Shown here: in pieces, positions 1 to 64,000 of the stretch
Position numbering within the stretch: position 1 is the first letter of the stretch
Layout: the number at the start of each line of letters is the position of its first letter
DNA from: a virus
Direction: 5' to 3' (one strand)
DNA length: 64,000 nucleotides
Virus record (IMG/VR): IMGVR_UViG_3300047548_001122
Coordinates: 150,238-214,237 of that record
Notes under the pieces: generated by a model
The model's database searches: none
Told to the model about the DNA's origin: nothing
What the model saw: the letters and a program-made list of their open reading frames with translations, nothing else
Made by a program: the position numbers and the translations under genes

Positions 1-2
1 AT

Positions 3-1061
3 ATGGACAGAAATTTTAGTGATGGTCTAAATTGTAATGATGATGATATTGTCACACTTGCAGGTGTAGAAGATCGTTCTGAATTCTTTTTGAGTGGTGT
101 ATCGTTAAACGACCATTACATTTCTAAAATTGTGAATGAGAGAACTCGTCTAAAGAAAAGTACAATTACATTCAGAGAATCGTTTATTTCCGATCATAAA
201 TCTTGGACAAAATTTTCAAGAGAAACGTATAAAGATTTACAAATCATTGAATTTAGTTCCGATGCTGGAATGATTATTGACAATTTGAGTGTATGTTTTA
301 TTGATTATTCGGTTAATTCAAACGCTGTAGATGTTAAAGTTTATGGTGATAAAGAATTTGTGGAGTTTCATCATAAACTTTTACATAAGAATTTTAATAC
401 TTCTAAATCTAACATAGAATGGATGTATTCTGGTGATGGAAGTTCAGTGAGTATTCCACTATCATCGGAAAAATTACCAGTAACAGAAATGTATCCTTTT
501 CTAAAAGATGAAACTGTAGAAGAATATTATGATAGATATATGAACTCTTCTGCTTCGATTTTGCTTTTGATTGGACCACCAGGTACCGGTAAAACAACTT
601 TCATTAGAGGTCTGTTGCACTATACTGGTAAAAACGCACTTGTTACTTATGATGAAAAACTTCTAGAAAAAGATTATGTGTTTGCTAGATTTCTGGAAGA
701 TGATGCCAACTTTATGATTATTGAAGATGCTGATAATTTTATCATCTCAAGAAAAGAAGGTAATACGATGATGCATCGATTCTTGAATGTTGGTGACGGT
801 CTTGTTGGTGTAAAAGGTAAAAAATTAATTTTCTCTACGAATCTACCTTCTATTGATGATATTGATTCTGCTTTGATTCGTCCTGGCCGTTGCTTTGATA
901 TTCTTCATTTCGATAACTATACTGAAGAACAGGCTAAGAACATTTCTAAAAAACTCAATATTGAATTGGTTAAGAAAGATAATGGAACTTATTCTTTGGC
1001 GGAAGTATTTCATAATGAAATTAAAGCACCAAAAAATACGAAAAAAATGGGTTTTTATTGA
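3..1061 (+). CDS. AAA+ ATPase, BCS1-like
   Basis: The C-terminal half is a clear AAA+ ATPase: Walker A GPPGTGKTT at about residues 191-199, Walker B FMIIEDAD at 237-244, a sensor-1 Asn near 280 and an RPGR arginine-finger-type motif near 293-296. The first 160 residues are not recognised. The arrangement (unknown N-terminal domain plus a BCS1-type ATPase) suggests a protein remodeller rather than a clamp loader; it does not resemble T4 gp44, although it sits where gp44 would be expected, directly before gp62. The ATG is at base 3, so a start further upstream, outside the window, cannot be excluded. Its stop overlaps the next ATG by one base (TGATG), implying coupled translation. ATPase identity is sure; substrate unknown. 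Confidence 0.85.
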   Translation: MDRNFSDGLNCNDDDIVTLAGVEDRSEFFLSGVSLNDHYISKIVNERTRLKKSTITFRESFISDHKSWTKFSRETYKDLQIIEFSSDAGMIIDNLSVCFIDYSVNSNAVDVKVYGDKEFVEFHHKLLHKNFNTSKSNIEWMYSGDGSSVSIPLSSEKLPVTEMYPFLKDETVEEYYDRYMNSSASILLLIGPPGTGKTTFIRGLLHYTGKNALVTYDEKLLEKDYVFARFLEDDANFMIIEDADNFIISRKEGNTMMHRFLNVGDGLVGVKGKKLIFSTNLPSIDDIDSALIRPGRCFDILHFDNYTEEQAKNISKKLNIELVKKDNGTYSLAEVFHNEIKAPKNTKKMGFY

Positions 1062-1444
1062 TGAGTCCCTTTGATTATGTTAATCAGATTCTACAGGGTA
1101 AGAAGAATCTGATTGTGGATGAAATTACTGAGAAAGACTATTCTCCGTTTCTGACAAACCGCAGTCTATCCTACCATATGGACTGTCTTATGTTTGCGAA
1201 TGAGATGAACACCCGCCATTTTGTTGACAAAAAACTTCAGAATGATTTTTTACTAAATACCATACGGTCAAGAAAAAGACCGTTTGCGAAGTGGGCTAAG
1301 TCTGAAAAAAGCGAAGATATAGAATGTATTAAACATTACTTCAATGTATCAGATTCTAAGGCTTTAGAAATCTCCCGTCTACTAAGCAAAGAACAAATCC
1401 AAGCCCTAAAACAAAAAATAGAAACCGGTGGATTGAGGAAATAA
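1061..1444 (+). CDS. 62: Clamp-loader small subunit (gp62-like)
   Basis: Small subunit of the T4-type sliding-clamp loader, which with gp44 loads the gp45 clamp for the polymerase. The 127-residue product carries features I know from T4-like phage gp62: an N-terminal PFDYVNQI segment, a YSPFLTNRSLSYHMD stretch and a KRPFAKWAKSEK stretch (T4 has YSKFMVENALS and KRYGKWAK). T4 gp62 is longer (about 187 residues); the short form is usual in the cyanophage-type branch. A TTG three bases upstream keeps the frame open, but the ATG at 1061 is preferred. Location immediately before regA matches T4-like gene order. gp44 and gp45 are not visible and may lie upstream. Confidence 0.85.
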   Translation: MSPFDYVNQILQGKKNLIVDEITEKDYSPFLTNRSLSYHMDCLMFANEMNTRHFVDKKLQNDFLLNTIRSRKRPFAKWAKSEKSEDIECIKHYFNVSDSKALEISRLLSKEQIQALKQKIETGGLRK

Positions 1445-1445
1445 A

Positions 1446-1847
1446 ATGGTAGATATTAATAAATTCGTAGAAGTTCAATTGGTAGAACAAGATGATTTTC
1501 TAAAGGTCAGAGAAACCTTAACCAGAATTGGTGTATCGTCAAGAAAAGAGAGAATTCTTTATCAGTCATGTCATATCTTGCACAAGCAAGGTAAATATTA
1601 TATTGTACATTTTAAAGAATTGTTTGCTCTTGATGGTAAACCTTCAAATATTACAGAGAATGATATACAAAGACGTAATGCTATCGCCAACCTTTTAGAA
1701 GAATGGGGATTAGTAAAAATCATGAACAAGAAAGTTATGGAAGATAACTTAGCACCAATACATCAAATTAAAATTATTTCCTTCAAGGAAAAAGATGATT
1801 GGGAATTAATACCAAAATACAATATAGGTAAAAAAGAAAAGATTTAA
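1446..1847 (+). CDS. regA: Translational repressor RegA
   Basis: RegA binds start regions of early phage mRNAs and blocks ribosome entry, switching early gene expression off. The 133-residue sequence tracks T4 RegA nearly block for block: DDFLKVRETLTRIGVSS, LYQSCHILHKQGKYYIVHFKELF, a RRNAIANLLEEWGLV segment and the C-terminal WELIPKYNIG. Length is close to T4 RegA (122 residues), with a short lysine-rich tail extra. It follows gp62 by one base, so the two are in one operon, as in T4. Likely targets would be the neighbouring replication genes; no target site was identified here. Confidence 0.95.
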   Translation: MVDINKFVEVQLVEQDDFLKVRETLTRIGVSSRKERILYQSCHILHKQGKYYIVHFKELFALDGKPSNITENDIQRRNAIANLLEEWGLVKIMNKKVMEDNLAPIHQIKIISFKEKDDWELIPKYNIGKKEKI

Positions 1848-1856
1848 GAAAAAGTC

Positions 1857-1885
1857 TTGACATAATATAAATATTGTTGTATAAT
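1857..1885 (+). promoter_or_regulatory. Consensus sigma70 promoter
   Basis: TTGACA (1857-1862) and TATAAT (1880-1885) are separated by exactly 17 bases, a perfect match to the bacterial housekeeping consensus. It starts 10 bases after regA ends and would drive the small gene at 1910, and possibly Hsp20 if the hairpin at 2087 is read through. Its perfection suggests an early promoter read by unmodified host RNA polymerase. Confidence 0.85.
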
Positions 1886-1909
1886 TGTGAAAAACGTTAT
1901 GGTGTTATC

Positions 1910-2092
1910 ATGAAAGAAAAAAAGATTCGACTGATAAATAAATATACAAAAGAGATTGTATATACAAGGGATTACGATAATGTAGTTAAAGAGGGTGTGA
2001 ATGAATTCATACAAGTCTTTAATGAAAGTAATCCCCAAAGAACTTATCTTGTCAATAGAGAAGCCTTTACTATTGACAAGAATAAGTCGTGA
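1910..2092 (+). CDS. Small hypothetical protein
   Basis: Sixty-residue, lysine-rich product of unknown function (begins MKEKKIRLINKY). The frame opens further upstream, but the ATG at 1910 is the first one downstream of the predicted transcription start of the promoter at 1857-1885. The Shine-Dalgarno sequence is weak. It is the first gene after a perfect sigma70 promoter and is followed at once by a hairpin, so it may be a short monocistronic early gene. Confidence 0.55.
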   Translation: MKEKKIRLINKYTKEIVYTRDYDNVVKEGVNEFIQVFNESNPQRTYLVNREAFTIDKNKS

Positions 2093-2115
2093 TGCCTTCG
2101 GGGTCACGAAATTTT
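2087..2115 (+). terminator. Rho-independent terminator after small early gene
   Basis: TCGTGA (2087-2092) pairs with TCACGA (2104-2109). Inside lies a GCC-TTCG-GG type tetraloop top, and the stem is followed by AATTTT. The 5' arm includes the stop codon of the gene ending at 2092. The T tract is short, so termination may be partial. Confidence 0.6.
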
Positions 2116-2140
2116 AACTTGCTTAATTAAGGAGAAAAAT

Positions 2141-2632
2141 ATGACACGTATTTCATTTGGACCTTTGTTCCATCAAACTCTTGGCTTTGAAAATTTCATT
2201 CGTGATGTTGAAAAACTTCTAGACACAGAAGTTAAGCCAACAACCTTTCCACCACATAACATTATCAAAGTAGATGAGAATCGTTATATCGTGGAACTTG
2301 CTGTTGCTGGTTTTTCAAAAGATGAAATTGAAATTACAAGGCAAGATGGTTCGTTGAAGATTGTTGGTAATAAAAATCATGAAGATATGGGACAAGCACA
2401 ATATCTATATCATGGAATTGCTGCACGTTCATTCACAAAAACAATTACGATTGCTGATACTGTAGAAGTTCACAGTTCAGAATTCAAAGATGGTGTTCTG
2501 CGTATTGGTCTTATTAATGTTATTCCAGAAAGTAAGAAACCAAAACGTATTGAAATTGGTAGTGAGTTGAAATTCTTTGAGCCACAATTGTTGCAAGAAG
2601 AAGTTTCCACTAAAACTAAAAAAGCAGCTTAA
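2141..2632 (+). CDS. Small heat-shock protein, Hsp20 family
   Basis: A 163-residue alpha-crystallin-type chaperone that would hold unfolding proteins during infection. The core beta-sandwich is visible: NIIKVDENRYIVELAVAGF and KDEIEIT (about residues 44-66), then GSLKIVGNK, and a GIAARSFTKTITIAD segment typical of IbpA-like proteins, followed by FKDGVLRIGL. The C-terminal IxI/V anchoring motif is represented weakly (KRIEIG). A strong AAGGAG precedes the ATG by 7-8 bases. Hsp20 genes beside gp62/regA/gp43 are common in cyanophage-type myoviruses. It is flanked by hairpins at 2087 and 2636, so it may be expressed as its own unit. Confidence 0.9.
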   Translation: MTRISFGPLFHQTLGFENFIRDVEKLLDTEVKPTTFPPHNIIKVDENRYIVELAVAGFSKDEIEITRQDGSLKIVGNKNHEDMGQAQYLYHGIAARSFTKTITIADTVEVHSSEFKDGVLRIGLINVIPESKKPKRIEIGSELKFFEPQLLQEEVSTKTKKAA

Positions 2633-2635
2633 ATT

Positions 2636-2660
2636 ATGGGGGCTCTGCCCCCATTTATGG
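2636..2660 (+). terminator. GC-rich hairpin after Hsp20 gene
   Basis: A near-perfect stem ATGGGGGC-TCT-GCCCCCAT (2636-2654) begins right after the Hsp20 stop codon and is followed by a short T-containing stretch (TTATGG). It is the most GC-rich stem in the area. It could be a terminator, or an mRNA 3'-end protecting hairpin, because the T tract is poor. Confidence 0.55.
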
Positions 2661-2672
2661 AGAAAATAATAT

Positions 2673-2861
2673 ATGATGAGAAAAGATCATAGCTTTCGTT
2701 TACCGAAAGAAGTCAAACGCTTGTTGTCTACTATGCCAAGTGCAGATTCGCACAAATACAAAAACCTAATGATTGAAGCAATCATCACAGGATCAAAAGA
2801 AGTTCCCAGAGAAAAGAAAAAAAATAGGAATAAATCAGTAGTTGAAATAGAATCTGAATAA
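2673..2861 (+). CDS. Small basic hypothetical protein
   Basis: Sixty-two residues, very rich in Lys/Arg, with an N-terminal FRLPKEVKRLL segment that looks like the strand-helix start of a ribbon-helix-helix DNA-binding fold; this is only a resemblance. A GGAG lies 11 bases before the ATG, and a second in-frame ATG follows at 2676. Its TAA overlaps the next ATG (TAATG), so it is coupled to the deaminase gene. Confidence 0.6.
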   Translation: MMRKDHSFRLPKEVKRLLSTMPSADSHKYKNLMIEAIITGSKEVPREKKKNRNKSVVEIESE

Positions 2862-3292
2862 TGAAACCAAAATTCCTTTCAGCTCACATGAAAGTTGCTG
2901 AAGTGTATTCGGAGCTTTCTTCAGCTAAGAGATTAAAGGTTGGTGCTGTAATTGTAAAAAACGATACAATTATAGGTATTGGTTATAACGGAACACCTTC
3001 AGGTTGGAATAACAATTGTGAATCACATATAATAAATGATGCCGGTGATTACGATTTGAAAACTAAACCAGAAGTGATTCACGCCGAATCAAATGCTATT
3101 TCCAAAGTTGCAAAATCTACAAACTCAACTGAAGGTTCATATATGTTTGTAACTCATGCACCTTGTTTGGAATGTGCAAAACTAATACACCAATCTGGAA
3201 TTACTAGAGTATATTATAAAAATACTTATAGAAATGATGATGGTGTAAAATTTTTAGAAAAATGCGGTGTTAAGATATTGAATATACAATGA
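2861..3292 (+). CDS. Deoxycytidylate (dCMP) deaminase
   Basis: Converts dCMP to dUMP, feeding thymidylate synthesis (a ThyX gene lies at 40137). The zinc-dependent cytidine-deaminase signature is complete: HAE at residues 74-76 (zinc His and catalytic Glu) and PCLEC at 101-105 (two zinc Cys). KVGAVIVKNDTIIGIGYNGTPSG is the typical N-terminal substrate-binding segment of dCMP/ComEB deaminases. Length of 143 residues is normal. It follows the preceding gene with a one-base overlap and belongs to the nucleotide-supply block before the polymerase. Confidence 0.92.
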   Translation: MKPKFLSAHMKVAEVYSELSSAKRLKVGAVIVKNDTIIGIGYNGTPSGWNNNCESHIINDAGDYDLKTKPEVIHAESNAISKVAKSTNSTEGSYMFVTHAPCLECAKLIHQSGITRVYYKNTYRNDDGVKFLEKCGVKILNIQ

Positions 3293-3306
3293 AAGAATAA
3301 AAAAAA

Positions 3307-3756
3307 ATGTTATGCTTACCTGATGATATGATAGGTAAACCAGTAGGATTTACCTGTTCAACCTTTGATCTACTTCATGCGGGACATATATTGATGCTTG
3401 CTGAATGTAAACAAATCTGCGATTATTTGATTGTTGGTTTACAAACTGACCCAACAATTGACCGACCAACAGTAAAAAATAAACCAATACAATCTGTAGT
3501 TGAGAGATACGTACAACTCTCTGCCGTCAAATTTGTTGATGAAATTATAGTTTATGAAACTGAAAAAGATTTAGAAGATTTGTTGATGTTTCTACCTATA
3601 ACGATTCGAATTTGTGGTGTAGAATATAAAGATAAACCTTTAACTGGTCTAGATATTTGTGAAAGTAGAGGAATAAAAACATACTATAATTCCAGAAGCC
3701 ATAGGTTTAGTTCAACTGAATTACGTAAGAGAGTTTATGAAAAGGAAAAATCATGA
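3307..3756 (+). CDS. Cytidylyltransferase-family protein (TagD-like)
   Basis: A 149-residue nucleotidyltransferase of the HxGH superfamily. CSTFDLLHAGHI (about residues 17-28) holds the HxGH nucleotide-binding motif, and HRFSSTELRKR near the C-terminus corresponds to the second signature (RTxGISTT in TagD). This family makes CDP-glycerol, CDP-ethanolamine or ADP-heptose-like activated groups; the true substrate here cannot be told. It may serve glycan modification with the sugar island at 15-21 kb, or nucleotide metabolism. It overlaps the next gene by four bases (ATGA). Confidence 0.85.
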   Translation: MLCLPDDMIGKPVGFTCSTFDLLHAGHILMLAECKQICDYLIVGLQTDPTIDRPTVKNKPIQSVVERYVQLSAVKFVDEIIVYETEKDLEDLLMFLPITIRICGVEYKDKPLTGLDICESRGIKTYYNSRSHRFSSTELRKRVYEKEKS

Positions 3757-4124
3757 GTAAAGTGTTTACGGATGTGGCAACATTCATGTCTGCTGCTGGG
3801 CAATCTATCAATCAAGATAATTCACAACAGGCAGAATTGTATTTGAAACTTATTGAGGAAGAATACGAAAAGGAATTTAAAGAAGCAAGGCAATTAAATG
3901 ATGATGTATTGACAATCGATGCATGTTTTGATACAATATGGGTTATCGTTGGTTATATGCTGTCGAGAGGTTGGGATTGTGAAAGAATATGGGACGAAGG
4001 TGCTCTAAGTAATCTCAAAAAGATTGATAGGGCAACACAAAAAGTTTTGAAGCGAGAAGATGGTAAAGTTTTGAAACCTGAAGGATGGCAACCTCCTGAT
4101 TTTAGTAAATTTGTTAAAAAATGA
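3753..4124 (+). CDS. MazG-like NTP pyrophosphohydrolase
   Basis: A 123-residue all-alpha NTP-PPase. The metal-binding pattern EEEYEKEF (about residues 35-42) followed by a DACFDTIWV segment (56-64) corresponds to the ExxE...ExxD signature of the MazG/HisE group. The C-terminal SNLKKIDRATQKVLKREDGKVLKPEGWQPPD tail, split by charged residues, is characteristic of phage members. Such enzymes cleave (d)NTPs to monophosphates; in phages they are thought to recycle host nucleotides or lower alarmone levels. Good AAGGA ribosome site. A second MazG-like gene lies at 61185. Confidence 0.8.
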   Translation: MSKVFTDVATFMSAAGQSINQDNSQQAELYLKLIEEEYEKEFKEARQLNDDVLTIDACFDTIWVIVGYMLSRGWDCERIWDEGALSNLKKIDRATQKVLKREDGKVLKPEGWQPPDFSKFVKK

Positions 4125-4138
4125 AAGGCATCAATATA

Positions 4139-4360
4139 ATGAATGAAGTAATTAAAAAACTCGTAGAAACAAATAAAAACATTACTAAAGCTTACAAGTA
4201 TGATTTGTTTTACCGCGACTATGATGACATGGTAGAACTAATTGGTCTTGTTGATGACCCAACTTATGACATGAAAGATTTTGAAGGTAGGGAAATGTTA
4301 TTCCCTAAACGTTGGTTAACTCTAGAAGTATATGATTCGAAAATGGAGATTTCAGTATAA
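4139..4360 (+). CDS. Hypothetical protein
   Basis: Seventy-three residues, acidic, no recognised domain. An ATG at 4121 in the same frame overlaps the previous stop (ATGA), but AAAGG lies 9 bases before the ATG at 4139, which I prefer. It ends with a one-base overlap onto the next gene, so it is part of the run leading to the polymerase gene. Confidence 0.65.
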   Translation: MNEVIKKLVETNKNITKAYKYDLFYRDYDDMVELIGLVDDPTYDMKDFEGREMLFPKRWLTLEVYDSKMEISV

Positions 4361-4665
4361 TGGCTATTAAACTAATTACATTTAAAACCAATCAAACACT
4401 TATCGGTTCAGTAACCGATAATGATGACTTTGAAACAGTCACCATTCGTGAACCAGTACAAGTAGTTGTTGTACCTCCACGGTCACAAACCGACCAAGGT
4501 GGAATTGCTTTTTCTCCTTATCTGGAATACAGTAGTGAATTTAAAACGGGAATCAAACTCAATAAGTCTGATATTTTGTGTATCAATACTCCACTGGTTG
4601 AATTGGAAAATCAATACAATCAAATTTTCGGTTCAGGAATTCAAATCGCATCAACACTCGTTTAA
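4360..4665 (+). CDS. Conserved T4-like phage protein upstream of gp43
   Basis: A 101-residue protein of a type I know from cyanophage-like myoviruses, where it is encoded near the polymerase gene. Features: N-terminal IKLITFKTNQTLIGSV, a SPYLEYSSEFKTGIKL middle and a C-terminal LENQYNQIFGSGIQIA. The short beta-rich N-terminal half has been compared with an LSm-like fold, but that is inference and no RNA-binding role is shown. The polymerase ATG follows the TAA directly, with no gap. Confidence 0.75.
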   Translation: MAIKLITFKTNQTLIGSVTDNDDFETVTIREPVQVVVVPPRSQTDQGGIAFSPYLEYSSEFKTGIKLNKSDILCINTPLVELENQYNQIFGSGIQIASTLV

Positions 4666-7221
4666 ATGAAAAAATATTACACCAACGTTTCGACATACGG
4701 AAATAATATTCTATTTCGAGGTGTAAAAGACGGTCGGAGAGTTAAGATGAAAATCCAATACTCTCCGACTTTGTTTTTACCGACAAATAAAACTACTGAA
4801 TGGAAAAATCTATTTGGTGAGAGTCTTGAACCAAAAAGGTTTGAGACTATTCGTGATACTAGAGATTTTATCAAACGTTATGATGAGGTGTCAAATTTTA
4901 AAATTTATGGTAATTCAAGTTTTGAATATGCTTTTATTGCTGACACACAACCAGGAATGATCGACTGGAATATTAATGACTTAAAAGTTTCTATTATTGA
5001 TATTGAGGTCGGATCAGAAAATGGTTTTCCTGACCCATACAAAGCAACAGAGCCAATTACAGCTATTGCTATTCGTGATTTGAATGGTGACATGGTGGTT
5101 TATGGTTGTGGTGACTATGATAAAGAAAAAGATGAAACGAACAAAGATAAGAATGTTAAGTATGTGAAGTGTCGTGATGAATATACTCTTTGTAAAACTT
5201 TTCTTGATGATTGGGAGAAAGATTATCCTGATGTAATTTCTGGTTGGAATATTAAGTTCTTTGATATTCCATATTTGGTCAATCGTTTCAATCGTATTCT
5301 TGGTGAAGAAGTTACTAAAAAACTTTCACCTTGGAATAATGTTTACGGCCGAGAAAAAATCATACGTGGTAAAAATATGACTTCGTATGATTTAACTGGT
5401 GTAGCTACACTAGATTATATTGAATTGTATAAGTGGTATGCGCCTGGCGGTAAATCGCAAGAGTCTTATCGATTGGATAATATTGCTCACGTAGAACTAG
5501 GTAAGAAAAAGATTGATTACTCAGAATATGATAATCTACACCAACTATATCGTTTAAACTATCAAAAGTTTATTGAGTATAACATCGTTGACGTTGAACT
5601 TGTTTTTGAACTAGAGAGTAAATTAAAACTCATTGAACTTGGTTTGACTCTTGCTTACGATACGAAAACTAATTACGAAGATATTTTTGCTCAAACTAGA
5701 ATGTGGGATTCAATGATATATTCTTATTTGTTTGAGAAAAATATTATCGTACCACCCAAGATTATAAAAAATAAAACAGAGGCTTTTGAAGGTGCTTATG
5801 TTAAAGAACCTCAAGTTGGTATGCATAATTATGTGGCAAGTTTCGACTTGAATAGTCTATATCCTCATTTGATGATGCAATATAATATTTCACCAGAAAC
5901 ACTGATTAATCATGAAGATTACACAGATGACATGCGTGAAATTCTAGGTCAAGTTATTAATGTTGATCGAATGATTGACAGAAAGATCGACACTAGAAAA
6001 CTAAAAGATGTTACGATAACACCTAATGGCCAATTCTTCAGAACAGACATTCAAGGTTTTCTTCCTAAAATGTTGGAAGAAATGTACGAAGATCGGAAGA
6101 AGTTTAAGAAATTAATGTTGAAGTCTAAACAAGATTATGAAAATGAAACTGATGAATTTAAGAAATACGAAATTAAAAAACTTATTGCCAGATACGACAA
6201 CCTACAGTTGGCTAAAAAGGTATCACTTAATAGTGCTTACGGTGCTTTGGGTTCTCAATATTTTAGGTTTTATGATTTGCGTATGGCCTTGGGTGTCACC
6301 ACTGCTGGTCAACTAAGTATTCGTTGGATCGAAAAAGCATTAAATGAATACTTAAATAAATTATTAAAATCAGAAAATGAAGATTATGTTATCGCCTCTG
6401 ATACAGACTCGATTTATCTCCGTCTTGGTGAGCTTGTTGATTCGGTCTTTAAAGACAAATCGAATTCTAATGCAATCATCGCCTTCATGGATAAAGTCTG
6501 TGAACAGAAAATACAACCTTTTATTGATAAGAGTTATCAAGAACTTGCTTCGTATGTTAACGCATACTCACAAAAAATGCAAATGAAACGTGAAGGTCTT
6601 TCTGATAAAGGTATTTGGACAGCAAAGAAAAGATATATTCTAAACGTGTACAACAATGAGGGTGTTCAATACAAAGAACCTCAAATCAAAGTTATGGGTT
6701 TGGAAATGGTAAAGTCATCGACTCCTGCTGCTATACGAGAAAAGATGAAAGAAGTAATTCAGTTAATGATGAAGGGTAGTGAAAGTGATGTTCAAGAATT
6801 TATTTTGAACTTCCGGGAAGAGTTTAAGAAACTGCCTCCTGAAGATATATCTTTTCCCCGCGGATTAAATGGGTTGACAGATTACGCTGATTCTGTTATG
6901 ATGTATAAGAAAGGCACACCTATACATGTACGTGGTGCAATTCTTTATAACCATTATTTGAAAAAGTATGAACTTCTGAAAAAGTATCCTTTAATTCAAG
7001 AAGGTGAAAAACTAAAGTTTACTTATTTGAAAGTACCTAATCATTTTAAAGAGGATGTCATTTCGTATCCAGGTAGATTACCTAAAGAGTTTAACTTGAG
7101 TGAATATATTGATTATGAAACTCAGTTTAGTAAGGCTTTCGTTGAACCTGTTAAAGTTATACTTGATTGTATGGGATGGCAAGTTGAGAAACAAAATTCT
7201 ATAGAGAGTTTTTTTGGATAG
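4666..7221 (+). CDS. 43: DNA polymerase, family B (gp43)
   Basis: Replicative polymerase with proofreading. The exonuclease motif I DIE is at residues 112-114; WNIKFFDIPYLVNRF is the Exo II region and YNIVDVELVFEL the Exo III region. Polymerase motif A DLNSLYPHLMM begins at Asp394, motif B KKVSLNSAYGALG is near 517-529, and motif C SDTDS has its Asp pair at 579 and 581. At 851 residues it is near T4 gp43 (898). The ATG abuts the previous stop without a spacer, so translation is probably coupled, and the neighbouring RegA may regulate it. No intein or split is seen. Confidence 0.97.
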   Translation: MKKYYTNVSTYGNNILFRGVKDGRRVKMKIQYSPTLFLPTNKTTEWKNLFGESLEPKRFETIRDTRDFIKRYDEVSNFKIYGNSSFEYAFIADTQPGMIDWNINDLKVSIIDIEVGSENGFPDPYKATEPITAIAIRDLNGDMVVYGCGDYDKEKDETNKDKNVKYVKCRDEYTLCKTFLDDWEKDYPDVISGWNIKFFDIPYLVNRFNRILGEEVTKKLSPWNNVYGREKIIRGKNMTSYDLTGVATLDYIELYKWYAPGGKSQESYRLDNIAHVELGKKKIDYSEYDNLHQLYRLNYQKFIEYNIVDVELVFELESKLKLIELGLTLAYDTKTNYEDIFAQTRMWDSMIYSYLFEKNIIVPPKIIKNKTEAFEGAYVKEPQVGMHNYVASFDLNSLYPHLMMQYNISPETLINHEDYTDDMREILGQVINVDRMIDRKIDTRKLKDVTITPNGQFFRTDIQGFLPKMLEEMYEDRKKFKKLMLKSKQDYENETDEFKKYEIKKLIARYDNLQLAKKVSLNSAYGALGSQYFRFYDLRMALGVTTAGQLSIRWIEKALNEYLNKLLKSENEDYVIASDTDSIYLRLGELVDSVFKDKSNSNAIIAFMDKVCEQKIQPFIDKSYQELASYVNAYSQKMQMKREGLSDKGIWTAKKRYILNVYNNEGVQYKEPQIKVMGLEMVKSSTPAAIREKMKEVIQLMMKGSESDVQEFILNFREEFKKLPPEDISFPRGLNGLTDYADSVMMYKKGTPIHVRGAILYNHYLKKYELLKKYPLIQEGEKLKFTYLKVPNHFKEDVISYPGRLPKEFNLSEYIDYETQFSKAFVEPVKVILDCMGWQVEKQNSIESFFG

Positions 7222-7224
7222 ATT

Positions 7225-8040
7225 ATGTTACAAGTGATATTTCCTTTTGTTACTGCGGTGGCTTTATCGGCCATCGCAGCTTATTATTCCGTTATAGGTT
7301 TAGCACAAATATTTCCTGGTTCTTTTTGGCCAATCATTATCATGGGGTCTGTATTAGAACTGTCCAAGTTAGTGACAGTTTCATGGTTATACAACAATTG
7401 GACAGATACAATTGGAGTTATGAAATACTATTTTTTGGTATCTATAATTCTTTTAATGACTATTACCTCAATGGGTATTTTTGGTTACCTTTCAAAGGCT
7501 CATTTGGAAACAAATATAATTGTAGGTGCTAATAGTGTTCAAATCAAAACATTAGAACAACAAGAAAAGATAGTAAAAGAAAGACTCGATTACCTATTAA
7601 AAAGAGCTGGCGATCCTGCAACTGCATCTAAAAAGATAGATAAACAAATACAAGAAACGCAACAAGAATTAAAAGAAATAAATGAAAAGAAGTTGCCTCT
7701 ATTAACTGAAGAGAATAAACTAACGGCAGAAATAGGCCCAATTAAATATATTGCCGAGGCTTTATACACAAAAGATGATCCAAACTTTATAGATAAAGCT
7801 GTACGTTTCGTAATACTAATCATCATAGTTGTTTTTGATCCACTGGCAGTTCTTCTTTTGATCGCTTCAAATCAATCGTATAGAAAATACAAAGTGAAAA
7901 ATGAACCAGAGGAAAATAAAAAAACACCCAAGAAGAAAAAGGTTGACAACTCTACAGCACCTAGTGTAGAATTGTTTGCGAAAGAAGATTCAGAATTAAT
8001 ACCTAAATCAAAGATTGCTAATATTGGAGAAATACAATGA
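7225..8040 (+). CDS. Membrane protein with coiled-coil loop
   Basis: A 271-residue protein with about four membrane segments: residues 4-30, 33-55 and 68-92 near the N-terminus and one at about 190-212. Between the third and fourth lies a roughly 95-residue, Lys/Glu-rich coiled-coil stretch. A charged, Lys/Pro-rich tail follows. Genes of this kind stand between polymerase and UvsX in several aquatic T4-like phages, but no function is known to me. A role in anchoring replication to the membrane would be speculation. It overlaps uvsX by four bases. Confidence 0.75.
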   Translation: MLQVIFPFVTAVALSAIAAYYSVIGLAQIFPGSFWPIIIMGSVLELSKLVTVSWLYNNWTDTIGVMKYYFLVSIILLMTITSMGIFGYLSKAHLETNIIVGANSVQIKTLEQQEKIVKERLDYLLKRAGDPATASKKIDKQIQETQQELKEINEKKLPLLTEENKLTAEIGPIKYIAEALYTKDDPNFIDKAVRFVILIIIVVFDPLAVLLLIASNQSYRKYKVKNEPEENKKTPKKKKVDNSTAPSVELFAKEDSELIPKSKIANIGEIQ

Positions 8041-9092
8041 GTTTAATGGAAAAGTTAAAAAAAGGTTCGACTATCAAGGAAACATCAATACTTGCTAAGT
8101 CCGAATTCTTTACAGAAAAAGATATGATTCGAACCGATGTGCCTATGGTAAACGTTGCATTATCAGGTTCACTAGATGGTGGCCTAACACCAGGTTTAAC
8201 TATGTTTGCTGGACCATCAAAACACTTTAAGACAGCGTTTGCTCTTTTAATGGCTTCGGCTTACTTGAAGAAATATAGTGATGCTGTCGTTTTGTTCTAC
8301 GATTCAGAATTTGGTACTCCTCAAAAATACTTTGAAACTTTTGGTATCGATACTGATAGAGTTCTACATACACCAATTACAGATGTTGAAGAATTAAAGC
8401 ACGACATTATGAATCAAATGCAAAACATCTCAAAAGGTGAACGTGTAATTATTATTCTAGATTCCATTGGTAACTTAGCATCGAAGAAAGAGATTGAAGA
8501 TTCTCTTGAGGGCAAATCTGTTGCTGATATGACTAGAGCTAAACAGATGAAATCTTTGTTTAGAATGATTACTCCACACCTAACAATTAAAGACATACCA
8601 ATGATTGTTGTCAACCACACTTATAAAGAAATTGGTATGTTTCCGAAAGATATTGTTGGTGGTGGTACAGGTTCTTATTACTCAGCAGATACAATTTGGA
8701 TTCTTGGTCGTCAACAAGAAAAAACCGGAACAGAAATTACCGGTTATAACTTTATCATCAACATTGAAAAGTCGAGATATGTTCGTGAGAAGTCCAAGAT
8801 TCCAATTACAGTAGCTTTCGACGGTGGTATTCAAAAGTATTCTGGTCTACTAGACATTGCATTAGAAGGAAGTTTTGTTGTTAAACCTGCAAATGGCTGG
8901 TATGCAAAAGTAGATCAAGAAACTGGTGAAGTATTAAACAAAGTTCGATTTGATGATACACAAACAAAAGAATTTTGGAGTGATATTTTAACTAATGAAA
9001 AATTTAAAGAATATGTAAGGAAACGTTATGAAATTGCTTATGGAAATATTATGCAAGATATTCCCATGGATGAAGAAACAACAGAGTCCTAA
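8037..9092 (+). CDS. uvsX: RecA-like recombinase UvsX
   Basis: Strand-exchange protein for recombination-dependent replication and repair. The Walker A GPSKHFKT at residues 59-66 is the T4 UvsX type (GPSKSFKS in T4) rather than bacterial RecA (GPESSGKT). A catalytic Glu lies in the DSEFG segment near 89-93 and Walker B VIIILD at 137-142. Length of 351 residues is close to T4 UvsX (391). Overlaps at both ends (four bases upstream, 23 downstream) place it in one operon with polymerase and helicase. Confidence 0.95.
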   Translation: MSLMEKLKKGSTIKETSILAKSEFFTEKDMIRTDVPMVNVALSGSLDGGLTPGLTMFAGPSKHFKTAFALLMASAYLKKYSDAVVLFYDSEFGTPQKYFETFGIDTDRVLHTPITDVEELKHDIMNQMQNISKGERVIIILDSIGNLASKKEIEDSLEGKSVADMTRAKQMKSLFRMITPHLTIKDIPMIVVNHTYKEIGMFPKDIVGGGTGSYYSADTIWILGRQQEKTGTEITGYNFIINIEKSRYVREKSKIPITVAFDGGIQKYSGLLDIALEGSFVVKPANGWYAKVDQETGEVLNKVRFDDTQTKEFWSDILTNEKFKEYVRKRYEIAYGNIMQDIPMDEETTES

Positions 9093-9384
9093 GTATTCCA
9101 TAGATTATAGGGATGAAAATACCTATTTTACCATACTTGATGGTAAATATCAAAACGTCACCGTAACTTACTCGCAAACCCAATTCTTTGAAGATGAGGG
9201 TTTTGCGAGGTTAAAATTCAATTATAATGTCATAGATTCTTCAACATTTGCCTTAGAACAGTTGACAGACGATCAAGAATTTGTTATAATGTTAGGTGAT
9301 ATCTTACAAGACTACATTCTAGTGAAGGCAAAAAATCTTGAAACAGTTAGAGACAGTAATTCTGAAGAACTTGATTTTCAATGA
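9070..9384 (+). CDS. Hypothetical protein between uvsX and helicase
   Basis: A 104-residue protein without recognised domain; begins MKKQQSPKYSIDYRDEN. The frame is open from 9028, but the ATG at 9070 is preferred because it reduces the overlap with uvsX to 23 bases. The position corresponds to a small gene often found between UvsX and gp41 in cyanophage-type genomes. Its 3' end overlaps the helicase start by 47 bases. Confidence 0.65.
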   Translation: MKKQQSPKYSIDYRDENTYFTILDGKYQNVTVTYSQTQFFEDEGFARLKFNYNVIDSSTFALEQLTDDQEFVIMLGDILQDYILVKAKNLETVRDSNSEELDFQ

Positions 9385-10744
9385 AGAGTATACCCGTAAA
9401 GTATTTCCTTTCATAAAACACGAATATTTTTCAGATAACGTACACAAAAAATTCTTCAATGAAGTAAAACGTTTTATTGAAGAATATAAAACTCCTCCTA
9501 CCTACGAATCACTACTCATCGATTTTACCGAATCTAAAAGATTAACACAAACCGAAGTGAACGGTTGTGTTGATTTGTTGCGTGAACTAAATTCAAATAA
9601 GAATGAAAGTTCCGAAATGGAATGGCTGATTGACCAAACAGAAAAGTTTTGTCAAGATAAAGCAATCTATAATGCAATCATGAATTCGGTCAGTATTCTT
9701 GACCAAAGTGGTGAAGATAAGAAATCTAAAGGTGAGATACCTAAACTTCTCAGTGATGCATTGGCCGTATCTTTTGATAATCATATTGGTCATGATTATG
9801 TAAATGATTTTGATGCACGGTATGATTTCTATCACAAACAAGAAACGCGGATTCAATTTGACCTTGATATCTTTAATAGGATTACCAAAGGTGGTCTTCC
9901 AATTAAAACTCTGAATATCGCACTTGCTGGCACAGGCGTTGGTAAATCTTTGTTCATGTGTCACGTTGCCGCATCTTGTATATCACAAGGTAAAAATGTT
10001 TTGTATATTACACTTGAGATGGCCGAAGAAAAGATTGCAGAACGTATAGATGCTAATCTTTTGAATGTAGACTTGAATGAGTTATATACTTTGACTAAAG
10101 ATGATTATGGTCGAAAGTTTAATCACCTGAAAACCAAACTCAATGGTAAATTAATCATCAAAGAATATCCGACTGCATCGGCATCAACACTTCATTTCAG
10201 AGCTTTGTTGAATGAATTGCAATTGAAGAAGAATTTTAAACCTGATATTGTGTTTATCGATTATCTGAATATTTGTTCATCATCTCGTATTAAACCTGGT
10301 GCGAACGTGAATAGTTATTCTTATATCAAAGCAATTGCAGAAGAACTTCGTGGTCTTGCAGTTGAATTTGCTGTGCCTGTTGTTTCTGCTACACAGACAA
10401 CTAGAAGTGGTTTTACAAATACTGATCCTGGTCTAGAAGATACTTCAGAATCTTTTGGTCTGCCAGCAACAGCAGACTTTATGTTTGCTTTGATTAGTAC
10501 TGAAGAACTTGAACAGTTGAATCAGATTATGGTGAAACAGTTGAAGAATCGTTACGGTGATCCAAATCATTTCAAACGATTCGTTGTAGGTATTGATAGA
10601 GCTAAGATGAAATTGTATGATGCTGAACCTGATGCACAGAATGATATTTCAGATTCAGGTCAACCAAATGATACACCTCCATTAAATACATTTGGTAATC
10701 GTGAGAGTAAATTTAACAAAAACTTTGGCGGAATTAAAGTATGA
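9338..10744 (+). CDS. 41: Replicative DNA helicase (gp41, DnaB-like)
   Basis: Hexameric 5'-3' helicase that unwinds DNA ahead of the fork and pairs with the gp61 primase (39106). It has a DnaB-type RecA fold: Walker A GTGVGKSL at about residues 198-205, an ITLEM segment near 224-228 and Walker B IVFIDY near 304-309. The N-terminal ETVILKNLIFNEEYTRKVFPFI matches the T4 gp41 N-terminus, which supports the TTG at 9338 as start even though it overlaps the previous gene; GAAGG lies about 10 bases upstream. Length of 468 is close to T4 (475). Confidence 0.93.
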   Translation: MKQLETVILKNLIFNEEYTRKVFPFIKHEYFSDNVHKKFFNEVKRFIEEYKTPPTYESLLIDFTESKRLTQTEVNGCVDLLRELNSNKNESSEMEWLIDQTEKFCQDKAIYNAIMNSVSILDQSGEDKKSKGEIPKLLSDALAVSFDNHIGHDYVNDFDARYDFYHKQETRIQFDLDIFNRITKGGLPIKTLNIALAGTGVGKSLFMCHVAASCISQGKNVLYITLEMAEEKIAERIDANLLNVDLNELYTLTKDDYGRKFNHLKTKLNGKLIIKEYPTASASTLHFRALLNELQLKKNFKPDIVFIDYLNICSSSRIKPGANVNSYSYIKAIAEELRGLAVEFAVPVVSATQTTRSGFTNTDPGLEDTSESFGLPATADFMFALISTEELEQLNQIMVKQLKNRYGDPNHFKRFVVGIDRAKMKLYDAEPDAQNDISDSGQPNDTPPLNTFGNRESKFNKNFGGIKV

Positions 10745-11856
10745 GTTTGAATAAAGATCAAGCAATTTATTGTGCGAATGTATTCTCAAACTATTTCGAT
10801 AGATTCGAAAGAATAGATGAATACATGCGTGAACAAAAGTTGTCATCTATGTCAGAGAGGTCACCAACACTTTTTGGTATGGGACCTGAAGATGATTTGT
10901 TTTCAGACTTCACGGTTTCACCAGAAAAAATGAACTTTGAAGTTGTCGAACTTTCGCAAGAAAAGTGGGACATTTATTTGAATATGATTTCTTCTCATTC
11001 AAACATGACAAGTATTCCTGGTCGCTGCTTGAGATTGGCTGTACTAGAAACTACAACCAATAAATGGTGTGGTTTTATTAGACTAGGTTCGCCAGTAATT
11101 AATTGTAAACCTAGAAATGAAATGTTGGGTCAAGTGTTCACTCAAACTGAAGGTGGCGCACAGTTATTTAATCGATGCGCTATCATGGGTTTTGTTATTG
11201 TACCTGCACAGCCATTTGGTTATAATTACCTTGGTGGTAAATTGATGGCTGCGATTTGTACTACACATGAAGTACGTGAAATGTTGAACAAGAAATATAA
11301 CATGACAACTTGTTTGTTTGAAACAACCAGTTTATACGGTTCAACTAAGGCTGTATCACAATATGATGGCATGAAACCTTATATTCGATACAAAGGTTTG
11401 ACAGATAGTGATTTTCTTCCTATGTTACATGGTAAAACATACACCGATCTAAAAGAATATATGGAAGAAATTATTGGTGAACCACTCGCACCAGAAGGTG
11501 CTTCTAGTCGTAAACTAAAGATATCAAATGCCATGGTGTCACATATCAATACTGCTTTGAAGGGTACACCAGAAGGTGCCAAGTTTAAAAAGACCATAGA
11601 AAATGCAAAGAATCTGAACGAACAAAAGCGTTACTATGTTTCAGATTATGGGTTTAGTAACATGGTTGACTTTGTTAATGGAAAAACAACTAAACTGATT
11701 GCTGGTGAAAACTATGAAAAGTTTCATTTGAAAAACATAATTGAGTGGTGGAGAAAGAAAGCCATTAACAGATTTGAAACGTTAAAGACTGAGAATAGAC
11801 TTAGGACAGAGATCGAAGTCTGGACAGGCGAAAAAGAGATTGACATTATTCGGTAG
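10741..11856 (+). CDS. DUF4338-like protein
   Basis: A 371-residue protein resembling the DUF4338 family, which includes DruA of the Druantia defence system. Visible hallmarks are the segments LRLAVLETTTNKWCGFIRLGS, FGYNYLGGKLMAA and FETTSLYGSTKAVSQYDGM. Homologues occur in aquatic T4-like phages; the biochemical role is unknown to me. It is tightly linked to the helicase (ATGA overlap), so it is expressed with replication genes. Family assignment by memory of motifs, not by search. Confidence 0.65.
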   Translation: MSLNKDQAIYCANVFSNYFDRFERIDEYMREQKLSSMSERSPTLFGMGPEDDLFSDFTVSPEKMNFEVVELSQEKWDIYLNMISSHSNMTSIPGRCLRLAVLETTTNKWCGFIRLGSPVINCKPRNEMLGQVFTQTEGGAQLFNRCAIMGFVIVPAQPFGYNYLGGKLMAAICTTHEVREMLNKKYNMTTCLFETTSLYGSTKAVSQYDGMKPYIRYKGLTDSDFLPMLHGKTYTDLKEYMEEIIGEPLAPEGASSRKLKISNAMVSHINTALKGTPEGAKFKKTIENAKNLNEQKRYYVSDYGFSNMVDFVNGKTTKLIAGENYEKFHLKNIIEWWRKKAINRFETLKTENRLRTEIEVWTGEKEIDIIR

Positions 11857-11865
11857 TCCTGATAG

Positions 11866-11873
11866 GATAAATA
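11866..11873 (+). promoter_or_regulatory. T4-type late promoter box (GATAAATA)
   Basis: GATAAATA followed by CT fits the T4 late promoter form TATAAATACT with one change. It lies 23 bases before the ATG at 11897 in the only gap between the replication operon and the next gene. The predicted start would fall around 11879-11881, inside the hairpin listed next. Confidence 0.6.
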
Positions 11874-11890
11874 CTCCATTATAAGTGGAG
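11874..11890 (+). promoter_or_regulatory. Hairpin hiding the ribosome-binding site
   Basis: CTCCA (11874-11878) pairs with TGGAG (11886-11890) across a 7-base loop. The 3' arm contains the GGAG ribosome site of the gene at 11897. Read-through mRNA from the helicase operon contains both arms and would be blocked. mRNA started at the overlapping late promoter lacks the 5' arm and would be open. Confidence 0.5.
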
Positions 11891-11896
11891 ATTTAA

Positions 11897-13081
11897 ATGG
11901 CAGGCAATGCAATAGAAACCGCGAAACAAGAAAACGGATCAAAAGTTTATTTCGAATTAGTAATAGAAAACGGAAAAGACCCGGACAAAGATTTTGCTGT
12001 TTTAGCGACAGCTGTAAAAAAAGTATATTCTAATGTAAATAATGAGTGGATGGAATCTTATGCGAAACAGGCACGAGCCTTGAAAGAATATATTGGTAGA
12101 AATAAGGGTTATGAGTACTCCCGTGATGATGGGTTTATGCCATTTATTGAAAACATTGCGAAACAAAAATGTGGTGTTTCAGTTAAAGATCGTTGGGACC
12201 CTGCTGACATTTACATGGTAAAAAAATCCAAAAGAAAAGAAATTGAAGCCAAAATAAAACAGATAACATCCACTCCAGATAAAGATACAAACCTATTGGC
12301 ATTAAATGATTACATGAGAGAACTGATGCAATCTCTTGATATGTTACCAGTTTCATTAAAAGCTATTAAAAAATCCACAACAAAGGCTAAAGCTGAACCT
12401 GCGAACATAGGAGCTAAAGGTAAAAAAGTTTCTTTTGAAGTTGTTCCAGGTTCAGTAAAATGTTTATTAGATTTTGGACATAAAACTCCAAACGAATTCG
12501 ATACGGGTGAATTTGCATTTGATTTTAAAGTTGGTGATGAAGAGATTCACGGACAAGCTCGTAACTTTCAGTATTCAAAAGCAAGAAACTTAGTTCAAAC
12601 GGATTTGACACCAAAAGGTCGGTCTGGTGGTGCAAAACTTGGTAAAGTATCTTCTGAAGCATTAGATACTTTTTTAAAAAAAATTAATTTGCCAAGACCA
12701 GCATCTGCTGCCAAAGATCCAAATATTGATTTGCCTGGTGAATGGAAAAAAGAAAATATTGATTATTGGATAAAGTATATAGAAAATCTAAAGAGTGAAA
12801 AGATTGCTGGCCGACCTATTGATTTAGGTGGACTGAAAGTAAAAAATGGTAATAAAGAAACTGTGGGTGCAGAAGAAGTAATCAAAAATGCTATTATATC
12901 TGAAAATAAAACAAGAAGTTCTGCTGGTCGTTTTTCATCCAAGTTGATTGGATTAAGATGGGCTTATACATGGGCTTTAATAGAAAAAAAAGGAAAGATG
13001 GATGAATGGTTACAAACTTTATATTATGGTGCTAAAAAAGAATTTGGTGGTAAAAACGGACCATTTTTAAAAATATACTAA
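11897..13081 (+). CDS. Uncharacterised late protein
   Basis: A 394-residue protein with no domain I can name. It contains a KDRWDPADIYMV segment near residue 100, a Lys/Ala-rich linker around 155-180 and a second half with FDFKVGDEEIHGQARNF. Similar proteins occur in cyanophage-type genomes beside the ligase-like gene that follows. A late box and hidden ribosome site upstream suggest late-only translation, so a virion or assembly role is possible. The following gene starts two bases after its stop. Confidence 0.65.
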   Translation: MAGNAIETAKQENGSKVYFELVIENGKDPDKDFAVLATAVKKVYSNVNNEWMESYAKQARALKEYIGRNKGYEYSRDDGFMPFIENIAKQKCGVSVKDRWDPADIYMVKKSKRKEIEAKIKQITSTPDKDTNLLALNDYMRELMQSLDMLPVSLKAIKKSTTKAKAEPANIGAKGKKVSFEVVPGSVKCLLDFGHKTPNEFDTGEFAFDFKVGDEEIHGQARNFQYSKARNLVQTDLTPKGRSGGAKLGKVSSEALDTFLKKINLPRPASAAKDPNIDLPGEWKKENIDYWIKYIENLKSEKIAGRPIDLGGLKVKNGNKETVGAEEVIKNAIISENKTRSSAGRFSSKLIGLRWAYTWALIEKKGKMDEWLQTLYYGAKKEFGGKNGPFLKIY

Positions 13082-13082
13082 T

Positions 13083-14312
13083 ATGAAATTTTTAGACTTT
13101 TTAGTAGAAGCCAAAAATGAAGGCGCAAATCTACACCTAGAACATCTAGAAGATAATATATTTAATTTTGGTGTAAATGGTACTCGACAATCAATTGATT
13201 TTTTAAGATCATTAAGAGATATGTTAGCAGGTCATTCACAATCAAAAGTAAATATTACAACAAAATGGGATGGAGCTCCAGCTGTTATATGTGGAATAAA
13301 TCCTGAAAACGGAAAGTTTTTTGTTGGAACAAAATCTGTTTTCAACAAAGATGGTAAATTAAATTACACCGATGATGATATTGATAAGAATCATCCTGGT
13401 GGGGGATTAAATGAGAAATTAAAAATAGCATTGGCCTTTTTACCAAAACTTGGCATCAAAGGTATATTACAAGGTGATTTGTTATTTACCAAAGGTGATA
13501 TACAATCAGAAACAATTGACGGACAAAAATATATAAAGTTTCAACCAAATACTATTGTGTATGCGGTGCCAACCGATTCAGTTATGGCTAAAAAAATGTT
13601 AGCCTCTCAAATGGGAATAGTTTTTCATACTTCTTATTCAGGAAGAACGATAGATACATTGAAAGCCTCCTTCAATATTGACATTGGAAATTTAACACAA
13701 ACTAAAGACGTTTGGTTCCGAGATGCTTCTTTTGTTGATGCGTCTGGTACTGCAACATTCACCGATAAAGAAACTCAAGCAATAACCTCTCTATTATCTC
13801 AAGCAGGTAGAGTTTTTCAAACCATAAATCCTGTCGTGTTAAATAGAATATCCTCTGGAATATTTAAAGAACAAATTAAGACATTCAATAATACAAAGAT
13901 TAGATCAGGACAAAAAATAACAAATACTGGCCAACATGTTTCAGAATTAATTAAATATATTGAAGATAAACTAAACAAAGAAATACTTGTTGCAAAAAAA
14001 GAAGATACAAAGAAGAAAAGAATTGCCGAAAAGAATGAAGTGATGAGGTTCTATAGAGGAAGTGCCAATCAATTAAAATCTGTTTTTGATTTGATGAACT
14101 TAATAGTTGATGCTAAGTTAATGATAATAAGAAAATTGGAATCAATCAAATCTTCAGTAGATACCTTTGTTAGAACAGAAGATGGTTATAGAGTTACTGG
14201 TCCAGAAGGGTTTGTGGCAGTAGATAGAATAAGTGGTGGTGCATTGAAGTTAGTTGATCGACTAGAATTTAGTCAGACCAACTTTAATGCCGCAAAAAAT
14301 TGGAGCAAATAA
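13083..14312 (+). CDS. Ligase-like nucleotidyltransferase with capsid-targeting-like N-terminus
   Basis: A 409-residue protein with the motif series of the covalent nucleotidyltransferase (RNA/DNA ligase and capping) superfamily: KWDG at 61-64 (motif I, with the Lys that would carry AMP), LQGDLLF at 129-135 (motif III-like), PEGFVAV at 374-380 (motif IV-like) and LKLVDR at 388-393 (motif V-like). Related uncharacterised proteins occur in many T4-like phages. The N-terminus MKFLDFLVEA resembles the T4 internal-protein capsid-targeting peptide MKTYQEFIAEA, with a predicted cleavage after LVE. Expressed with the late gene upstream. Activity and substrate unproven; a catalytically dead member is possible. 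Confidence 0.7.
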   Translation: MKFLDFLVEAKNEGANLHLEHLEDNIFNFGVNGTRQSIDFLRSLRDMLAGHSQSKVNITTKWDGAPAVICGINPENGKFFVGTKSVFNKDGKLNYTDDDIDKNHPGGGLNEKLKIALAFLPKLGIKGILQGDLLFTKGDIQSETIDGQKYIKFQPNTIVYAVPTDSVMAKKMLASQMGIVFHTSYSGRTIDTLKASFNIDIGNLTQTKDVWFRDASFVDASGTATFTDKETQAITSLLSQAGRVFQTINPVVLNRISSGIFKEQIKTFNNTKIRSGQKITNTGQHVSELIKYIEDKLNKEILVAKKEDTKKKRIAEKNEVMRFYRGSANQLKSVFDLMNLIVDAKLMIIRKLESIKSSVDTFVRTEDGYRVTGPEGFVAVDRISGGALKLVDRLEFSQTNFNAAKNWSK

Positions 14313-14584
14313 TGGCATACGACTTAAATAAAATATTACAAGAATATGGAGATGATGATTTCGGTTTCTCCGCTGTTTCTGAAGAAGAGTATAATGCTGT
14401 AATCAATGAGAAAGCTGATACAGCGGAAGAGTTTCAAGCAAGATTACAACAAGTTGAGAAATTAGTTTTACCATTCTTCACAAAACTTTTACAAACATCC
14501 GATAAAGAATACATATATTGGCCAAACAGAAAAAAATTAGTTGAAGATCAGATACAAAAGATACTTAAATTAACAAGAGGTTAA
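14312..14584 (+). CDS. Small conserved phage protein
   Basis: Ninety residues, acidic N-terminal half (GDDDFGF) and helical C-terminal half. It begins MAYDLNKILQEYG; the ATG at 14312 overlaps the previous stop (TAATG). It has no recognised domain. It stands directly before the Fe-S scaffold gene, which starts one base after its stop, so the two are co-translated. Confidence 0.65.
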   Translation: MAYDLNKILQEYGDDDFGFSAVSEEEYNAVINEKADTAEEFQARLQQVEKLVLPFFTKLLQTSDKEYIYWPNRKKLVEDQIQKILKLTRG

Positions 14585-14585
14585 T

Positions 14586-14975
14586 ATGGCATATTCAACT
14601 CAAGTATTAGATCATTACGAAAATCCTAGAAACGTAGGTAAATTTGATATAGGTGATGAAAGTGTTGGCACAGGATTAGTAGGTGCTCCAGCTTGTGGTG
14701 ACGTTTTGAAATTGCAGATAAAAGTAGAAGATAATATTATCACTGATGCGAAATTTAAAACATATGGTTGCGGTAGTGCTATTGCTTCGTCATCATTAGT
14801 AACTGAATGGGTCAAAGGAAAAACACTTGAAGAAGCGGGTGCAATTAAGAACACTGAAATTGCAGAAGAGTTAGCTCTACCACCAGTAAAGATACATTGT
14901 TCAATCTTAGCTGAAGATGCTATTAAAGCAGCAATCAAAGACTATCAAGATAAAAACTTAACAAAGGCTGCATAA
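14586..14975 (+). CDS. iscU: IscU/NifU-type Fe-S cluster scaffold
   Basis: Scaffold on which [2Fe-2S] clusters are assembled from cysteine-desulfurase sulfur. All three cluster Cys are present: C37 (APACGD, with the conserved Asp39), C62 (YGCGS) and C105 (KIHCSILAEDA). The LPPVK motif read by the HscA chaperone is intact at 98-102, so the protein could plug into the host Isc machinery. The 129-residue length is that of bacterial IscU. No desulfurase is seen in the window, so host IscS would be needed. A phage IscA homologue is at 47210. ATG starts next gene at the stop (TAATG). Confidence 0.93.
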   Translation: MAYSTQVLDHYENPRNVGKFDIGDESVGTGLVGAPACGDVLKLQIKVEDNIITDAKFKTYGCGSAIASSSLVTEWVKGKTLEEAGAIKNTEIAEELALPPVKIHCSILAEDAIKAAIKDYQDKNLTKAA

Positions 14976-15247
14976 TGTTAAAACAAATAAATGGTCGTTG
15001 GGCTTTAGTTTCGAAAAAAACTCAAAGACCTCTTGCCTATTATAAAGGCGAAGGTAAACCATCGGATGAGTGGGTAAAGAAGCAAGAAGCAAGAATTCAG
15101 ATGTTCAAATCTATGAATGAACAACAAGAATTTGTTTCAAAGGCAGGCGCAGGAGAATGGGGTAGACCCGAAACCACAAGAAAATATATAGAAGATACAC
15201 CAGGACAAAAAGTTCAAAGATTTAAGAAATATATAAAGAATATATAA
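14975..15247 (+). CDS. Small basic phage protein
   Basis: Ninety residues, Lys-rich, with an N-terminal INGRWALVSKKTQRPLAYYKG segment seen in hypothetical proteins of T4-like phages. No domain recognised. Coupled to iscU by a one-base overlap and the last gene of that late operon, ahead of the glycan island. Confidence 0.65.
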   Translation: MLKQINGRWALVSKKTQRPLAYYKGEGKPSDEWVKKQEARIQMFKSMNEQQEFVSKAGAGEWGRPETTRKYIEDTPGQKVQRFKKYIKNI

Positions 15248-15266
15248 TTATTTTATGGAGTAGAGA

Positions 15267-16100
15267 ATGAAAGATTTGATTATAGGATGTTCCACCAACT
15301 ACGATTGGTCTAAGTTAAAATATTGGATCAATTCTATCAATGCATCAGGATTTGAAGGTGATAAAATCCTGATTCTAATGAACTGTGATGCTGAAACAGT
15401 TAAAAAAATTACAGAAGCAGGTTTCGGTGTAATTGGATTCAATCAAGATGAACAAGGTAATTTGAGTTATAGTTCTTCAATGCCTGTCCACACCGAAAGA
15501 TTTTTACACATCTACAATTATTTAAAAGACAGAGACTATCGTTATGTAATCACAACCGATGTTAAAGATGTTGTCTTTCAAAAAAATCCTATCGAATATC
15601 TTGAAGCGGAATGTATTTCTAAAAATCTAATTTTTGCTTCCGAAAGTATCAAGTATAAAGACGAACCTTGGGGTGACCAAAACCTAAAAGAAACTTTTGG
15701 TCCATACATCTACGAACAGTTTAAGAACAATGAAATCTTCAACGTTGGTGTTTTGGCTGGTCACGGCTACGCTATTCGTGATTTAGCTTTGAACATTTTT
15801 GTCGCTAGTTTAAATCGTCCTATTCCAATTTGTGACCAATCTACGTTTAATTTCCTCATTAGTCAAAACCCTTACACCTCATTGAGTAAGTATTGTTTCT
15901 CTGAAGATGGTTGGGCTGCACAACTAGGAACAACAGGTGATCCATCAAAATCTGCACAATTCGATCCTTTGTTACTCGAAGAGAAACCAAAATTTGATGG
16001 TAATATTGTAACTACATCAAAAGGTAAAGAATTCTATATTGTACACCAATATGATAGAGTTCCAGAAATGAAAAAGGTCATTGAGGAAAAATTTGCATGA
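15267..16100 (+). CDS. Putative glycosyltransferase (GT-A-like)
   Basis: A 277-residue protein with a GT-A-type look: N-terminal nucleotide-binding start KDLIIGCSTNYDW, a YRYVITTDVKDVVFQKNP segment (about residues 92-109) whose Asp pair is where the metal-binding DxD motif would be, and later EIFNVGVLAGHG and a CDQSTFNFLI segment, as in bacterial polysaccharide transferases. GGAG lies 10 bases before the ATG. It opens a run of overlapping sugar genes and overlaps the next by four bases. Donor and acceptor unknown. Confidence 0.7.
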   Translation: MKDLIIGCSTNYDWSKLKYWINSINASGFEGDKILILMNCDAETVKKITEAGFGVIGFNQDEQGNLSYSSSMPVHTERFLHIYNYLKDRDYRYVITTDVKDVVFQKNPIEYLEAECISKNLIFASESIKYKDEPWGDQNLKETFGPYIYEQFKNNEIFNVGVLAGHGYAIRDLALNIFVASLNRPIPICDQSTFNFLISQNPYTSLSKYCFSEDGWAAQLGTTGDPSKSAQFDPLLLEEKPKFDGNIVTTSKGKEFYIVHQYDRVPEMKKVIEEKFA

Positions 16101-17053
16101 AACGTCTATTGTTTGTAGTTCATCGTTATGCTCCTTATCCTGGCGGTTCTGAAAATTATGTCAGAGATATGGCCGAAGAATGTGTTCGGAGAGGACATGA
16201 TGTTTCTGTTTTCACTGGCGAACACAAAGGCGATTTGAATGGAGTAAAAGTTACATCAGACGTAAATATTCTAGGTCAAAAGTTTGATCTCATTATCGTT
16301 CATGGCGGCGACGTTGGCTTACAAAATTTAGTATTGATGAACGCAGAAAGAATACCTTCACCAATACTATTCATGATTATAAAACCATCCGAAAGTCCTG
16401 TTTATATTCATGCGATGAACACCGTAAAATACCTAGGATGTTCTGCACCAGAGGATTATGAATTATTGAAAAAACATAATCACATGAATAAGTGTGTTAG
16501 AGTTATTCATGGTATAGATGAAAAGATATCAGTTGGTATGACAGGTTTTAGAGAGAAGTATGGTATAGAAACAAAATATATGTTTTTATCGTGTGGAGGT
16601 TTCTGGCCAAATAAAGCAATGAATGAACTCGCACAAATATTCAATGATATTGGAAGAGATGATGCTACGCTAGTATTAACAGGTTATGATAACAGACATA
16701 ACATTCGTCCAATTGATACGAAATATGTTAAGACATTTATGATAGAAGATAGAGAAGATGTTTTGTCGGCCATTCGTGATGCAGATTTATACATTATGCA
16801 TTCCTTCAGTGAAGGGTTTGGTTTAGTTCTTCTAGAGTCTATGTTAAATAAAACTCCTTGGGCTTCTAGAAAAATTGCTGGTGCTAATTTAATGAGTGAG
16901 TTTGGATTTACATACGAAAATGACCATCAACTTAGAGAATATATTTTAGATTTTGATGGTAATAAAGATGCACAAATAGAAAATGCATATGAGTATGTAA
17001 CATTAAATCATATGATAAAAAATACAGTTGATGATATTATGAGGTTAGTATGA
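16097..17053 (+). CDS. Glycosyltransferase, GT-B fold (GT4-like)
   Basis: A 318-residue GT4-type enzyme. The N-terminus has the HRYAPYPGGSENYVRDMA motif that ends in GG for acceptor binding, and the C-terminal half has the donor-binding HSFSEGFGLVLLESM motif (EGFGxxxLE) near residues 234-248. It would transfer a sugar from a nucleotide donor to a glycan or protein. Length is slightly under the usual 350-400. It overlaps both neighbours by four bases, so the sugar genes are read as one operon. Confidence 0.85.
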   Translation: MKRLLFVVHRYAPYPGGSENYVRDMAEECVRRGHDVSVFTGEHKGDLNGVKVTSDVNILGQKFDLIIVHGGDVGLQNLVLMNAERIPSPILFMIIKPSESPVYIHAMNTVKYLGCSAPEDYELLKKHNHMNKCVRVIHGIDEKISVGMTGFREKYGIETKYMFLSCGGFWPNKAMNELAQIFNDIGRDDATLVLTGYDNRHNIRPIDTKYVKTFMIEDREDVLSAIRDADLYIMHSFSEGFGLVLLESMLNKTPWASRKIAGANLMSEFGFTYENDHQLREYILDFDGNKDAQIENAYEYVTLNHMIKNTVDDIMRLV

Positions 17054-17685
17054 ATTTTACTTTTGGTATTCTTACAAAATACGATGATGAAGAAAAACTA
17101 AAAGAAGTTATAGACTCGATACACAATCTAAACATTCCGGAAAATGGTGGTGATTATCAAGTTTTGGTAATAGGCGAAAAGAAAGTAGAAGGATCAAAAT
17201 ATGAGAGGTACATTTATTTTGATGAAACTGCCAAACCAGCCTGGATAACCAAAAAGAAAAATTTATTGGCTCGTGCCGCAAATTTTCAAAACATTGTTTT
17301 AATGCACGATTACTTTGTTTTTGATAAAGATTGGTATAAAAACTTTTTAGAGTTTGGAAATGATTGGGACATTTGTTCTTGTCCACAATATCTAATAAAC
17401 GGTAAACGACATTTTACCGATTGGGTTTGTTGGGATTCACCTTTATTTCCGAGATATACTTCATTACATTATGATGATTGGTCACATGTGAATTACATGT
17501 ATCAATCTGGCGGTTTCGTTGTTGCAAAAACACAGTTGATTATTGATAATCCATTCAATGAACAATTAGGTTGGGGTCAAGCTGACGATGTTGAATGGTC
17601 TCTCCGAGTGAGACATAGATACAAGTATGTTTGTAATGGAAAAAGTATAGTGAGACATAATAAGGTACATCGTGATGCGAAATAA
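17050..17685 (+). CDS. Putative glycosyltransferase (GT2-like)
   Basis: A 211-residue protein resembling a short GT-A enzyme: FTFGILTKYDDEEKLKEVIDSI start, IVLMHDYFVFDKDWYKNF in the middle (HD in place of DxD) and a GWGQADDVEWSLRV segment (about 179-192), the ED/D-type catalytic region found in GT2 enzymes. Short for a GT2, so it may contain only the catalytic core. Part of the overlapping glycan operon. Confidence 0.7.
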   Translation: MNFTFGILTKYDDEEKLKEVIDSIHNLNIPENGGDYQVLVIGEKKVEGSKYERYIYFDETAKPAWITKKKNLLARAANFQNIVLMHDYFVFDKDWYKNFLEFGNDWDICSCPQYLINGKRHFTDWVCWDSPLFPRYTSLHYDDWSHVNYMYQSGGFVVAKTQLIIDNPFNEQLGWGQADDVEWSLRVRHRYKYVCNGKSIVRHNKVHRDAK

Positions 17686-19045
17686 ATTAATTATATTTGA
17701 CTTAGATGGTGTTTTGATTGAATCTAGAGAATTGCATTATCACGCTCTTAATGATGCATTAAGAAAAGTCGATGAACGTTATGTAATTGACCGAGAAGAA
17801 CACCTCAGTGTTTATGATGGTTTAAACACCACTAGAAAACTTGAAATGTTGACCGAAAGAAAAGGTCTGCCTACGAGTTTCTACGATCAAGTATGGCAAG
17901 ATAAACAGTCAGCAACTTTTGAATTAATCAAACAGTTTCCAAAAAATCCAACCTTAATAGAATTTTTCAGTAGTCTAAAATCGCAAGGTATAAAAGTTGC
18001 CGTTGCAAGTAACTCTATACGTGAAACGGTAAAGCTTGCTTTAATATCTATAGGTGTGTTAGAATATGTAGATTACTTTGTAAGTAATGAGGATGTTAGG
18101 AGACCCAAGCCATATCCAGAGATGTATTGGCAATGCATGACCGTTTTAAATGCATTGCCAAAAACTACAGTTATCTTTGAAGATAGTCACATTGGTAGAG
18201 AGGGTGCTTTAAATTCTGGAGCTCACTTAATTCCATTAAAAGATTCTTTTGATTTGACCAAAGACAAAATAGACGATGCGCTTGATATATTAAATGGAAT
18301 TAAAAAAACAAATATACCATGGAGAAATAAAAAAATGAATGTATTGATACCAATGGCAGGCGCAGGTAGTAGATTTGCTGCAGCAGGTTATACTTTTCCA
18401 AAACCTCTAATCGAAGTTCGTGGAAAACCAATGATTCAGGTTGTTGTGGAAAATCTTAATGTTGAAGCGCACTTCATTTTCATTGTACAAAAAGAACACT
18501 ACGAAAAGTATAATCTAAAACAATTGTTGAATCTTATTGCTCCAGGTTGCGACATAATCCAGGTTGACGGTATAACAGAAGGTGCTGCGTGTACAACATT
18601 ACTCGCAAAAGAACTTATTAATAACGGTGAACCTCTATTGATGGCAAACTCGGATCAATTTGTTGAGTGGAATTCCAATGAGTGTTTATATGCATTTACT
18701 GCTGATACTATCGATGGTGGTATAGTTACTTTTGAAGCCACGCATCCAAAGTGGTCTTTTGCTAAATTGGATGAAAATGGTTTTGTTTCAGAAGTTGCGG
18801 AGAAAAAACCAATCTCGAATATTGCAACGGTAGGAATATATTATTGGAAACAAGGTAGCGATTATGTTAAGTATGCTGAACAGATGATACAGAAAAACAT
18901 TCGTGTCAATAATGAATTCTATGTTTGTCCAGTATTTAATGAAGCAATTGCCGATGGTAAAAAGATAAGAACCAAACATATCGAAAGAATGTGGGGAATA
19001 GGAACACCAGAAGATTTAAATTACTTTTTGGAGAACCATAAATGA
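17675..19045 (+). CDS. HAD phosphatase fused to sugar nucleotidylyltransferase
   Basis: Two enzymes in one chain. Residues 1-210: HAD phosphatase with FDLDGVLIES (motif I), VASNS (motif II), RRPKPYPEMY (motif III) and IFEDSHIG (motif IV). From Met221 on: nucleotidylyltransferase with the signature GAGSRF...FPKPLIEVRGKPMI, a MANSDQF segment (metal site) and a C-terminal GIGTPEDL. Such enzymes make NDP-sugars; a phosphatase plus nucleotidylyltransferase suggests a heptose-like or phosphosugar route. The internal ATG at 18335 has GGAG 10 bases upstream, so the second enzyme may also be made alone. GTG at 17672 is an alternative start. Confidence 0.85.
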   Translation: MRNKLIIFDLDGVLIESRELHYHALNDALRKVDERYVIDREEHLSVYDGLNTTRKLEMLTERKGLPTSFYDQVWQDKQSATFELIKQFPKNPTLIEFFSSLKSQGIKVAVASNSIRETVKLALISIGVLEYVDYFVSNEDVRRPKPYPEMYWQCMTVLNALPKTTVIFEDSHIGREGALNSGAHLIPLKDSFDLTKDKIDDALDILNGIKKTNIPWRNKKMNVLIPMAGAGSRFAAAGYTFPKPLIEVRGKPMIQVVVENLNVEAHFIFIVQKEHYEKYNLKQLLNLIAPGCDIIQVDGITEGAACTTLLAKELINNGEPLLMANSDQFVEWNSNECLYAFTADTIDGGIVTFEATHPKWSFAKLDENGFVSEVAEKKPISNIATVGIYYWKQGSDYVKYAEQMIQKNIRVNNEFYVCPVFNEAIADGKKIRTKHIERMWGIGTPEDLNYFLENHK

Positions 19046-19770
19046 GAGTTGCTGTCGTATTGACCGGACACCTAAGGTGCTGGAAACAAGTGTTTCCGAA
19101 TTTTAAAGAAAAAGTAATTGATCGATATAACCCAGATATATTCATTCATACTTGGGATGAAGAAGGCTGGTGGATACCTGGTGATAAACAAAATGAAAAA
19201 GGTTTCTTTGAGGGTACACCTGAGATTGTAGATCAAGAAGTGATTGATGCTTACAAACCTTTATACTTTGTAAAAGAATATTGGGACGATTTTAATCAAC
19301 ACTTCGAACAGTGTGGAACTTATTTTAAAAACTTCGCACACAGACCAAAAAATATACTTTCGATGTATTATAAAATGCATCAAGGATTTTCTTTGGTTGA
19401 AAAACATCTGGCACAACTACAGGGAAATTATGATCTAGTCATTCGTATGCGACCAGACATGGTTTTTCATGAGGATCTTCCTGATTTTAATATGGGAACT
19501 TTCTATACTATTGCTCACAGAAATCATCTAGGTCAAGGAACTGGAGATTTGATGCAAGTTGGTAGTGTGGGACAAATGTTATTCTTTACAAAAATTATTT
19601 GTTTTATTTCTGAATTATATAAACAAACAGACTTATTATGTCCTCATGTTATAACTGAACAACATATAACAAATTTAAGATTGAACTGGAAAGAATTTAA
19701 TATCAACAAAACTTTAATGCATACGCCGAAGGGTGCTTATGTAGAAATGGATAAAATAAATGCTGAATGA
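19042..19770 (+). CDS. Putative glycosyltransferase-like protein
   Basis: A 242-residue protein beginning MRVAVVLTGHLRCWKQVFPNF and containing YDLVIRMRPDMVF (about residues 130-142). These features occur in a family of uncharacterised capsule or LPS glycosyltransferase-like proteins in bacteria and large viruses. The RPD element is where the nucleotide-sugar site is expected. Function assigned mainly from motif resemblance and its place in the sugar operon; it overlaps neighbours at both ends. Confidence 0.6.
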   Translation: MRVAVVLTGHLRCWKQVFPNFKEKVIDRYNPDIFIHTWDEEGWWIPGDKQNEKGFFEGTPEIVDQEVIDAYKPLYFVKEYWDDFNQHFEQCGTYFKNFAHRPKNILSMYYKMHQGFSLVEKHLAQLQGNYDLVIRMRPDMVFHEDLPDFNMGTFYTIAHRNHLGQGTGDLMQVGSVGQMLFFTKIICFISELYKQTDLLCPHVITEQHITNLRLNWKEFNINKTLMHTPKGAYVEMDKINAE

Positions 19771-20434
19771 AATTTTAAAATTAGATGATGGTCCAATTAA
19801 GTATGAGCCAAGTGGCCGTGGACATATTAAGATGGTGGGACATTCTGTGCCATACAGTATTATGCAAAAAGAATTTGATTTTTTACATAATATCATTGTA
19901 GAAAATAATTTACAAAGAGGTTTCGAATTAGCCACAGCATTCGGTATTTCCGGTACAGCAATAGGCACAGCTTTCAAAAAAACAGGTGGAAAGTTTGTAA
20001 CCATGGATGCGTATATTGAAGAGAAGTATGATAACGCAGGAACGTATGAACATTTCCAAAAAGAAGTTTATGAAAAGTCTGATGGATATAAAAGTGTAAA
20101 TTATCTCATAGATAAATTTGAATTAAGAGATACGATGTTTGCTGAAATTGGTTGGTCTCCAGACGATGTTGACAGTATAGTTGGAAAACATTTCACGGAA
20201 AAATTAGATTTTGTATTTTTGGATGCTGGACATTTTGGCGACCAGATGATTAAAGATATTAAAGAAATAAATAAACACTTAGATGAAAAATTTGTTTTTG
20301 TGTTCCACGATATTTACCCTTGGAGTTGCACACAAGAAGTTCATAATCTGTGTATAGAATTGTTTGGAAAAGATATTGATATTAAACTTCCTTATCCGGA
20401 AGGAGAAAATTTAGGCATAATTTCATGTTTATAA
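19760..20434 (+). CDS. SAM-dependent methyltransferase (class I, Methyltransf_24-like)
   Basis: A 224-residue protein with a Rossmann-type methyltransferase outline: RGFELATAFGISGTAIGTAF at about residues 53-72 (glycine-rich SAM site), FVTMDAY (acidic end of strand 2), LDFVFLDAGHFGDQMIKDI (strand 4, DAGH) and FVFHDIYPW. These elements match the family that methylates sugars or small molecules. In the glycan operon it probably caps or modifies a sugar. It overlaps upstream by 11 bases and downstream by 10. Confidence 0.75.
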   Translation: MLNEILKLDDGPIKYEPSGRGHIKMVGHSVPYSIMQKEFDFLHNIIVENNLQRGFELATAFGISGTAIGTAFKKTGGKFVTMDAYIEEKYDNAGTYEHFQKEVYEKSDGYKSVNYLIDKFELRDTMFAEIGWSPDDVDSIVGKHFTEKLDFVFLDAGHFGDQMIKDIKEINKHLDEKFVFVFHDIYPWSCTQEVHNLCIELFGKDIDIKLPYPEGENLGIISCL

Positions 20435-20889
20435 TTTCACATAGAGCTAATTTAAACGGTCCAGACCCATCAATCGAAAATAAACCTGAATCAATTGTTC
20501 ACGCTATCGATCAGGGATTTTCGGTTGAGGTTGATCTTCGAATGAAAGATCAAAAACTATATTTTGGACATGATGAAGCTCAATATGAAACTGATATTAA
20601 TTTTTTAAAGAAGTACAAACAATATCTATGGATTCATTGTAAAGAAATGGAAACCATGGAGTTTTGTCTTGAACAGGCTCTACACTGTTTCTGGCATAAC
20701 GATGATGATTATACACTGACAAATTACAGATATGTCTGGGCATACCCCGGAAAAGAACCTGTCGGCAAACTAACGATAATGGTGATGCCAGAAAGGCACT
20801 GGAGTCCAGAAGAAACCCTATCAAAAAAACCATTTGGAGTATGCACAGACTACCCTTATGCGTATCAAGATATTATAAATAAGAGATAA
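20425..20889 (+). CDS. Short glycerophosphodiesterase-like protein
   Basis: A 154-residue protein with the GDPD/PI-PLC catalytic pattern: SHRANLNGP with His6-Arg7, the acidic pair in SVEVDLRM (Glu35, Asp37) and GHDEA with His49. These residues correspond to the HR, ExD and H of glycerophosphodiester phosphodiesterases. It is only about 60% of the usual family length, ending after CTDYP, as in short phage and bacterial relatives near capsule genes. It may act on a phosphodiester in a teichoic-like or capsular glycan. Last gene of the glycan operon. Confidence 0.7.
   Translation: MFIISHRANLNGPDPSIENKPESIVHAIDQGFSVEVDLRMKDQKLYFGHDEAQYETDINFLKKYKQYLWIHCKEMETMEFCLEQALHCFWHNDDDYTLTNYRYVWAYPGKEPVGKLTIMVMPERHWSPEETLSKKPFGVCTDYPYAYQDIINKR
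20874..20881 (+). promoter_or_regulatory. Exact T4-type late promoter box (TATAAATA)
   Basis: TATAAATA, the exact T4 late -10 sequence, lies inside the end of the GDPD-like gene and 33 bases before the ATG of the large internal-protein-like gene at 20915. No other promoter is visible there. Confidence 0.6.
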
Positions 20890-20914
20890 AATAACACTGC
20901 TGTAGAGGCGGAGA

Positions 20915-23659
20915 ATGAAATTTAAAGACTTTCTAACAGAAAAGAAAGAAGTACATGCCGTAATGGCCTTTGGGAGAATGAATCCCATAACTTCTGGCCA
21001 CGAAAAATTAGTCAACGCTGTCAAAAAAGTTGCTGCCAAAGTTGGCGGTTCACATATTATCGCACTATCACATTCTCAAGACCCAAAGAAAAATCCTCTC
21101 ACAGCCGCACAAAAAGTCAAATACGCCAAAGGTGCATTTCCTGGCACAAATTTTGTTGCTGCATCTAAAGACGCACCTACATTCTTTGAACACGCCGAAA
21201 AACTATACAAACAAGGTGTAACACATTTACATATGATTGGTGGTTCTGATCGCGTAGAAGAATATAACAAATTACTTCACAAATATAATGGCACACATAA
21301 AGGTGCTCGTTTCAATTTTAAAACCATCGAAGTACATTCTGCTGGTGAACGTGATCCTGATGCAGATGGCGTCGAAGGAATTTCTGCAAGTAAGATGCGT
21401 GAGGCAGCAAGTAAAGGAGACTTTAATACTTTTAAGAAAGGTGCTCCGTCAACAATGTCAGTCGATCTAATGAAACAAATGTATAAAGATGTACGCAAAG
21501 GTATGAACCTTAAAGAAAGTATTAATGAAGAATTTGAAGAACTTTTGATTGAAGGTGTTCACGACAAAGGTATTTTTAAAGCTGTATTTTTAGCAGGTGG
21601 TCCAGGTTCAGGTAAAGATTATGTATTGAGTAATACACTTGATGGTCATGGTTTAACTGAAATCAATTCTGATAAGGCTTTAGAATTTTTAATGGACAAA
21701 AAAGGTCTCGATAAAAGAATGCCTGCAAGTGAAACGGAAGCTAGAGATAAAGTTAGAGCTAAAGCAAAAAATGTTACAGAGCTTCGTCAAAGACTTGCAT
21801 TACAAGGAAGAAATGGACTAATCATTAATGGTACTGGTGATGATGTTGAAAAAGTAACAAGAATCAAATCTAAGTTGGAAGAATTAGGTTACGACACTTC
21901 AATGATTTTAGTGAATACGAATGATGAAGTATCTGCTCAAAGAAATATTGAACGTGGTCAAAGAGGTGGTCGCACAGTACCAGAAACCATTCGTAAAGAA
22001 AAATGGGACAATGTTCAAAATGCTCGTACTGAATATGCAAAACTTTTTTCTAATAATTATATGGAGTTTGATAACTCCGAAGATTTGAGACAAGCTCCTC
22101 CTGATGTTGTTAAAAGTAAAAAAATGGAGATGATGCAACTGTTTAAAAACGTACAACAGTTTGTTGCACAACCTCCTCAATCACCTGCTGCACAAGAGTG
22201 GGTAGCAAATGAATTAGAACAAAAAGATACTCTTAAACCACCAAAAAATGGTGTTGAACAAGTTGTACCACATGGTTCGAGTGCAGCAGAAGAAGCCAGA
22301 AAATTAGGATTACAATATTATGGTTTCGGTAGATATGGTAAAAACGGAAAAACTACACACCGTTCCATTCATGATAAACTTGTACAAGTTACTGATAAAA
22401 AACCAGAACAACCTAAACTACCTACACCTGGTTCTTCACCAATTTCAAACAAAAAAAATGTTTCAGAAGAAATTAATATTGATGAAGAATTTAACGAAAT
22501 GCTTGATTCTTTAGATGAAGATTTACGTAAATGGTTTGACCCAAAACATCCAGAAGGTGGTTGGAAAAGAATTAACTCTAAAGGTGAAGCTATAGGTCCT
22601 TGCGCTCGTGAACCAGGTGAACCAAAACCAAAATGCATGTCAAACGAAAAGAGAGCTAAGTTGAGTAAACAAGAAAGAGCTTCTGCTGTTGCTGCAAAAC
22701 GCAAACATGATCCTATTGCAGATAGATCGGGTAAAGGTGGTAAACCAGTAAACGTTTCCAATTTTGGAAAAGGTAAATTGTCTGAATCTGTAACAGTTTC
22801 AATTACTGGTGATACTGTTGATGAAGTTAAAGATTTCTTCAACACAATGGGATCAAATTTAAATACAACTACAGAACAATATGCATTATCAGATTCCAAA
22901 AAAGAATTGATAACTCTGGGTAAATTTACTCAACCATTTGGTGAGAAAATGGAAAATACCACCATTACAAATGATATGGTTGAAAATATGCTTGAACAGA
23001 AAGAACCTAATTTACTCAAAGACAAGAGTGGTAAAGTTAGGGTATTCATGTTAAGATCGGTAGCGGCTAAAGAAGCTCATACAAGTCAAGGTACAGTTTT
23101 AAAGTATAAAAACGGTTATGTCGTTAAACTAAAAGAGGAGATTGAAGATGTTGAAGTTTATAAAGGAACTATTCGGAATTGGATTGAAGAATCCAGAAAA
23201 ACATGGATTGGAGGGAGCAACCAGAGCACCCAACGAGGACTTCTCACAGAGAGTGGAACAATATCAAACGGAAGTTCCGAAGGTAGAGGAACCGAAAGTA
23301 GAAGAATTGAAAGTGGAGAAACCAAAGAAGAAACAACCATCCAAGAAGCCTGCGAAAATAACTCCACAACCGCAACCAAAAAAATCACCCTCGCAGAAAT
23401 CAAACAGAGGCAGAAAGCCAAACACCAAAAACAAATCGACGAAATAGATCGAGGTATTGAACCTGGCATATCAATGGCTGGTGCTGGCGAAGGCATCGGC
23501 CGTGATATGGGTGAAAAAATTAAAAAAAGGTCACATAAAGTTACTGTTGTTGAATTAACTGGTGATGAAACAACAGCATCTATTGGTGACCAAAAAGAAG
23601 ATGAGTTAAAGAAAAAAGGTATCTCACTAACTACATTTAAAAAGAGAAACTACATATGA
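20915..23659 (+). CDS. Modular protein: capsid-targeting-like tag, nucleotidyltransferase, P-loop kinase
   Basis: A 914-residue multi-domain protein. Residues 1-9 (MKFKDFLTE) resemble the T4 capsid-targeting peptide. Residues 14-195: HxGH-type nucleotidyltransferase (MAFGRMNPITSGH, then ISASKMR at 156-162), closest in look to NMN/pantetheine-phosphate adenylyltransferases. After an ELLIEG linker, residues 220-390 form a P-loop kinase (GGPGSGKDY at 228-236) resembling zeta-toxin/AAA_33 kinases. Residues 516-620 (DEDLRKWFDPKHPEGGWKR, GPCAREPG, NEKRAKLSKQERASA) are a Cys-containing basic module common in aquatic phage proteins. The rest is basic and less ordered. Nucleotidyltransferase plus kinase recalls NadR. 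Another frame inside residues 745-845 also looks coding. Confidence 0.8.
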   Translation: MKFKDFLTEKKEVHAVMAFGRMNPITSGHEKLVNAVKKVAAKVGGSHIIALSHSQDPKKNPLTAAQKVKYAKGAFPGTNFVAASKDAPTFFEHAEKLYKQGVTHLHMIGGSDRVEEYNKLLHKYNGTHKGARFNFKTIEVHSAGERDPDADGVEGISASKMREAASKGDFNTFKKGAPSTMSVDLMKQMYKDVRKGMNLKESINEEFEELLIEGVHDKGIFKAVFLAGGPGSGKDYVLSNTLDGHGLTEINSDKALEFLMDKKGLDKRMPASETEARDKVRAKAKNVTELRQRLALQGRNGLIINGTGDDVEKVTRIKSKLEELGYDTSMILVNTNDEVSAQRNIERGQRGGRTVPETIRKEKWDNVQNARTEYAKLFSNNYMEFDNSEDLRQAPPDVVKSKKMEMMQLFKNVQQFVAQPPQSPAAQEWVANELEQKDTLKPPKNGVEQVVPHGSSAAEEARKLGLQYYGFGRYGKNGKTTHRSIHDKLVQVTDKKPEQPKLPTPGSSPISNKKNVSEEINIDEEFNEMLDSLDEDLRKWFDPKHPEGGWKRINSKGEAIGPCAREPGEPKPKCMSNEKRAKLSKQERASAVAAKRKHDPIADRSGKGGKPVNVSNFGKGKLSESVTVSITGDTVDEVKDFFNTMGSNLNTTTEQYALSDSKKELITLGKFTQPFGEKMENTTITNDMVENMLEQKEPNLLKDKSGKVRVFMLRSVAAKEAHTSQGTVLKYKNGYVVKLKEEIEDVEVYKGTIRNWIEESRKTWIGGSNQSTQRGLLTESGTISNGSSEGRGTESRRIESGETKEETTIQEACENNSTTATKKITLAEIKQRQKAKHQKQIDEIDRGIEPGISMAGAGEGIGRDMGEKIKKRSHKVTVVELTGDETTASIGDQKEDELKKKGISLTTFKKRNYI
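23148..23447 (+). CDS. Possible overprinted gene inside the large modular protein gene
   Basis: In the +1 frame relative to the 914-residue gene, a 99-residue frame starts with ATG at 23148, with AGAGGAG ending about 9 bases upstream. The product begins MLKFIKELFGIGLKNPEKHG, which looks like a natural amphipathic start, and ends in a Lys/Pro-rich, highly basic tail of repeated VEEPKVEELKVEKPK type. The host frame in this stretch reads as unusual Ser/Thr/Glu-rich sequence, so the alternative frame may be the older one here. Coding is not proven. Confidence 0.45.
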   Translation: MLKFIKELFGIGLKNPEKHGLEGATRAPNEDFSQRVEQYQTEVPKVEEPKVEELKVEKPKKKQPSKKPAKITPQPQPKKSPSQKSNRGRKPNTKNKSTK

Positions 23660-24183
23660 AGTCATTTACTCAATTCATAAACGAAGAAGTTGAAATTCTG
23701 GATGAAATGCCTGGTGCCAATATGGACACCAGAGCGGTTCATCAACATCTGAAAAAACAAGGATGGAAATTAACCAGAAGTTCTGGCAATCATGATGTGT
23801 TTACTCATCCAGATGCTAAACATCACATTCCCGTTCCTCGTCACAAACAATTGAAAGCTCCTTTAGTTCGTGGTATCTTAAAACAAGCTAAAGTAAATGA
23901 AGAAGTTGAATTGGATGAAACTGCTGCATGGCAACGTAAAGAAGGTAAAAATCCTGAAGGTGGATTAAACCGTAAAGGTATCGAATCGTATCGCCGTGAA
24001 AATCCTGGTTCTAAACTATCGATGGCTGTAACTACTCCTCCATCAAAACTAAAACCAGGTTCAAAGGCTGCAAAGAGAAGAAAATCCTTTTGTGCAAGAA
24101 TGGGTGGTATGCCTGGTCCAATGAAGGATGAAAAAGGTCGTCCAACAAGAAAAGCATTATCTTTGCGTAAATGGAACTGCTAA
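23656..24183 (+). CDS. HicA-like domain protein with capsid-targeting-like N-terminus
   Basis: A 175-residue, three-part protein. Residues 1-18: MKSFTQFINEEVEILDE, like the T4 capsid-targeting peptide, ending in a possible LxE cleavage site. Residues 25-78: HicA mRNA-interferase-like double-stranded-RNA-binding fold, with HLKKQGWKLTRSSGNHDVF (catalytic His in GNH), HHIPVPRHKQLKAPLVRGILKQA. A VELDE linker follows (near 83-88). Residues 90-175: AWQRKEGKNPEGGLNRKG and KRRKSFCARMGG modules known from phage hypothetical proteins (DUF6321-like). No HicB antitoxin is nearby. ATGA overlap links it to the 914-residue gene. Confidence 0.75.
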   Translation: MKSFTQFINEEVEILDEMPGANMDTRAVHQHLKKQGWKLTRSSGNHDVFTHPDAKHHIPVPRHKQLKAPLVRGILKQAKVNEEVELDETAAWQRKEGKNPEGGLNRKGIESYRRENPGSKLSMAVTTPPSKLKPGSKAAKRRKSFCARMGGMPGPMKDEKGRPTRKALSLRKWNC

Positions 24184-25482
24184 ATGGCACAGTTTAGAAC
24201 CGACAAAAACATTATCGATTCGGGTCAAGTATTTACTCGATATGAGATAATGATGTTATCTGATAGGCTGACACCATCTGGTACAGCCACAGATGCGTTC
24301 GGTCGTTTACGTGTTGCTGAACCACATACTCTTTTTGATTCACAACATCAAGACGTTGAAAATGATAAATGGGATACACTCATTACAGGTTCGGGCACCA
24401 AAACACATTTACCAAATGAATCTGTAATTGCTTTAGAAATTGGTACTGCAAATAACGATGGTATTATTCGTGAAACACTAAGAACAATGCCATACCAACC
24501 AGGCAAATCATTGTTGATTATGAGCACATTTGCTATGGGACAACCAAAAGCGAACGTTGTTCAGAGAGTAGGATATTATGGAGCAAATAACGGAATTTAT
24601 TTTGAAAACGATTCTGGAAATAACTATGTTGTATTAAGAAGTTCTGTTACAGGAAATGTTGTAGAAACTAGAGTTGCACAAACAAATTGGAATGTGGATA
24701 AATTTGATGGTACGGGATATTCGAGTCAGGGAACAGGACCAGAACACGTTGATGGAATAAATGTAAACAAATCAAATCTTTTTTGGATTGATATTGAATG
24801 GCTAGGCGTTGGTGATGTTCGATGTGGTTTTTTGAATGACGGCCTATTAAAAACTGCACACATATTTCATAACGACAATAAAAACAATACAACTTATATG
24901 CGTAGTGCAATTCAACCATTGCGATATGAAATATTTAACAAAGGTGTTACAACATCAAATACGCTGATGCGTCAAATTTGTTCTACAGTCATATCCGAAG
25001 GTGGTTATACACAAATTAATCAATCAAGGTCAGCATCAAATCCTTTGGCTGGTAAAAACTTAACTGTTAGTATTAATAACCCAATGGTAAGCCTTCGGTT
25101 AAAAAATGGTAGAACAAATGCTGTCGTTGTACCTGTTGCAATTGATATGTATGGATTACAAGCAACAGCATTTAAATATAGAGTGTATGAGAATGTCACA
25201 AGTTTAACCGGTCCATCATGGGTTACAACCGACGCCGCAAGTGCAGTTGAGTATGATATATCGGCAACGGCAATGACTGGTGGAACTTTACTTAAAGAAG
25301 GTATTTTCAAAGGATTAGAAGTTGCAAAAGAAGTTAATTTGTTACAACTATTAGATGGTGTTATACAACTAACAAGAAAAATAAATGCAAACACTGGCGA
25401 CATATTCACGGTTGCAATAGAACCAACAACAAACAACGATGATGCTATCGTAGCATTATCATGGCAAGAACACATTAATTAA
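24184..25482 (+). CDS. Putative virion structural protein
   Basis: A 432-residue protein, rich in Asn/Thr/Gly and beta-strand-like sequence, beginning MAQFRTDKNIIDSGQVFTRYE. I recognise no catalytic motif. Composition, size, lack of signal peptide and place between internal-protein-like genes suggest a capsid or tail component; proteins of this style occur in aquatic T4-like phages. The ATG follows the previous stop directly (TAAATG). No promoter visible between them. Confidence 0.6.
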   Translation: MAQFRTDKNIIDSGQVFTRYEIMMLSDRLTPSGTATDAFGRLRVAEPHTLFDSQHQDVENDKWDTLITGSGTKTHLPNESVIALEIGTANNDGIIRETLRTMPYQPGKSLLIMSTFAMGQPKANVVQRVGYYGANNGIYFENDSGNNYVVLRSSVTGNVVETRVAQTNWNVDKFDGTGYSSQGTGPEHVDGINVNKSNLFWIDIEWLGVGDVRCGFLNDGLLKTAHIFHNDNKNNTTYMRSAIQPLRYEIFNKGVTTSNTLMRQICSTVISEGGYTQINQSRSASNPLAGKNLTVSINNPMVSLRLKNGRTNAVVVPVAIDMYGLQATAFKYRVYENVTSLTGPSWVTTDAASAVEYDISATAMTGGTLLKEGIFKGLEVAKEVNLLQLLDGVIQLTRKINANTGDIFTVAIEPTTNNDDAIVALSWQEHIN

Positions 25483-25497
25483 AAATAGGAGACTCAA

Positions 25498-26904
25498 ATG
25501 TTTCAAGACAAACTAACAAGAGAAATTGCTGCAGCTGCTGCACAAATCAAAACAGAACCACCAAAGAATGAAGTTAATTCTGAGTCTGTTGAGGGTGCAG
25601 TCGTTTCTGTTATGACGAATGAAGAACTAAAAGGCAATCAACACAAGATTGATGCTAACAAAAACGGCAAAGTTGATGCACATGACTTTAAACTTCTTCG
25701 TGCCAAGAAAGGTAAAACGGTAGAAGAAGGCATTAAAGGTGCTGGTATAGGTGCTGCTGTAGGTTCTGTTGCTGGTGGACCGATTGGTGCAGCAGTTGGT
25801 GGTGCTTTGGGGCATGTAGCAGGTGAAGTTCTATCAAGTGCTAAGAATAAAACAAAAGCTATGTATCGTATTGCAAAAGGTCCTTCGATGGCCGACAGCA
25901 AAATAAAGAAAGAAGAAGTTGAAGAACTCGATGAATTGTTTGGAAAAGGTAAATTACCAGCAATTGCAGCATATCACAAAGAAAAAGGTGCTGAAGCTAA
26001 AGGTAAGATGGAAACAATTAGAAGTGGTAACACTAAACTTCCTGTTCCAAAATCTACATCTGCTAAAATCTTTTCTAAAGATGCTGAAGCTAAATATCAT
26101 TCAACTCAGGAGAAAAGAGCAAAATCTTTGATGAAAAAAGAAGAAGTTGAATCCGTTGAAGAGGGATTTGGTGATCTAGTTAAAGGTATTAAACGTGTCG
26201 TTGCCGGTAAAAAGAGTCCTAGTGCCGTAAGAGATGCACACTTAGCAAAATCTGCTTTTAGTACAGATCCGAAAGTTAAAGAGCGTGAAGGTCGCCGTTA
26301 CGATAAAGTGGATAACTTCATGATGAAAAAAGAAGAAACGGAATTGGATGAAGCCTTTCCAACTGTAGCTGATGCTAGAAAACGTATGGCTGCAAAAGAA
26401 AGTGGTTTCGAGAAAAAGAAAATTTCTACTGGTACAGTTTACTCACGTAAGTATAAGGCAGAACCAGAAGAGAATGATGAAGCGCCAAAGAAAAAGGCCA
26501 AGACCATGAAAGAAATGTTGAGTATCTATTCAGCAGGTGGCGCCGAAGCTTTGGTAGAAAATCTCATGATCGAAGAACCATCACAAGATGAATATAAAAA
26601 GGAAGTTGAAACTGCTCAGGCAAAAGCTGACGGTAAAATTCGTAACGATAAAGGTATAGCTAAAGCAGCATCACAGGGTGTAAAGATGGAAGAAGTTGAA
26701 ATTGAAGTTCTTGATGCAGATGAAATCAATGGAGTTCAGATTGACAATATTGAAGAGCGCCACATGACTGATGCTGAAATGGATAAACGTGAAGAAATCG
26801 TTAAGTCAATGAAAAAAGGTATTCAAGGTTTCAAAGATCGTTATGGCGATAAAGCAAAAAATGTAATGTATGCTACTGCAACCAAATTGTCCAAAAAGGA
26901 TTAA
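25498..26904 (+). CDS. Modular internal-type protein with EF-hand loop, glycine zipper and VEELDE linkers
   Basis: A 468-residue, Lys/Glu/Ala-rich protein. Residues 52-63 form a calcium-binding-type loop (DANKNGKVDAHD), followed by LLRAKKGK. Residues 81-109 are a glycine zipper (GAGIGAAVGS repeated) able to insert in a membrane. Then short modules are separated by near-identical linkers: KKEEVEELDE (137-146), KKEEVESVEE (213-222), KKEETELDE (277-285) and MEEVEIEVLDADE (397-409). LxE ends resemble T4 prohead-protease sites. The C-terminal KAKNVMYATATKL is a common phage element. Strong GGAG upstream. Likely a virion protein processed in the capsid. Confidence 0.7.
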   Translation: MFQDKLTREIAAAAAQIKTEPPKNEVNSESVEGAVVSVMTNEELKGNQHKIDANKNGKVDAHDFKLLRAKKGKTVEEGIKGAGIGAAVGSVAGGPIGAAVGGALGHVAGEVLSSAKNKTKAMYRIAKGPSMADSKIKKEEVEELDELFGKGKLPAIAAYHKEKGAEAKGKMETIRSGNTKLPVPKSTSAKIFSKDAEAKYHSTQEKRAKSLMKKEEVESVEEGFGDLVKGIKRVVAGKKSPSAVRDAHLAKSAFSTDPKVKEREGRRYDKVDNFMMKKEETELDEAFPTVADARKRMAAKESGFEKKKISTGTVYSRKYKAEPEENDEAPKKKAKTMKEMLSIYSAGGAEALVENLMIEEPSQDEYKKEVETAQAKADGKIRNDKGIAKAASQGVKMEEVEIEVLDADEINGVQIDNIEERHMTDAEMDKREEIVKSMKKGIQGFKDRYGDKAKNVMYATATKLSKKD

Positions 26905-26906
26905 AC

Positions 26907-28334
26907 ATGAAGAAGATGTCTGACGTTTTCAAATCCATTCGTTTTGCCAAAATGGACCCAAAACACGATAAGCCCGAAATTGGTGGTTCGAAAGATGACG
27001 AGGAACATTATACTGTTGGTGAAAAGGAATATGAACAACAGGTAAAACATGTAAAAAAGCGTGCTATGCAAGAAGAAAAGAAAGACAAATATGATGAAGG
27101 TGAATATGACCGAGAAGGCGATATGGCTAAATCTGATCTTCGTTCTATCATTGCAAATGCAAAAAGATTGCATGATATGATCGAAGATTCGGCTAACCTT
27201 CCTGAATGGGTGCAGTCTAAAATTACTGTTGCTGAAGATTATATTTCTACAGTTGCTAATTATATGACATCAGAAATGAGTGAAGGGGTATCTGATAAGT
27301 TGTACAAATCTCATCAAGATTTGCGTAAGAAGAGTGGGTTACCTCATCCCGATTACTACAAAGCATTAGGTAAATCTTATGACATTGAAGATGATAAAGA
27401 ACGCCTTACACATCAATCTGAATTAAAGAAAAAATATGGTGTGAAAGAAGAGGTTGAACTTGAAGAGTCCTCTAAATTTGCAAAAATTTTTGATAAGAGA
27501 GTCAAACAAAGAGAACTCAATAAATTACCTAAAGAACCAAAAGGTGAATATGAACGTAAAGTGGACAAGTATTTGAAGAAGAAATATAACAAAGAAGAAG
27601 TTGAACTTCAAGAAGGTCGTCCATCACAACGCCATCCATTAGAGGGTCATGAGTATCACAAAAAGTCTAATGAAGAATTGATTGGTATTGCTAAAGATGC
27701 ACATGCGGCTGCTGAAGCAATGAAGGGTCACAGTACCAGAGCAGAAAACAAATATCGTGACCAAGCAAATGATTCTGCAACAGTACGTTATTTCCGACAA
27801 AAGAGTGGTATGCCTGACTGGTACAAAAAGAAGTATGGTCATGTCAAAGAAGGAGTAGAACTTGAAGAGGGTTTACAACAAACTCTTAGAAAAGTTGTTC
27901 CTGGTTATGCAAAGAAACAAATAAACGATAAAATGGACCGTGAAAAGTTTGGTAGAAGAGATGTGGATAAAGACGAGAATTATTATCGTTATAAAAAAGT
28001 CCTCGACAAATTAAAAAAAGAAGATGTTGAACAATTAGAAGAAAAGAATGTTCCAACTTCTCCAGAAAAATGGGCTCAAGCCAAAGCACAAGCAAAGGCC
28101 AAGTTTGACGTTTATCCTTCTGCCTATGCAAATGGTTGGGCTGCAAAGAAATATAAAGCAATGGGTGGTGGTTGGAAATCAGTCAGTGAAGAATCTATTT
28201 TAGAGTCTCGTAAGGCTGAAATTGTCAAAAAGATAGTTAAGAGTAAAAAAACTAATAGTGATGATAAATTTGAACCTAACCCTATCATGTCGAAAGATGA
28301 AGATAGGGGCAGAGATAACATAAATAACAAGTAA
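26907..28334 (+). CDS. Modular internal-type protein with repeated VELEE linkers
   Basis: A 475-residue, highly charged protein built of modules joined by repeated linkers: VKEEVELEE (179-187), NKEEVELQE (228-236), VKEGVELEE (313-321) and KKEDVEQLEE (370-379). The N-terminal module (about 65-124, DMAKSDLRSIIANAKRLHDMI onward) and the module at 383-424 (SPEKWAQAKAQAKAKF, FDVYPSAYANGWAAKKYK) recur in proteins of aquatic phages. No enzyme motif seen. Starts two bases after the previous gene and is clearly related to it in style. Candidate polyprotein cleaved at LxE sites. Confidence 0.7.
   Translation: MKKMSDVFKSIRFAKMDPKHDKPEIGGSKDDEEHYTVGEKEYEQQVKHVKKRAMQEEKKDKYDEGEYDREGDMAKSDLRSIIANAKRLHDMIEDSANLPEWVQSKITVAEDYISTVANYMTSEMSEGVSDKLYKSHQDLRKKSGLPHPDYYKALGKSYDIEDDKERLTHQSELKKKYGVKEEVELEESSKFAKIFDKRVKQRELNKLPKEPKGEYERKVDKYLKKKYNKEEVELQEGRPSQRHPLEGHEYHKKSNEELIGIAKDAHAAAEAMKGHSTRAENKYRDQANDSATVRYFRQKSGMPDWYKKKYGHVKEGVELEEGLQQTLRKVVPGYAKKQINDKMDREKFGRRDVDKDENYYRYKKVLDKLKKEDVEQLEEKNVPTSPEKWAQAKAQAKAKFDVYPSAYANGWAAKKYKAMGGGWKSVSEESILESRKAEIVKKIVKSKKTNSDDKFEPNPIMSKDEDRGRDNINNK
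28320..28326 (+). promoter_or_regulatory. Possible late promoter box (ATAAATA)
   Basis: CATAAATAAC lies at the extreme 3' end of the preceding gene and 32 bases before the ATG at 28359, the same spacing as the TATAAATA box before 20915. Weaker match to the T4 late box, so only a candidate. Confidence 0.35.
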
Positions 28335-28358
28335 AAACAATTTTTAGGAGAAATAAAA

Positions 28359-28697
28359 ATGCCTTTATTTTCAGCAACAGATGCAAACACCGGTGCCCCA
28401 AAATGGGCAGTAGCTAGTGGTCTTGGTGTGTCTGCAAATGGATTTACATTATATGCAAACACCACTTCTGGTGCATACGTAAGTGGCGCAGCAGTTGGTG
28501 TTTTTGGTGTTAACGCAACAGAAATCGGTCTAGCAAATAATGCCTTAAATAAACCAGCACATACTGGTTGGGTATTAAGAACGCAAGGTACTGGTGGTCG
28601 TGCAGGTCGTATTCAAACTGAAGTTCTTGTAGCCGGCGGTATGAGTGCTGACACTTCAGCAACAGCTAACGACAACGTTGTTTACGCCAATACCTAA
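28359..28697 (+). CDS. Small putative virion protein
   Basis: A 112-residue, Ala/Gly/Thr-rich protein (MPLFSATDANTGAPKWAV start, GWVLRTQGTGGRAGRIQTEVL in the second half). Composition and size fit a small capsid-decoration or tail protein; similar proteins are found in aquatic T4-like phages, but the exact role is not known to me. Strong TTAGGAG ribosome site, suggesting abundant product. One-base overlap with the next ATG (TAATGAG). Confidence 0.65.
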   Translation: MPLFSATDANTGAPKWAVASGLGVSANGFTLYANTTSGAYVSGAAVGVFGVNATEIGLANNALNKPAHTGWVLRTQGTGGRAGRIQTEVLVAGGMSADTSATANDNVVYANT

Positions 28698-29116
28698 TGA
28701 GATACGAGGACGATAGCATCGAATCTGCTTCGACACCTAAAACCATTCAGGCAGGTCAAGCAATCGATGCACATGAACCATCAGGTGAGGATTCAATCTC
28801 AGCATTGAATCCGAACGTGATTACTGAAATCAATTTCAGACTCAGAAATGAACTGAATGAAATATTACTCAATGCCGATCAAGGTATTCAAAAAATAAGA
28901 AAGACCTTGCATCGGTATGGGTTTGATTTACCTGCTATTTACGAGGCAGATAGAGAAGGTGATGAACTAGTCATTGAATTAAATCAATTTGGATTCGATG
29001 ATATAGAGAGTAATATATACATTTTGTATTATATGACTGATAAAGGAGTTTATGAGTTTTATGCTGAAATTGGTGATGACGAACGTATGGATGAACTATT
29101 GTCCGACGGTATTTAA
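28697..29116 (+). CDS. Hypothetical protein
   Basis: A 139-residue acidic protein with an unstructured N-terminal 45 residues and a helical region around 50-80 (RLRNELNEILLNADQGIQKI). No domain recognised. Linked to the preceding virion-type gene by a one-base overlap, so it probably shares late expression. Confidence 0.6.
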   Translation: MRYEDDSIESASTPKTIQAGQAIDAHEPSGEDSISALNPNVITEINFRLRNELNEILLNADQGIQKIRKTLHRYGFDLPAIYEADREGDELVIELNQFGFDDIESNIYILYYMTDKGVYEFYAEIGDDERMDELLSDGI

Positions 29117-29127
29117 AAAGAAAAATA

Positions 29128-29520
29128 ATGGTTTTTGATAATTTGACTAGTGAAAATATAATGCTTTATGCAATGAAGATTTATGATAGACCAGATTGCA
29201 TCATGAGTGAGTTTAAAGAAGATATGAAACGATTCAACTATTTAAAAAGGTTGTTTCGTAGGTATAGAAAAATAGGTGAAATAAAAGAACGTTTAGTTCT
29301 GAATCACTTGGTTGTTCTTTATAACGTTTTTGGTGCTGAAGCAATGACCAGAATGTTATTTTTTAAAATGTCAAAAGATGACCTACCAATAGTAAAAACA
29401 TATCTTTTATTTTTAAGTTGTATGCCAGAAATTGTAAAGGGTATAAAAGGACAAGATATACTTTCTTCCGATATACCTGTTGATTTAAAGATAGCTGAAG
29501 TTTTAAGAGAAATAAAATGA
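29128..29520 (+). CDS. Conserved T4-like phage protein
   Basis: A 130-residue helical protein beginning MVFDNLTSENIMLYAMKIYDRP. The stretch DMKRFNYLKRLFRRYRKIGEIKERLVLNH (split here by description) and LYNVFGAEAMTRMLFFKM is typical of a small conserved gene in cyanophage-type myoviruses; its function is unknown to me. ATGA overlap with the next gene. Confidence 0.7.
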   Translation: MVFDNLTSENIMLYAMKIYDRPDCIMSEFKEDMKRFNYLKRLFRRYRKIGEIKERLVLNHLVVLYNVFGAEAMTRMLFFKMSKDDLPIVKTYLLFLSCMPEIVKGIKGQDILSSDIPVDLKIAEVLREIK

Positions 29521-29744
29521 CCAACGAATTTAAAAAACAATGTGGTGAAGGAATGTATTGGTGCAACACTGATAAAAAGTGTAAACCAATACAGGAAGAT
29601 ATGCCCACAAATAATGCTGGAGGTGGTGCTGTTGCAGGCATTGGTGTTGGTCCACAAGGTGAACCTGGTATAAACAAAAAGAAAAAAAGAAATTTAATCC
29701 CTTTAATGGCCTTTATGAGAAGAAAAGCAAATGTGGCTTCTTAG
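29517..29744 (+). CDS. Small Cys-containing phage protein
   Basis: Seventy-five residues. The N-terminal CGEGMYWCNTDKKCKP holds three Cys in a knot-like arrangement found in small conserved proteins of aquatic T4-like phages; a Gly-rich linker and a basic tail follow. No signal peptide. Function unknown. It overlaps both neighbours. Confidence 0.65.
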   Translation: MTNEFKKQCGEGMYWCNTDKKCKPIQEDMPTNNAGGGAVAGIGVGPQGEPGINKKKKRNLIPLMAFMRRKANVAS

Positions 29745-30246
29745 TTTTTTATCGACAGAGTTTTTGGAGTATGTTGTTAATTCAGTATTGATTTTGGGTA
29801 TTGTTGGTACTATCGTAGGATTTTTTGGCGGCAAAATACCTTTTGTCGGGTCTTATTTAAATATTATTAAATATGTTTCTATTGTTCTATTCTGCATTGG
29901 TTTATATTGGAAAGGTGGAATGAGTGTAGAAAAAGAATGGCGTCAAAGAGTTGAAGAGATGGAAGCAAAAGTAAGAGCTGCCGAAGAAAAGTCAAAAGAA
30001 GTAAACACTGAAATAGAAACGAAAGTAGTTCAAAAAACTAAAGTAATCAGAGAAAAGGGTAAGATACAGATTGAATATATCAATCGTTTAGTTGAAGGTA
30101 AAACGGTTGAAATCGTAAAAGATATGAGTGCAGAAGAAAGAGCAGTTTTTGAAGCAAAACAAAAAGAATTATTAGATTCAATCAAAAATTGTCCAATACC
30201 TAGAATTATTATAGAAGAACATAATAAAGCGACAGAATCAAAATGA
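29731..30246 (+). CDS. Membrane protein with coiled coil (inner-membrane spanin candidate)
   Basis: A 171-residue protein with two hydrophobic segments (about 16-33 and 45-62), then a long charged coiled coil (about 70-150) and two Pro/Ile residues near the end. An N-terminal anchor with a periplasmic coiled coil is the layout of an Rz-type inner-membrane spanin, although those usually have one membrane segment. Two small lipoprotein genes follow with ATGA overlaps, and an endolysin gene is 0.9 kb away, so a lysis role is reasonable. Confidence 0.6.
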   Translation: MWLLSFLSTEFLEYVVNSVLILGIVGTIVGFFGGKIPFVGSYLNIIKYVSIVLFCIGLYWKGGMSVEKEWRQRVEEMEAKVRAAEEKSKEVNTEIETKVVQKTKVIREKGKIQIEYINRLVEGKTVEIVKDMSAEERAVFEAKQKELLDSIKNCPIPRIIIEEHNKATESK

Positions 30247-30509
30247 AATCATACACTATTTTATTAAGTTTATTACTTGTTGGTTGTTCGACAACTGTAC
30301 CTGTCGTAGCAAAGTTTCCAGAAGCACCAAAATCTTTAACAGAAAATTGTTCACCGTTGAAAAAAATAGACGGTGAAACTGTTTCTATTGTAGATTTGCA
30401 CAAAGTTGTGGTTGAAAATTACACCACACATCATGAATGTGCCATAAAGGTAGAATCTTGGAATGAATGGTATATTAAACAGAAACAAATATTTGAGGAA
30501 ATAAAATGA
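30243..30509 (+). CDS. Small lipoprotein (outer-membrane spanin candidate)
   Basis: Eighty-eight residues with a lipoprotein signal peptide: positive start MKSYT, hydrophobic core and lipobox LLVGC (Cys15). The mature part begins STTVPVVAKFPEAPK, Pro-rich like an Rz1-type outer-membrane lipoprotein. Its position right after a membrane-anchored coiled-coil gene fits the i-spanin/o-spanin pair. Two further Cys in the mature part are unusual for Rz1. Confidence 0.65.
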   Translation: MKSYTILLSLLLVGCSTTVPVVAKFPEAPKSLTENCSPLKKIDGETVSIVDLHKVVVENYTTHHECAIKVESWNEWYIKQKQIFEEIK

Positions 30510-30859
30510 AATATTTAATGATTGCAGTATTATCAATTTCTTTAATGGGTTGTACTACTATTAAAAAATATTGGCCAAGAGATCATGACCCCGTTATGTT
30601 TAGTCAGTTAGTTGAAATTGATAGAATGGTTGAAATGGTAGATTGTGAAAATCCTGATTGGCGTATGGCTGAAAATTTAAGTTCACATTTATCCAGATAT
30701 ACTGAATGGCGTCAAGACCCACAAGCGGAAAATATTAAAGGTTTACATTCTCATACTGTTCGTATGAGTAAAGGTGGCAGTAAAACGTTTTGTGAACTCG
30801 GTAAAAAAACTGCTGCACAAAGAATACAAGCAGCTAAAAGTGCATGGGAGGGAAGATAA
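30506..30859 (+). CDS. Second small lipoprotein
   Basis: A 117-residue protein with lipobox LMGC (Cys16) and signal peptide. The mature part is TTIKKYWPRDHDPVMF..., with two further Cys. No known domain. It overlaps the preceding lipoprotein gene by four bases and the following gene by one, so it belongs to the lysis-region operon. It could be a spanin partner or an envelope-modifying lipoprotein. Confidence 0.6.
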   Translation: MKYLMIAVLSISLMGCTTIKKYWPRDHDPVMFSQLVEIDRMVEMVDCENPDWRMAENLSSHLSRYTEWRQDPQAENIKGLHSHTVRMSKGGSKTFCELGKKTAAQRIQAAKSAWEGR

Positions 30860-31047
30860 TGCATCCATTAGAACAAGAAATACAAGCTCTTAATGAAGCT
30901 TATGAAAACGGTGATATAGACCGAAATGAAAGAGATTATTTGTTGCTCGAAATCAGAGATATTAGAGCAGCACAAGAATGTGCAGGTGACGAACAATTAG
31001 CAAGACAAATATTTCAAGCCTGCAATATAGCAATGGCAGTACTTTAA
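30859..31047 (+). CDS. Small hypothetical protein
   Basis: Sixty-two residues, acidic and helical (MHPLEQEIQALNEAYENGDI). The first ATG after the lipoprotein stop is at 30859 (TAATG overlap), with GGAGGGA just upstream. It contains two Cys and no membrane segment. Unknown function. Confidence 0.55.
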   Translation: MHPLEQEIQALNEAYENGDIDRNERDYLLLEIRDIRAAQECAGDEQLARQIFQACNIAMAVL

Positions 31048-31051
31048 AATT

Positions 31052-31099
31052 ATGCAACAGGAATCTTGTCCTATTTGTGGTGGCAAACATAAAAAATAA
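31052..31099 (+). CDS. Possible 15-residue peptide with zinc-knuckle-like motif
   Basis: A tiny frame, MQQESCPICGGKHKK, lies in the 66-base gap before the endolysin gene. CPICGG plus His is a zinc-knuckle-like element. There is no clear ribosome site, so it may be a leader peptide, a remnant of a longer zinc-finger gene or chance. Confidence 0.25.
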   Translation: MQQESCPICGGKHKK

Positions 31100-31113
31100 A
31101 GGATGAATTATCT

Positions 31114-31731
31114 ATGGAATTAACTAAAGAACAATTAAAACAATTATTACCAAAAAACCCATACATTAATCAATGGCACCATGCACTAAGTCAGTTATTA
31201 CCTGACTATGAAATCAATACTCCACAAAGAATTGCATCATTCATTGCACAATGCGCTCATGAATCTGGTAATTTTATTTTTCTTACAGAAAATCTAAACT
31301 ATAAAGCAGAAAGTCTAATGAAGGTATTTCCAAAATACTTCAAAGATATAACTACTGCAAAAGCTTATGAAAAGAAACCGGAAAAGATTGCAAACAAAAT
31401 TTATGCCAATCGCATGGGTAACGGCGACGAAACTAGTGGCGATGGTTGGCGTTATCGTGGACGTGGACTAATTCAATTGACTGGTAAAACAAATTATCAG
31501 TGGTTTGCTGCATCACTTGAAATTTCACCAGAAGAAGCCGCAGAATATACACAAACATTTGAAGGTGCTGCACAGTCAGCATGTTGGTTCTGGGAAACTA
31601 ATAAGTTAAACAATGAAGCTGACAAAGGTGATATTAAAGTAATGACTCGTAAAATCAATGGTGGTTTCATTGGACTAGAAGATCGTATTAAACACTATAA
31701 TCACGCTCTTCATGTTTTAGGAGTGCATTAA
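31114..31731 (+). CDS. Endolysin, GH19 chitinase/lysozyme-like
   Basis: Peptidoglycan hydrolase that would open the cell wall at lysis. The 205-residue sequence has the GH19 hallmarks: AQCAHESGNF with catalytic Glu50, the second acidic site near Glu59 (LTENLNYKAESL), and GWRYRGRGLIQLTGKTNY (about 110-127). No signal peptide, so it needs a holin. Candidates for that are the small membrane proteins at 31970 and 32449. The length matches single-domain phage GH19 endolysins of Gram-negative hosts. AAAGGA upstream. Confidence 0.92.
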   Translation: MELTKEQLKQLLPKNPYINQWHHALSQLLPDYEINTPQRIASFIAQCAHESGNFIFLTENLNYKAESLMKVFPKYFKDITTAKAYEKKPEKIANKIYANRMGNGDETSGDGWRYRGRGLIQLTGKTNYQWFAASLEISPEEAAEYTQTFEGAAQSACWFWETNKLNNEADKGDIKVMTRKINGGFIGLEDRIKHYNHALHVLGVH

Positions 31732-31973
31732 TGAAATATCTAGCAATTTTATTTTTACCACTATTGGTGGCATGTCAAGAAAATTATCGTTATCCTTGCC
31801 AGGACCCCGATAATTGGGAAAAGAAAGAATGTCAAAAACCTTATTGTAGCGCAAACGGAACTTGTCCTGAAGATTTAACTCCATATGAAAAAGATAAAGT
31901 TGGAGGATTACCAGGAAATACAAATATAACACAGCCTGCACAACAGATGCCAAAAAAAGGAGAATGTAAATGA
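31731..31973 (+). CDS. Cys-rich small lipoprotein
   Basis: An 80-residue lipoprotein with lipobox LVAC (Cys15). The mature part contains the segment YRYPCQDPDNWEKKECQKPYC and CPEDL, a Cys pattern that I know from a small conserved lysis-region gene of aquatic T4-like phages. It has five Cys after the lipidated one plus a late Cys. It overlaps the endolysin stop by one base. Function unknown, probably envelope-associated. Confidence 0.7.
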   Translation: MKYLAILFLPLLVACQENYRYPCQDPDNWEKKECQKPYCSANGTCPEDLTPYEKDKVGGLPGNTNITQPAQQMPKKGECK

Positions 31974-32449
31974 TTAACGAATTATGGTCAGGAGAAAGAT
32001 ACACAACTGAAGAATTAAATGCTCGTTTGAAATTTTTTATTGGTATTGTTTTGGGCTTGACTTTATTTGGTATTGTTTTCGTTGTTCTCTACAGTCTTAT
32101 TTTCGTAACTCAGCCAATGAATGGTATGAGTCCTGTTGATAACAAGTTCTTTGAATTGATTATTCCAATTGCTACATTTTTAACAGGTACACTGTCAGGC
32201 ATCATGTTGGCGGGTGACGATAAAGAATTAAGAGCAAAGGCTATTGATGCTGCAAACAAACCTTATACACCACCTCCATCACCACCATCAGTAACACCAA
32301 AAGTTGGTTCATCGTTTACACCAAGCGCTGCACCAGTTTCAAGTTCTTTTGATACTGTGATGAACAGTGTACCTTCATTTGTCGCAAGTGAAGTTTCAGG
32401 ATTTGGTGGTAAACCAGCACCATCACAACCAGAACATCCGGAGAAATAA
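31970..32449 (+). CDS. Membrane protein, holin candidate
   Basis: A 159-residue protein with two hydrophobic segments (about 20-44 and 62-82) and a Pro/Ser-rich C-terminal half (PPPSPPSVTP). Two-helix membrane proteins beside an endolysin are often holins or their partners, but the long Pro/Ser tail is not typical. It overlaps both neighbours (ATGA upstream, TAATG downstream). Confidence 0.55.
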   Translation: MINELWSGERYTTEELNARLKFFIGIVLGLTLFGIVFVVLYSLIFVTQPMNGMSPVDNKFFELIIPIATFLTGTLSGIMLAGDDKELRAKAIDAANKPYTPPPSPPSVTPKVGSSFTPSAAPVSSSFDTVMNSVPSFVASEVSGFGGKPAPSQPEHPEK

Positions 32450-32673
32450 TGAACTTTTTCACCAAAATGCTCTCAGGAGAAGGTGAAAATAATCCAAGTA
32501 GTAAGAGAGTAATTACGTTTTTAGCTTTCTTATTACTTGCTGTTGGATTTATTGCAGAAATGTTTTTTGAAAAAAAAGTAAACCCTACTACATATGAATA
32601 CATGATGTATATTGTCATAGGTGGTTTAGGGTTTACTGCATCTGAAAAATTTACTAAAAAGGATACAAAATGA
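32449..32673 (+). CDS. Small two-helix membrane protein, holin candidate
   Basis: Seventy-four residues with two hydrophobic segments (about 20-38 and 50-65), a short loop and a charged end (KFTKKDTK). Size, topology and place 0.7 kb after the endolysin fit a class II holin. No direct proof. Overlaps the next gene by four bases. Confidence 0.6.
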   Translation: MNFFTKMLSGEGENNPSSKRVITFLAFLLLAVGFIAEMFFEKKVNPTTYEYMMYIVIGGLGFTASEKFTKKDTK

Positions 32674-32858
32674 AAAGATTACTAACTATTGCTTTACTAG
32701 CATTGATGCCTTTAGCCTATGCGGATTGTCATGCTGCCGAAGAAAAAAAAGTTTGCGTTAAAGAGTTCGATAACAAAACTAAAAAAGAAAAAGAAGTTTG
32801 CAAAACTATCAAAGTTCATAAGAAACTTGAAGGCACAAAGATTCCTGATAAAAAATAA
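32670..32858 (+). CDS. Small secreted Lys-rich protein
   Basis: Sixty-two residues with a signal peptide (MKRLLTIALLALMPLAYA, cleavage after AYA) and a mature part of about 44 residues rich in Lys/Glu with three Cys (DCHAAEEKKVC, then EVCKT). It would be periplasmic. It closes the lysis-type operon. Function unknown. Confidence 0.6.
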   Translation: MKRLLTIALLALMPLAYADCHAAEEKKVCVKEFDNKTKKEKEVCKTIKVHKKLEGTKIPDKK

Positions 32859-32868
32859 AGGTTAAGTA

Positions 32869-33609
32869 ATGCCACTCACTAGAATAACTACCGAAAATAT
32901 CTCCAATACTGCTATTGGGATACAGGATTTAAATGCGGATACAGTAAATTCGTTAATGTCTACTTCCAATTCTGCGTTAAGTATTGCCACTAGTGCTAAT
33001 TCCAATACTGGCGTTGTATCTGGAACATATGGAGGTATAGCTATAAATCCAATAATAGTGACAGATTCTAGAGGAAAAATAACTTCCGCTACAAATGGTG
33101 TTGGTTTTTTACTTTATAGGTTAAATGATAATATTGTTGGTAGTAATGCTACAGGAAATCAAAAAGTTTTTGATAAGGCTGTAACATTAGAGGGTAGTAC
33201 ACAATATGAAATAGAAGCTCAATACGCATTTTCCAAAACATCTGGCACCACTAGTCATAACTTTCAAATAGGATTTGGTGGAACAGCAACACTTAATAAC
33301 ATAGCATATCATACTTCCTTTAAATATAATACTGGTAGTTTTACTTCAGCTCCAACAACAGACAGTTTGCACTCATTTATACAAGTTCCAACTCAAACTA
33401 CAATTTTATCAGGATTAACTTCTGCTGCTGCATACATAGTAATCTCAATTAGAGGAACAGTTTCAATAAATGAAGCGGGAACTTTTCAACCAAATTATAG
33501 TTTGACTACTGCTCCAGGCGGAGCTTACACTGTTGCTTTAGGAAGTTATATTAAACTCACTAAAATAGGATCCGCTGGTTCTGATGTTGTTATTGGAACT
33601 TGGGCATAA
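32869..33609 (+). CDS. Putative tail-fibre/virion surface protein
   Basis: A 246-residue, Thr/Ser/Asn/Gly-rich beta protein beginning MPLTRITTENISNTAIG and having SGTYGGIAINPIIVTDSRGKITSATNG at about 50-76. This repeat-like segment is shared in style with the minus-strand gene at 49772 (TVTAGTYGGGANAASFVVDAQGRITAASN), a fibre-neck motif found in many phage fibres. GGTTAAG-type ribosome site. Starts the adhesin block. Confidence 0.65.
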   Translation: MPLTRITTENISNTAIGIQDLNADTVNSLMSTSNSALSIATSANSNTGVVSGTYGGIAINPIIVTDSRGKITSATNGVGFLLYRLNDNIVGSNATGNQKVFDKAVTLEGSTQYEIEAQYAFSKTSGTTSHNFQIGFGGTATLNNIAYHTSFKYNTGSFTSAPTTDSLHSFIQVPTQTTILSGLTSAAAYIVISIRGTVSINEAGTFQPNYSLTTAPGGAYTVALGSYIKLTKIGSAGSDVVIGTWA

Positions 33610-33623
33610 TTAATAGGGAAAAA

Positions 33624-33989
33624 ATGGCACATTTTGCACAATTGAATGAAGAAAATAAAGTTATTCAAGTTATCGTAGTTCACAATAATGAACTAATGCT
33701 TGATGGTGAAGAAAACGAAACAAAAGGAATTTTGTTTTGTAAATCTCTATTTGGTGAAGAAACTAAATGGAAACAAACGAGTTATAATGGAACTTTTAGA
33801 AAAAATTATGCTGGAATAGATTACACATATGATGCGGTCAAAGATGCTTTTATCCCACCAAAACCATATAATTCTTGGTCACTAAACGAAACAACATGTT
33901 TGTGGGAAGCACCTACACCATATCCTACTGATGGCCAACCTTATATTTGGAATGAAGAAACAACCAGCTGGGTACTAGTTGCAGAATGA
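33624..33989 (+). CDS. Conserved phage virion-associated protein
   Basis: A 121-residue protein of a family widespread in aquatic T4-like phages: MAHFAQLNEENKVIQVIVVHNN start, ETKWKQTSYNGTFRKNYAGIDYTYD middle (described in pieces), FIPPKPYNSW and a Trp-rich C-terminus. The frame opens at 33600, but MAHFAQ at 33624 is the family start and has GGGAAA upstream. Role unknown; often beside tail-fibre genes. Confidence 0.75.
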   Translation: MAHFAQLNEENKVIQVIVVHNNELMLDGEENETKGILFCKSLFGEETKWKQTSYNGTFRKNYAGIDYTYDAVKDAFIPPKPYNSWSLNETTCLWEAPTPYPTDGQPYIWNEETTSWVLVAE

Positions 33990-34354
33990 CAACATACATA
34001 AACAGCGGTAACATAGAACAAACAGCAGTCGATGAATTTGTTAAACCAAAAATAACATCGATCACTGTTACAAATAGTAGCTATGTTGCCACTGGAGCTA
34101 ACACCGTATCAACAAGTGGTGGATACGTACAAATAGTCGGATCAAGTTTTAGTAGTCCGATGCAAGTGTTTTTGGACCCAATAGGAACAAATAGAGTAGA
34201 AACTACAACATCAGCAACAGCAGTAACGTATGTAAGTTCCACAACAATTAATGTGCAACTACCAGCAAAAGCAGCAGGAAATTATACATGTTTTATTGTG
34301 AGAACATCAGATGGTCAATTCGCAACAAAAATTAACGGCATAAGATACGCATAA
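33986..34354 (+). CDS. IPT/TIG-like adhesin domain protein
   Basis: A 122-residue beta protein resembling one IPT/TIG immunoglobulin-like domain: PKITSITVTNSSYV, GGYVQIVGSSFSSPMQVFLD, then TTINVQLPAKAAGNYTCFIV. The same domain begins the large fibre that follows, so this may be a separated paralogue of its N-terminus. It overlaps upstream by four bases. Confidence 0.65.
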   Translation: MTTYINSGNIEQTAVDEFVKPKITSITVTNSSYVATGANTVSTSGGYVQIVGSSFSSPMQVFLDPIGTNRVETTTSATAVTYVSSTTINVQLPAKAAGNYTCFIVRTSDGQFATKINGIRYA

Positions 34355-34357
34355 AAA

Positions 34358-37300
34358 ATGACACAAAAAATATCCTCAGTAAACATTGAAGCTGCGACAC
34401 TGGCATCTTTTTCTGGACCAACAATTGCAAATGTTTCTATTGCGAATTCAACATATACAATATTAGATGATACAGCAGTTTCAAATGCTGGAGGTTATGT
34501 CGTCATCACTGGTAGTAACTTTCAATCAGGCGCTCAAGTTTTATTTGGAAGCACTTCAGCATGTACGGTTACTTTTGTAGATTCGACTCAACTGAATGTT
34601 CAAGTTCCCGCATTAACATCTGGTAGTTATGTGGTGTATGTACAAAATGGTGATGGTTCAACAGCAATTAAATTAAATGGTATTACATCAAGTCCAATAC
34701 CAGTTTGGTCAACAGATAGTACTTTAACACAACAAGATTCTGGCGCAGTAATTAGTATTTCTTTGGCAGCACCATCCGATTCAAATGTTACATATTCTCT
34801 TGCACAAGGAAGTTCTTTACCAAGTGGAACCACACTAGCAGCAAATGGATTGTTTAGTGGTACAGTTACAATAGAAAATGAAACGACTTACAATTTTACG
34901 GTTAATGCAATCGATGATGAAAATCAAGATGCTTCGAGGTCGTTTAGTATCACAATTGCAACTGGAGACCCATACTACTATCTCACAACTCTACATTTAT
35001 CCGGCGAAACACCCGCAAATAATTGGTTAACTGATGTAAGTACAAATAATTTTGCATTAACTGTAAATGGTGATGCAAAGCCAACATCATTTAGTCCATA
35101 TGAAACCAATTGGGGCGTTTACTTCGATGGATCGGATGATTATGTTTATGCAGCAGCAAACGCTGCCTTTGATTTACCTGGAGATTTCACAATCGAATGT
35201 TGGGCTAATTTTAGCAATTTAGGAGGAAACAGATTACTAATTGATACTTATATTGCTGGAGATAATGCATCTTATCAGTTATACTGGAGAACCACAGGAA
35301 GTTCAATCGTATTTTATACTCCTGGTGATGGCGTCATTTTACAGGATCCATCATCCTCAACAGTTGTGATAAACAAGTGGTATCATATTGCTGTTGTAAG
35401 AAGTGGTACAACAGCAAAACTTTATATTGATGGTCAAGAAAAAGCGTCAGCAACACTGACTAGAGATTTAACACATGGAAATGATCTTGCGTTAGGTATT
35501 CAGAAAACTTCACTTACTAATGATTTAACTGGATATATTTCTAACGTTCGTATTGTAAAAGGTACGGCGGTCTATACCTCAAACTTCACACCATCAACAT
35601 CACCATTAACAGCAATATCAGGTACAACTTTCTTGGCATGTCAATCCAATAGATTTGTTGACAATAGCACTAATAACCTTCCTCTTATTGTTAGTGGCAC
35701 AGTAAATACAACTAGTTATGGTCCATTTACAGAAACAGATTTAGTAACTGGTAGTGCATATTTTGATGGTTCTGGAGATTATTTAACTGCTTCTGCTAAC
35801 TCCAGTTTAGCTATGGGAACAGGAGATTTTACAGTAGAATTTTGGATCAATCTTAATGTATCTCAATCATCAGATGTTATTACTTTATCCCCCGGCGGTT
35901 GGTCGATTATTCTGTTCTCGGGAGATTTGTATTTTCAAACAGGTCGCGGCGGCGGAAGTTTAAATAATTATTTCACTGTAGGAACATATATTCCATATAA
36001 ATCTTGGGGACACGTTGCATATGTTAGGTCTGGTGGTACTGGAAGATTTTATGCGAATGGTGTAGCGGTGGGAACGCCTGTTGCCGACTCTACGAATTAT
36101 TCTTCAACACAAACTTCTGTTTTAATAGGCGGAGGTGCAAGTCCTGCTTACGGAGCATTAGCAGGTTATATTTCAAACATTCGCATAGTAAAAGGTGTTG
36201 CTTTATATACCGGCAACTTTACACCTCCTGTAAACACTTTAGTTCTAACTGGATCATCACCTTACTCCAATACAACAAACGTAAACACTACATTTAGTTC
36301 ATCTAACACCAGTCTGCTAACACTACAAAACAGATTTGGTGAAAACAATAATCGTTTTGTTGATACATCTGGAACCAATAATATTATTACAAGAGTTGGC
36401 AATTCAACACAAGGTACATTTAGTCCGTTCAGTAAAACTGGTTGGAGTAATTATTTTGATGGTACAGGAGATTATGTTACATTTTCTAACTCATCACAAT
36501 TTGCATTTGGCACAGGACCATTTACCATTGAATTTTGGATTAATGCTCCTTTAAATAATGATAAGTTTATTTTAGGAGGAAGAACCGCAATCGGAACGAT
36601 GCATATTACTACTGGAGGTTTTAGTAGTACCGCTGGAGTTTTAAGATATGTTGGTTCGTCAACGATTGTAAGCTCGAATGTTATCACTGACAATACATGG
36701 CACCATTGTGCAATAGTTCGAGATGGAAGTAATAACATTACATTATACGTGGATGGCGTATCTGTTGGAACTGGAACTGATACTACAAACTATACTACTA
36801 CTAGTGGAGAATGGAAAATTGGATCAAATGATAATTTTGCCGGTAGTAATTTACTAACAGGTTATTTGTCCAATATGCGTATCATAAAAGGTACCGCACT
36901 TTATACATCCACATTCACACCATCAACAACTTCACTAACAGCAATTGCAAACACTAGTCTATTAACGTGTCAATCAAATCAATTTGCTGATAGTAGCAAC
37001 AACAATTTAACTTTAACTGTCAATGGTAATCCTAGCGTTCAACCATTCAGTGCATTTAAACCAACTTCTGAATGGTCATTAAGTACAGTTGGTGGTAGTA
37101 TGTATTTTGATGGGTCTGGAGATTATTTGTCGTGTCCAAACAATGCAAATTTAAATCCAAACACTAATGATTTTATTATGGAAGCTTGGGTTTACATTAC
37201 TGGAACAACAGGGTCGAATCAAGGATTTAATGGAAAAGGAACAGCGGGTACCGATGGATACAGTTTTTACATAACAAATTCTCTTGTTCTGTCTTTCATA

Positions 37301-38257
37301 TGGAATGGAACAGGAGGAGCAACAATCACAGCTGGAACATTAAAATTGAACAATTGGCATCATGTAGCTGTAGTTAGAAACAGTGATGTCATTCGACTAT
37401 ATTTGGATGGCGTTGGTGCAGGTAGTTCTACTAGTTGCACCACAGATATAACCACCACCGGTATAAAATATATTGGACAAGCAAGAGGTGCCAATGTAAT
37501 GAAAGGATACATGTCGGGTTATCGAATGATAAAAGGTAATTTGCCAGCTGGTTATGATGCAACATCTAGCACCATCACTGTTCCGCCAGCGCCACCAGAA
37601 GTAGTTAAATCATCTTCTCTAATACTTGGTGGAACTAATGGTGGCATTATAGATTATACAACAAAAAATAATTATGAAACTGTAGGTAATGTACAGCTGA
37701 GAAATAACATTGTAAAGTATGGAAATAGTTCAATGTATTTTGATGGAAATGGAGATTTTCTTTTACTTGGAAACACAAATCTAATAACATTTAATGGTTC
37801 TTCCACATTCACAGTAGAAGGATGGTTTTATCAAACTGCATATGATTCTACCTCAGGATTTATGAATAATGTGGTAGGAGACTTAACACCAAATGGCACT
37901 TATGGTGATGCGCTTTATTGGTCAATAGGTATGAATTCAGCAAATAAACCTGCCATTAGATGGTATGGAGGTCCTACGGTGTGTGATGCTACGAATGCTT
38001 TATCTTTGAATACGTGGAATCATGTTGCTTGGGTTGTGAGTAATGGAGCAGTTAAAATTTTCATAAATGGTGTACAAGAAACTTTAACGGGTACAACAAC
38101 TATAACAGCCGCAGCAGGTTCAGTGGGATATCTTGTTCTTGGCGCTGATAGGGGAAAATATTATACTGGTTATATTGACGATCTTCGCATTACTAATGGA
38201 TATGCACGTTATACATCCAACTTTACGCCGCCAACAACAGCATTCAAATTAAAATAA
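34358..38257 (+). CDS. Large tail fibre/adhesin with five LamG-like domains
   Basis: The largest gene here, 1299 residues. Residues 1-110: IPT/TIG-like domain (GGYVVITGSNFQSGAQVLFG). About 115-200: putative Ig-like domain (SLPSGTTLAANGLFSGTV). Then five concanavalin-A/LamG-type repeats of 210-230 residues, each with a YFDGSGDYL-like strand (near 252, 464, 695, 912 and 1124), an FTIEFW-like strand and a WHHVAVVR-like strand, then SNMRIIKGTALYT. LamG folds bind sugars, so this is a candidate receptor-binding protein. The repeats differ enough to suggest recombination or diversifying selection rather than recent duplication. Confidence 0.85.
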   Translation: MTQKISSVNIEAATLASFSGPTIANVSIANSTYTILDDTAVSNAGGYVVITGSNFQSGAQVLFGSTSACTVTFVDSTQLNVQVPALTSGSYVVYVQNGDGSTAIKLNGITSSPIPVWSTDSTLTQQDSGAVISISLAAPSDSNVTYSLAQGSSLPSGTTLAANGLFSGTVTIENETTYNFTVNAIDDENQDASRSFSITIATGDPYYYLTTLHLSGETPANNWLTDVSTNNFALTVNGDAKPTSFSPYETNWGVYFDGSDDYVYAAANAAFDLPGDFTIECWANFSNLGGNRLLIDTYIAGDNASYQLYWRTTGSSIVFYTPGDGVILQDPSSSTVVINKWYHIAVVRSGTTAKLYIDGQEKASATLTRDLTHGNDLALGIQKTSLTNDLTGYISNVRIVKGTAVYTSNFTPSTSPLTAISGTTFLACQSNRFVDNSTNNLPLIVSGTVNTTSYGPFTETDLVTGSAYFDGSGDYLTASANSSLAMGTGDFTVEFWINLNVSQSSDVITLSPGGWSIILFSGDLYFQTGRGGGSLNNYFTVGTYIPYKSWGHVAYVRSGGTGRFYANGVAVGTPVADSTNYSSTQTSVLIGGGASPAYGALAGYISNIRIVKGVALYTGNFTPPVNTLVLTGSSPYSNTTNVNTTFSSSNTSLLTLQNRFGENNNRFVDTSGTNNIITRVGNSTQGTFSPFSKTGWSNYFDGTGDYVTFSNSSQFAFGTGPFTIEFWINAPLNNDKFILGGRTAIGTMHITTGGFSSTAGVLRYVGSSTIVSSNVITDNTWHHCAIVRDGSNNITLYVDGVSVGTGTDTTNYTTTSGEWKIGSNDNFAGSNLLTGYLSNMRIIKGTALYTSTFTPSTTSLTAIANTSLLTCQSNQFADSSNNNLTLTVNGNPSVQPFSAFKPTSEWSLSTVGGSMYFDGSGDYLSCPNNANLNPNTNDFIMEAWVYITGTTGSNQGFNGKGTAGTDGYSFYITNSLVLSFIWNGTGGATITAGTLKLNNWHHVAVVRNSDVIRLYLDGVGAGSSTSCTTDITTTGIKYIGQARGANVMKGYMSGYRMIKGNLPAGYDATSSTITVPPAPPEVVKSSSLILGGTNGGIIDYTTKNNYETVGNVQLRNNIVKYGNSSMYFDGNGDFLLLGNTNLITFNGSSTFTVEGWFYQTAYDSTSGFMNNVVGDLTPNGTYGDALYWSIGMNSANKPAIRWYGGPTVCDATNALSLNTWNHVAWVVSNGAVKIFINGVQETLTGTTTITAAAGSVGYLVLGADRGKYYTGYIDDLRITNGYARYTSNFTPPTTAFKLK

Positions 38258-38258
38258 T

Positions 38259-38399
38259 ATGTGGGCACTGAATACATTTTTCTTTTTTATTATATTGATC
38301 GCTATAAGAACTGGTGAACTTTTTGCTTTAATTCCTAGTCTTATCGTTTATATTATACTCCTAACAGTTTGGGAAAATCAAATAAAAGATAAATACTAG
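38259..38399 (+). CDS. Small membrane protein
   Basis: A 46-residue frame with two hydrophobic stretches (WALNTFFFFIILIAIRT and FALIPSLIVYIILLTVW) starting one base after the fibre stop. It ends in IKDKY, whose codons form the late promoter box at 38388. Too short for routine gene calling; plausible small membrane protein. No clear ribosome site. Confidence 0.45.
   Translation: MWALNTFFFFIILIAIRTGELFALIPSLIVYIILLTVWENQIKDKY
38388..38395 (+). promoter_or_regulatory. T4-type late promoter box (GATAAATA)
   Basis: GATAAATACTAG repeats the ten-base core found at 11866 (GATAAATACT). It lies 20 bases before the ATG at 38416, with CGGAG between, so it should give a short-leader late mRNA. Confidence 0.6.
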
Positions 38400-38415
38400 T
38401 TAAACGGAGAAAACG

Positions 38416-38610
38416 ATGAGTCCCAAAATGATCGAAGCTGCTTTTCAAGGAGCTAAACAAATGTATGAATCAGGTGATGTCACTAGAGATGATTACTTAA
38501 AGATGTTAAAAAGCATCGATACGGAAAAAATACCTTCCACCACCGAAAACGATACCAAAAAACAAGAATTGAGAACTTTGATTGATGATGCTATTTTATC
38601 GGTAGAATAA
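38416..38610 (+). CDS. Small hypothetical late protein
   Basis: Sixty-four residues, helical, acidic C-terminus (MSPKMIEAAFQGAKQMYESGDV start). It has a good CGGAG ribosome site and sits right behind a late promoter box. No domain recognised. Confidence 0.6.
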   Translation: MSPKMIEAAFQGAKQMYESGDVTRDDYLKMLKSIDTEKIPSTTENDTKKQELRTLIDDAILSVE

Positions 38611-38611
38611 A

Positions 38612-39049
38612 ATGCTGCAAGATCAAGACGAAATAAACCTCAAGGTAGATGTAAGCGTACTTAAAGAAAAAGTATCGACACTCACAATACTTTGTGATAA
38701 AATGGACAGAGTAATTGAAAAGTTGGCAGACAGTCAACTAGATTTGTCATCACAAATTTATAGAGATATGGAAAAAAGAAAAGAAGAAACTGTTGGTGAC
38801 ATTAAAGAATTACATTCTAGAATTACTACCGTCGATAGAAATTTATCCGATAAGATTGAACTTACCGAACGTAGAATTATGGATGAAATTAAATCTTTAC
38901 GTGACCACATTACCGAACATAATCAAAAAGAAGATGATGCCATGCAAACCCTTACCCAATGGAAATGGATGATTGCTGGTGGTGTCATCATATTGGCATG
39001 GGTAATTTCCAACATAAAATTTGAATCTTTGGTAAAGTTATTTTTATAA
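38612..39049 (+). CDS. Coiled-coil protein with C-terminal membrane anchor
   Basis: A 145-residue protein: residues 1-115 are a long Lys/Glu/Asp-rich coiled coil; residues 118-137 (WMIAGGVIILAWVISNI) are a membrane segment followed by a short tail. Topology is that of a tail-anchored protein. Similar proteins occur near fibre and primase genes in aquatic T4-like phages, function unknown. It ends just before the sigma70 promoter at 39051. Confidence 0.65.
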   Translation: MLQDQDEINLKVDVSVLKEKVSTLTILCDKMDRVIEKLADSQLDLSSQIYRDMEKRKEETVGDIKELHSRITTVDRNLSDKIELTERRIMDEIKSLRDHITEHNQKEDDAMQTLTQWKWMIAGGVIILAWVISNIKFESLVKLFL

Positions 39050-39050
39050 C

Positions 39051-39079
39051 TTGATATAGATTTGTTTTTGTGTTATAAT
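39051..39079 (+). promoter_or_regulatory. Sigma70-type promoter before primase
   Basis: TTGATA (39051-39056) and TATAAT (39074-39079) with a 17-base spacer. One mismatch to consensus. It lies in the 56-base gap before the primase gene and starts the early nucleotide/replication block at 39.1-45.5 kb. Confidence 0.8.
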
Positions 39080-39105
39080 TTGATTTTGAGAAAAAATTTA
39101 TTGTT

Positions 39106-40137
39106 ATGTCCTTGTCTATTGATACAAAATATGTTCGCCTAATCTCCTCTCGTCTGAGGAATTTTAAACAGAAGAATGACAACCTGTTTAATTTCTCTTG
39201 TAATTTTTGTGGTGATTCACAGAAAAACAAAACTAAGGCTCGAGGATATGTTTTCGAAAAAGCTGGTGGTCTTTTCTATAGATGCCACAATTGTGGTATA
39301 AGTACAAATGTTGCCAATCTCATCAAACATACAGATGCCGCTTTATACCAAGAATATATTATGGAGCGATACAAGTCTGGCGAATCGGGTAACTCCAATT
39401 ACCAAAAGCCAACTTTCGATATACCGCAACCAAAGTTCGATAAAGTTAAAAAGCAAACTGTATTCGAATATGCAGAACCCATTTCAAAACTCCCAAGTGG
39501 ACATTTTTGTTTAACATACGTACAAAAAAGAAAGATACCCGAAAGGTTCTACGATAAGTTATACTTTACTACAAATTATGAAAAGTTCATCAAGACTTTA
39601 ATACCTGATTGTGAAAAAGAATTAACGAAAGACGCAAGACTTGTAATTCCTTTTTATAATGAGTATAATGAGTTAATTGCTGTAACTGGTCGATCACTTG
39701 AATCTGGTAATAAAACACTTCGTTATGTAACTGTGCGAACAAATGATTCTACAAATAAATTATTGTATGGCATGGACACCGTTGATTTGAATGAGCCCGT
39801 AAAGATTGTTGAAGGACAGATAGATTCTCTGTTTCTAAATAATTGTGTTGCATCAGGTGACGGTAATCTATCAATCGCTGCAAAAAATATTGATTGTAAG
39901 AAAAAGATTTTAATTTTTGATAATGAAAAAAGAAATCGTGAAATTTTGAAGATGATGCAGGATGCAATCAAATTAGGTCATGATATTGTTATTTGGCCTG
40001 ATTCTATTGAACCCAAAGATATTAATGAAATGGTTATGTCGGGTATTTCACCTCTCGAAATTGAAGAAATTATAAGTAATAACACATTTTCTGGTTTGGA
40101 AGCTCAGACTAGATTTACATTTTGGAAGAAAATATAA
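39106..40137 (+). CDS. 61: DNA primase (gp61)
   Basis: Makes RNA primers for lagging-strand synthesis with the gp41 helicase. Residues 31-63 form the zinc ribbon (C32-x2-C35 and C60-x2-C63, in FSCNFCGD and YRCHNCG). The TOPRIM catalytic core follows: VKIVEGQIDSLF with the conserved Glu, the ASGDGN loop and KILIFDNE with its Asp. Length of 343 equals T4 gp61 (342). The gene is far from gp41 here, unlike the adjacent placement in T4. One-base overlap with thyX. Confidence 0.93.
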   Translation: MSLSIDTKYVRLISSRLRNFKQKNDNLFNFSCNFCGDSQKNKTKARGYVFEKAGGLFYRCHNCGISTNVANLIKHTDAALYQEYIMERYKSGESGNSNYQKPTFDIPQPKFDKVKKQTVFEYAEPISKLPSGHFCLTYVQKRKIPERFYDKLYFTTNYEKFIKTLIPDCEKELTKDARLVIPFYNEYNELIAVTGRSLESGNKTLRYVTVRTNDSTNKLLYGMDTVDLNEPVKIVEGQIDSLFLNNCVASGDGNLSIAAKNIDCKKKILIFDNEKRNREILKMMQDAIKLGHDIVIWPDSIEPKDINEMVMSGISPLEIEEIISNNTFSGLEAQTRFTFWKKI

Positions 40138-40799
40138 TGAAAGTTGAATTGATTAGTTATTCGCAACCTGAAGTTCGTTTTGTTGAAAACACCACAGAAT
40201 TGGTTGCATTTTGTGCTAGAGTATCAAACCCTAGTAATCAAATGAATAAAGAAACAAGTGAGAAGCTGATTCGTTATTTAATTAAACATCAACACTGGTC
40301 ACCACTTGAGATGGTCAGTATGTGTTTGGAAATTGAAACGACCCGTGACATTGCAAGACAAATTCTTCGTCACCGTAGTTTCAGTTTTCAAGAGTTTAGT
40401 CAACGATATGCTGACCCAACTGCTGAACTAGATGAAACATTTGTTTATCGTGAAGCAAGACTACAAGATGTAAAGAATCGTCAGAACAGTATTGAAACAG
40501 ATGATGATTATTTGCAAGAAAGATGGGAAGCAGAACAGGCTTCTGTTATTCTACAATCGATGAAGTCCTATAAATGGGCTATTGATAATGGTATTGCCAA
40601 AGAACAAGCCAGAGCAGTTCTACCTGAAGGCTTGACCAAATCACGTTTGTATATGAATGGAACCTTGCGTAGTTGGATACACTATATACAACTCCGTTCC
40701 GCAAACGGCACACAGAAAGAACACATGGAAATTGCACATAAATGTGCAGAAGTAATCGCCAAAGTATTTCCTATGGCGAATGAATTTATAGAAAAATAA
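40137..40799 (+). CDS. thyX: Flavin-dependent thymidylate synthase ThyX
   Basis: Makes dTMP from dUMP with FAD and methylene-tetrahydrofolate. The ThyX signature RHRxxSxQExSxR is exact: RHRSFSFQEFSQR at residues 78-90. The C-terminal LRSWIHYIQLR segment with YMNGTLRS matches the substrate-binding region. The frame opens earlier at 40122, but ATG at 40137 overlaps the primase TAA (TAATG) and gives the normal length of about 220. Works with the dCMP deaminase at 2861. Confidence 0.95.
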   Translation: MKVELISYSQPEVRFVENTTELVAFCARVSNPSNQMNKETSEKLIRYLIKHQHWSPLEMVSMCLEIETTRDIARQILRHRSFSFQEFSQRYADPTAELDETFVYREARLQDVKNRQNSIETDDDYLQERWEAEQASVILQSMKSYKWAIDNGIAKEQARAVLPEGLTKSRLYMNGTLRSWIHYIQLRSANGTQKEHMEIAHKCAEVIAKVFPMANEFIEK

Positions 40800-40816
40800 T
40801 AACTGGAGCAGAATTA

Positions 40817-42613
40817 ATGGAAAATATCATCAATGGTATTACGGTAGACTATTCACGCGATAATTTGTTTGATGAATTAGGAATTAAACGATTAAAAGAA
40901 TCGTACATGAAAGAAGAAGAAAACTCTCCGCAAGAAAGGTTTGCATATGTATCAAAAGCTTTTAGTAGTAATCCAGAACATGCACAAAGACTTTATGATT
41001 ATAGCAGCAAGCATTGGCTTAGTTATTCTACTCCCATTCTTAGTTTTGGCCGTTCTAAGCGCGGTTTGCCTATCTCTTGTTTCTTACCTTATTTGGATGA
41101 TAGTGCTGAAGGCTTGGTCAATACGTTATCAGAAGTCAACTGGCTTTCAATGTTAGGAGGAGGAGTTGGAATTGGACTTGGTATACGATCCGCTGACGAT
41201 AAAAGTGTTGGCATCATGCCTCACTTGCGTACTTACGATGCTAGTAGTTTGGCTTATAGACAGGGGAGAACACGCCGTGGCTCCTATGCTGCTTACCTTG
41301 ATGTGTCTCATCCCGACATTCTTATCTTCTTAGAGATGCGTAAGCCTACGGGCGATCAGAATATGCGCTGTTTGAATTTACACCATGGAATTAACATTAC
41401 AGATAAATTCATGCAATTAATTCAAACGTGCATGGAAGATCATCACGCTGATGATACATGGGAACTTGTTGATCCACACTCAGGTGAAGTAAGAGATAAA
41501 GTTTCTGCTCGTGAATTGTGGCAACGTATACTTGAAATGCGTATGATGACTGGTGAACCATATCTACACTTCATCGATACAAGTAATCGTATGATGCCAG
41601 AGTTTCAAAAGAAAAAAGGACTGAGTATCAAGCAATCAAACTTGTGTAGTGAAATTATTTTACCAACTGATAAAGATCGAACGGCAGTTTGTTGCTTATC
41701 GTCTGTTAATTTGGAGTATTATGATGAATGGAAAGATAGTGAACTTTTTCTTCGGGACATTGCAGAGATGCTGGATAACGTACTTCAGTACTTTATTGAC
41801 AATGCTCCTAGCCATATCAGCAGAGCGAGGTTCTCTGCTGAGCAGGAGCGCAGCATTGGTGTGGGCGCTCTCGGTTTTCATGCTTATTTACAGAGAAATA
41901 ATATACCGTTTGAATCGGCGTTAGCAACAAGTGCTAACAATAAAATGTTTAGTCACATACGAAAAGGATTAGATCATGCAAATATTGAATTGGGTAAAGA
42001 ACGTGGTGAAGCACCCGATGCTGTGGGTACCGGTTTCCGTTTCTCTCATCTTATGGCTATCGCACCAAATGCTTCTAGCTCCATTATTATGGGTAACACT
42101 AGTCCTAGTGTCGAGCCTTACCGTGCTAATGCTTACAGGCAAGATACTCTATCTGGTGCTCACCTCAATAAAAACAAATTCCTAGATAAAATTATTCAGG
42201 AGAAATGTAATGCAGACACAAAACTGGATTACCAAGAAATCTGGTCATCTATCATTGCTAACGACGGTTCCGTCCAACATTTGGAATTCTTGGATGAATG
42301 GACAAAAGATGTCTACAAAACTAGTATGGAAATTGACCAAAGATGGATTGTGGACCACGCAGCTAACAGACAAAATTACATTGACCAGGCGCAATCCATT
42401 AACACCTTTTTTAGACCTGATGTAAATGTCAAGTATCTACACGCAGTACATTTTCAAGCCTGGAAACAGGGGTTAAAGACATTGTATTACTGCCGCAGTG
42501 AAAAATTAGCTAAAGCTGATAAGGTTTCAAAACGAATAGAAAGAAAAGTTATTGAAGAAATCGATTTGAAAGCCTTAGCAACTGAAGATGTTTGTTTAGC
42601 TTGCGAAGGGTAA
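40817..42613 (+). CDS. nrdA: Class I ribonucleotide reductase alpha subunit, no ATP cone
   Basis: Reduces ribonucleotides to deoxyribonucleotides, with NrdB (44459). Catalytic residues are visible: redox Cys88 (PISCFLPY), thiyl-radical Cys277 (SNLCSEI) and a second redox Cys in AVCCLSSVNL (about 293-294), plus the C-terminal shuttle pair CLAC at 593-596. At 598 residues it is well short of E. coli NrdA (761), and its N-terminus begins directly in the helical domain, so the allosteric ATP cone is missing. That should make it insensitive to dATP inhibition at that site. Local use of strings such as CGTGGCTCC shows somewhat GC-richer codons than neighbours. Confidence 0.95.
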   Translation: MENIINGITVDYSRDNLFDELGIKRLKESYMKEEENSPQERFAYVSKAFSSNPEHAQRLYDYSSKHWLSYSTPILSFGRSKRGLPISCFLPYLDDSAEGLVNTLSEVNWLSMLGGGVGIGLGIRSADDKSVGIMPHLRTYDASSLAYRQGRTRRGSYAAYLDVSHPDILIFLEMRKPTGDQNMRCLNLHHGINITDKFMQLIQTCMEDHHADDTWELVDPHSGEVRDKVSARELWQRILEMRMMTGEPYLHFIDTSNRMMPEFQKKKGLSIKQSNLCSEIILPTDKDRTAVCCLSSVNLEYYDEWKDSELFLRDIAEMLDNVLQYFIDNAPSHISRARFSAEQERSIGVGALGFHAYLQRNNIPFESALATSANNKMFSHIRKGLDHANIELGKERGEAPDAVGTGFRFSHLMAIAPNASSSIIMGNTSPSVEPYRANAYRQDTLSGAHLNKNKFLDKIIQEKCNADTKLDYQEIWSSIIANDGSVQHLEFLDEWTKDVYKTSMEIDQRWIVDHAANRQNYIDQAQSINTFFRPDVNVKYLHAVHFQAWKQGLKTLYYCRSEKLAKADKVSKRIERKVIEEIDLKALATEDVCLACEG

Positions 42614-42624
42614 ACTGAAATAAA

Positions 42625-43263
42625 GTGGCCACGATTGGTTTATTTGTTCAACACCCTAAATGTTCAGTTCAATCGTGCAATGGTATAATCAAAGCACTTG
42701 GATCAGATTACACATATAAATTATTTACTAAACATGAAATCGAAAACGACTTTTTCAATTCTGTGGACCTCGTATGCTTTCCTGGTGGTGTCGGTGATAG
42801 TGATGCTTATGACACATATTTTAAATCTAATGGGCGTCTTATCACCGACTACATCAAAAATGGTGGAAGATATCTTGGTATCTGTATGGGTGCCTACTGG
42901 GCTGGTCCTGATTATTTTAATATTTTGTACGGATCCAGACCAACGCAATACATCAAACGACCAAACACTTGCACAAGAAGGTCATATTCAAAAGCAGTGG
43001 AATGTAACTGGAATGGCACACAAGATAGATTCTTCTTTTACGATGGACCTGCATTTGTCGGAAATTCAGAATACTTCGAAACAGTTGCACGATATAAAAA
43101 TGGTGACGCAGCAGCAATAATTCAAGGAAATATAGGTTTAATTGGTCCACACTTAGAAGCAGAAGAGTATTGGTACGATAAACCATATTTGCACAGACAT
43201 TGGAATGAAGGCAGACATCATGGTTTGTTGAAAAAATTTGTAGACAAATTAATGGAGAAATGA
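42625..43263 (+). CDS. Class I glutamine-amidotransferase-like protein (BPL_N type)
   Basis: A 212-residue protein with a GATase-1/BPL_N-like fold: VDLVCFPGGVGDSDAYD at about 48-64 and the nucleophile elbow GGRYLGICMGAYWAG at about 79-93 with the Cys in GICMGA. A His near the end (GPHLEAEEY, with Glu following) would complete the triad. The related BPL_N domain occurs in eukaryotic biotin ligase N-termini and bacterial proteins of unknown role. Start is GTG at 42625 with weak ribosome site. Placed between nrdA and nrdB. Confidence 0.75.
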   Translation: MATIGLFVQHPKCSVQSCNGIIKALGSDYTYKLFTKHEIENDFFNSVDLVCFPGGVGDSDAYDTYFKSNGRLITDYIKNGGRYLGICMGAYWAGPDYFNILYGSRPTQYIKRPNTCTRRSYSKAVECNWNGTQDRFFFYDGPAFVGNSEYFETVARYKNGDAAAIIQGNIGLIGPHLEAEEYWYDKPYLHRHWNEGRHHGLLKKFVDKLMEK

Positions 43264-43264
43264 T

Positions 43265-43444
43265 ATGATTGGTGAGTTATTACTTGCTGGATTCATATCA
43301 GCATTAGGATGGATGAGTGCTAATTGGACCGTGGATAAATTAATGTCTGAGAAAACAGAAACACAGATTTGTTCAGAGTGGAAAGAAGAACTTCAGTCAG
43401 ACGGTACAATTCAACGAACAAGAACCTGTAACCCTAAAAAATAA
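43265..43444 (+). CDS. Small membrane-anchored protein
   Basis: Fifty-nine residues: an N-terminal hydrophobic helix (IGELLLAGFISALGWMSANW) and a polar C-terminal part with two Cys (QICSEWKEEL... RTCNPKK). Starts one base after the GATase-like gene stop. No match recognised. Real gene likely because of tight packing. Confidence 0.55.
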   Translation: MIGELLLAGFISALGWMSANWTVDKLMSEKTETQICSEWKEELQSDGTIQRTRTCNPKK

Positions 43445-43445
43445 A

Positions 43446-44081
43446 ATGGCACATTTAGTAGCGAACTTACCACCAGTACATTGTTATGTGCGAAAAGAAT
43501 TTTTATATGACTTTCAAAAAGGACACGGAGAGTATGAACCGTGTATATGGGTATCGATTAAAAGTATTCGTGGTCAAGCATTTAGAATAGAAAGTTATTT
43601 ACCAAACTATGGAGCACTTTATGACAAACTACCTCTCCATGCGTATGTATCACGCACAGAGAATCTTGACCCTACAAAGTTTTTACCTTTAGATACATTG
43701 CAAATTTGGGATTGCTTTAGTTACGATTTTACTATTATACAAAAACCGTTTCTAAGAAATCTTTCTGCAAAGTTTTATGCAAAAGATAAAAATTTTTATC
43801 AAGGTAATTATATGTTCACTGTAGACCACTCTGCACCAGACTTTAATATCATTGATACGAGTTATGCGGAATGGCCAGAAGATCATAAGAGTTTTAATTT
43901 CTTAGAAATGGATAATGGACAATATGCTGCACAACCAAACAATCGTTGTTTATTTTTTGATGCGGCAAGTAATCCAAAAGAATTAAAGTTTCCAGATTTT
44001 AAAGTTTGTACTAAAAAATATGTAGTTGAACAAAATCCAAAATGGGCACTAGGTGACACAGACACCGTAATGTATGAATAG
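43446..44081 (+). CDS. Conserved phage protein of unknown function
   Basis: A 211-residue protein, aromatic-rich, beginning MAHLVANLPPVHCYVRKEFLYDF, with QIWDCFSYDFTIIQKPFL and a C-terminal KWALGDTDTVMYE. Cyanophage-type myoviruses carry similar proteins near nrd genes; function not known to me. Starts one base after the preceding stop. Confidence 0.65.
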   Translation: MAHLVANLPPVHCYVRKEFLYDFQKGHGEYEPCIWVSIKSIRGQAFRIESYLPNYGALYDKLPLHAYVSRTENLDPTKFLPLDTLQIWDCFSYDFTIIQKPFLRNLSAKFYAKDKNFYQGNYMFTVDHSAPDFNIIDTSYAEWPEDHKSFNFLEMDNGQYAAQPNNRCLFFDAASNPKELKFPDFKVCTKKYVVEQNPKWALGDTDTVMYE

Positions 44082-44089
44082 GAGAAAAT

Positions 44090-44224
44090 ATGGCTAAGCA
44101 AAGTGGAACATCAAAACACAAATCGGTACACAAAAGAACTAAACAAGGTGGTCAGAAAAAAACATCATCTATGAATAAAACTGAAAAAAGAACTTATAAA
44201 AAATATAGAGGACAAGGACGATGA
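44090..44224 (+). CDS. Small, very basic protein
   Basis: Forty-four residues, about 40% Lys/Arg: MAKQSGTSKHKSVHKRTKQG... KKYRGQGR. A strong AGGAG ribosome site lies 7 bases upstream, and the stop overlaps the thioredoxin ATG (ATGA). The composition is like a small ribosomal or nucleic-acid-binding protein. Similar short basic genes precede nrd or thioredoxin genes in T4-like phages. Confidence 0.65.
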   Translation: MAKQSGTSKHKSVHKRTKQGGQKKTSSMNKTEKRTYKKYRGQGR

Positions 44225-44466
44225 AAAAAATATTAAGATTCACAGCATCATGGTGTGGTCCATGTAAGTCACTAGCAAAAACACTAGAACAAATCGAAAC
44301 AAATATACCTATTGAAGTGATTGATATTGACGTTCATCCTGAAATCGCAACTGAATTTGGAATACGTGGAGTTCCAACTCTCGTTATGATGGAAGATAAT
44401 GTCGCAACAAAAAGAATAGTAGGAAGTCAAACAATACAAGAATTAGAGGCATTCATCCATGATTAA
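44221..44466 (+). CDS. Thioredoxin-like protein
   Basis: Eighty-one-residue mini-thioredoxin with the exact active site WCGPC (residues 11-15), the cis-Pro in GVPTL (near 56-60) and the central DIDVHPEIA strand. It lacks the usual N-terminal extension. Placed between nrdA and nrdB with an 8-base overlap into nrdB, it most likely re-reduces the NrdA C-terminal Cys pair. Confidence 0.9.
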   Translation: MKKILRFTASWCGPCKSLAKTLEQIETNIPIEVIDIDVHPEIATEFGIRGVPTLVMMEDNVATKRIVGSQTIQELEAFIHD

Positions 44467-45451
44467 AAAGCAAAATACAAAATTAACAGACGAAAGAACC
44501 GCATTTAAACCCTTTGCTTATCCTTGGGCTTACAATGCATGGTTGCAACACGAACAGGCTCATTGGCTTCATTCTGAAGTTCCTATGATTGAAGATGTAA
44601 AAGATTGGAAAAATAAATTAACAACAGAACAAAAACAATTTTTAACACACATCTTTAGATTTTTTACGCAAGGTGACATTGATGTGGCTGGTGGATATGT
44701 TAAAAACTATTTACCATATTTTCCACAACCAGAAGTTCGTATGATGTTACTTGGTTTTGCTGCTCGTGAAGCTTTACATATCGCAGCATACTCACACTTG
44801 ATTGAAACATTAGGACTGCCTGACACAATGTACAATCAATTCTTAGAATATCAGGCAATGAGGGACAAACATGATTATGTTCTTGGTCTTAGCGCACAGA
44901 ATGGCGATGCTGCTTCTACTGCTACTCACATTGCAGTATTCTCTGCTTTCACCGAAGGGATGCAACTATTCAGTTCCTTTATCATGTTACTTAACTTCCC
45001 ACGCCACGGTGCGATGAAAGGTATGGGACAAATCGTTACTTGGTCTATCGTCGATGAAACGATGCATGCCGAGAATATGATTAAATTATTTCGTACATAT
45101 ATTGAAGAGAACAAAGAAATTTGGAACGATGATTTAAAATCGAGAATATATACTATTGCAGAGAAAATGGTTGAACTAGAGGACAAGTTCATTGATTTAG
45201 CATTTGAGATGGGTCCTATGGAGAATCTAGATGCAAAAGATGTTAAGTCTTATATTCGCTATATTGCTGACCGCAGGCTTATTTCTCTTGGTCTTAAAGG
45301 GATTTTTAAAGTAAAGAAAAATCCTTTACCTTGGGTCGAAGAAATGATTAATGCACCAATTCACGGCAATTTCTTTGAGAATCGTGTAACAGATTATGCA
45401 AAAGGTGCTTTATCTGGTCAGTGGGATGATGTATGGGGTAAAGCCGCATAA
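44459..45451 (+). CDS. nrdB: Class I ribonucleotide reductase beta subunit
   Basis: Radical-generating subunit for NrdA. Metal ligands and radical Tyr are intact: Asp73 or Asp75 (GDIDVAGG), Glu104-x2-His107 with Tyr111 seven residues on (REALHIAAY, matching E. coli E115, H118, Y122), Glu166 (FTEGMQ) and Glu200-x2-His203 (DETMHAEN). Hence a class Ia/Ib-type Tyr radical enzyme, not the Tyr-less Ic type. Length of 330 is normal. Last gene of the block; followed by a late box and hairpin. Confidence 0.95.
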   Translation: MIKKQNTKLTDERTAFKPFAYPWAYNAWLQHEQAHWLHSEVPMIEDVKDWKNKLTTEQKQFLTHIFRFFTQGDIDVAGGYVKNYLPYFPQPEVRMMLLGFAAREALHIAAYSHLIETLGLPDTMYNQFLEYQAMRDKHDYVLGLSAQNGDAASTATHIAVFSAFTEGMQLFSSFIMLLNFPRHGAMKGMGQIVTWSIVDETMHAENMIKLFRTYIEENKEIWNDDLKSRIYTIAEKMVELEDKFIDLAFEMGPMENLDAKDVKSYIRYIADRRLISLGLKGIFKVKKNPLPWVEEMINAPIHGNFFENRVTDYAKGALSGQWDDVWGKAA

Positions 45452-45453
45452 TA

Positions 45454-45460
45454 CTAAATA
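45454..45460 (+). promoter_or_regulatory. Possible late promoter box (CTAAATA)
   Basis: CTAAATA occurs right after the nrdB stop, in the 113-base gap before pstS. The same seven-base box precedes the iscA gene (47184) and, on the other strand, the minus-strand fibre genes (49995-50001). Cyanophage late promoters are often of this form. Confidence 0.4.
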
Positions 45461-45463
45461 TGA

Positions 45464-45490
45464 AGTCTGATTATCTTCGATGGTCGGACT
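45464..45490 (+). terminator. Strong hairpin after nrdB
   Basis: AGTCTGATTATC (45464-45475) pairs with GATGGTCGGACT (45479-45490) around a TTC loop: 12 pairs, three of them G-U or U-G pairs. It is followed by an A-rich rather than T-rich run (ATTAAAAAAAA), so it is not a standard intrinsic terminator. It may be an mRNA-end or processing hairpin between the nrd block and pstS. Confidence 0.45.
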
Positions 45491-45508
45491 ATTAAAAAAA
45501 ATTTCAAA

Positions 45509-45530
45509 TTGTGACAATCCCGTTACAGTT
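45509..45530 (-). promoter_or_regulatory. Pho-box-like repeat upstream of pstS
   Basis: On the minus strand the sequence reads CTGTAACGGGATTGTCAC, close to the E. coli PhoB box (CTGTCATAAAGTTGTCAC), with two TGT-type half-sites 11 bases apart. It lies 35-56 bases before the pstS ATG. The orientation is opposite to the gene, which is unusual, so this is a candidate only. Confidence 0.35.
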
Positions 45531-45564
45531 GAATTGTTTTAGTAGTCTAACCATAGGAGATAAT

Positions 45565-46575
45565 ATGAAGAAGTTTTTAACATCTTTTCTATTCGCAGTA
45601 TCTTCAGTTGCATCGGCAGTAGATATAACTGGAGCAGGCGCAACATTTCCATTTCCAATCTATGCAAAGTGGGCTGAAGCATACAAAGCACAAACTGGCA
45701 TTGGTCTGAATTATCAATCAATAGGTTCAGGTGGTGGCATCAAACAAATCAAATCAAAAACAGTTGATTTTGGTGCCTCTGACATGCCGTTGAAATTAGA
45801 AGAACTTGATAAAGAAGGTCTTGTACAATTCCCAGCAATTATTGGTGGTGTTGTTCCCGTAGTAAATGTTGAAGGTGTTAAACCTGGACAATTGAAATTA
45901 ACAAGTGAAATTATCTCATCGATTTATCTGGGCAAAATTACAAAATGGAATGATAAATTAATCGTAGATTTAAATCCTGATGTAAAATTACCCAACCAAA
46001 GTATTACAGTTGTGCATCGTTCAGATGGTTCCGGCACTACATTTCTATTCACAAATTGGTTGAGCAAAACTAATAGTGATTGGAAAACAAATGTAGGTGA
46101 AGGCACCGCTGTAAAATGGCCTACAGGTATTGGTGGTAAAGGTAATGAAGGTGTTGCGTCGATGATTATGCAAGCAAAAGGTAGTATTGGTTATGTAGAA
46201 TATGCATACGCTAAAAAGAATAAGTTGTCACACACATTATTGAAGAATCGTGATGGTAAATTTGTGGAACCTGATGATGAAACATTCAAATCTGCAGCAA
46301 GTAATGCAGAGTGGTCGACAACAAATGGAATGTATAACATATTAACCGATCAAAGTGGAAAAAATAGTTGGCCAATTACAGGAGCATCTTATATCTTAAT
46401 GCATCGCCAACAACAAGATCCACTAGTCGGCAAAGCAGTTTTAAAGTTTTTTAGTTGGGCGTATAACAATGGTTCTGGAATGGCGACAGAATTAGATTAT
46501 GTGCCTTTACCAAAAGAAGTAGTATCAAAAGTCCGTGTGGAGTGGACAAAATTTAACCTAGGAGAAATTAAATGA
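45565..46575 (+). CDS. pstS: Phosphate-binding periplasmic protein PstS
   Basis: Periplasmic phosphate receptor of the host Pst transporter. Signal peptide at 1-18 (MKKFLTSFLFAVSSVASA). Phosphate-contact motifs: GAGATFPFPIYAKW, IGSGGGIKQI with DFGASDMPL, and HRSDGSGTTFLFTNWL. At 336 residues it is full length. The open frame begins at 45511, but GGAGATA lies before ATG 45565 and only that start gives a signal peptide. Overlaps the barrel gene by four bases (ATGA). A host-derived auxiliary gene: it would boost phosphate uptake for phage DNA synthesis. Confidence 0.96.
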   Translation: MKKFLTSFLFAVSSVASAVDITGAGATFPFPIYAKWAEAYKAQTGIGLNYQSIGSGGGIKQIKSKTVDFGASDMPLKLEELDKEGLVQFPAIIGGVVPVVNVEGVKPGQLKLTSEIISSIYLGKITKWNDKLIVDLNPDVKLPNQSITVVHRSDGSGTTFLFTNWLSKTNSDWKTNVGEGTAVKWPTGIGGKGNEGVASMIMQAKGSIGYVEYAYAKKNKLSHTLLKNRDGKFVEPDDETFKSAASNAEWSTTNGMYNILTDQSGKNSWPITGASYILMHRQQQDPLVGKAVLKFFSWAYNNGSGMATELDYVPLPKEVVSKVRVEWTKFNLGEIK

Positions 46576-47141
46576 AATTAGTAAAAACATTATCACTAAC
46601 ATTATTATTAATCACAGGACTTGCTCAAGCACAAAACAAAGGTTATACAAGTTTAGAATACTACGACGAACATAATCGTGCAACTAATGCTGATAACATT
46701 GCAGGTGCGATAGTTGTTGGTATCAAAACAACTGATAATTGGGATTATAGTTTGAAAGCTTCTGGTAGTCAAACAGAGTTGGGAAATGGTTCTATCAGTA
46801 CAGCAATAGAAACACGTATACGTAAAAATTTTCCAAAAGCATTGGGTGTTCTTTCACCATGGGTTGGAATTCGTTTAGGAGAATCAATCAAATCTTCGGA
46901 ACATTTTAGTTATTATGCTGCTGAAGGTGGCGTAAAGTTTCCATTATTTGGTAATTTTAGTGGCGATGTTGGATATCGTTACAGAGATGCTTTTACTCAT
47001 GATTCTTACAAAACAGACCGAGTTTATGGTCTAGTAAGTTATGCTCTAACCAAGCAAGATAGTATTGCTGTACGTTTTTCACGTAGTTATGGTGATGAAG
47101 AAAAAGATGTATGGCGTTTGAATTACACACGTTCATTCTAA
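46572..47141 (+). CDS. Putative outer-membrane beta-barrel protein
   Basis: A 189-residue protein with signal peptide (MKLVKTLSLTLLLITGLAQA) and a mature part of alternating polar/apolar strands (WDYSLKASGSQTEL, SPWVGIRLGES, SYYAAEGGVKFPL, GDVGYRYRDAF, RVYGLVSYALT, SIAVRFSRSY), ending VWRLNYTRSF. The terminal Phe with Tyr two before is the usual BAM-recognition signal. About eight strands fit an OmpA/OmpX-size barrel. Translationally coupled to pstS, so it may form a phosphate-entry pore or alter the cell surface during infection. Family unknown. Confidence 0.75.
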   Translation: MKLVKTLSLTLLLITGLAQAQNKGYTSLEYYDEHNRATNADNIAGAIVVGIKTTDNWDYSLKASGSQTELGNGSISTAIETRIRKNFPKALGVLSPWVGIRLGESIKSSEHFSYYAAEGGVKFPLFGNFSGDVGYRYRDAFTHDSYKTDRVYGLVSYALTKQDSIAVRFSRSYGDEEKDVWRLNYTRSF

Positions 47142-47156
47142 TAAATGAAAGTTGAT

Positions 47157-47180
47157 AAAGCCCCGAAAGGGGCTTTTTTT
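47157..47180 (+). terminator. Strong rho-independent terminator
   Basis: AAAGCCCC-GAAA-GGGGCTTTTTTT: a seven-base-pair GC-rich stem with a GAAA loop and seven T residues. The best intrinsic terminator in the window; ends the pstS-barrel operon. Confidence 0.95.
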
Positions 47181-47183
47181 CGT

Positions 47184-47190
47184 CTAAATA
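47184..47190 (+). promoter_or_regulatory. Possible late promoter box (CTAAATA)
   Basis: CTAAATAAAG directly follows the terminator T tract and lies 19 bases before the iscA ATG at 47210, with AAGGAG in between. Its position, immediately behind a terminator and before a gene, supports a promoter. Confidence 0.5.
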
Positions 47191-47209
47191 AAGATCAAAG
47201 GAGAAACAT

Positions 47210-47530
47210 ATGATAACAATGACCGAACTTGCATCGAGAAAAACTAAATTATCACTCGAAAAAAGAGGCAAAGGCTTAGGAATAAAAGTTGGTGTAAGAA
47301 CTACAGGTTGTAGTGGTCTAGCATATGTTCTCGAATATGTGGATTCACCATTGGAAACGGATACTATATACGAGTCCAATGGTGTTAAAATTTTTGTTGA
47401 TCCAAAAAATATTCCTTATCTAGAAGGTATGGAAATAGATTGGAAAAGAAATGGACTTAACGAAGGTTTCGACTTCATCAACTCTCTCGAAAAAGCAAGA
47501 TGTGGTTGTGGCGAGAGTTTCACTGTTTAA
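47210..47530 (+). CDS. iscA: IscA/ErpA-type Fe-S carrier
   Basis: A-type carrier that moves Fe-S clusters (or iron) to target proteins. All three Cys are present at the canonical spacing: C34 (TTGCSGLAY), C98 and C100 (RCGCGESF), as in E. coli IscA (35, 99, 101). It has 106 residues, family-typical. AAGGAG upstream. Together with IscU at 14586 it makes two-thirds of a core Isc pathway encoded by one phage. No other Isc genes seen near it. Confidence 0.94.
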   Translation: MITMTELASRKTKLSLEKRGKGLGIKVGVRTTGCSGLAYVLEYVDSPLETDTIYESNGVKIFVDPKNIPYLEGMEIDWKRNGLNEGFDFINSLEKARCGCGESFTV

Positions 47531-47539
47531 GGAGAAAGT

Positions 47540-47983
47540 ATGAAAAAGTTTTATTCTTTGGTTGGATTTTTATTTCTTTGTTTAGTTTTACCCGTATCAG
47601 CAAAAACTCCACAAGGTGTCATGTATGATGCACAAATCGTCCGTGTAAACGATGGTGATACCGTAGTTATTGCTGCACCTTTTTTACCACAACCTTTGAA
47701 ACCAGAATTGGCAGTTAGAATTTATGGTGTAGATACACCAGAAAAAGGACACAGAGCGCAATGCCCTAGTGAAGATCAAAGGGGTCAAGCTGCAACAGTT
47801 TTTACAAAAAATGCTGTTGCTAAATCCCTAAAACGTCAAGTTATTTTATATGGTTGGGATAAATTTGGTGGTCGTGTATTAGGTGATATTGTTTTAGATG
47901 GACAAAGTTTACGTGCAATGTTAATTCAAAATGGGTTTGCTCGCGAATACTTTGGTGAAGCAAAGCAATCATGGTGTAATTAA
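47540..47983 (+). CDS. Secreted thermonuclease-like (SNase) protein
   Basis: A 147-residue staphylococcal-nuclease-fold protein with a signal peptide (cleavage near residue 21, PVSA). Active-site pattern: VNDGDTVVI with Asp40, RIYGVDTPE with Arg60, Asp65 and Glu68, and GGRVLGDI with Arg112; catalytic Arg-Glu-Arg set is therefore present. It would cut DNA or RNA in the periplasm or outside, perhaps to scavenge nucleotides or destroy superinfecting DNA. Three Cys in the mature part could form disulfides. Strong AAGGAG. Confidence 0.88.
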   Translation: MKKFYSLVGFLFLCLVLPVSAKTPQGVMYDAQIVRVNDGDTVVIAAPFLPQPLKPELAVRIYGVDTPEKGHRAQCPSEDQRGQAATVFTKNAVAKSLKRQVILYGWDKFGGRVLGDIVLDGQSLRAMLIQNGFAREYFGEAKQSWCN

Positions 47984-48132
47984 TGGCTTCGTTGAAACAC
48001 CATTGCGAGGCCTGTTCCTCAGAATTCACTATTCGTTATGATGAATCTGCTTGTGAGGATGATCCACACTTTTGCCCCTTCTGCGGCGAATATTTAATTG
48101 AGACAGAAGATTTTGATGATGAAGATGAATGA
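47983..48132 (+). CDS. Small zinc-ribbon protein
   Basis: Forty-nine residues with two Cys pairs, HHCEACSSEF and FCPFCGEY, spaced as a zinc ribbon, and a very acidic C-terminal tail (TEDFDDEDE). Starts on the stop of the nuclease gene (TAATGG) and overlaps the next gene by four bases. Similar small zinc-finger genes are common in T4-like cyanophages. Function unknown. Confidence 0.75.
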   Translation: MASLKHHCEACSSEFTIRYDESACEDDPHFCPFCGEYLIETEDFDDEDE

Positions 48133-48530
48133 CCTGGACACATAACGGCGTAGAATTTACTTCTGAATTGGCCGAAGGTTATTTTGGTTTCGTATATTTA
48201 ATCACTCATACTCTTACCGGCAGAATGTATGTCGGTAAGAAGTTCTTTACTAAATCTAAAACAAAACAAGTTAAAGGTAAGAAAAAGAAAATCAGAGTAG
48301 AATCTGATTGGGCTGATTATTATGGTTCAAATGAACAGTTAGCAAATGAAGTAAAGGGAAAAGAATCTGAATACACTAGAGAGATTCTTCACCTCTGCAA
48401 ATCAAGGTCGGAATGTTCCTATTGGGAAACTTGGGAGATTTTCAATAGGCACGCTTTACTTAAAGAAGAATACTACAATCAATGGGTTTCTTGTAAGATT
48501 CGGAAAAATCACGTATTAAAACGTGATTGA
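48129..48530 (+). CDS. GIY-YIG-like endonuclease-related protein
   Basis: A 133-residue protein with FGFVYLITHTLTGRMYVGKKFF at about 19-40, in which GFVYLI...MYVG corresponds to the GIY-YIG motif, and later DYYGSNEQL, REILHLCKSRSE and the Glu in YWETWEIF that matches the catalytic Glu. T4-like cyanophages carry close relatives, often called putative endonucleases. It may be a free-standing homing or repair-type nuclease. Its 3' end overlaps the convergent fibre gene by 15 bases. Confidence 0.75.
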   Translation: MTWTHNGVEFTSELAEGYFGFVYLITHTLTGRMYVGKKFFTKSKTKQVKGKKKKIRVESDWADYYGSNEQLANEVKGKESEYTREILHLCKSRSECSYWETWEIFNRHALLKEEYYNQWVSCKIRKNHVLKRD

Positions 48531-49436
48531 ACCTGCGCCTGTAAATTTATAGTATGTGTAACCATCACCAGGAGTTGTAATTGTTGGTGATCCTGTAGTT
48601 GATGCTTGAAAAGCAGTTCCCAAATGTCTGACTATAATTACACCCGAACCGCCATTACCGCCGCGACCGGCAGCACTGTTATTACCTGCACCACCTCCGC
48701 CGCCGCCACCTGAATTGGCGCCACCCGCACCACCTGTACCTACTACTCCCGCACTACCAGTACCACTATTTCCACCATTCGAACCCCCAGTACCACTTCC
48801 TGCAGCTGCGCCACCGCCGCCGCCACCTCCATTGCCGCCGTTACCGCCAGTACCACTGTTAGACATACCAGCACCACCTCCACCACCAGCATAATATGTA
48901 GATCCACCTGAAGGCCAAACCTCACCTATGCCGCCGGTACCACCAACAAAAGCAGAAGCCGGAGTTTGTCCAACAGCGCCTTTGCCGCCACCGCCGGCAG
49001 ATTGATAGGTGCCGCCGCCGTTATTACCTTGGCCGCTTGTGTTTGTGCCCGCTGTTGCGCCGCCACCACCTGAGCCTCCAGAAGTTGCTGGACCTGCCGC
49101 ATCGGCACCTTGACCAGCACCACCACCTACAGCAGTTAAAGAAAAACCAGTGGTGTTTGAACCATTTGTTCCTCTTGTTGCGTTTGATGATGTTGTTCCG
49201 CCGGCACCTACTGTAAAACTATAAGTTCCTGATGGACCACTTATAGTTCCTGTCAACATACCACCAGCACCGCCACCACCACCCGGACTGTAGTTAGTTA
49301 CTCCACCGCCGCCTGCGCCGCCGCCGGCAACAACTAGATAATCTAATGATGTTGGTCTTCCAGAAGGATTTGCAGTATTTCTTTTATTAAATCTTTGTTC
49401 TCTGAAAGACTGTTGAGTAAATGCTTTGATTGACAT
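48516..49436 (-). CDS. Glycine-rich tail-fibre adhesin
   Basis: A 306-residue protein with a 200-residue core of Gly-rich runs (AGGGGGAG, GGNGGNGGGGGGG and similar), resembling the polyglycine-II helix bundle of T-even gp38-type distal adhesins. N-terminus (MSIKAFTQQSFREQRFNKRN) binds presumably the fibre tip; C-terminal SGVIIVRHLG and GDGYTYYKFTGAGSITF are common to such phage adhesins. The Gly runs make the DNA locally GC-rich and repetitive, typical of a host-range-switching region. On the strand opposite to all neighbours. Confidence 0.8.
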   Translation of the reverse strand: MSIKAFTQQSFREQRFNKRNTANPSGRPTSLDYLVVAGGGAGGGGVTNYSPGGGGGAGGMLTGTISGPSGTYSFTVGAGGTTSSNATRGTNGSNTTGFSLTAVGGGAGQGADAAGPATSGGSGGGGATAGTNTSGQGNNGGGTYQSAGGGGKGAVGQTPASAFVGGTGGIGEVWPSGGSTYYAGGGGGAGMSNSGTGGNGGNGGGGGGGAAAGSGTGGSNGGNSGTGSAGVVGTGGAGGANSGGGGGGGAGNNSAAGRGGNGGSGVIIVRHLGTAFQASTTGSPTITTPGDGYTYYKFTGAGSITF

Positions 49437-49437
49437 T

Positions 49438-49770
49438 TTAGGTTATTTCCGATCCAAAAATACCAAAAGAAATATTAGATGTCGAAGCATAAACTGTAAC
49501 GACATCTGTATTCCCTAATGTTAAACCTAATGTTAAACCTATACTGTCTCCACTCTGAACAACATTATTATTCGTAATATAGTGTTTAGCTTCAAGTGTT
49601 TGTCCTGCTGGTCTAACTGCTATACTGTAGTTGGAATTTGATATAGCACTTGCATTAGCTATAGTAATAGTGGAAATCACTGCTTGAGTTGCTTCTGGTA
49701 CCGTATACAAAGTAGTATTTGTAAAGGCTGTTGGATTCGATTGACCTAGTACTTTAAAATTTTGTGCCAT
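49438..49770 (-). CDS. Putative fibre-associated protein
   Basis: A 110-residue beta protein, MAQNFKVLGQSNPTAFTNTTLYTVP start, Thr/Ser/Asn-rich. It resembles small fibre or spike-associated proteins of aquatic phages. It lies one base upstream (on the minus strand) of the adhesin gene and shares its operon. Confidence 0.65.
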   Translation of the reverse strand: MAQNFKVLGQSNPTAFTNTTLYTVPEATQAVISTITIANASAISNSNYSIAVRPAGQTLEAKHYITNNNVVQSGDSIGLTLGLTLGNTDVVTVYASTSNISFGIFGSEIT

Positions 49771-49771
49771 T

Positions 49772-49972
49772 TTACATTCCCGATAACATTAACATTGTTG
49801 GTATTGATGATTCTGCGCTGCCGCCTCCAGTACTAACCGCAACATTAGATGCAGCAGTAATTCTACCTTGTGCATCGACGACAAATGAAGCAGCATTGGC
49901 GCCCCCACCATACGTTCCTGCGGTCACTGTGGTATTTGCTAGATTGTGCGATTTTACTTTTGTATTTGACAT
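49772..49972 (-). CDS. Short fibre-motif protein
   Basis: Sixty-six residues containing the fibre-neck repeat TVTAGTYGGGANAASFVVDAQGRITAASN, related to the segment at residues 50-76 of the gene at 32869. First gene of the minus-strand fibre operon, starting about 23 bases after a CTAAATA box. May be a fibre N-terminal module separated from its body. Confidence 0.6.
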   Translation of the reverse strand: MSNTKVKSHNLANTTVTAGTYGGGANAASFVVDAQGRITAASNVAVSTGGGSAESSIPTMLMLSGM

Positions 49973-49994
49973 GAATACCTCTTGAATTATACAC

Positions 49995-50001
49995 TATTTA
50001 G
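49995..50001 (-). promoter_or_regulatory. Late promoter box for minus-strand fibre operon
   Basis: Read on the minus strand: CTAAATAGTG, 22 bases upstream of the ATG at 49972, with AAGAGG as ribosome site. Matches the CTAAATA boxes at 45454 and 47184. Confidence 0.5.
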
Positions 50002-50022
50002 TCGAACTCACAATTACCGTTA

Positions 50023-50045
50023 TTTATGTTGTGCTGCAACATAAA
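50023..50045. repeat. Perfect inverted repeat between divergent operons
   Basis: TTTATGTTG-TGCTG-CAACATAAA: nine-base-pair perfect inverted repeat with a five-base spacer. It lies between the minus-strand fibre operon and the plus-strand array beginning at 50075. No T tract on either strand, so it is more like an operator or RNA hairpin than a terminator. Confidence 0.6.
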
Positions 50046-50074
50046 ATAGGATATATACTTGTATAGGAGATTTT

Positions 50075-50215
50075 ATGCAATTACTGAAAAAAATACTAAA
50101 CGTTTTTATACCCGACACAAAAACCGATATAGAATTATTTATTGAATCGAAACAACCAAAGACCACAGCTGATGTGGAACATTGGATACAAGTTTATAAC
50201 TATAGGAGACACTAA
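50075..50215 (+). CDS. Small hypothetical protein
   Basis: A 46-residue frame, MQLLKKILNVFIPDTKTDIEL... DVEHWIQVYNYRRH. Good AGGAG ribosome site. Short proteins with a KPKTTADVEHW-like segment are frequent in aquatic phages. Its last codons (AGGAGACAC) supply the ribosome site of the next gene, which begins two bases after the stop. Confidence 0.6.
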   Translation: MQLLKKILNVFIPDTKTDIELFIESKQPKTTADVEHWIQVYNYRRH

Positions 50216-50216
50216 A

Positions 50217-50465
50217 ATGTTTTATAACTTCCCACCCGTACCAACTTTTAATGAGGTCGTTGATCGTCAAAAAGATTTTGCTAAGGCTTTCGTTGACCTC
50301 AAAGTAGAAGGTTATAAGTCTTTTTCTAAGGCTTTCGACCATGCTACATATTCCTTTTTTACTACATATACCAAAGAGTCTGAAAAATTTGTAGTAGGAT
50401 TAGGAAACTATGCAAAAGAAGCTATTGACTACGACCCAGCAAAAGTACAATCAAATAAAAAGTGA
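50217..50465 (+). CDS. Small helical protein, phasin-like in outline
   Basis: Eighty-two residues, helical: MFYNFPPVPTFNEVVDRQKDFAKAF, then DLKVEGYKSFSKAFDHATYSFFTTYTKESEKFV. The pattern of aromatic-spaced amphipathic helices recalls phasins (polyhydroxyalkanoate granule proteins), but this is only a visual resemblance. The ATG at 50217 has TAGGAG upstream; the open frame extends to 50142 without a ribosome site. Confidence 0.55.
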   Translation: MFYNFPPVPTFNEVVDRQKDFAKAFVDLKVEGYKSFSKAFDHATYSFFTTYTKESEKFVVGLGNYAKEAIDYDPAKVQSNKK

Positions 50466-50679
50466 TTTAAAATTGTGGTCAACCGTTGAAAGGAATGGGT
50501 GGTATATAAAATTCTCTATTCTTAGAGATGAATGTGTATTACTCATTTTTGTTTCGGGAGACACATATCAAACTATCATAAGATATTTTGGTAATGAAGA
50601 TGAAGCAGTAAAATATATCAATTTTATCTGCGAAAAAGATCCAAGAATTATGTTACAAGGTGACGAGAACCCGGCTTAA
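50410..50679 (+). CDS. Hypothetical protein
   Basis: Eighty-nine residues from the ATG at 50410, which overlaps the previous gene by 56 bases; a TTG at 50476 is a shorter option. Contains YIKFSILRDECVLLIFVSGDTYQTII. No domain recognised. It ends inside the terminator hairpin at 50668. Confidence 0.45.
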   Translation: MQKKLLTTTQQKYNQIKSDLKLWSTVERNGWYIKFSILRDECVLLIFVSGDTYQTIIRYFGNEDEAVKYINFICEKDPRIMLQGDENPA

Positions 50680-50697
50680 TGTCGGGTTTATTTTTTA
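50668..50697 (+). terminator. Rho-independent terminator
   Basis: AACCCG (50668-50673) pairs with CGGGTT (50683-50688) and is followed by TATTTTTTAT. The stop codon of the gene ending at 50679 lies in the loop. The next gene starts in the tail. Confidence 0.7.
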
Positions 50698-51011
50698 TGC
50701 CGATTGAAAAAACTTGTCCACAATGCGGTACGAAACATCAAAAGAGAGGACCTTATTGCTCAAGGTCTTGCGGTAATGTTCGCGTTCATACCGAAGAAGA
50801 TAAAAAGATTCGCCGCAAAAAACTCATAGAATATCACCAAACTCCTGAAGGTATAGCTACACAAGAAAAATCTCGCCGTATGGTTATTGCCATGAATAAA
50901 GGTGAAGATTGGACACAAGTGTCCGTTGAAGATTTTGCTGTTGACATTCCTGATGTAACCGACTATAATGAATTTTATGATTCATCGTGGGGTCGGGCAG
51001 AAAAATGGTAG
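50697..51011 (+). CDS. Zinc-finger protein
   Basis: A 104-residue protein with TCPQCGTKHQKRGPYCSRSCGN at 6-27 (four Cys, zinc-ribbon type), then a basic helix (DKKIRRKKLIEYHQT) and an acidic tail. Related proteins occur across T4-like cyanophages. An ATG at 50679 is in frame but lies inside the terminator, so MPIEKT at 50697 is preferred. No function known; DNA binding is likely. Confidence 0.7.
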   Translation: MPIEKTCPQCGTKHQKRGPYCSRSCGNVRVHTEEDKKIRRKKLIEYHQTPEGIATQEKSRRMVIAMNKGEDWTQVSVEDFAVDIPDVTDYNEFYDSSWGRAEKW

Positions 51012-51012
51012 C

Positions 51013-51041
51013 TTGACAAAACTTATTGGTACGTGTATAAT
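51013..51041 (+). promoter_or_regulatory. Perfect sigma70 promoter
   Basis: TTGACA (51013-51018), 17-base spacer, TATAAT (51036-51041). Perfect consensus. The expected start (about 51047-51050) coincides with the ATG at 51047, so the mRNA would have no leader. Confidence 0.85.
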
Positions 51042-51046
51042 AAGTT

Positions 51047-51457
51047 ATGATTATCAATGGAAAAGTACCGAAATTACATTTATCGGCAATTAATCATTTT
51101 GCCGAGTTACTTTTCACACCACAAAAAATTGTCAGAATTGAAATAACTATAAAATACCTAAAGATGCAATTTCTTGGTTCGGCTTACATAGATAGTTATG
51201 ACCTAAAAGGAAAACCGGATTCATTTGTCGTTGAAATAAATCGTTCATTATCTACTGAAGATAAACTTAAAACTTTAGCACACGAAATGGTACACATTAA
51301 ACAATTTTCGTGTGGATATTTAAATGAATCGATGACAAGATGGCGAGGCAAAAAAGTGGACGTATATTGTTATGATTATGATGAATTGCCTTGGGAAATT
51401 GAAGCCGAATCTTATGGTCTTAATCTTTACGAATCCTTTATTTACAATCATAAATGA
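51047..51457 (+). CDS. SprT-like zinc metallopeptidase
   Basis: A 136-residue protein with the zinc-protease motif HEMVH (in LAHEMVHIKQF, near residue 84-88) and a downstream PWEIEAESYG whose Glu may be the third ligand or family-typical acid. The small SprT-like fold occurs in phages and in DNA-protein-crosslink proteases. The ATG is only 6 bases after the -10 box, implying leaderless translation; the next Met (residue 40) would cut the domain. It overlaps the next gene by four bases. Confidence 0.8.
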   Translation: MIINGKVPKLHLSAINHFAELLFTPQKIVRIEITIKYLKMQFLGSAYIDSYDLKGKPDSFVVEINRSLSTEDKLKTLAHEMVHIKQFSCGYLNESMTRWRGKKVDVYCYDYDELPWEIEAESYGLNLYESFIYNHK

Positions 51458-51726
51458 AAGACCTATTTAAATTTTTACCTCAAATACTTTCTGCATTGCC
51501 AGAACTATCAAAGTATGTTAAAATAATTCCTATTTTATTGTTATTGGCAGGCCTTGGGTATGGAGCATTTTACTATTTTACCAACTATAAAGATCCTTAT
51601 AAATGCGTAAACAATCAAGTCTTTGAACAAATCAGAGTGGATTCGAATGTTTATGTTTTTAAGGGAGATACATGCATTGACGGACAAAGGAGTTATAATG
51701 AATCTGAACAAAAAAGCCGCGATTAA
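51454..51726 (+). CDS. Single-span membrane protein
   Basis: Ninety residues with one membrane helix (about 23-45, IIPILLLLAGLGYGAFYYF) and a C-terminal part with two Cys (YKCVNN..., DTCIDG). Unknown function. ATGA overlap with the SprT-like gene. Confidence 0.6.
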   Translation: MKDLFKFLPQILSALPELSKYVKIIPILLLLAGLGYGAFYYFTNYKDPYKCVNNQVFEQIRVDSNVYVFKGDTCIDGQRSYNESEQKSRD

Positions 51727-51988
51727 AACCGCAAAAATAACCTTAGGATTTTCTTTTCTAGTTTTGTTGTTTTCAATTATACTTGCAAACATAACTATAG
51801 AGGTTTTTCTTGGTGTAGTTTTCGTTCTAATACTGGGTATCTTCATTCGATTAATATATCAAATTTGTTTGAGTGATATTGAATGGGAAGAAAAATATAA
51901 AGAGCGTGAAGCTATGTGGCAAAAAATAGATGAGAAAAGACAAGCTATGCTTGATGATCGTCAAAAATCAGTTAAGAATAATGAATGA
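51698..51988 (+). CDS. Two-span membrane protein
   Basis: Ninety-six residues: two hydrophobic helices (about 16-34 and 37-58) and a charged helical tail (EEKYKEREAMWQKIDEKRQ). The ATG at 51698 has AAAGGAG upstream; the frame is open earlier but without a ribosome site. Overlaps the previous gene by 29 bases. Confidence 0.6.
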   Translation: MNLNKKAAIKTAKITLGFSFLVLLFSIILANITIEVFLGVVFVLILGIFIRLIYQICLSDIEWEEKYKEREAMWQKIDEKRQAMLDDRQKSVKNNE

Positions 51989-52388
51989 CATTGAAAAAAT
52001 AATTGCTGATAAAAAGGTGAGAGTTAAGTTTTTACTTGATGATGCTGATTTTCTCGATGAAGATGGTTATCCCACCGAACAAGCTCTAGAAGTCGTTGAA
52101 AAATGGCATTGGGATGATATACCTGGTTGGTTTCAATTCATCAAGTCAATTTGGCATCTCCATTCTTGGGGTTGGAAAGAAAAACTTGAACCTCACGATT
52201 GGAATGGAAAATTTGAACAATATAAAAACAGAATGGTGCAACGCCATTATGTTTCCACTGGTGGTTGGTCTGGCAACGAATCAATCATTGGTGCTATGCA
52301 AAGAAACGATATGATGTGGCATTTGAATTGGGTACAATCACGCCGAGGTGGCCATTATATTTTTGAGGAGTATCATCTTGCGGATTGA
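51981..52388 (+). CDS. Hypothetical phage protein
   Basis: A 135-residue, Trp-rich protein (KWHWDDIPGWFQF, WHLHSWGWKEK) with a GGWSGNESIIGAMQRNDM segment and RRGGHYIFEEY near the end. The second half recurs in hypothetical proteins of many tailed phages; function not known to me. The ATG at 51981 overlaps the preceding stop by eight bases. Confidence 0.65.
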   Translation: MNDIEKIIADKKVRVKFLLDDADFLDEDGYPTEQALEVVEKWHWDDIPGWFQFIKSIWHLHSWGWKEKLEPHDWNGKFEQYKNRMVQRHYVSTGGWSGNESIIGAMQRNDMMWHLNWVQSRRGGHYIFEEYHLAD

Positions 52389-52662
52389 TTTGAACCAAAA
52401 TAATACAAGAGTTTATCATAGCACACTTTCAATTGGTTATGCATCTGAAATGAATATGAGTCCAAGTATGGATCCAAAACAAGTTGAGCAAGAAATAAAG
52501 AGAAAGTTGACCTCAATGCTTGTTCAAAAATTATTTGAAGATGGTTATATTGAATTCACGAAAGAAACAAACCCAACCGATTTCAATCGTGTGTTTCGTG
52601 CTAGAATTGTGACAGTGGATAAGAATGTAGTAGGTGAATTAAGAAAAAATAGTATCATATAA
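52378..52662 (+). CDS. Hypothetical protein (TTG start)
   Basis: Ninety-four residues from a TTG at 52378, preceded by GAGGAG at a 7-base spacing; an in-frame ATG at 52348 lacks a ribosome site. Contains MDPKQVEQEIKRKLTSMLVQKLFEDGYIEF. No domain. Overlaps the preceding gene by 11 bases. Confidence 0.55.
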   Translation: MRIDLNQNNTRVYHSTLSIGYASEMNMSPSMDPKQVEQEIKRKLTSMLVQKLFEDGYIEFTKETNPTDFNRVFRARIVTVDKNVVGELRKNSII

Positions 52663-52672
52663 AGGAGATTCA

Positions 52673-53452
52673 ATGACCCGAAAAAACTCTGTTCCTAATG
52701 TAGACCTTAGAGTTATTCATGCTGAAAACGACAACTCTATAAAACAAACAAAAACAAAAACAATGACACATACATTAAAGGTTAGAATAGATGATTTAAA
52801 AACTTTCGAACCACTTACAGATAATCAAAAAAAATTCTTTGATGCATATAAGAGACAAGATTATTTTATAGCACTGCATGGAGTAGCAGGTACAGGGAAA
52901 ACATTTTGTGCATTATATAAAGCTCTTGAAGAGGTATTGGATAGAAATAATCCCTTTCAAAAAATAATCGTAGTTCGTTCGGCAGTACAGTCGAGAGAAA
53001 TCGGTCATTTGCCAGGTGATGTAAGTGATAAGATGGAAATCTATCAACAACCATATAGACAAATTTGTGAAACATTATTTGGTCGCAAAGATGCATGGGA
53101 TAGATTAGAAGAGCAGGGTCATATTGAGTTTATCAGCACCAGTTTCATTCGAGGAATGTCATTTGATAATGCAATCATTATTGTGGACGAAATGCAAAAT
53201 CTTTCCTTCGAAGAGATTGATACAGTAATGACACGGGTTGGTTATCGTTCAAAAATTATGTGGTGTGGTGACTATAGACAAACCGATTTGAATAAAAAGA
53301 AAAATGATGTAAGTGGTATTTTAAAATTCTTTGAAATCGCTCATCACATGGATGCATTTACGAGAATTGAATTTAGTGTTGATGATATTGTGAGAAGTAG
53401 CTTAGTGAAAGATTATATTGTAGCAAAACTTAAAGTTGAGGACTTTACATAA
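52673..53452 (+). CDS. phoH: PhoH-like ATPase
   Basis: A 259-residue PhoH-family P-loop ATPase. N-terminal FEPLTDNQKKFFDAY, Walker A GVAGTGKT at 70-77, VVRSAVQSREIGHLPGD, Walker B IIIVDEMQN (about 165-173) and a CGDYRQTDL sensor. phoH is among the most common auxiliary genes of aquatic phages; it belongs to the Pho regulon in some bacteria, but its role in infection is unsettled. Strong AAAGGAG. Confidence 0.94.
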   Translation: MTRKNSVPNVDLRVIHAENDNSIKQTKTKTMTHTLKVRIDDLKTFEPLTDNQKKFFDAYKRQDYFIALHGVAGTGKTFCALYKALEEVLDRNNPFQKIIVVRSAVQSREIGHLPGDVSDKMEIYQQPYRQICETLFGRKDAWDRLEEQGHIEFISTSFIRGMSFDNAIIIVDEMQNLSFEEIDTVMTRVGYRSKIMWCGDYRQTDLNKKKNDVSGILKFFEIAHHMDAFTRIEFSVDDIVRSSLVKDYIVAKLKVEDFT

Positions 53453-53461
53453 GGAAATATT

Positions 53462-53908
53462 ATGACCATATATTATGACGATAAACGTGATTATTCTGTA
53501 ATAGTTGAAGGTTGGGTAAGAGATTTCATTGATACTATGGACCACGAAGATGATTTGTATCCTGGAAATGAATCTGGTGATACACCATTCGGTGTTAAAA
53601 TCATTTTCGATGGTTTTGGATATGATGAAGAAACAGATGAAGAAAATGCGGATCGAAATACCCAATCCTTTGCTGTATTCGTTCACAAAAATTCTTTGAC
53701 CGAAGAATTCCCTCCACACGAACTCACACCTTGGGCATTAATTCACCGACCAAAAGAAGAAGTTTGCATTTATGCTTGGTATGATGTTGCGGCCGATTTG
53801 GTTGATATTATTCCATTCGAGGATAATAATTCAACAGAACTAGATCCGAAATTCGTTACAGAATTAATTTTCAAAATACAAGAAAGGGATTATGGTGAAT
53901 CAGCTTGA
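53462..53908 (+). CDS. Acidic hypothetical protein
   Basis: A 148-residue, strongly acidic protein (many Asp/Glu, for example EETDEENADR). No known domain. AAGGA upstream. Net charge suggests a binding partner or DNA mimic, but there is no further support for that. It overlaps the next gene by 17 bases. Confidence 0.6.
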   Translation: MTIYYDDKRDYSVIVEGWVRDFIDTMDHEDDLYPGNESGDTPFGVKIIFDGFGYDEETDEENADRNTQSFAVFVHKNSLTEEFPPHELTPWALIHRPKEEVCIYAWYDVAADLVDIIPFEDNNSTELDPKFVTELIFKIQERDYGESA

Positions 53909-54167
53909 GATAAAATTCTTTTGGCCACTTACTGAACAGATATCACTTGATTTGGATTATAGTAATTGTGAAAAACCAAAATTAACAACAACTACGAATT
54001 ATAATGTACTTAATACAGGTCTCTACACTCTTGCGAGTTCAAATACACAATGGTCAACCTACATTAATATTGATGAGAATAATTTTGTAGTTAAAACAAA
54101 TAAAGAAATACCTTGGTATCGTAGTTTAATATTTAAAATTATTGGAATTAAATTGGAGAAAAAATGA
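53892..54167 (+). CDS. Hypothetical protein
   Basis: Ninety-one residues, beta-rich, begins MVNQLEIKFFWPLTEQISLD. AAAGGG lies about 7 bases before the ATG. No domain. Overlaps the following gene by four bases (ATGA). Confidence 0.55.
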   Translation: MVNQLEIKFFWPLTEQISLDLDYSNCEKPKLTTTTNYNVLNTGLYTLASSNTQWSTYINIDENNFVVKTNKEIPWYRSLIFKIIGIKLEKK

Positions 54168-54670
54168 GTTTAGTCAAATACGCAGAAAATGAATTAGACC
54201 GTATTGGTATGACCGATGATGGAGATATGAATGGCATGATGCGAAAGCATTTGTTACACATGGTCAAAGAGTTTGCAGATGAAGGACACACCGGTTTCTC
54301 TGCTAGTTATGCATTACAATGCCTTGAAAAATTAATGCGATTCAAACCACTGTCACCACTGACCGGTGAAGATGATGAGTGGACAGAAGTAACCCGAATA
54401 AGTGGTTATCCTCATTTTCAAAACAAACGATGCAGTTCAGTATTTAAAGAGGGTCAAAATGGTGAAGCATATGACATCGATGGCAAGGTATTTTGGGAAT
54501 GGTATCGTGATGAAGAAACTGGTGAAGCGTATAAATCATATTACACTTCGTTCGAAAGTCGTGTGCCTGTAACTTTTCCATATATTGTACCCGATGAACC
54601 CATTTACGAGTATCGAAAGTCCGATTCAGAACCACAATCACCACCACAGAACGAAAATGGATTATTGTAA
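54164..54670 (+). CDS. Conserved phage protein
   Basis: A 168-residue protein of a type found in many unrelated tailed phages: helical start, FADEGHTGFSASYALQCLEKLMRF, PLSPLTGEDDEWTEV and RCSSVFKEGQ... AYDIDGKVFWEW, then SRVPVTFPY. No activity known to me. GGAG upstream; the stop overlaps the next ATG (TAATG). Confidence 0.7.
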   Translation: MSLVKYAENELDRIGMTDDGDMNGMMRKHLLHMVKEFADEGHTGFSASYALQCLEKLMRFKPLSPLTGEDDEWTEVTRISGYPHFQNKRCSSVFKEGQNGEAYDIDGKVFWEWYRDEETGEAYKSYYTSFESRVPVTFPYIVPDEPIYEYRKSDSEPQSPPQNENGLL

Positions 54671-54906
54671 TGAAGTACTACACCATATGCTATCCTGACT
54701 ATAATACACTTGGTCAAGATTATGTACATTGGGAAACACTATCAGAAAAAGAAATTCTTAATGATTATTGGAATTATTGGTCAAATAAAATGGCAGAACT
54801 TGACCAACACCATTTAATCACAAAAGAAAATTGCATTGATGATTGGTGTGTTATTCATTGGGCAGAAAGAAATTATTGGCGTGAGATGAAGGACTGTATA
54901 GCGTGA
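54670..54906 (+). CDS. Hypothetical protein
   Basis: Seventy-eight residues, Trp/Tyr-rich (YWNYWSNKM, WCVIHWAERNYW). Similar short proteins occur after the preceding gene type in phage genomes. No domain known. Overlaps both neighbours. Confidence 0.6.
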   Translation: MKYYTICYPDYNTLGQDYVHWETLSEKEILNDYWNYWSNKMAELDQHHLITKENCIDDWCVIHWAERNYWREMKDCIA

Positions 54907-55085
54907 ATCAATTACACACACAATTTAAAGTTGTAGAATTCTATGACCAAGCGAAAAACAAAATTTGGAAAGTAGAACTACAATACAAACAAGATATCAA
55001 AGATTCATATGGTAATATTGTTAATGCCGGTTATTGGACTACTGTACCTAGAGAACGATTTAATATGATAGAAGGTGTTTCATGA
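54903..55085 (+). CDS. Small hypothetical protein (GTG start)
   Basis: Sixty residues, begins with GTG at 54903 in a GTGA overlap with the previous stop. Sequence HTQFKVVEFYDQAKNKIWKVEL is beta-like. Unknown function; ATGA overlap with the next gene. Confidence 0.5.
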   Translation: MNQLHTQFKVVEFYDQAKNKIWKVELQYKQDIKDSYGNIVNAGYWTTVPRERFNMIEGVS

Positions 55086-55801
55086 GAAGCAATTTTTTTG
55101 AATTTACTTGGTCTGAATACAATCATTTTCATTTTTACTTGACATTGCCTACAGAAGATTCTGAAGATAAGAATCTTAAAATGTATGTTGGTTTTTGGAA
55201 ATTATATTTCTTCATTGGTTTTTGGCCTGTAGCACCTAAAAAGATTGATTGGGAATTAGGACAAATTTCTAATCAATATGGTTTTTCCTACTTTGAAAGA
55301 AACCTGATGATTTATCGTGGAGAAAAGCCTACGATATTTTTTGAAATGCCCTGGTCTTGGCAAATCGTTCGACACGACCTTTTAATGCCTGATGGAAAAG
55401 TTTATCACAGTAACCGTTGGGACTATGATGGTAAAAAAATAGGCCGACATTTATCTTGGTTTGATATCTTTAATGGTTGGAAAGATAAACGAATACAAGA
55501 TCGTTTAAAGAAAAAATGTACGAAAAAAATGGATTTGGTACACTACACTAAAGATGGCCGAAAGCAAGAAGCAGTCATTACATTTACCGGCGAAGAAAGA
55601 GAATGGCGTTGGAAATGGTTTACATGGTTGCCATTATTCAATAAGGTTTCAAGAGTAATTTCTTGTGATAGTAACGTTGAATTGGGTAAAAGAGCAGGCA
55701 GCTGGAAAGGCGGCATGATGGGTTGGTCTTGTGAGTGGGATTTACATGAAAGTATGGAGATGGCCTTTAGGAGATGGTATGACAAATGGGACGGAAACTA
55801 G
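55082..55801 (+). CDS. Hypothetical protein, Trp-rich
   Basis: A 239-residue protein without membrane or signal segment, very rich in Trp/Phe/Tyr, with WGFW-like segments (VGFWKLYFFIGFWPV) and a C-terminal GSWKGGMMGWSCEWDLHESMEMAF. Similar proteins are scattered among phages; function not known to me. Overlaps both neighbours. Confidence 0.65.
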   Translation: MRSNFFEFTWSEYNHFHFYLTLPTEDSEDKNLKMYVGFWKLYFFIGFWPVAPKKIDWELGQISNQYGFSYFERNLMIYRGEKPTIFFEMPWSWQIVRHDLLMPDGKVYHSNRWDYDGKKIGRHLSWFDIFNGWKDKRIQDRLKKKCTKKMDLVHYTKDGRKQEAVITFTGEEREWRWKWFTWLPLFNKVSRVISCDSNVELGKRAGSWKGGMMGWSCEWDLHESMEMAFRRWYDKWDGN

Positions 55802-56006
55802 ATGCGAGTGTCACGCTTGCATCAAAGAATTTAATATCACTGCCGGCGGACAAGGAATTTTCGGCAGTTTGCCTTTAAGTTCCACCAAAATGATTCTTTG
55901 CCCAAAATGCGGCAATAAAAGATGTCCTAAGGCAAGCGACCATCGTTTAGAATGTACAGGCAGTAATGTACCTGGACAACCAGGCAGTATTTACTATAAG
56001 TCTTGA
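55779..56006 (+). CDS. Small zinc-binding protein
   Basis: Seventy-five residues with several Cys pairs: CECHACIKEF, LCPKCGNKRCPKASDHRLECTG and a GQPGS end (given in pieces). The segment KRCPKASDHRLEC occurs in many phage proteins and probably forms a zinc site. The ATG at 55779 lies in the end of the preceding gene (23-base overlap); the open frame starts earlier without a ribosome site. The -35 of the next promoter overlaps its stop. Confidence 0.7.
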   Translation: MTNGTETRCECHACIKEFNITAGGQGIFGSLPLSSTKMILCPKCGNKRCPKASDHRLECTGSNVPGQPGSIYYKS

Positions 56007-56031
56007 CAGGCAACCTTTTATGCTGTATAAT
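56003..56031 (+). promoter_or_regulatory. Perfect sigma70 promoter
   Basis: TTGACA (56003-56008), 17-base spacer, TATAAT (56026-56031). Perfect consensus, with a leader of about 45 bases before the ATG at 56083. Third perfect sigma70 promoter of the window. Confidence 0.85.
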
Positions 56032-56082
56032 ATACAAAATCGAGGTTGAATTCTTATTGATGACATAGAGAGTGTACCCATA

Positions 56083-56643
56083 ATGTTTACTCAAGAACAA
56101 AAAGATCATATTCAAGAAGTAAAAAAGAAAATTCAAATGCACATTGTCGAAGTTTGGATGTATGATGTAAAATACACCAGAGCTCTTAGATTAGATAAAA
56201 TAAATTTATCTGGTGGTGCAATTGCTTCTTTGCTTCAAGGTGAAGAACCGAAAGACTGGGATTTTTATTTCGAAGATCAAATGTCATGTGAAAACTTTGA
56301 ACAGGCTATTCTTAGTAACGTAGATAAAGTTGAAGTTGCTGATGTAGATCCAAAATATGGAGATTATATCGGACAAAATGGCAAAATGATTACTGCTAAT
56401 GCTATTACAATGAAAGACGGTAATTCATTCATCACGAAATTTTATGGTGAAATTGATGACATTAAAAAAGAATTTGATTTTTTACATTGTACACCACACT
56501 ATAGTTTGAAAGAAGAAAAACTTTACATTAGTTATAATCAATATGATGCTTGCGTAAATAAAAAACTTATCGTAAACAATCCAAAAAAAGTTAAAAGTCA
56601 CCGTATTTTAAAATTTAAAGAGAGAGGTTATCACCGTGTCTGA
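56083..56643 (+). CDS. Nucleotidyltransferase-like phage protein
   Basis: A 186-residue protein with LSGGAIASLLQGEEPKDWDFYF at about 43-64, which resembles the GG...(x)P-x-D-x-D pattern of tRNA-nucleotidyltransferase/poly(A)-polymerase-like folds, although the usual Arg-Asp after GG is missing. Later FDFLHCTPHYSLKEEKLYIS and a conserved-looking C-terminus (RILKFKERGYH). First gene after a perfect early promoter, so expressed early. Enzyme function is an inference. Confidence 0.6.
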   Translation: MFTQEQKDHIQEVKKKIQMHIVEVWMYDVKYTRALRLDKINLSGGAIASLLQGEEPKDWDFYFEDQMSCENFEQAILSNVDKVEVADVDPKYGDYIGQNGKMITANAITMKDGNSFITKFYGEIDDIKKEFDFLHCTPHYSLKEEKLYISYNQYDACVNKKLIVNNPKKVKSHRILKFKERGYHRV

Positions 56644-56845
56644 TTCTAAAAATGAGATTCTTATGGATAGAAATGATTTGTCAGCAATTATGGAAAAAAT
56701 TGAAAAGGTCAACAGCGAAGGACCTTTTTTCATTCGTCAAAAAGAAACAGATACAGAAAATACATTTCCAGATGAGGAAATTTTTGAAATTGAGGTGCCA
56801 TTGACAATCAATGGAATTTTTGGTCTTTTTACTTTTAAGGTATAA
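56636..56845 (+). CDS. Small acidic protein (GTG start)
   Basis: Sixty-nine residues from a GTG at 56636 with AGAGAGG upstream. Acidic, no domain. Overlaps the preceding gene by eight bases. Confidence 0.5.
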   Translation: MSDSKNEILMDRNDLSAIMEKIEKVNSEGPFFIRQKETDTENTFPDEEIFEIEVPLTINGIFGLFTFKV

Positions 56846-56847
56846 AA

Positions 56848-57075
56848 ATGGAAGATATCATTGCTGATGATGAAATTCTTGAATCTGCTGCTAATGTAGA
56901 TGATTGTATGATGGACATGGTTGAAAAAGGTTTTGGCATCAATGCTATCAATGGTATTGTATTGGCCAGATTATTCATGTTAAATCGTGAAACAAATAAT
57001 GAAAATGATTTTTTTAAATTTCTGACCGATATGAAACAATCTAATGCTTATCAAGCACCTAAAACTTTGCAATGA
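56848..57075 (+). CDS. Small acidic hypothetical protein
   Basis: Seventy-five residues, acidic and helical (EDIIADDEILESAANVDD). No domain. Its TGA overlaps the next ATG by one base. Confidence 0.55.
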   Translation: MEDIIADDEILESAANVDDCMMDMVEKGFGINAINGIVLARLFMLNRETNNENDFFKFLTDMKQSNAYQAPKTLQ

Positions 57076-57215
57076 TGTACGCCGCAATAATTTATAACCT
57101 TGTGATATTGGCAGGCACAGCATATCTTGTGCAAGTATATAATTGGTCACCAGCAACGTTTATATTATCCATTCTTTTATTGTTTACGTTCCGTGAAATA
57201 GATGAACTCAAATAA
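57075..57215 (+). CDS. Small membrane protein
   Basis: Forty-six residues with two hydrophobic stretches (AAIIYNLVILAGTAYLVQVY and ATFILSILLLFTF). The MYAAIIYNLVILAGTAYLV start is like a small conserved phage membrane protein. One-base overlap with the preceding stop. Confidence 0.6.
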   Translation: MYAAIIYNLVILAGTAYLVQVYNWSPATFILSILLLFTFREIDELK

Positions 57216-57217
57216 AA

Positions 57218-57373
57218 ATGAATATACTTTTTCTTATACTTGATGTTTATCTTGCTTATACATTCTATACTTGGTCTACAGAATTTCAGAAACAAGGCAA
57301 AAACATTCTATCTTTAATTTCTTTTTTATCTAGCACTTATTTTGGCGCAATGATTTTGGTGCGAATACTATGA
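57218..57373 (+). CDS. Small membrane protein
   Basis: Fifty-one residues, hydrophobic N-terminus (NILFLILDVYLAYTFYTW) and C-terminus (LISFLSSTYFGAMILVRIL). Starts two bases after the preceding stop; its TGA overlaps the next ATG (ATGA). Unknown function. Confidence 0.55.
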   Translation: MNILFLILDVYLAYTFYTWSTEFQKQGKNILSLISFLSSTYFGAMILVRIL

Positions 57374-57609
57374 ATGAAAAAATAAAACAATTGGCAGAGA
57401 AAGCAGGTTTCCATCTATGGGAAAATGAACCGTGGAAACCAGAAGGTGCTGTTGTTGATTGGTCATGTAATTATGATTCTGAATTGGAAAAATTTGCTGA
57501 GTTGATTATTCGTGAATGTGGCTTATCGTTGAATCCTATGTTGCGTGATATGATTAGTCGTGGACATGCATACGATTTAATTAAACAAAATTTTGATATT
57601 GAAACGTGA
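57370..57609 (+). CDS. MNEKI-type small phage protein (paralogue 1)
   Basis: Seventy-nine residues: MNEKIKQLAEKAG start and KFAELIIRECGL in the middle. This pattern (MNE+I, aromatic middle, FAELI-REC) defines a small family frequent in T4-like phages; three further copies are at 60994, 61570 and 62598. This copy lacks the usual HFGV end. Function unknown. Confidence 0.7.
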   Translation: MNEKIKQLAEKAGFHLWENEPWKPEGAVVDWSCNYDSELEKFAELIIRECGLSLNPMLRDMISRGHAYDLIKQNFDIET

Positions 57610-57616
57610 GTAATGA

Positions 57617-58213
57617 ATGTTTATTTTTGATGTAGAAACCCTTGGCAAGCAATCTCATTCAGTGATTCTATCGATGGCATGTATCTATTTTAATCCTGAT
57701 GAAGATATAAATTTTCGTGAATTAAAAGAATCGGCCTTCTTTGCAAAGTTTGACGCTGAAGATCAGATAAAGAGATTGAATCGTAAAGCAGGAAAATCCA
57801 CCATTGAATGGTGGGCAAAGCAATGTGATAATGTACGAAACAAATCATTCAAGCCATCAAGTATCGATGAAAAATTTGAAGATGGTTATGAGCGTATGCG
57901 TGAATGGGTAAAATCCAAAAACGATACAAAATGTTGGGTTTGGGCTCGAGGCAATTTAGATCAGTTGGTTATGGATGATATTGAAGAATCTATTGGCCTC
58001 GAGCCAATTTTTCCTTATGCTCGATGGCGTGATGTGAGAACTGCTATCGATTTTCTTTATGGCACAATGAATGGTTACGTTGAAGTTGATGTACCGCCAT
58101 GGGTTGAAGAGTTTGATCCACAATTACATATAACCAAACATGATCCAGTTGATGATTGTGTTTTTGATGCGATGATGCTAAAATATGGAAAAACACAAAT
58201 TCGGGATGAATGA
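57617..58213 (+). CDS. DEDD 3'-5' exonuclease (DexA/RNase T-like)
   Basis: A 198-residue exonuclease: FDVETLG at 4-10 (motif I, Asp/Glu pair), RGNLDQLVMDDI at about 111-122 (motif II with Asp) and HDPVDDCVFDAMM near 174-186 (motif III with the catalytic His and Asp). It would trim DNA or RNA ends; T4 has a comparable early exonuclease, DexA. The ATG at 57617 is the only one giving motif I. Confidence 0.88.
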   Translation: MFIFDVETLGKQSHSVILSMACIYFNPDEDINFRELKESAFFAKFDAEDQIKRLNRKAGKSTIEWWAKQCDNVRNKSFKPSSIDEKFEDGYERMREWVKSKNDTKCWVWARGNLDQLVMDDIEESIGLEPIFPYARWRDVRTAIDFLYGTMNGYVEVDVPPWVEEFDPQLHITKHDPVDDCVFDAMMLKYGKTQIRDE

Positions 58214-58784
58214 AAAAATATTCATTATAGCTGGCAATTATAATGAATATAAAGATTGGGTGCAAAAAAACATGGCGCGCCTATATTCAGAAAATAATTC
58301 AATCAGTTTATCAAATTTTGTTTATGTTGATAGTATCGATAGACTTCGCGGCCGAAAAGAGGTGCATGGGTTTTTTATTGGGTCGTATGAAAATAGAGCC
58401 GACTATCGAAAGATAAAAGCTTATATTGAGATAGTAAATTCTGTAAACAAAGTAATAAAAAATGATCTTGCTGACCCCGATGATGTAAAAGCAGTCGTTA
58501 AAAAAATAAATGGCGGAAGCTTATACGGCACAATTCCAAGTGGTAACGCAGCACCCTATACAAAATTTAACGAAACAAGGTTTTGTCCCGTAGTCGTTTA
58601 TCATCAAAATAAAATAATAGATTCAAAAACTTGGGATGAAGAATTGTGGGTAGAACGAGGTGAAGATTATTATGGTTTAATGAGCTCACAATTGGTAAAT
58701 AAAAAAGTTAGGGTAATTGACCGTGAAGAGTGGTTAAAATCACCAGTGATAGTTAAAGATATAAACTATGTTGACAGGAGTTAA
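58206..58784 (+). CDS. Hypothetical protein
   Basis: A 192-residue protein. The first 75 residues (KIFIIAGNYNEYKDWVQKN, then YVDSIDRLRGRKEVHGFFIGSYENRADYRKI given in part) look like a nucleotide-binding alpha/beta domain common in phage hypotheticals; the rest is unassigned. Eight-base overlap with the exonuclease gene. Confidence 0.6.
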   Translation: MNEKIFIIAGNYNEYKDWVQKNMARLYSENNSISLSNFVYVDSIDRLRGRKEVHGFFIGSYENRADYRKIKAYIEIVNSVNKVIKNDLADPDDVKAVVKKINGGSLYGTIPSGNAAPYTKFNETRFCPVVVYHQNKIIDSKTWDEELWVERGEDYYGLMSSQLVNKKVRVIDREEWLKSPVIVKDINYVDRS

Positions 58785-58789
58785 AAAGT

Positions 58790-59200
58790 ATGTTAGAATG
58801 TTTAATAGTGGGTGACAGTATTGCTGTCGGTGTTTCACAAGTAAGGCCTGAGTGTCAAGCAATCGCTAAGAGTGGTATTAATTCCTCGAATTGGAATAAA
58901 CTTCATTTACACAAATTAAAACCCACAAAAACTTTAATTATTAGTTTAGGTGCCAATGATTTGGGTATTAATACTGAAGGTAATATTCGTTCGTTGAGAA
59001 CAATGGCAAATGCTGAAAAAGTATTTTGGTTGTTACCTAGTCAAAAACTAAAACCGAAACAAGTTGAAGCTGTGAAACAAGTTGCATCAGAATTTGGTGA
59101 TACAGTAATACCACGACCAGAAAAAGATATTTCTGGTGATGGTGTTCACCCAACCTATAAAGGTTATAAAGTTTTAGCTGAACAAACTAAGGAACATTAA
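58790..59200 (+). CDS. SGNH/GDSL-type hydrolase
   Basis: A 136-residue, small SGNH hydrolase: block I VGDSIAVG with the Ser nucleophile (about 7-14), block III GANDLG with Asn (about 53-58) and block V DGVHPT with Asp and His (about 116-121). The Gly of block II is also plausible in SGINSSNW. Such enzymes deacetylate sugars or cleave esters; without a signal peptide it is cytoplasmic or virion-borne. Substrate unknown. Overlaps the next gene by one base. Confidence 0.85.
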   Translation: MLECLIVGDSIAVGVSQVRPECQAIAKSGINSSNWNKLHLHKLKPTKTLIISLGANDLGINTEGNIRSLRTMANAEKVFWLLPSQKLKPKQVEAVKQVASEFGDTVIPRPEKDISGDGVHPTYKGYKVLAEQTKEH

Positions 59201-59385
59201 TGAAAATTTTAACTACTACAACCTTTGGTCGTCCTGTATCCTTTAACTGTGCTTTGATTAGTCGAGTTGAAGAACACGTTTCAGAAAATCAAAAAACCTG
59301 GATTTATACTGGCAATGAAATGTTGGGCATTATCATTGATATGTCTTACCTTGAAGTTGTGGGATTTTTGAAAGCAATCGAATGA
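59200..59385 (+). CDS. Small hypothetical protein
   Basis: Sixty-one residues, beta-like, MKILTTTTFGRPVSFNCALIS start. TAATG overlap upstream and ATGA overlap downstream. No domain. Confidence 0.5.
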   Translation: MKILTTTTFGRPVSFNCALISRVEEHVSENQKTWIYTGNEMLGIIIDMSYLEVVGFLKAIE

Positions 59386-59597
59386 ACATGATATGGAAAA
59401 CTTTAGCGCCGTATAAAAAAGTTTATTATGATGAATCTAGTGGCCTTATTTTTGGTATAGTTCTATATAATGTATCTGATGGTACAGCTCAAGGATATTA
59501 TAATAATAAACTTATTGGTGATTTTATATCTGAAGATAAAGCAAAAAATGCCGTTGAGAATCACCATGCAGTTGAATTAATGGAATATCCACAATGA
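59382..59597 (+). CDS. Small hypothetical protein, related to next gene
   Basis: Seventy-one residues: IWKTLAPYKKVYYDESSGLIFGIVLYN, later YYNNKLIGDFISEDKAKNAVEN. The pattern (aromatic start, tyrosine-rich strand, GxI, then a DFIS..A..AV helix) is shared with the following gene, so the pair may be old duplicates. ATGA overlaps on both sides. Confidence 0.55.
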   Translation: MNMIWKTLAPYKKVYYDESSGLIFGIVLYNVSDGTAQGYYNNKLIGDFISEDKAKNAVENHHAVELMEYPQ

Positions 59598-59842
59598 AAG
59601 AATATAAGTGGGAACGCCATCGTGATAATTATTATTACTATGAGATCGATACTGGCAAAATTCGTGGACTTGCATCGAAGATAGCCTTGAGTGAAATTTG
59701 GATCGGACTCATATACATTGGTGACATGTCATATACGATTAATGATGAAAAACATTTAGGTCAGTATATTACAATGGAATTTGCAAAAGAGGCAGTACAA
59801 AGATTTTGGGACATTCAAAATAGGACTTTACTCGAGCAATGA
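59594..59842 (+). CDS. Small hypothetical protein, related to preceding gene
   Basis: Eighty-two residues: YKWERHRDNYYYYEIDTGKIRGLAS, then HLGQYITMEFAKEAVQRFW. Similar layout to the gene at 59382 and to short phage proteins with a YYYEIDTGKIRG strand. Function unknown. Confidence 0.55.
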   Translation: MKEYKWERHRDNYYYYEIDTGKIRGLASKIALSEIWIGLIYIGDMSYTINDEKHLGQYITMEFAKEAVQRFWDIQNRTLLEQ

Positions 59843-60021
59843 AAAATTTTTTAAGGACCACACTACCATTAATTATAATCGGTATATTGGTAATAATGTT
59901 TTTAATTTTTATGCCGCAACCTAAACAGCAGGTTGTAAATTGTAGTCTGGTGGAAATATCGCCTGATTTTACAGCCGAACACCGCAAGGAGTGTAGAATG
60001 ATACGAGGCACAAAACTATGA
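59839..60021 (+). CDS. Small single-span membrane protein
   Basis: Sixty residues, hydrophobic helix at 7-26 (TTLPLIIIGILVIMFLIFM) and a 34-residue tail with two Cys (NCSLVEIS, KECRMI). Layout is like the next gene, suggesting paralogy. ATGA overlaps on both sides. Confidence 0.55.
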   Translation: MKNFLRTTLPLIIIGILVIMFLIFMPQPKQQVVNCSLVEISPDFTAEHRKECRMIRGTKL

Positions 60022-60206
60022 AATTCTTTTCAAGTCCGTTGAATTGGTTGATCGCCTTTGTGGGATTATTGTGTATTGCATTGGTGTTCATTATGATGCG
60101 AAACCTGGATTATCGTACCGAACAATGCACTGAGAAAAAAGGTACAATGGTAAGAACGTTAGAAGGTTGGCGATGCCTTGATGTGCGAGAATTGAAACTA
60201 GATTAA
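60018..60206 (+). CDS. Small single-span membrane protein
   Basis: Sixty-two residues, helix at about 8-28 (LNWLIAFVGLLCIALVFIMM), then a tail with two Cys (EQCTEKK, WRCLDV). Its TAA shares bases with the stop of the convergent minus-strand gene (TTAA). Confidence 0.55.
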   Translation: MKFFSSPLNWLIAFVGLLCIALVFIMMRNLDYRTEQCTEKKGTMVRTLEGWRCLDVRELKLD

Positions 60207-60388
60207 TCGATCAAATAGTCTTTGAATGTACAGGATGCGGTGATTTTGCTATTTTTAAGTTTTAGTGTTTCTTTGGCAGCATCCATTTCACGGGTACATT
60301 CCGCTTCGGTTTTATAGGTGTTGAAGATTGAACCCATATGTTTATGGGGTGGTGTAGAGGTGAGGACGACAATAAGTAATAACCACAT
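60203..60388 (-). CDS. Inverted small gene, related to plus-strand gene at 60576
   Basis: Sixty-one residues on the minus strand: MWLLLIVVLTSTPPHKHMGSIF, then KTEAECTREMDAAKE and a C-terminal KITASCTF. The plus-strand protein at 60576 has the same plan (MWTLIVMLHAV, PP, GSI, a Cys and an ANC end), so both are real and related. ATG at 60388 matches the relative's start. A TATAAATA stretch lies just upstream on its strand (60394-60401), too close to leave room for a ribosome site. Confidence 0.55.
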   Translation of the reverse strand: MWLLLIVVLTSTPPHKHMGSIFNTYKTEAECTREMDAAKETLKLKNSKITASCTFKDYLID

Positions 60389-60414
60389 ATGGGTATTTAT
60401 AAAGGCGAATAAAA

Positions 60415-60576
60415 TTGAAAGAATATACTGCATTATCGGACAGTGATAAGTATGAGTTGATAAATGAGTTTTTCAAGACTACGCCAGGTTTACCAAACCC
60501 TGACAATCAGCCTATGATCGTGAAAACTCTGTTTAAATTTTTTCTGTATAGTAAAGGGTATGAGGTGCCCAAATAA
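60415..60576 (+). CDS. Small hypothetical protein (TTG start)
   Basis: Fifty-three residues from a TTG at 60415: KEYTALSDSDKYELINEFF, then PNPDNQPMIVKTLFKFFLYSKGYEVPK given in part. Amphipathic and plausible; AAAGG lies about 10 bases upstream and the stop overlaps the next ATG (TAATG). No ATG available in frame. Confidence 0.45.
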   Translation: MKEYTALSDSDKYELINEFFKTTPGLPNPDNQPMIVKTLFKFFLYSKGYEVPK

Positions 60577-60752
60577 TGTGGACTTTAATTGTAATGCTTC
60601 ATGCGGTATCTCCAGATATACCGCCATCAAAGGGTTCTATACTGTTACCTACAAAAGGGTATGAGGAATGTTTACAGTCTAGGGATTCTGTAATCAAAGG
60701 GTGGGGGTCGAATATGTATAGAGTAACGGCTAATTGTATTAGGATGAAATGA
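60576..60752 (+). CDS. Small secreted-like protein
   Basis: Fifty-eight residues with a short hydrophobic start (MWTLIVMLHAVS), a PP turn, a GSILLPTKGYEECLQ segment and an ANCIRMK end. Two Cys may form a disulfide. Same plan as the inverted gene at 60203-60388. ATGA overlap with the next gene. Confidence 0.55.
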   Translation: MWTLIVMLHAVSPDIPPSKGSILLPTKGYEECLQSRDSVIKGWGSNMYRVTANCIRMK

Positions 60753-60994
60753 TGAATAAAATTTTATATAAGACGGTGAAGGTTATCTATAACGCTCACG
60801 TTAAATGTTATGATGTTTATTATCGGAACTGGTTTACTTGGCACTTGGACGAGAGGTATTGGTATGATGAAGATCCGAGGCACCCTGTGCATCATAAGAG
60901 TAAGGAACAAGCCAAAAACCGAGCGATTGAACGAGCTGAGTCTTTACTGAATACGGTAGAAGTTTTTCGAAAATCGAATGTATTTTATTATTGA
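60749..60994 (+). CDS. Small aromatic hypothetical protein
   Basis: Eighty-one residues, Tyr/Trp/His-rich in the first half (YDVYYRNWFTWHLDERYWYDED), then a helical second half. Two adjacent ATGs (60749, 60752). No domain. The TGA overlaps the next ATG. Confidence 0.5.
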   Translation: MMNKILYKTVKVIYNAHVKCYDVYYRNWFTWHLDERYWYDEDPRHPVHHKSKEQAKNRAIERAESLLNTVEVFRKSNVFYY

Positions 60995-61188
60995 TGAATA
61001 AGAAAATTGAAGAGATTATGCGGAATCATGGGTTGCACAAGAATATATCCCAGGACTGCCAGCATCGTATGGAGATGTTATCTGAGCTGATAGTTCGGGA
61101 ATGTGCTAGCGTAGCGCATACCTGTATAGATGACGAGTGGTTTGATGTAGGTGGTGCGATACTGGATCATTTTGGTGTGAAGAAATGA
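60994..61188 (+). CDS. MNKKI-type small phage protein (paralogue 2)
   Basis: Sixty-four residues: MNKKIEEIMRNHG start, ELIVRECASVA, and ILDHFGVKK end. Member of the MNE+I/ELIVREC/HFGV family with copies at 57370, 61570 and 62598. The TTG at 60991 precedes the preferred ATG. Confidence 0.65.
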   Translation: MNKKIEEIMRNHGLHKNISQDCQHRMEMLSELIVRECASVAHTCIDDEWFDVGGAILDHFGVKK

Positions 61189-61448
61189 ATGAACTCCTGG
61201 TGATACTACAGGAAGAATGTGCCGAGGTTTCTCAAGCAATCTCCAAGATACACCGATTCGGTATGGAGGCACAAAACCCTGAGACTAGGGAGCATAATAT
61301 TGATGCCTTGCATAAAGAGGTGGGAGATTTACTTTGCATGGTTGAACTTTGCATTGAAAAAGGTATATTTTCGGAAGAAGAGTTATTCCTGTATACCGCC
61401 ATGAAACGAGAAAAACTCAAAAAATGGTCAAATATTCCTATAGATTAA
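61185..61448 (+). CDS. MazG-like protein
   Basis: An 87-residue MazG-like NTP pyrophosphohydrolase: LQEECAEVSQAISKIHRFG at 8-26 (EExxE metal site) and ALHKEVGDLLCMVEL at about 41-55 (ExxD site). It is a minimal all-alpha form. ATGA overlap upstream. Second such enzyme after 3753; both may hydrolyse unwanted NTPs. Confidence 0.8.
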   Translation: MNELLVILQEECAEVSQAISKIHRFGMEAQNPETREHNIDALHKEVGDLLCMVELCIEKGIFSEEELFLYTAMKREKLKKWSNIPID

Positions 61449-61573
61449 TTTTCCTCCTACTACTCTTCGGATGTACCAATCCTACCACAATCCGAGTAAT
61501 CAGCGTTTCCGACGGTTCTAATGACCACTGTATAAAGAATAACCATATAGTCTGCGAGTATAGTACAAAATGA
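61424..61573 (+). CDS. Tiny lipoprotein
   Basis: A 49-residue frame, MVKYSYRLIFLLLLFGCTNPTT with lipobox LFGC (Cys17), followed by a 30-residue mature part with two Cys. It overlaps the MazG-like gene by 25 bases and the next gene by four (ATGA). The lipobox makes it very likely to be real. Confidence 0.65.
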   Translation: MVKYSYRLIFLLLLFGCTNPTTIRVISVSDGSNDHCIKNNHIVCEYSTK

Positions 61574-61788
61574 ATGAACGAATTCAATCCTTAGCCGAAG
61601 AATCCGAATTTTCACTGAAAGACCTACACCTACAGAACGATAATTTTCAACGATTCGCCGAACTCCTCATTCGAGAATGTATAGAGGTTATACGTAAAGC
61701 CGAGAGAACGCCGCCAGGGTTTTTCTATGCCAAGGGTGCCAATATCCTTGAAGTGGAAATTTATAAACATTTTGGAGTTGAAAAATGA
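61570..61788 (+). CDS. MNERI-type small phage protein (paralogue 3)
   Basis: Seventy-two residues: MNERIQSLAEESEF, RFAELLIRECIEV and IYKHFGVEK end. Complete member of the small repeated family also at 57370, 60994 and 62598. Overlaps both neighbours by four bases. Confidence 0.7.
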   Translation: MNERIQSLAEESEFSLKDLHLQNDNFQRFAELLIRECIEVIRKAERTPPGFFYAKGANILEVEIYKHFGVEK

Positions 61789-61958
61789 TACAAATGCGAT
61801 GGTATGCTACAGTAAATAGACCCGAACCGAGACTGCAATATCGTCAACAATATGATGTTACTATTCGTGCAGGGCTAAACTGGTCAAATGAAGAACTGGC
61901 TAGAACTGCAAAATATGAGTGGTCAGATTGGATGGATGTACCTATGGTGAAAGAATGA
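61785..61958 (+). CDS. Small hypothetical protein
   Basis: Fifty-seven residues, MIQMRWYATVNRPEPRLQYRQQYDV, Trp-rich second half (NWSNEELARTAKYEWSDWMDV). No domain known. ATGA overlaps both sides. Confidence 0.55.
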   Translation: MIQMRWYATVNRPEPRLQYRQQYDVTIRAGLNWSNEELARTAKYEWSDWMDVPMVKE

Positions 61959-62116
61959 TGATGACAGAATTTGAACAAGATTGTATGCATTTTCATGGTA
62001 AAGTACTCACCGGTAAGTATAAGCATTATTGTTCGGACTTCGATTATTTACCTATAGATGAAACCTGTACCGAATTTGAATATTGCCTTTGCGAATGGGA
62101 GAATGATGACCAATGA
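61955..62116 (+). CDS. Small Cys-rich protein
   Basis: Fifty-three residues with five Cys: MMMTEFEQDCMHFHG, HYCSDFDYLPIDETCTEFEYCLC. The DFDYLPIDETC segment is found in small proteins of many phages; metal binding possible. ATGA overlaps both sides. Confidence 0.6.
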   Translation: MMMTEFEQDCMHFHGKVLTGKYKHYCSDFDYLPIDETCTEFEYCLCEWENDDQ

Positions 62117-62289
62117 TTACATATAATATAGCACCCCGTGAGATACAGGAAGCCATTGATAAAGCGGCCTATTTCCTGTTAGAATCAAAGAAAGCAGGTA
62201 TTGCATATGGTACGGCGATTACAGAAAAACACCTAGAAAACCTGTATAAACTACAGATGACCGTCCTGAGTAGAGTAGATTCAAAATAA
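62113..62289 (+). CDS. Small hypothetical protein
   Basis: Fifty-eight residues, helical, MITYNIAPREIQEAIDKAAYFL. No domain. ATGA overlap with the preceding gene. Confidence 0.5.
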   Translation: MITYNIAPREIQEAIDKAAYFLLESKKAGIAYGTAITEKHLENLYKLQMTVLSRVDSK

Positions 62290-62291
62290 CC

Positions 62292-62456
62292 ATGAATATA
62301 TTTAAACACATATATTGGGCGGTTCGATACGGTGACTGGGATTGTGGTTGGGAACTGTATGATGGAAAACCCATGTTAAATGTATTCCATTTCTGGTATG
62401 ACGGCCATTGGACGGGGTTTCACCTTTATAAGTTATGGGTTTCGGTGCATTACTGA
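62292..62456 (+). CDS. Small Trp-rich protein
   Basis: Fifty-four residues, MNIFKHIYWAVRYGDWDCGWELYDG, then FHFWYDGHWTGFHLY. The Gly/Trp/Tyr pattern is unusual but repeated in small phage proteins. One-base overlap with the next gene. Confidence 0.55.
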   Translation: MNIFKHIYWAVRYGDWDCGWELYDGKPMLNVFHFWYDGHWTGFHLYKLWVSVHY

Positions 62457-62608
62457 TGAAAGGTCCCCGAGAATTAAAAAATTATGTGGCTAGACACCGA
62501 AAACACCTGAAGGCCATACACTGGGACAGTCTATTGATATTTAAACTTGAACGGTGTAAAAAGTGGTTTAAACGAAATAAACGAGTGGATTGGAAAGATG
62601 ATGAATGA
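62456..62608 (+). CDS. Small basic protein
   Basis: Fifty residues, very basic (MKGPRELKNYVARHRKHLKAIHW, then CKKWFKRNKRV). Possible nucleic-acid binder. It overlaps the preceding stop by one base and the next gene by 11 bases. Confidence 0.5.
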   Translation: MKGPRELKNYVARHRKHLKAIHWDSLLIFKLERCKKWFKRNKRVDWKDDE

Positions 62609-62822
62609 ACGAATTGGAGAACTTTGGGACAAGGCTGCGGAAGGTACGATGGACTACTCTTGGGAAAGTCAAACTAAATTTATGGAGAGATTTGCTGAGT
62701 TGATTATCCAAGATTGTATCTATACTATACAGATGAAGATACCGAGAAATGGAAAAACACCAGAAAACCTTCGTAGTTATGAACATGTAAGAGATATCCG
62801 AGAACGATTTGGAGTAGAATAA
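62598..62822 (+). CDS. MNERI-type small phage protein (paralogue 4)
   Basis: Seventy-four residues: MMNERIGELWDKAAEG, RFAELIIQDCIYTI and IRERFGVE end. Fourth member of the repeated family. The frame opens at 62547, but the family start fits 62598 or 62601. One-base overlap with the next ATG. Confidence 0.65.
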   Translation: MMNERIGELWDKAAEGTMDYSWESQTKFMERFAELIIQDCIYTIQMKIPRNGKTPENLRSYEHVRDIRERFGVE

Positions 62823-62965
62823 TGCCTAGATTTATTGTTGACCTCTGGCTAGATGGGTATGAAACCGAAGAAGATATGATAGAAGCCTGTGAGGATTTTA
62901 TCTATGAGCAATTAAACATGACATCCAGCTCCGTAACAATTACTCTATTGGAGGATGTGGAATGA
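62822..62965 (+). CDS. Small conserved phage protein
   Basis: Forty-seven residues, MPRFIVDLWLDGYETEEDMIEACEDF, then QLNMTSSSVTIT. Proteins with this MPRFIVDLWLDGYE start are common in phages of aquatic bacteria; unknown role. Overlaps both neighbours. Confidence 0.65.
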   Translation: MPRFIVDLWLDGYETEEDMIEACEDFIYEQLNMTSSSVTITLLEDVE

Positions 62966-63141
62966 AAGAACATTTTAAAAAACAAATTGAAGATGGTGCG
63001 ACCGACATGTTTTTTTATGCTATGGAAGACAATGATGGTAATTTAAAGATTGACCGCCATCGTGGTACAATCGATACAATTCCCACTATGGAATATCTAA
63101 GACACCTCACCGATGGAATTCCACTATTCAAGAAAATCTGA
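62962..63141 (+). CDS. Small hypothetical protein
   Basis: Fifty-nine residues, MKEHFKKQIEDGATDMFFYAMED, acidic/basic mix. GGAGGAT lies upstream, and the stop overlaps the next ATG by one base (TGATG). Confidence 0.5.
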   Translation: MKEHFKKQIEDGATDMFFYAMEDNDGNLKIDRHRGTIDTIPTMEYLRHLTDGIPLFKKI

Positions 63142-63326
63142 TGAACAAAATAATCAAAGTATCCCATAATGATACACAAATAGCCGTTACCGTACAGACC
63201 ATTCAAGGGTATGAGATCCACCTGTATAATGAGAATGGGTACGTAGAACTCCATAGTAAAGCCGATGATATAGACACCGCACTAGAATACCACCAGTACC
63301 TATGCGAAAAGTGTAGTATGAAATAA
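63141..63326 (+). CDS. Small hypothetical protein
   Basis: Sixty-one residues, beta-rich, MNKIIKVSHNDTQIAVTVQTI, ending in YLCEKCSMK with a CxxC pair. Last gene of the overlapping array before the 278-base non-coding gap. Confidence 0.5.
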   Translation: MNKIIKVSHNDTQIAVTVQTIQGYEIHLYNENGYVELHSKADDIDTALEYHQYLCEKCSMK

Positions 63327-63349
63327 CCATTCTGCGGATCATTGGTTTT

Positions 63350-63398
63350 ACAGAATATCCTACTGTAGAATAGAGTATAACAGAATATCCTACCGTGG
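63350..63398 (+). repeat. Two imperfect direct repeats, 30-base period
   Basis: ACAGAATATCCTACTGTAG (63350-63368) and ACAGAATATCCTACCGTGG (63380-63398) differ at two positions. The even 30-base period (about three helical turns) would put both copies on the same DNA face, as for operator pairs. Confidence 0.75.
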
Positions 63399-63538
63399 TG
63401 ATGTACTGGATATGCTGCGCGAACGCACTACCTATAGACCATTGAAAACCAGAGCTTTCCTTTAAAAAGACGACCGTACTAAAATTCGAACGGTTTTCCC
63501 AGGTTTCCTAATGTTGTCACTCTGATAACCATTCTGGC

Positions 63539-63566
63539 TTGCCATTTTACGTGGTTGTGTTATACT
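63539..63566 (+). promoter_or_regulatory. Sigma70-type promoter (TTGCCA-16-TATACT)
   Basis: TTGCCA (63539-63544) and TATACT (63561-63566) with a 16-base spacer; leader of about 30 bases to the ATG at 63605 containing a strong AAAAGGAG. The next promoter (63808) has the same -35 and -10 hexamers and spacing. Confidence 0.7.
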
Positions 63567-63604
63567 GTAACCGTGGTAGAGGTTCTTAAAAAAAGGAGAA
63601 TACC

Positions 63605-63799
63605 ATGTCAGAAATGCAACTATCTGGACCCCTTTTCAAAGTGACAATGACCGAGTATGAGCGTGGTTATGGCCAGCGTGAAATGGGCGTTAAGTTTTTT
63701 ACAACGGAATTCGAAGCTAAAGAATTTTGTTTCAATTATAACAACCCTCCTGGCGACCCCGATTGTTTCTACCGTGCAAGTTATCAAAAAGTAAACTAA
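63605..63799 (+). CDS. Small hypothetical early protein
   Basis: Sixty-four residues, MSEMQLSGPLFKVTMTEYERGYG, then NNPPGDPDCFYRASYQKVN. It has its own promoter and a strong ribosome site, so it is likely well expressed early. No domain recognised. Confidence 0.65.
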   Translation: MSEMQLSGPLFKVTMTEYERGYGQREMGVKFFTTEFEAKEFCFNYNNPPGDPDCFYRASYQKVN

Positions 63800-63807
63800 A
63801 ATAATGC

Positions 63808-63835
63808 TTGCCATCCTGGCCATTACCTGTATACT
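63808..63835 (+). promoter_or_regulatory. Sigma70-type promoter (TTGCCA-16-TATACT), leaderless
   Basis: TTGCCA (63808-63813) and TATACT (63830-63835), 16-base spacer. The expected start (about 63841-63843) falls on the ATG at 63842, so the mRNA would be leaderless. Confidence 0.65.
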
Positions 63836-63841
63836 ATAGGC

Positions 63842-64000
63842 ATGGTTAAGAGAAAAGATAAATTCGATATAAGTGAGGCCTGCGGTTGGGTCGGTATGTT
63901 ACTGATCCACGCTGCGACCCTTCCTACTAGTCTGGGTGTGATTCTGGGATATAGTGATAAACTGCCACCACTGAGCATGGTTCTGATGGTCTGGAGTGGT
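63842..64000 (+). CDS. Partial membrane protein, runs off the window
   Basis: Fifty-three codons are visible, open to the window end: MVKRKDKFDISEACGWVGMLLIHAATLPTS (split here) then LGVILGYSDKLPPLSMVLMVW. Two membrane helices are likely. Aquatic T4-like phages carry a small membrane protein of this type. It begins at the predicted transcription start, with no room for a ribosome site. Confidence 0.65.
   Translation, partial: MVKRKDKFDISEACGWVGMLLIHAATLPTSLGVILGYSDKLPPLSMVLMVWSG

What the first reader, a model, noticed from the sequence alone, without database searches (positions are those of the whole stretch)
11866..11897. Late-only translation switch: late promoter overlapping a hairpin that hides the ribosome site
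CTCCA/TGGAG (11874-11890) would cover the GGAG of the gene at 11897 in read-through mRNA. The late box GATAAATA (11866-11873) would start RNA near 11879-11881, after the 5' arm, so late mRNA cannot form the hairpin. T4 uses exactly this arrangement for lysozyme and soc. It suggests that gene 11897, and the tagged ligase-like gene coupled to it, must not be made early.
Basis: partly seen in the sequence, partly recalled or inferred. Interest (0 to 1): 0.65.

Follow-up and report, generated by a model that had tools for sequence, protein, structure and literature searches.

The report
Late-expression RNA switch before phage gene
In an uncultured T4-like phage, a late promoter sits inside a hairpin that would hide one gene's ribosome site in early RNA but not in late RNA; the same leader is kept in about fifty related phages even where the gene behind it has been swapped, so this is a well-supported new case of a control trick known from phage T4.

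Summary
Late box GATAAATA 11866-11873, CTCCA 11874-11878, TGGAG 11886-11890 and ATG 11897 are as described. The predicted helix is longer: AAAU 11869-11872 also pairs with AUUU 11891-11894 around a bulged A. RNA starting at or before 11874 pays 5.2-7.0 kcal/mol to free the GGAG; RNA starting at 11878-11881 pays 1.1. T4 controls e, I-TevI and I-TevII score alike. About 26 of 28 distinct homologous leaders keep the hairpin. The phage encodes gp55 and gp45 relatives.

The overlapped Asp codon is GAC in 60 of 61 genes, against 28% elsewhere. Its RNA should start near 11875, inside the 5' arm, so "late only" is likely but not shown.

The gene behind the leader is hypervariable: in L075 it is replaced almost from the start codon while both flanks stay 91-94% identical.

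The mechanism is known from T4; this is a new case with an added early-type promoter. Protein functions stay unknown.

The parts
10741..11856 (+). Upstream gene, DruA-like (371 aa); its last codons carry the -35 hexamer
   Evidence: Pfam DruA E 7e-10, phrog_19197 E 4e-141
11840..11845 (+). TTGACA, -35 of a sigma70-type promoter
   Evidence: 10/12 match, 17-nt spacer, TG before the -10; overlapped Asp codon GAC in 60/61 genes vs 28% elsewhere; kept behind unrelated upstream genes in L047, L120, L145
11860..11868 (+). Extended -10, TGA-TAGGAT; overlaps the late box by 3 nt
   Evidence: TTGACA-to-TAGNATAAATA spacers peak at 17 nt, 40 of 107
11866..11873 (+). T4-type late promoter box GATAAATA; a T4-like start would be 11879
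   Evidence: gp55 and gp45 relatives in the same genome; start by T4 rule, not mapped
11869..11880 (+). 5' arm of the hairpin (AAAU, bulged A, CUCCAUU)
   Evidence: MFE fold
11884..11894 (+). 3' arm of the hairpin (AGUGGAG AUUU)
   Evidence: MFE fold
11887..11890 (+). Shine-Dalgarno GGAG, paired in read-through RNA and free in late RNA
   Evidence: opening cost 5.2-7.0 vs 1.1 kcal/mol
11897..13081 (+). Controlled gene, 394 aa, phrog_1462, function unknown, hypervariable between relatives
   Evidence: model pLDDT 84 without a PDB match
13083..14312 (+). DUF6267 gene (409 aa) with N-terminal MKFLDFLVEA tag and KWDGAPA motif; no SD of its own, 1 nt behind the stop, so probably coupled
   Evidence: Pfam DUF6267 E 2e-113; start sites of 19 relatives lack an SD too

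Best explanation
A T4-type late translation switch. In RNA that begins upstream of about 11875 (read-through from uvsX/gp41/DruA-like genes, and probably part of the RNA from the overlapping sigma70-type promoter) the late-box sequence folds onto the Shine-Dalgarno and closes the start of gene 11897; DUF6267 at 13083, which has no SD, is closed with it by coupling. When the gp55/gp45-dependent late polymerase starts at about 11879, the RNA lacks the 5' arm and both genes are translated. Shown here by sequence and folding: the hairpin, its conservation, the loss of pairing in RNA starting at 11878 or later, the late sigma factor gene, absence of a DUF6267 SD. Inferred: the late start site, early read-through, coupling, and a large effect on translation.
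For: Opening cost of GGAG falls from 5.2-7.0 to 1.1 kcal/mol between 5' ends 11866-11874 and 11878-11881. Same test: full-minus-late difference 5.7 kcal/mol, second of 13 late-box leaders in this genome, most near 0; T4 e 10.7-13.9, I-TevI 10.6, I-TevII 11.4, segB 4.1. About 26 of 28 distinct homologous leaders fold likewise. In the junction set (61 leaders, many preselected) 87% of cells pair against 35-62% when slid; substitutions inside CTCC are mostly C to U, which keep G-U pairs; L305 has a matched change, CTCA with TGAG. In other phages inner stem bases covary (38 of 54 Watson-Crick against 14.8 expected). Leader kept across swapped downstream genes and unrelated upstream genes. gp55 E 5e-20 and gp45 E 2e-26. 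No SD before DUF6267 in 20 of 20.
Against: No RNA or protein data. A conserved sigma70-type promoter starts near 11875, so early RNA from it may only partly form the hairpin. Some relatives at this junction lack the hairpin (L024, L060, L216, L272, L273) or have the start codon just behind the box (L207, L270, L303). Cyanophage homologues have a late-like box at most and no hairpin. In the single window sequence the shuffle test gives only p 0.04. Both arms are also constrained as promoter and SD, so strict two-sided covariation within the clade is scarce.
Confidence: 0.72

Rival explanations
1. Two-phase expression: the overlapping sigma70-type promoter starts at 11876 or later, its RNA also lacks most of the 5' arm, and the gene is made both early and late; the hairpin only silences long read-through RNA.
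For: TTGACA-17-TGNTAGNAT is conserved beyond coding need; opening cost is 2.5 at 11876 and 1.9 at 11877; the spacer rule puts +1 near 11875.
Against: Starts at 11873-11875 would keep 3.8-5.5 kcal/mol. The downstream gene at 14312 has its own SD, so an early promoter could serve genes further down without translating the first two.
Confidence: 0.2
2. The inverted repeat acts in DNA or in transcription (operator for a repressor, terminator or attenuator) rather than on ribosomes.
For: Perfect inverted repeats over a promoter are also what operators look like; some other phages have a U run behind the stem.
Against: Loop length varies from 5 to 16 nt among junction leaders, unlike an operator with fixed spacing; no U run behind the window hairpin and no + strand terminator call there; the 3' arm always contains the SD.
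Confidence: 0.05
3. By-product: a late promoter whose natural tail CTCC happens to complement an SD.
For: Single-sequence p 0.04 only; CT follows many late boxes.
Against: Pairing goes on past the SD into AATA/TATT; scrambled controls are more than ten times rarer; most other late boxes in the genome show no such pairing.
Confidence: 0.03

Closest known systems
T4 gene e (lysozyme) leader
   Same: Late box inside the 5' arm, SD in the 3' arm, late RNA lacks the arm; T4 e pairs AATAC of the box with GTATT behind the SD, as here. Same test gives 10.7-13.9 kcal/mol; PMC3014915.
   Different: Controlled gene is not a lysozyme; one late box instead of two; a conserved sigma70-type promoter overlaps the late box, a feature not mentioned for T4 e in the passages read.
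Hairpin-controlled homing endonuclease genes (I-TevI, I-TevII, segB of T4; mobE of Aeh1)
   Same: SD hidden in early and middle read-through RNA, late promoter in the arm (PMC2988022); T4 cases recovered.
   Different: phrog_1462 and DUF6267 show no endonuclease match here; but this phage carries such an HNH gene with its own late hairpin at L002:17414-17452.
T4 soc and gene 49
   Same: Listed in the reviews as SD-sequestered late genes within early or middle transcripts.
   Different: My local fold of the soc leader showed no SD hiding; gene 49 was not recovered by the scan.
Cyanophage phrog_1462 and DUF6267 genes (P-SSM4, S-TIM4, S-RIM2, ACG-2014g)
   Same: Same pair of genes downstream of gp41; some have a late-like box 20-30 nt upstream.
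   Different: No SD hairpin; DUF6267 has its own intergenic region there instead of tight coupling.

Membership tests
T4-type late-promoter/SD-hairpin translation switch | gp55-type late promoter box just upstream of the gene | tested here: met
   GATAAATA 11866-11873, 23 nt before ATG, conserved in all 50 homologous leaders read; gp55 homologue present
T4-type late-promoter/SD-hairpin translation switch | SD paired in RNA from upstream promoters | tested here: met
   5.2-7.0 kcal/mol opening cost; conserved in about 26 of 28 distinct leaders; prediction only
T4-type late-promoter/SD-hairpin translation switch | Late RNA starts after the 5' arm | not testable with these tools
   T4 rule gives 11879; no 5' end mapping exists for this phage
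T4-type late-promoter/SD-hairpin translation switch | Gene lies in an early or middle transcription unit | tested here: inconclusive
   Same-strand replication genes upstream, sigma70 promoter match 12/12 at 9262, no + strand terminator between; no RNA data
T4-type late-promoter/SD-hairpin translation switch | Measured repression of translation by the hairpin | not testable with these tools
   Needs a reporter
sigma70-type promoter | TTGACA, 17 +/- 1 nt, TATAAT-like -10, conserved as DNA | tested here: met
   TTGACA-17-TG-A-TAGGAT; -10 weak (4/6); codon test 60/61 GAC vs 323/1163; genome-wide TTGACA to -10 spacing peaks at 17 (24 vs about 3)
T4 capsid-targeting tag (internal proteins) | N-terminal MKTYQEFIAEA-like sequence | tested here: inconclusive
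   MKFLDFLVEA resembles MKTYQEFIAEA found in T4 at 65718 and 66415; packaging not testable

The most novel reading that the evidence does not exclude
A double-start RNA switch: an early sigma70-type promoter and a late promoter overlap so that their starts lie only about 4 nt apart, on either side of the hairpin's 5' arm. The early RNA keeps the hairpin and carries downstream genes without translating the first two; the late RNA opens them. The leader is a constant cassette in front of a rapidly swapped, possibly packaged, gene.
Probability: 0.3. Interest if true: 0.72.

Novelty: new variant of a known kind. Interest (0 to 1): 0.5.

Why it matters
It extends a control mechanism worked out on a few T4 genes to a large group of uncultured T4-like phages, with comparative evidence rather than one sequence. 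It marks a hypervariable gene pair of unknown function as one the phage keeps shut until late, a useful hint for a locus whose DUF6267 partner carries a packaging-like tag. The overlap of an early-type and a late promoter around one hairpin arm is a testable design in which a shift of a few bases in the start site would decide translation.

Tried and rejected
Inner-loop covariation inside the window-type junction: none found (9 vs 9.3 expected), so the stem there is only the box-derived arm. Rfam: no match. Idea that the DruA-like gene is a mobile cassette that carries the leader to many genes: rejected, because the downstream proteins mostly belong to phrog_1462 (others phrog_2496 and phrog_3060) and are followed by DUF6267 wherever the contig reaches far enough, so it is one locus with a swapped middle gene. 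Function of the 394-aa protein: model of good confidence (84) but no PDB relative, only cyanophage hypotheticals. DUF6267 model too poor (53) to search. TTGACA as part of the late promoter: rejected, other late boxes lack it. Papers on cyanophage promoters gave no mapped starts for this gene.

Full report
Observation. Folding shows a longer helix: AAAU 11869-11872 with AUUU 11891-11894, a bulged A, then CUCCAUU 11874-11880 with AGUGGAG 11884-11890. The GGAG (11887-11890) is inside the 3' arm.

Is it more than chance? In this one sequence it is borderline: 4% of spacer-and-flank shuffles hide the SD as well. I therefore compared. A protein search with the 394-aa product gave 52 loci. The upstream DNA of 50 of them was read with the window's; they carry NATAAATACTCC-loop-GGAGTATT-ATG almost throughout. 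Among 28 distinct leaders about 26 fold so that the SD is hidden in RNA from upstream and freed in RNA starting at the T4 late position; L024 and L060 do not, L017 and L021 do so weakly. In phages outside this junction the bases inside the stem covary (38 of 54 Watson-Crick against 14.8 expected). Within the junction itself inner covariation is absent; the stem is the box-derived arm only, and it is both promoter and SD, which limits what covariation can show. Many of the 61 junction leaders tabulated were found by a pattern that asks for pairing, so its 87% paired cells is not an unbiased figure; the protein-based set is.

Calibration on T4. The same script on all late boxes of T4 recovers e (10.7-13.9 kcal/mol), I-TevI (10.6), I-TevII (11.4) and segB (4.1), and leaves most structural genes near zero; soc is missed. 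In the window's own genome the gene scores 5.7, behind only an HNH endonuclease gene (9.4), and ahead of a neck-protein-like gene (4.5). So the arrangement is selective, not a by-product of late promoters in general.

A second promoter. TTGACA 11840-11845, 17 nt, TGA-TAGGAT 11860-11868 matches an extended -10 sigma70 promoter. It lies in the last codons of the upstream gene. In 61 such genes the overlapped Asp codon is GAC 60 times, against 323 of 1163 elsewhere in the same genes, and the codon before always ends in TT, while the Ile codons after it vary (sequences are related, so the p value of 8e-31 is overstated). In L047, L120 and L145 the upstream gene is a different one, in another frame, and TTGACA-17-TAGNAT is still there. 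The spacing from TTGACA to TAGNATAAATA in viral contigs peaks at 17 (40 of 107). The genome has a clear set of TTGACA-17-TATAAT promoters, none between 162.1 and 200.2 kb on this record, so the one at 11840 is the last early-type promoter for a long stretch. Other late boxes of this genome lack TTGACA.

What follows for the mechanism. The cost of freeing the SD depends sharply on the 5' end: 5.5 at 11874, 3.8 at 11875, 2.5 at 11876, 1.9 at 11877, 1.1 from 11878 on. A T4-like late start is 11879, safely past the arm. The sigma70 start is expected near 11875, at the edge. If it is at or before 11875 the early RNA is largely closed, and the two overlapping promoters form a switch by themselves; if later, the gene is also made early and the hairpin only silences read-through. 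I cannot decide between these here. DUF6267 has no SD and starts 1-3 nt behind or overlapping the stop in 20 of 20 cases, so it very probably follows the first gene; the next gene, at 14312, has GGAG of its own.

The locus. The slot between the leader and DUF6267 holds very different proteins: distant branches of phrog_1462, or phrog_2496 or phrog_3060. L075 is 94% identical to the window up to 11901 and 91% from 13058 on, with a 28% identical protein between: the coding part was exchanged and the leader stayed. None of these families has a known function, and the predicted fold of the window protein matches no solved structure. Conservation of the leader across such exchanges suggests that the timing, not one particular protein, is what is being kept. 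That reading is inference.

Known or new. RBS hiding with a late promoter in the arm is established for T4 e, soc, 49 and I-TevI (PMC3014915) and for I-TevI, I-TevII, I-TevIII, segB and Aeh1 mobE; the latter review notes that all are late genes lying on early or middle transcripts (PMC2988022). The window case works like these by every test available here, but start site and repression are unmeasured. The departures are the overlapping conserved early-type promoter and the constant leader in front of a swapped gene. Cyanophage homologues lack the hairpin. The literature held here is only open-licence papers, so an earlier description elsewhere is possible.

Noticed in passing
window 11902-13057 vs L075: Clean exchange of the coding part between leader and DUF6267: flanks 94% and 91% identical, middle protein 28%. 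At least three PHROG families occupy this slot in relatives.
   Followed up: partly
L002:17414-17452: TATAAATAGACACTCC-loop-GGAGTGTCT-ATG before an HNH homing-endonuclease-like gene of the same genome: a second late switch with a different stem sequence.
   Followed up: partly
L094:2406, L100, L144:2578, L066, L084:2327, L101: GIY-YIG-like endonuclease genes in unrelated phages with long hairpins around ATAAATACTCC, some followed by a U run.
   Followed up: partly
L007:16881-16908: Neck-protein-like gene (MAVPTTRTQFK...) with CATAAATACTCC-GGAG hairpin; its relative in L082:2017 has a perfect one.
   Followed up: partly
window 13083, 20915, 23656: Three proteins begin with MK-F-xF(L/I)-E tags resembling the T4 internal-protein tag MKTYQEFIAEA.
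   Followed up: partly
L009:1495-2772: Second DruA-like paralogue; it too is followed at once by a TTGACA-17-TATAAT promoter.
   Followed up: no
L207, L270, L303: At the same junction the late box is followed immediately by ATG, which would make late mRNA leaderless or use a later ATG.
   Followed up: no

Follow-up and report, generated by a model that had tools for sequence, protein, structure and literature searches.

Capsid-targeting-type N-terminal peptides mark putative head cargo proteins in a T4-like virus genome

Why should a ligase-like protein, a large nucleotidyltransferase–kinase and a HicA-like protein all begin with much the same short peptide? The three genes lie in a 64,000-nucleotide stretch (the window) of a 214-kb T4-like virus record (214,237 bp), and the first-pass annotation of this DNA, likening the N-termini to those of T4 internal proteins, had inferred a packaged and ejected arsenal. 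All three N-termini are present as ATG-initiated ORFs at 13083, 20915 and 23656, and Pfam bore out the description of the attached domains as enzyme- or effector-like, namely DUF6267, a CTP_transf-like domain with a Zeta-toxin-like kinase, and HicA with DUF6321. We consider it probable that the three proteins are head cargo, bearing a capsid-targeting (CTS)-type tag that is removed by protease at (L/I)xE, probably cut at their linkers also, and ejected with the DNA; that this phage packages them, that the tags are cleaved off, that the polyproteins are processed and that the products are ejected is in each case an inference.

Table 1. Features of the locus, in window coordinates; the arrow in a motif separates P1 from P1'.
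Feature	Coordinates	Strand	Evidence or remark
Late-promoter-like box GATAAATA	11866..11873	+	Upstream of the 11897–13083 gene pair
phrog_1462 family gene	11897..13081	+	PHROGs match
DUF6267 protein, 409 aa, starts MKFLDFLVEA	13083..14312	+	PF19782, E 1.6e-113
Capsid-targeting-like prepeptide MKFLDFLVE	13083..13109	+	Predicted cut after Glu9, P1' Ala
Late-promoter-like box, exact TATAAATA	20874..20881	+	33 nt ahead of the 20915 ATG
Multidomain protein, 914 aa, starts MKFKDFLTEK	20915..23659	+	Pfam, PHROGs, predicted-structure matches
Capsid-targeting-like prepeptide MKFKDFLTE	20915..20941	+	P1' Lys, non-canonical
Cytidyltransferase/NMNAT-like domain, aa 11–205	20945..21529	+	phrog_3041, E 4e-64; NadR and NaMNAT structures match
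Flexible hinge, aa 201–217, site LLIE213↓G214	21515..21565	+	pLDDT < 50
Zeta-toxin/polynucleotide-kinase-like P-loop kinase domain	21554..22234	+	PF06414, E 3e-12
Small module, aa 455–512, common with virion kinase S-CREM2 gp14	22277..22450	+	34% over 62 aa, E 9e-6
Basic module, aa 537–627, common with virion protein S-CREM2 gp160	22523..22795	+	44% over 72 aa, E 4e-8
Protein of 175 aa: prepeptide, HicA-like domain, DUF6321; starts MKSFTQFINEE	23656..24183	+	PF07927, E 4e-13; PF19846, E 3e-23
Capsid-targeting-like prepeptide MKSFTQFINE	23656..23685	+	Exact T4 register: F4, F7, I8, E10
Linker EVEILDE ahead of HicA-like domain	23686..23706	+	[LI]xE↓MP, 11/11 distinct upstream contexts
Linker NEEVELDE, HicA-like domain to DUF6321	23896..23919	+	Linker class of 25498 and 26907
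Modular lysine-rich protein, repeated EEVEELDE-type linkers	25498..26904	+	
Modular lysine-rich protein	26907..28334	+	Linkers VELEE↓S, VELQE↓G, VELEE↓G, QLEE↓K

The proposed T4-like register is exact in the 23656 protein only, the peptides of 13083 and 20915 being one residue shorter (F3, F6, L7, E9). A regular expression for the tag, ^M[KRNHI].?[FYL]..[FY][LIMF].E, which was composed after the three proteins had been seen, was run on a greedy ORF set of the entire record and matched these three genes exactly and no others. The core motif occurs within proteins at 1.46e-4 per residue, so that chance alone would give 0.044 matches over the 304 first starts, or 0.17 if every one of the 1140 candidate starts is counted; for three matches the Poisson p lies between 1e-5 and 7e-4. 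Chance, which the first-pass annotation had named as a possible refutation, is thereby disfavoured, the more so as the expression recovers IPII, IPIII and gp61.1 in T4 as an independent check; in S-CREM2, a second such check, it picks only four proteins, each detected in virions (PMC10665884).

A gp21-type Peptidase_S77 prohead protease is encoded in the same record (PF03420, E 3.2e-35), and the major capsid protein carries QLTE↓ATPT, the T4 gp23 equivalent being FLTE↓AE; a cognate protease with a matching capsid protein site was counted in favour of a T4-type CTS. The survey of relatives that had been suggested found the tag residues conserved. Across 38 distinct DUF6267 starts position 3 is always F, 6 is F or Y, 7 is L or I and 9 is E, positions 4, 5 and 8 vary, with varied codons, and P1' is A in 22, S in eight and G in five (35/38; A+S+G background 20%). 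In 20 full-length relatives of the 20915 protein M1, F3 and E9 are invariant and F6 nearly so, and one relative of the 23656 protein (L096) begins MKTFKAFISE. Genetics of T4 IPIII assigns targeting to residues 4 and 7 and processing to residues 8 and 10, and the residues kept across relatives are exactly those so assigned (PMC9026906), with the caveat that related sequences are not independent observations. Only the 13083 tag has a canonical P1' (A/S/G), that of 23656 being a non-canonical E; since the IPIII genetics separates targeting from processing, the 20915 and 23656 tags, with K and E at P1', may target without being cleaved.

The late boxes that had been described before the 11897 and 20915 genes were both located (Table 1). 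The octamer TATAAATA shows no enrichment in the window, where it occurs three times and 7.4 occurrences were expected, and its count there was dropped as evidence of late expression; because of this result, box position relative to ORF starts was examined genome-wide instead. Half of the plus-strand NATAAATA sites (15/30) lie 10–60 nt upstream of an ORF start, where 4.7 were expected, and one of the 15 precedes the scaffold gene. With a positional excess genome-wide but no enrichment in the window, the late-promoter reading is credible but not strong.

The DUF6267 protein is predicted to be disordered over residues 1–14, and its tag is modular in that some relatives without it begin directly at the domain. 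The tag is often missing from cyanophage DUF6267, as in the orthologues S-SZBM1_141 and S-CRM01_132; packaging therefore does not extend to the whole family, and DUF6267 as invariable virion cargo was rejected, the untagged S-SZBM1_141 being absent from the S-SZBM1 virion MS list (PMC9146016). With one tag type on unrelated folds, and DUF6267 found both with and without it, the tag is evidently detachable. The domain itself carries ligase/nucleotidyltransferase-like motifs (K61xDG, D132, E375G, K389) that show little or no variation in 96 and 32 relatives, conservation reaching 90–100% at K61, D63, G64, D132, E375, G376, V378 and K389. We take K61xDG, D132, E375GxV and K389 to be ligase superfamily motifs I, III, IV and V. 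The top PDB matches by Foldseek were DNA ligase adenylation domains, weakly (E 0.05, TM < 0.2), and a PDB sequence search with the DUF6267 profile gave nothing but coiled-coil keratin noise. No mention of DUF6267 or DUF6321 was found in the open-access literature searched, subscription papers lying outside the search.

The 20915 protein consists, in order, of the prepeptide, the NMNAT-like domain, the P-loop kinase, a small GxG module, the basic module and further C-terminal modules. By Pfam and PHROGs the NMNAT domain followed by a P-loop kinase reproduces the domain order of the NadR-type NMN adenylyltransferase/ribosylnicotinamide kinase, and NadR was the top Foldseek match (E 2.5e-7). Foldseek matches of the kinase domain were polynucleotide kinase, adenylate kinase and NadR, the first two equal to or better than NadR by TM-score, whilst Pfam assigns it to Zeta_toxin. 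The E213↓G214 hinge is predicted to be disordered, and the junction before the basic module reads SLDE↓D. A search of viral contigs with the 914-aa protein returned a single locus because the search patterns fell on variable segments; relatives were gathered via neighbouring genes instead.

For the 23656 protein, whose HicA domain matches at E 4e-13, a search of the record for HicB (PF15919) found none. Linkers of the 26907 class also occur in the S-SCSM1 virion proteins ORF89 and ORF92, and the 11897 product resembles S-SCSM1 ORF90, an annotated virion protein, weakly (25% over 162 aa, E 9e-5).

Do tagged proteins reach virions? Virion proteomes of S-CREM2 (PMC10665884), S-SZBM1 (PMC9146016) and S-SCSM1 (PMC9602691) include tagged non-structural enzymes, with the N-termini MKNFSSFLTE↓A, MKDFDSFLEE, VKRFDAFLTE, MRFRQFIIE↓A and MKSFLQFLKE↓A. 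All four S-CREM2 motif proteins (gp6, gp13, gp14, gp154) are among the 52 detected of 219 (p 0.003; PMC10665884), the virion partners there including a SAM lyase and a kinase, and both S-SZBM1_140 (PMC9146016) and S-SCSM1 ORF91 (PMC9602691) are tagged and detected. Two of the three tagged S-SZBM1 CDS, _191 and _192, are not in its virion MS list (PMC9146016). A serine/threonine kinase has been reported in S-CRM01 virions, as cited in PMC10665884, and the S-CRM01 kinase gene starts MISFDQFLSE; P1' is A/S/G in six cyanophage cytidyltransferases. These tagged orthologues in purified virions, with the S77 protease and the conserved tag residues, support the capsid-targeting reading, packaging in the phage of the record being inferred from them in the absence of proteomics of its own virion. 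No report linking a CTS to cyanophage cargo was found in the open-access literature, to which the search was confined (subscription papers excluded).

The MS authors warn that enzymes may co-purify and leave contamination open (PMC10665884, PMC9602691), which allows the view that these N-termini are merely the helical beginnings of ordinary late enzymes of the cytoplasm and that their detection in virions of relatives is contamination. We regard this as very improbable given the specificity of the motif, A/S/G at P1', conservation limited to T4 targeting and processing residues (PMC9026906) and the detection of every tagged S-CREM2 protein. The tagged proteins might instead belong to the core or scaffold and serve head assembly or DNA compaction within the capsid, their enzyme folds being relics and nothing functional being ejected; their net positive charge would fit, as would the fact that T4 core proteins likewise start with a short amphipathic peptide that terminates in an (L/I)xE site. 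Intact catalytic residues (K61xDG, E375 and K389 of DUF6267; the P-loop GGPGSGK) speak against such a role, as do the SAM lyase and kinase of S-CREM2 virions, and we think it unlikely.

A wider pattern had been overlooked in the first-pass annotation, in that the inter-domain linkers bear the same (L/I)xE signature. The kinase-domain junction is [LIVMF]xE↓G in 30/30 distinct junctions, in four of which the kinase opens its own protein (e.g. MIPFILKE↓G, MKTFAELQE↓G), and the signature recurs before HicA (11/11), the YPSAYAN module (12/12) and NMNAT-like domains (15/15). E.[LI].E occurs at 6.3 times the shuffled expectation, with no such enrichment of [LI].D, [LI].Q or [VA].E. At EEVExLDE linkers P1' may be G, L, A, K, V, R or M (A+G+S about 30%, a weak G/A enrichment), and the idea that all of them are canonical protease sites by P1' was unsupported; we retain them as sites only as a hypothesis, the kinase E↓G junction being the stronger case. 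From these sequence patterns we propose CTS-led cargo polyproteins cut in trans by the prohead protease, cleavage being inferred. That aquatic (marine and freshwater) T4-like phages in general load modular cargo polyproteins by a CTS and repeated (L/I)xE linkers, the head protease freeing the modules in trans, is a proposition we find evenly balanced between true and false. It is also quite possible, if somewhat doubtful, that the tag targets proteins to the prohead core and the internal EEVExLDE linkers stay uncut, as flexible acidic spacers or recombination junctions that let modules shuffle. Their loose P1' agrees with this, and one linker type joins many different modules, as a recombination-friendly spacer would. 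Uncut spacers do not readily account for a kinase junction kept throughout whilst the rest varies, for the signature turning N-terminal where the kinase is its own gene, or for the selective enrichment of E.[LI].E.

Under the cargo explanation, the 9–10-residue CTS-type peptide would draw each protein into the prohead core, where the gp21-type protease would cleave it off at (L/I)xE, at the least from proteins with a small P1' residue. The protease would probably also cut the inter-domain (L/I)xE linkers, a long precursor thus giving several mature modules. These would remain with the packaged DNA, enter the host together and act from time zero; the cargo would comprise DUF6267 as a nucleotidyltransferase of ligase-like type, a P-loop kinase preceded, much as in NadR, by an NMNAT-like domain, a HicA-like domain, and basic modules that resemble nucleic-acid binders. 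Judged from the T4-type tag and from tagged relatives inside purified virus particles, the enzymes would probably be brought into the host ready-made with the phage DNA. NMNAT-like proteins, kinases and SAM lyases recur in cyanophage virion proteomes, and the reporting papers were unable to separate cargo from contamination; an N-terminal tag common to the detected enzymes and rare elsewhere offers a testable, sequence-only rule for head cargo, applicable to some of the most abundant water phages. If the explanation is right, host NAD, RNA or restriction would be targets of these phages as soon as infection begins. On the broader cargo-polyprotein proposition, the head would be a chamber in which an injected multi-enzyme arsenal matures, and arsenal modules would be shuffled between phages at cleavage linkers. 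If the linkers are cut, the head protease releases parts of fused effector proteins, of which no description was found in the literature searched.

Several known systems invite comparison. Phage P1 DarB is likewise directed into the head by an N-terminal signal on an anti-host protein, but the signal lies within the first 30 residues, has no T4-type 10-mer and belongs to another capsid lineage (PMC9024508). Polyvalent proteins of phages and plasmids also combine many effector-like domains in one virion-delivered polypeptide with a proposed split into units, but they carry their own MPTase peptidase domain (PMC5512222), whereas here the head protease is proposed to act in trans and no peptidase family is among the Pfam matches of 13083, 20915, 23656, 25498 or 26907. 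Head ejection proteins of SPN3US/phiKZ are ejected cargo whose N-terminal propeptides are removed by a T4-related prohead protease (gp245-type); their motif is of the AxE type and their propeptides are mostly long (111–254 aa), in contrast to the short CTS-like peptides and (L/I)xE sites here (PMC10052503). The T4-like cyanophage virion enzymes (T4-GC190; S-CREM2 gp154 and gp14; S-SZBM1_140; S-SCSM1 ORF91) share the orthologous NMNAT-like domain and the same N-terminal tag, but no targeting mechanism was found in their literature, and in 20915 the NMNAT-like domain is joined in one protein with a kinase and further modules. T4 IPI–IPIII and Alt, whose CTS is cut by gp21, share the 9–10-residue N-terminal peptide with its aromatic-xx-aromatic-(L/I)-x-E register, the cognate S77 protease, a late expression signal and diverse mature domains behind a common tag; the phage of the record differs in that two of its three tags have a P1' other than A/S/G and in having large enzymes and multi-module proteins with extra (L/I)xE linkers between the modules.

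Each of the three N-termini that the first-pass annotation had read as T4-like capsid-targeting peptides is present at its stated place in the window (bases 150,238-214,237 of the 214,237 bp record), and matches to the attached domains bear out the enzyme- or effector-like character proposed for them (Table). The observation is confirmed, and the reading of the peptides is supported by motif match, conservation, a prohead protease gene and tagged orthologues in virions. The major capsid protein of the record has QLTE↓ATPT (↓, predicted cut) at the position equivalent to T4 gp23 FLTE↓AE, so that, with the S77 protease, the machinery reading T4 capsid-targeting sequences is present. The two late-type boxes previously noted before the relevant genes were also found, and across the record boxes of this kind precede ORF starts more often than expected (15/30 versus 4.7). 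Interpretation of the proteins as head cargo is supported; their packaging by this phage is inferred, as are cleavage and ejection.

Features discussed and their coordinates
Feature	Position	Context
MKFLDFLVEAK N-terminus	window 13083	DUF6267
MKFKDFLTEKK N-terminus	window 20915	NMNAT-like domain, Zeta-toxin-like kinase and more
MKSFTQFINEEV N-terminus	window 23656	HicA + DUF6321
GATAAATA late-type box	window 11866	before relevant gene
TATAAATA late-type box	window 20874	before 20915 gene
Peptidase_S77 prohead protease	record 129,486-129,944	same record as tagged genes
KLGLxxxGxGxWxDxxG module	window 22277-22450; L274 26819-28048; L272 2782-4017
Bellamy gp170 upstream start	L272 2782-2830
S-CREM2 gp12	L259 7704-10313, - strand
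S-CREM2 gp160	L094 28342-29235
S-SCSM1 ORF97	L274 31121-31306
T4 gene 61.1	L264 18966-19130, - strand

The suggested survey of relatives found the peptide retained. DUF6267 relatives in IMG/VR start M-K/N-F-x-x-F/Y-L/I-x-E-(A/S/G), with positions 3, 6, 7 and 9 kept despite synonymous codon changes and 4, 5 and 8 variable; the residue after the predicted cut (P1') in 38 distinct N-termini is A in 22, S in eight, G in five and another in three (A+S+G background, 20%). Some lack the peptide and open at the domain itself (MATKTDKNVHLEH, MAKNTHLEH), indicating an add-on, and residues 1-14 of the DUF6267 structure model have pLDDT < 50. The 914-aa protein (20915) has M1, F3 and E9 in common with all 20 full-length relatives compared, and F6 with nearly all. 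In T4 IPIII (MKTYQEFIAE), genetics assigned residues 4 and 7 to targeting and 8 and 10 to processing (PMC9026906); 23656 has these at identical positions, and 13083 and 20915 have corresponding residues offset by one because their peptide is one residue shorter.

A T4-type regular expression matched only these three proteins in the record's greedy ORF set, against 0.044 matches expected by chance at first starts and 0.17 at every candidate start (from the intra-protein motif rate). Since it was composed with the three in view, a fair test must come from other genomes. All four S-CREM2 matches were detected in virions (52/219 proteins detected overall; p = 0.003), as was one of two in S-SZBM1. 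The T4 scan recovered IPII, IPIII and the uncharacterised gp61.1 (54 aa, MKTFKEFIKEDMVAG), which fits as they do and is, judged by sequence, a candidate unrecognised T4 internal protein.

Virion proteomics detected a SAM hydrolase, APH-like kinase and cytidyltransferase in S-CREM2 (PMC10665884), cytidyltransferase S-SZBM1_140 (PMC9146016), NMNAT ORF91 in S-SCSM1 (PMC9602691) and, by Sullivan et al., a cytidylyltransferase (T4-GC190) in S-SM1 (PMC3037559); the MS papers did not decide between packaging and contamination for these enzymes. We read MKDFDSFLEE, VKRFDAFLTE and MKNFSSFLTE↓A at the respective S-CREM2 N-termini, MKDLHSFLTE on its virion-detected gp13, MRFRQFIIE↓A on S-SZBM1_140 and MKSFLQFLKE↓A on ORF91. 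A tag common to virion-detected enzymes favours packaging over contamination, albeit from N-terminal sequence only. The DUF6267 orthologue S-SZBM1_141 is untagged and absent from the S-SZBM1 virion MS list. Homologues without MS data at hand are also tagged (Syn9 gp184, MKKFSAFLSE↓A; S-CRM01 127, MKLFNQFFKE↓A; Bellamy 170, MKSLFQFLNE↓A in sequence preceding its annotated start). The Bellamy gp170 start is apparently mis-annotated, the upstream start giving MKSLFQFLNEAQ. S-CREM2 gp12, annotated as Cas9/Csn1 and without a Pfam match, has CTS-like LRFASFMAE↓A near its start, and virion proteins gp160 (S-CREM2) and ORF97 (S-SCSM1) each contain a peptide nearly identical to one in the N-arm of the major capsid protein, GFTG(A/S)(A/S)A..GPxAG(F/Y)DPxM.

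Segments ending (L/I)xE also separate the modules of 20915, 23656 and the lysine-rich proteins 25498 and 26907. [LIVMF]xE↓G precedes the kinase domain in 30/30 distinct junctions with otherwise varied surroundings and, at the four loci where the kinase opens a protein of its own, sits close to the N-terminus (MIPFILKE↓G in HTVC008M; MKTFAELQE↓G in Melnitz). [LI]xE precedes HicA-like domains in 11/11 distinct contexts, and likewise the YPSAYAN module (12/12), the NMNAT-like domain (15/15) and DUF6321 (about two thirds). The E213↓G214 junction of the 914-aa protein falls in a predicted disordered hinge joining two folded domains. In lysine-rich modular proteins (module median, 77 residues; typical linker, (K/N)EEVEQ(L/I)DE), E.[LI].E is enriched 6.3-fold relative to shuffled sequence, with no enrichment of [LI].D, [LI].Q or [VA].E. 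P1' at these linkers is not limited to A/S/G, so cleavage at them is only a hypothesis. S-SCSM1 virion proteins ORF89 and ORF92 contain linkers of this class. Several virion enzymes have a ~40-residue KLGLxxxGxGxWxDxxG module immediately behind the tag, and the 914-aa protein contains it internally.

DUF6267 conserves KxDG, D132, EGxV and K389, which we take to be the motif set of covalent nucleotidyltransferases; its best structural matches, DNA ligases, are weak. Protein 20915 has the NadR domain order (NMNAT, then kinase) and NadR as top Foldseek match, with polynucleotide kinase fitting the second domain about as well. Injected restoration of NAD or repair of RNA/DNA against host defence are both plausible, function and injection being inferred. 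The fold of 23656 (window 23656-24183) is HicA-like, and no HicB was recognisable in the record. HicA-like modules recur across many lysine-rich modular phage proteins.

In its workings the tagged-protein system resembles the T4 internal-protein system, of which it is very probably a member; enzyme cargo and possible in-capsid polyprotein processing make it a variant of its own.
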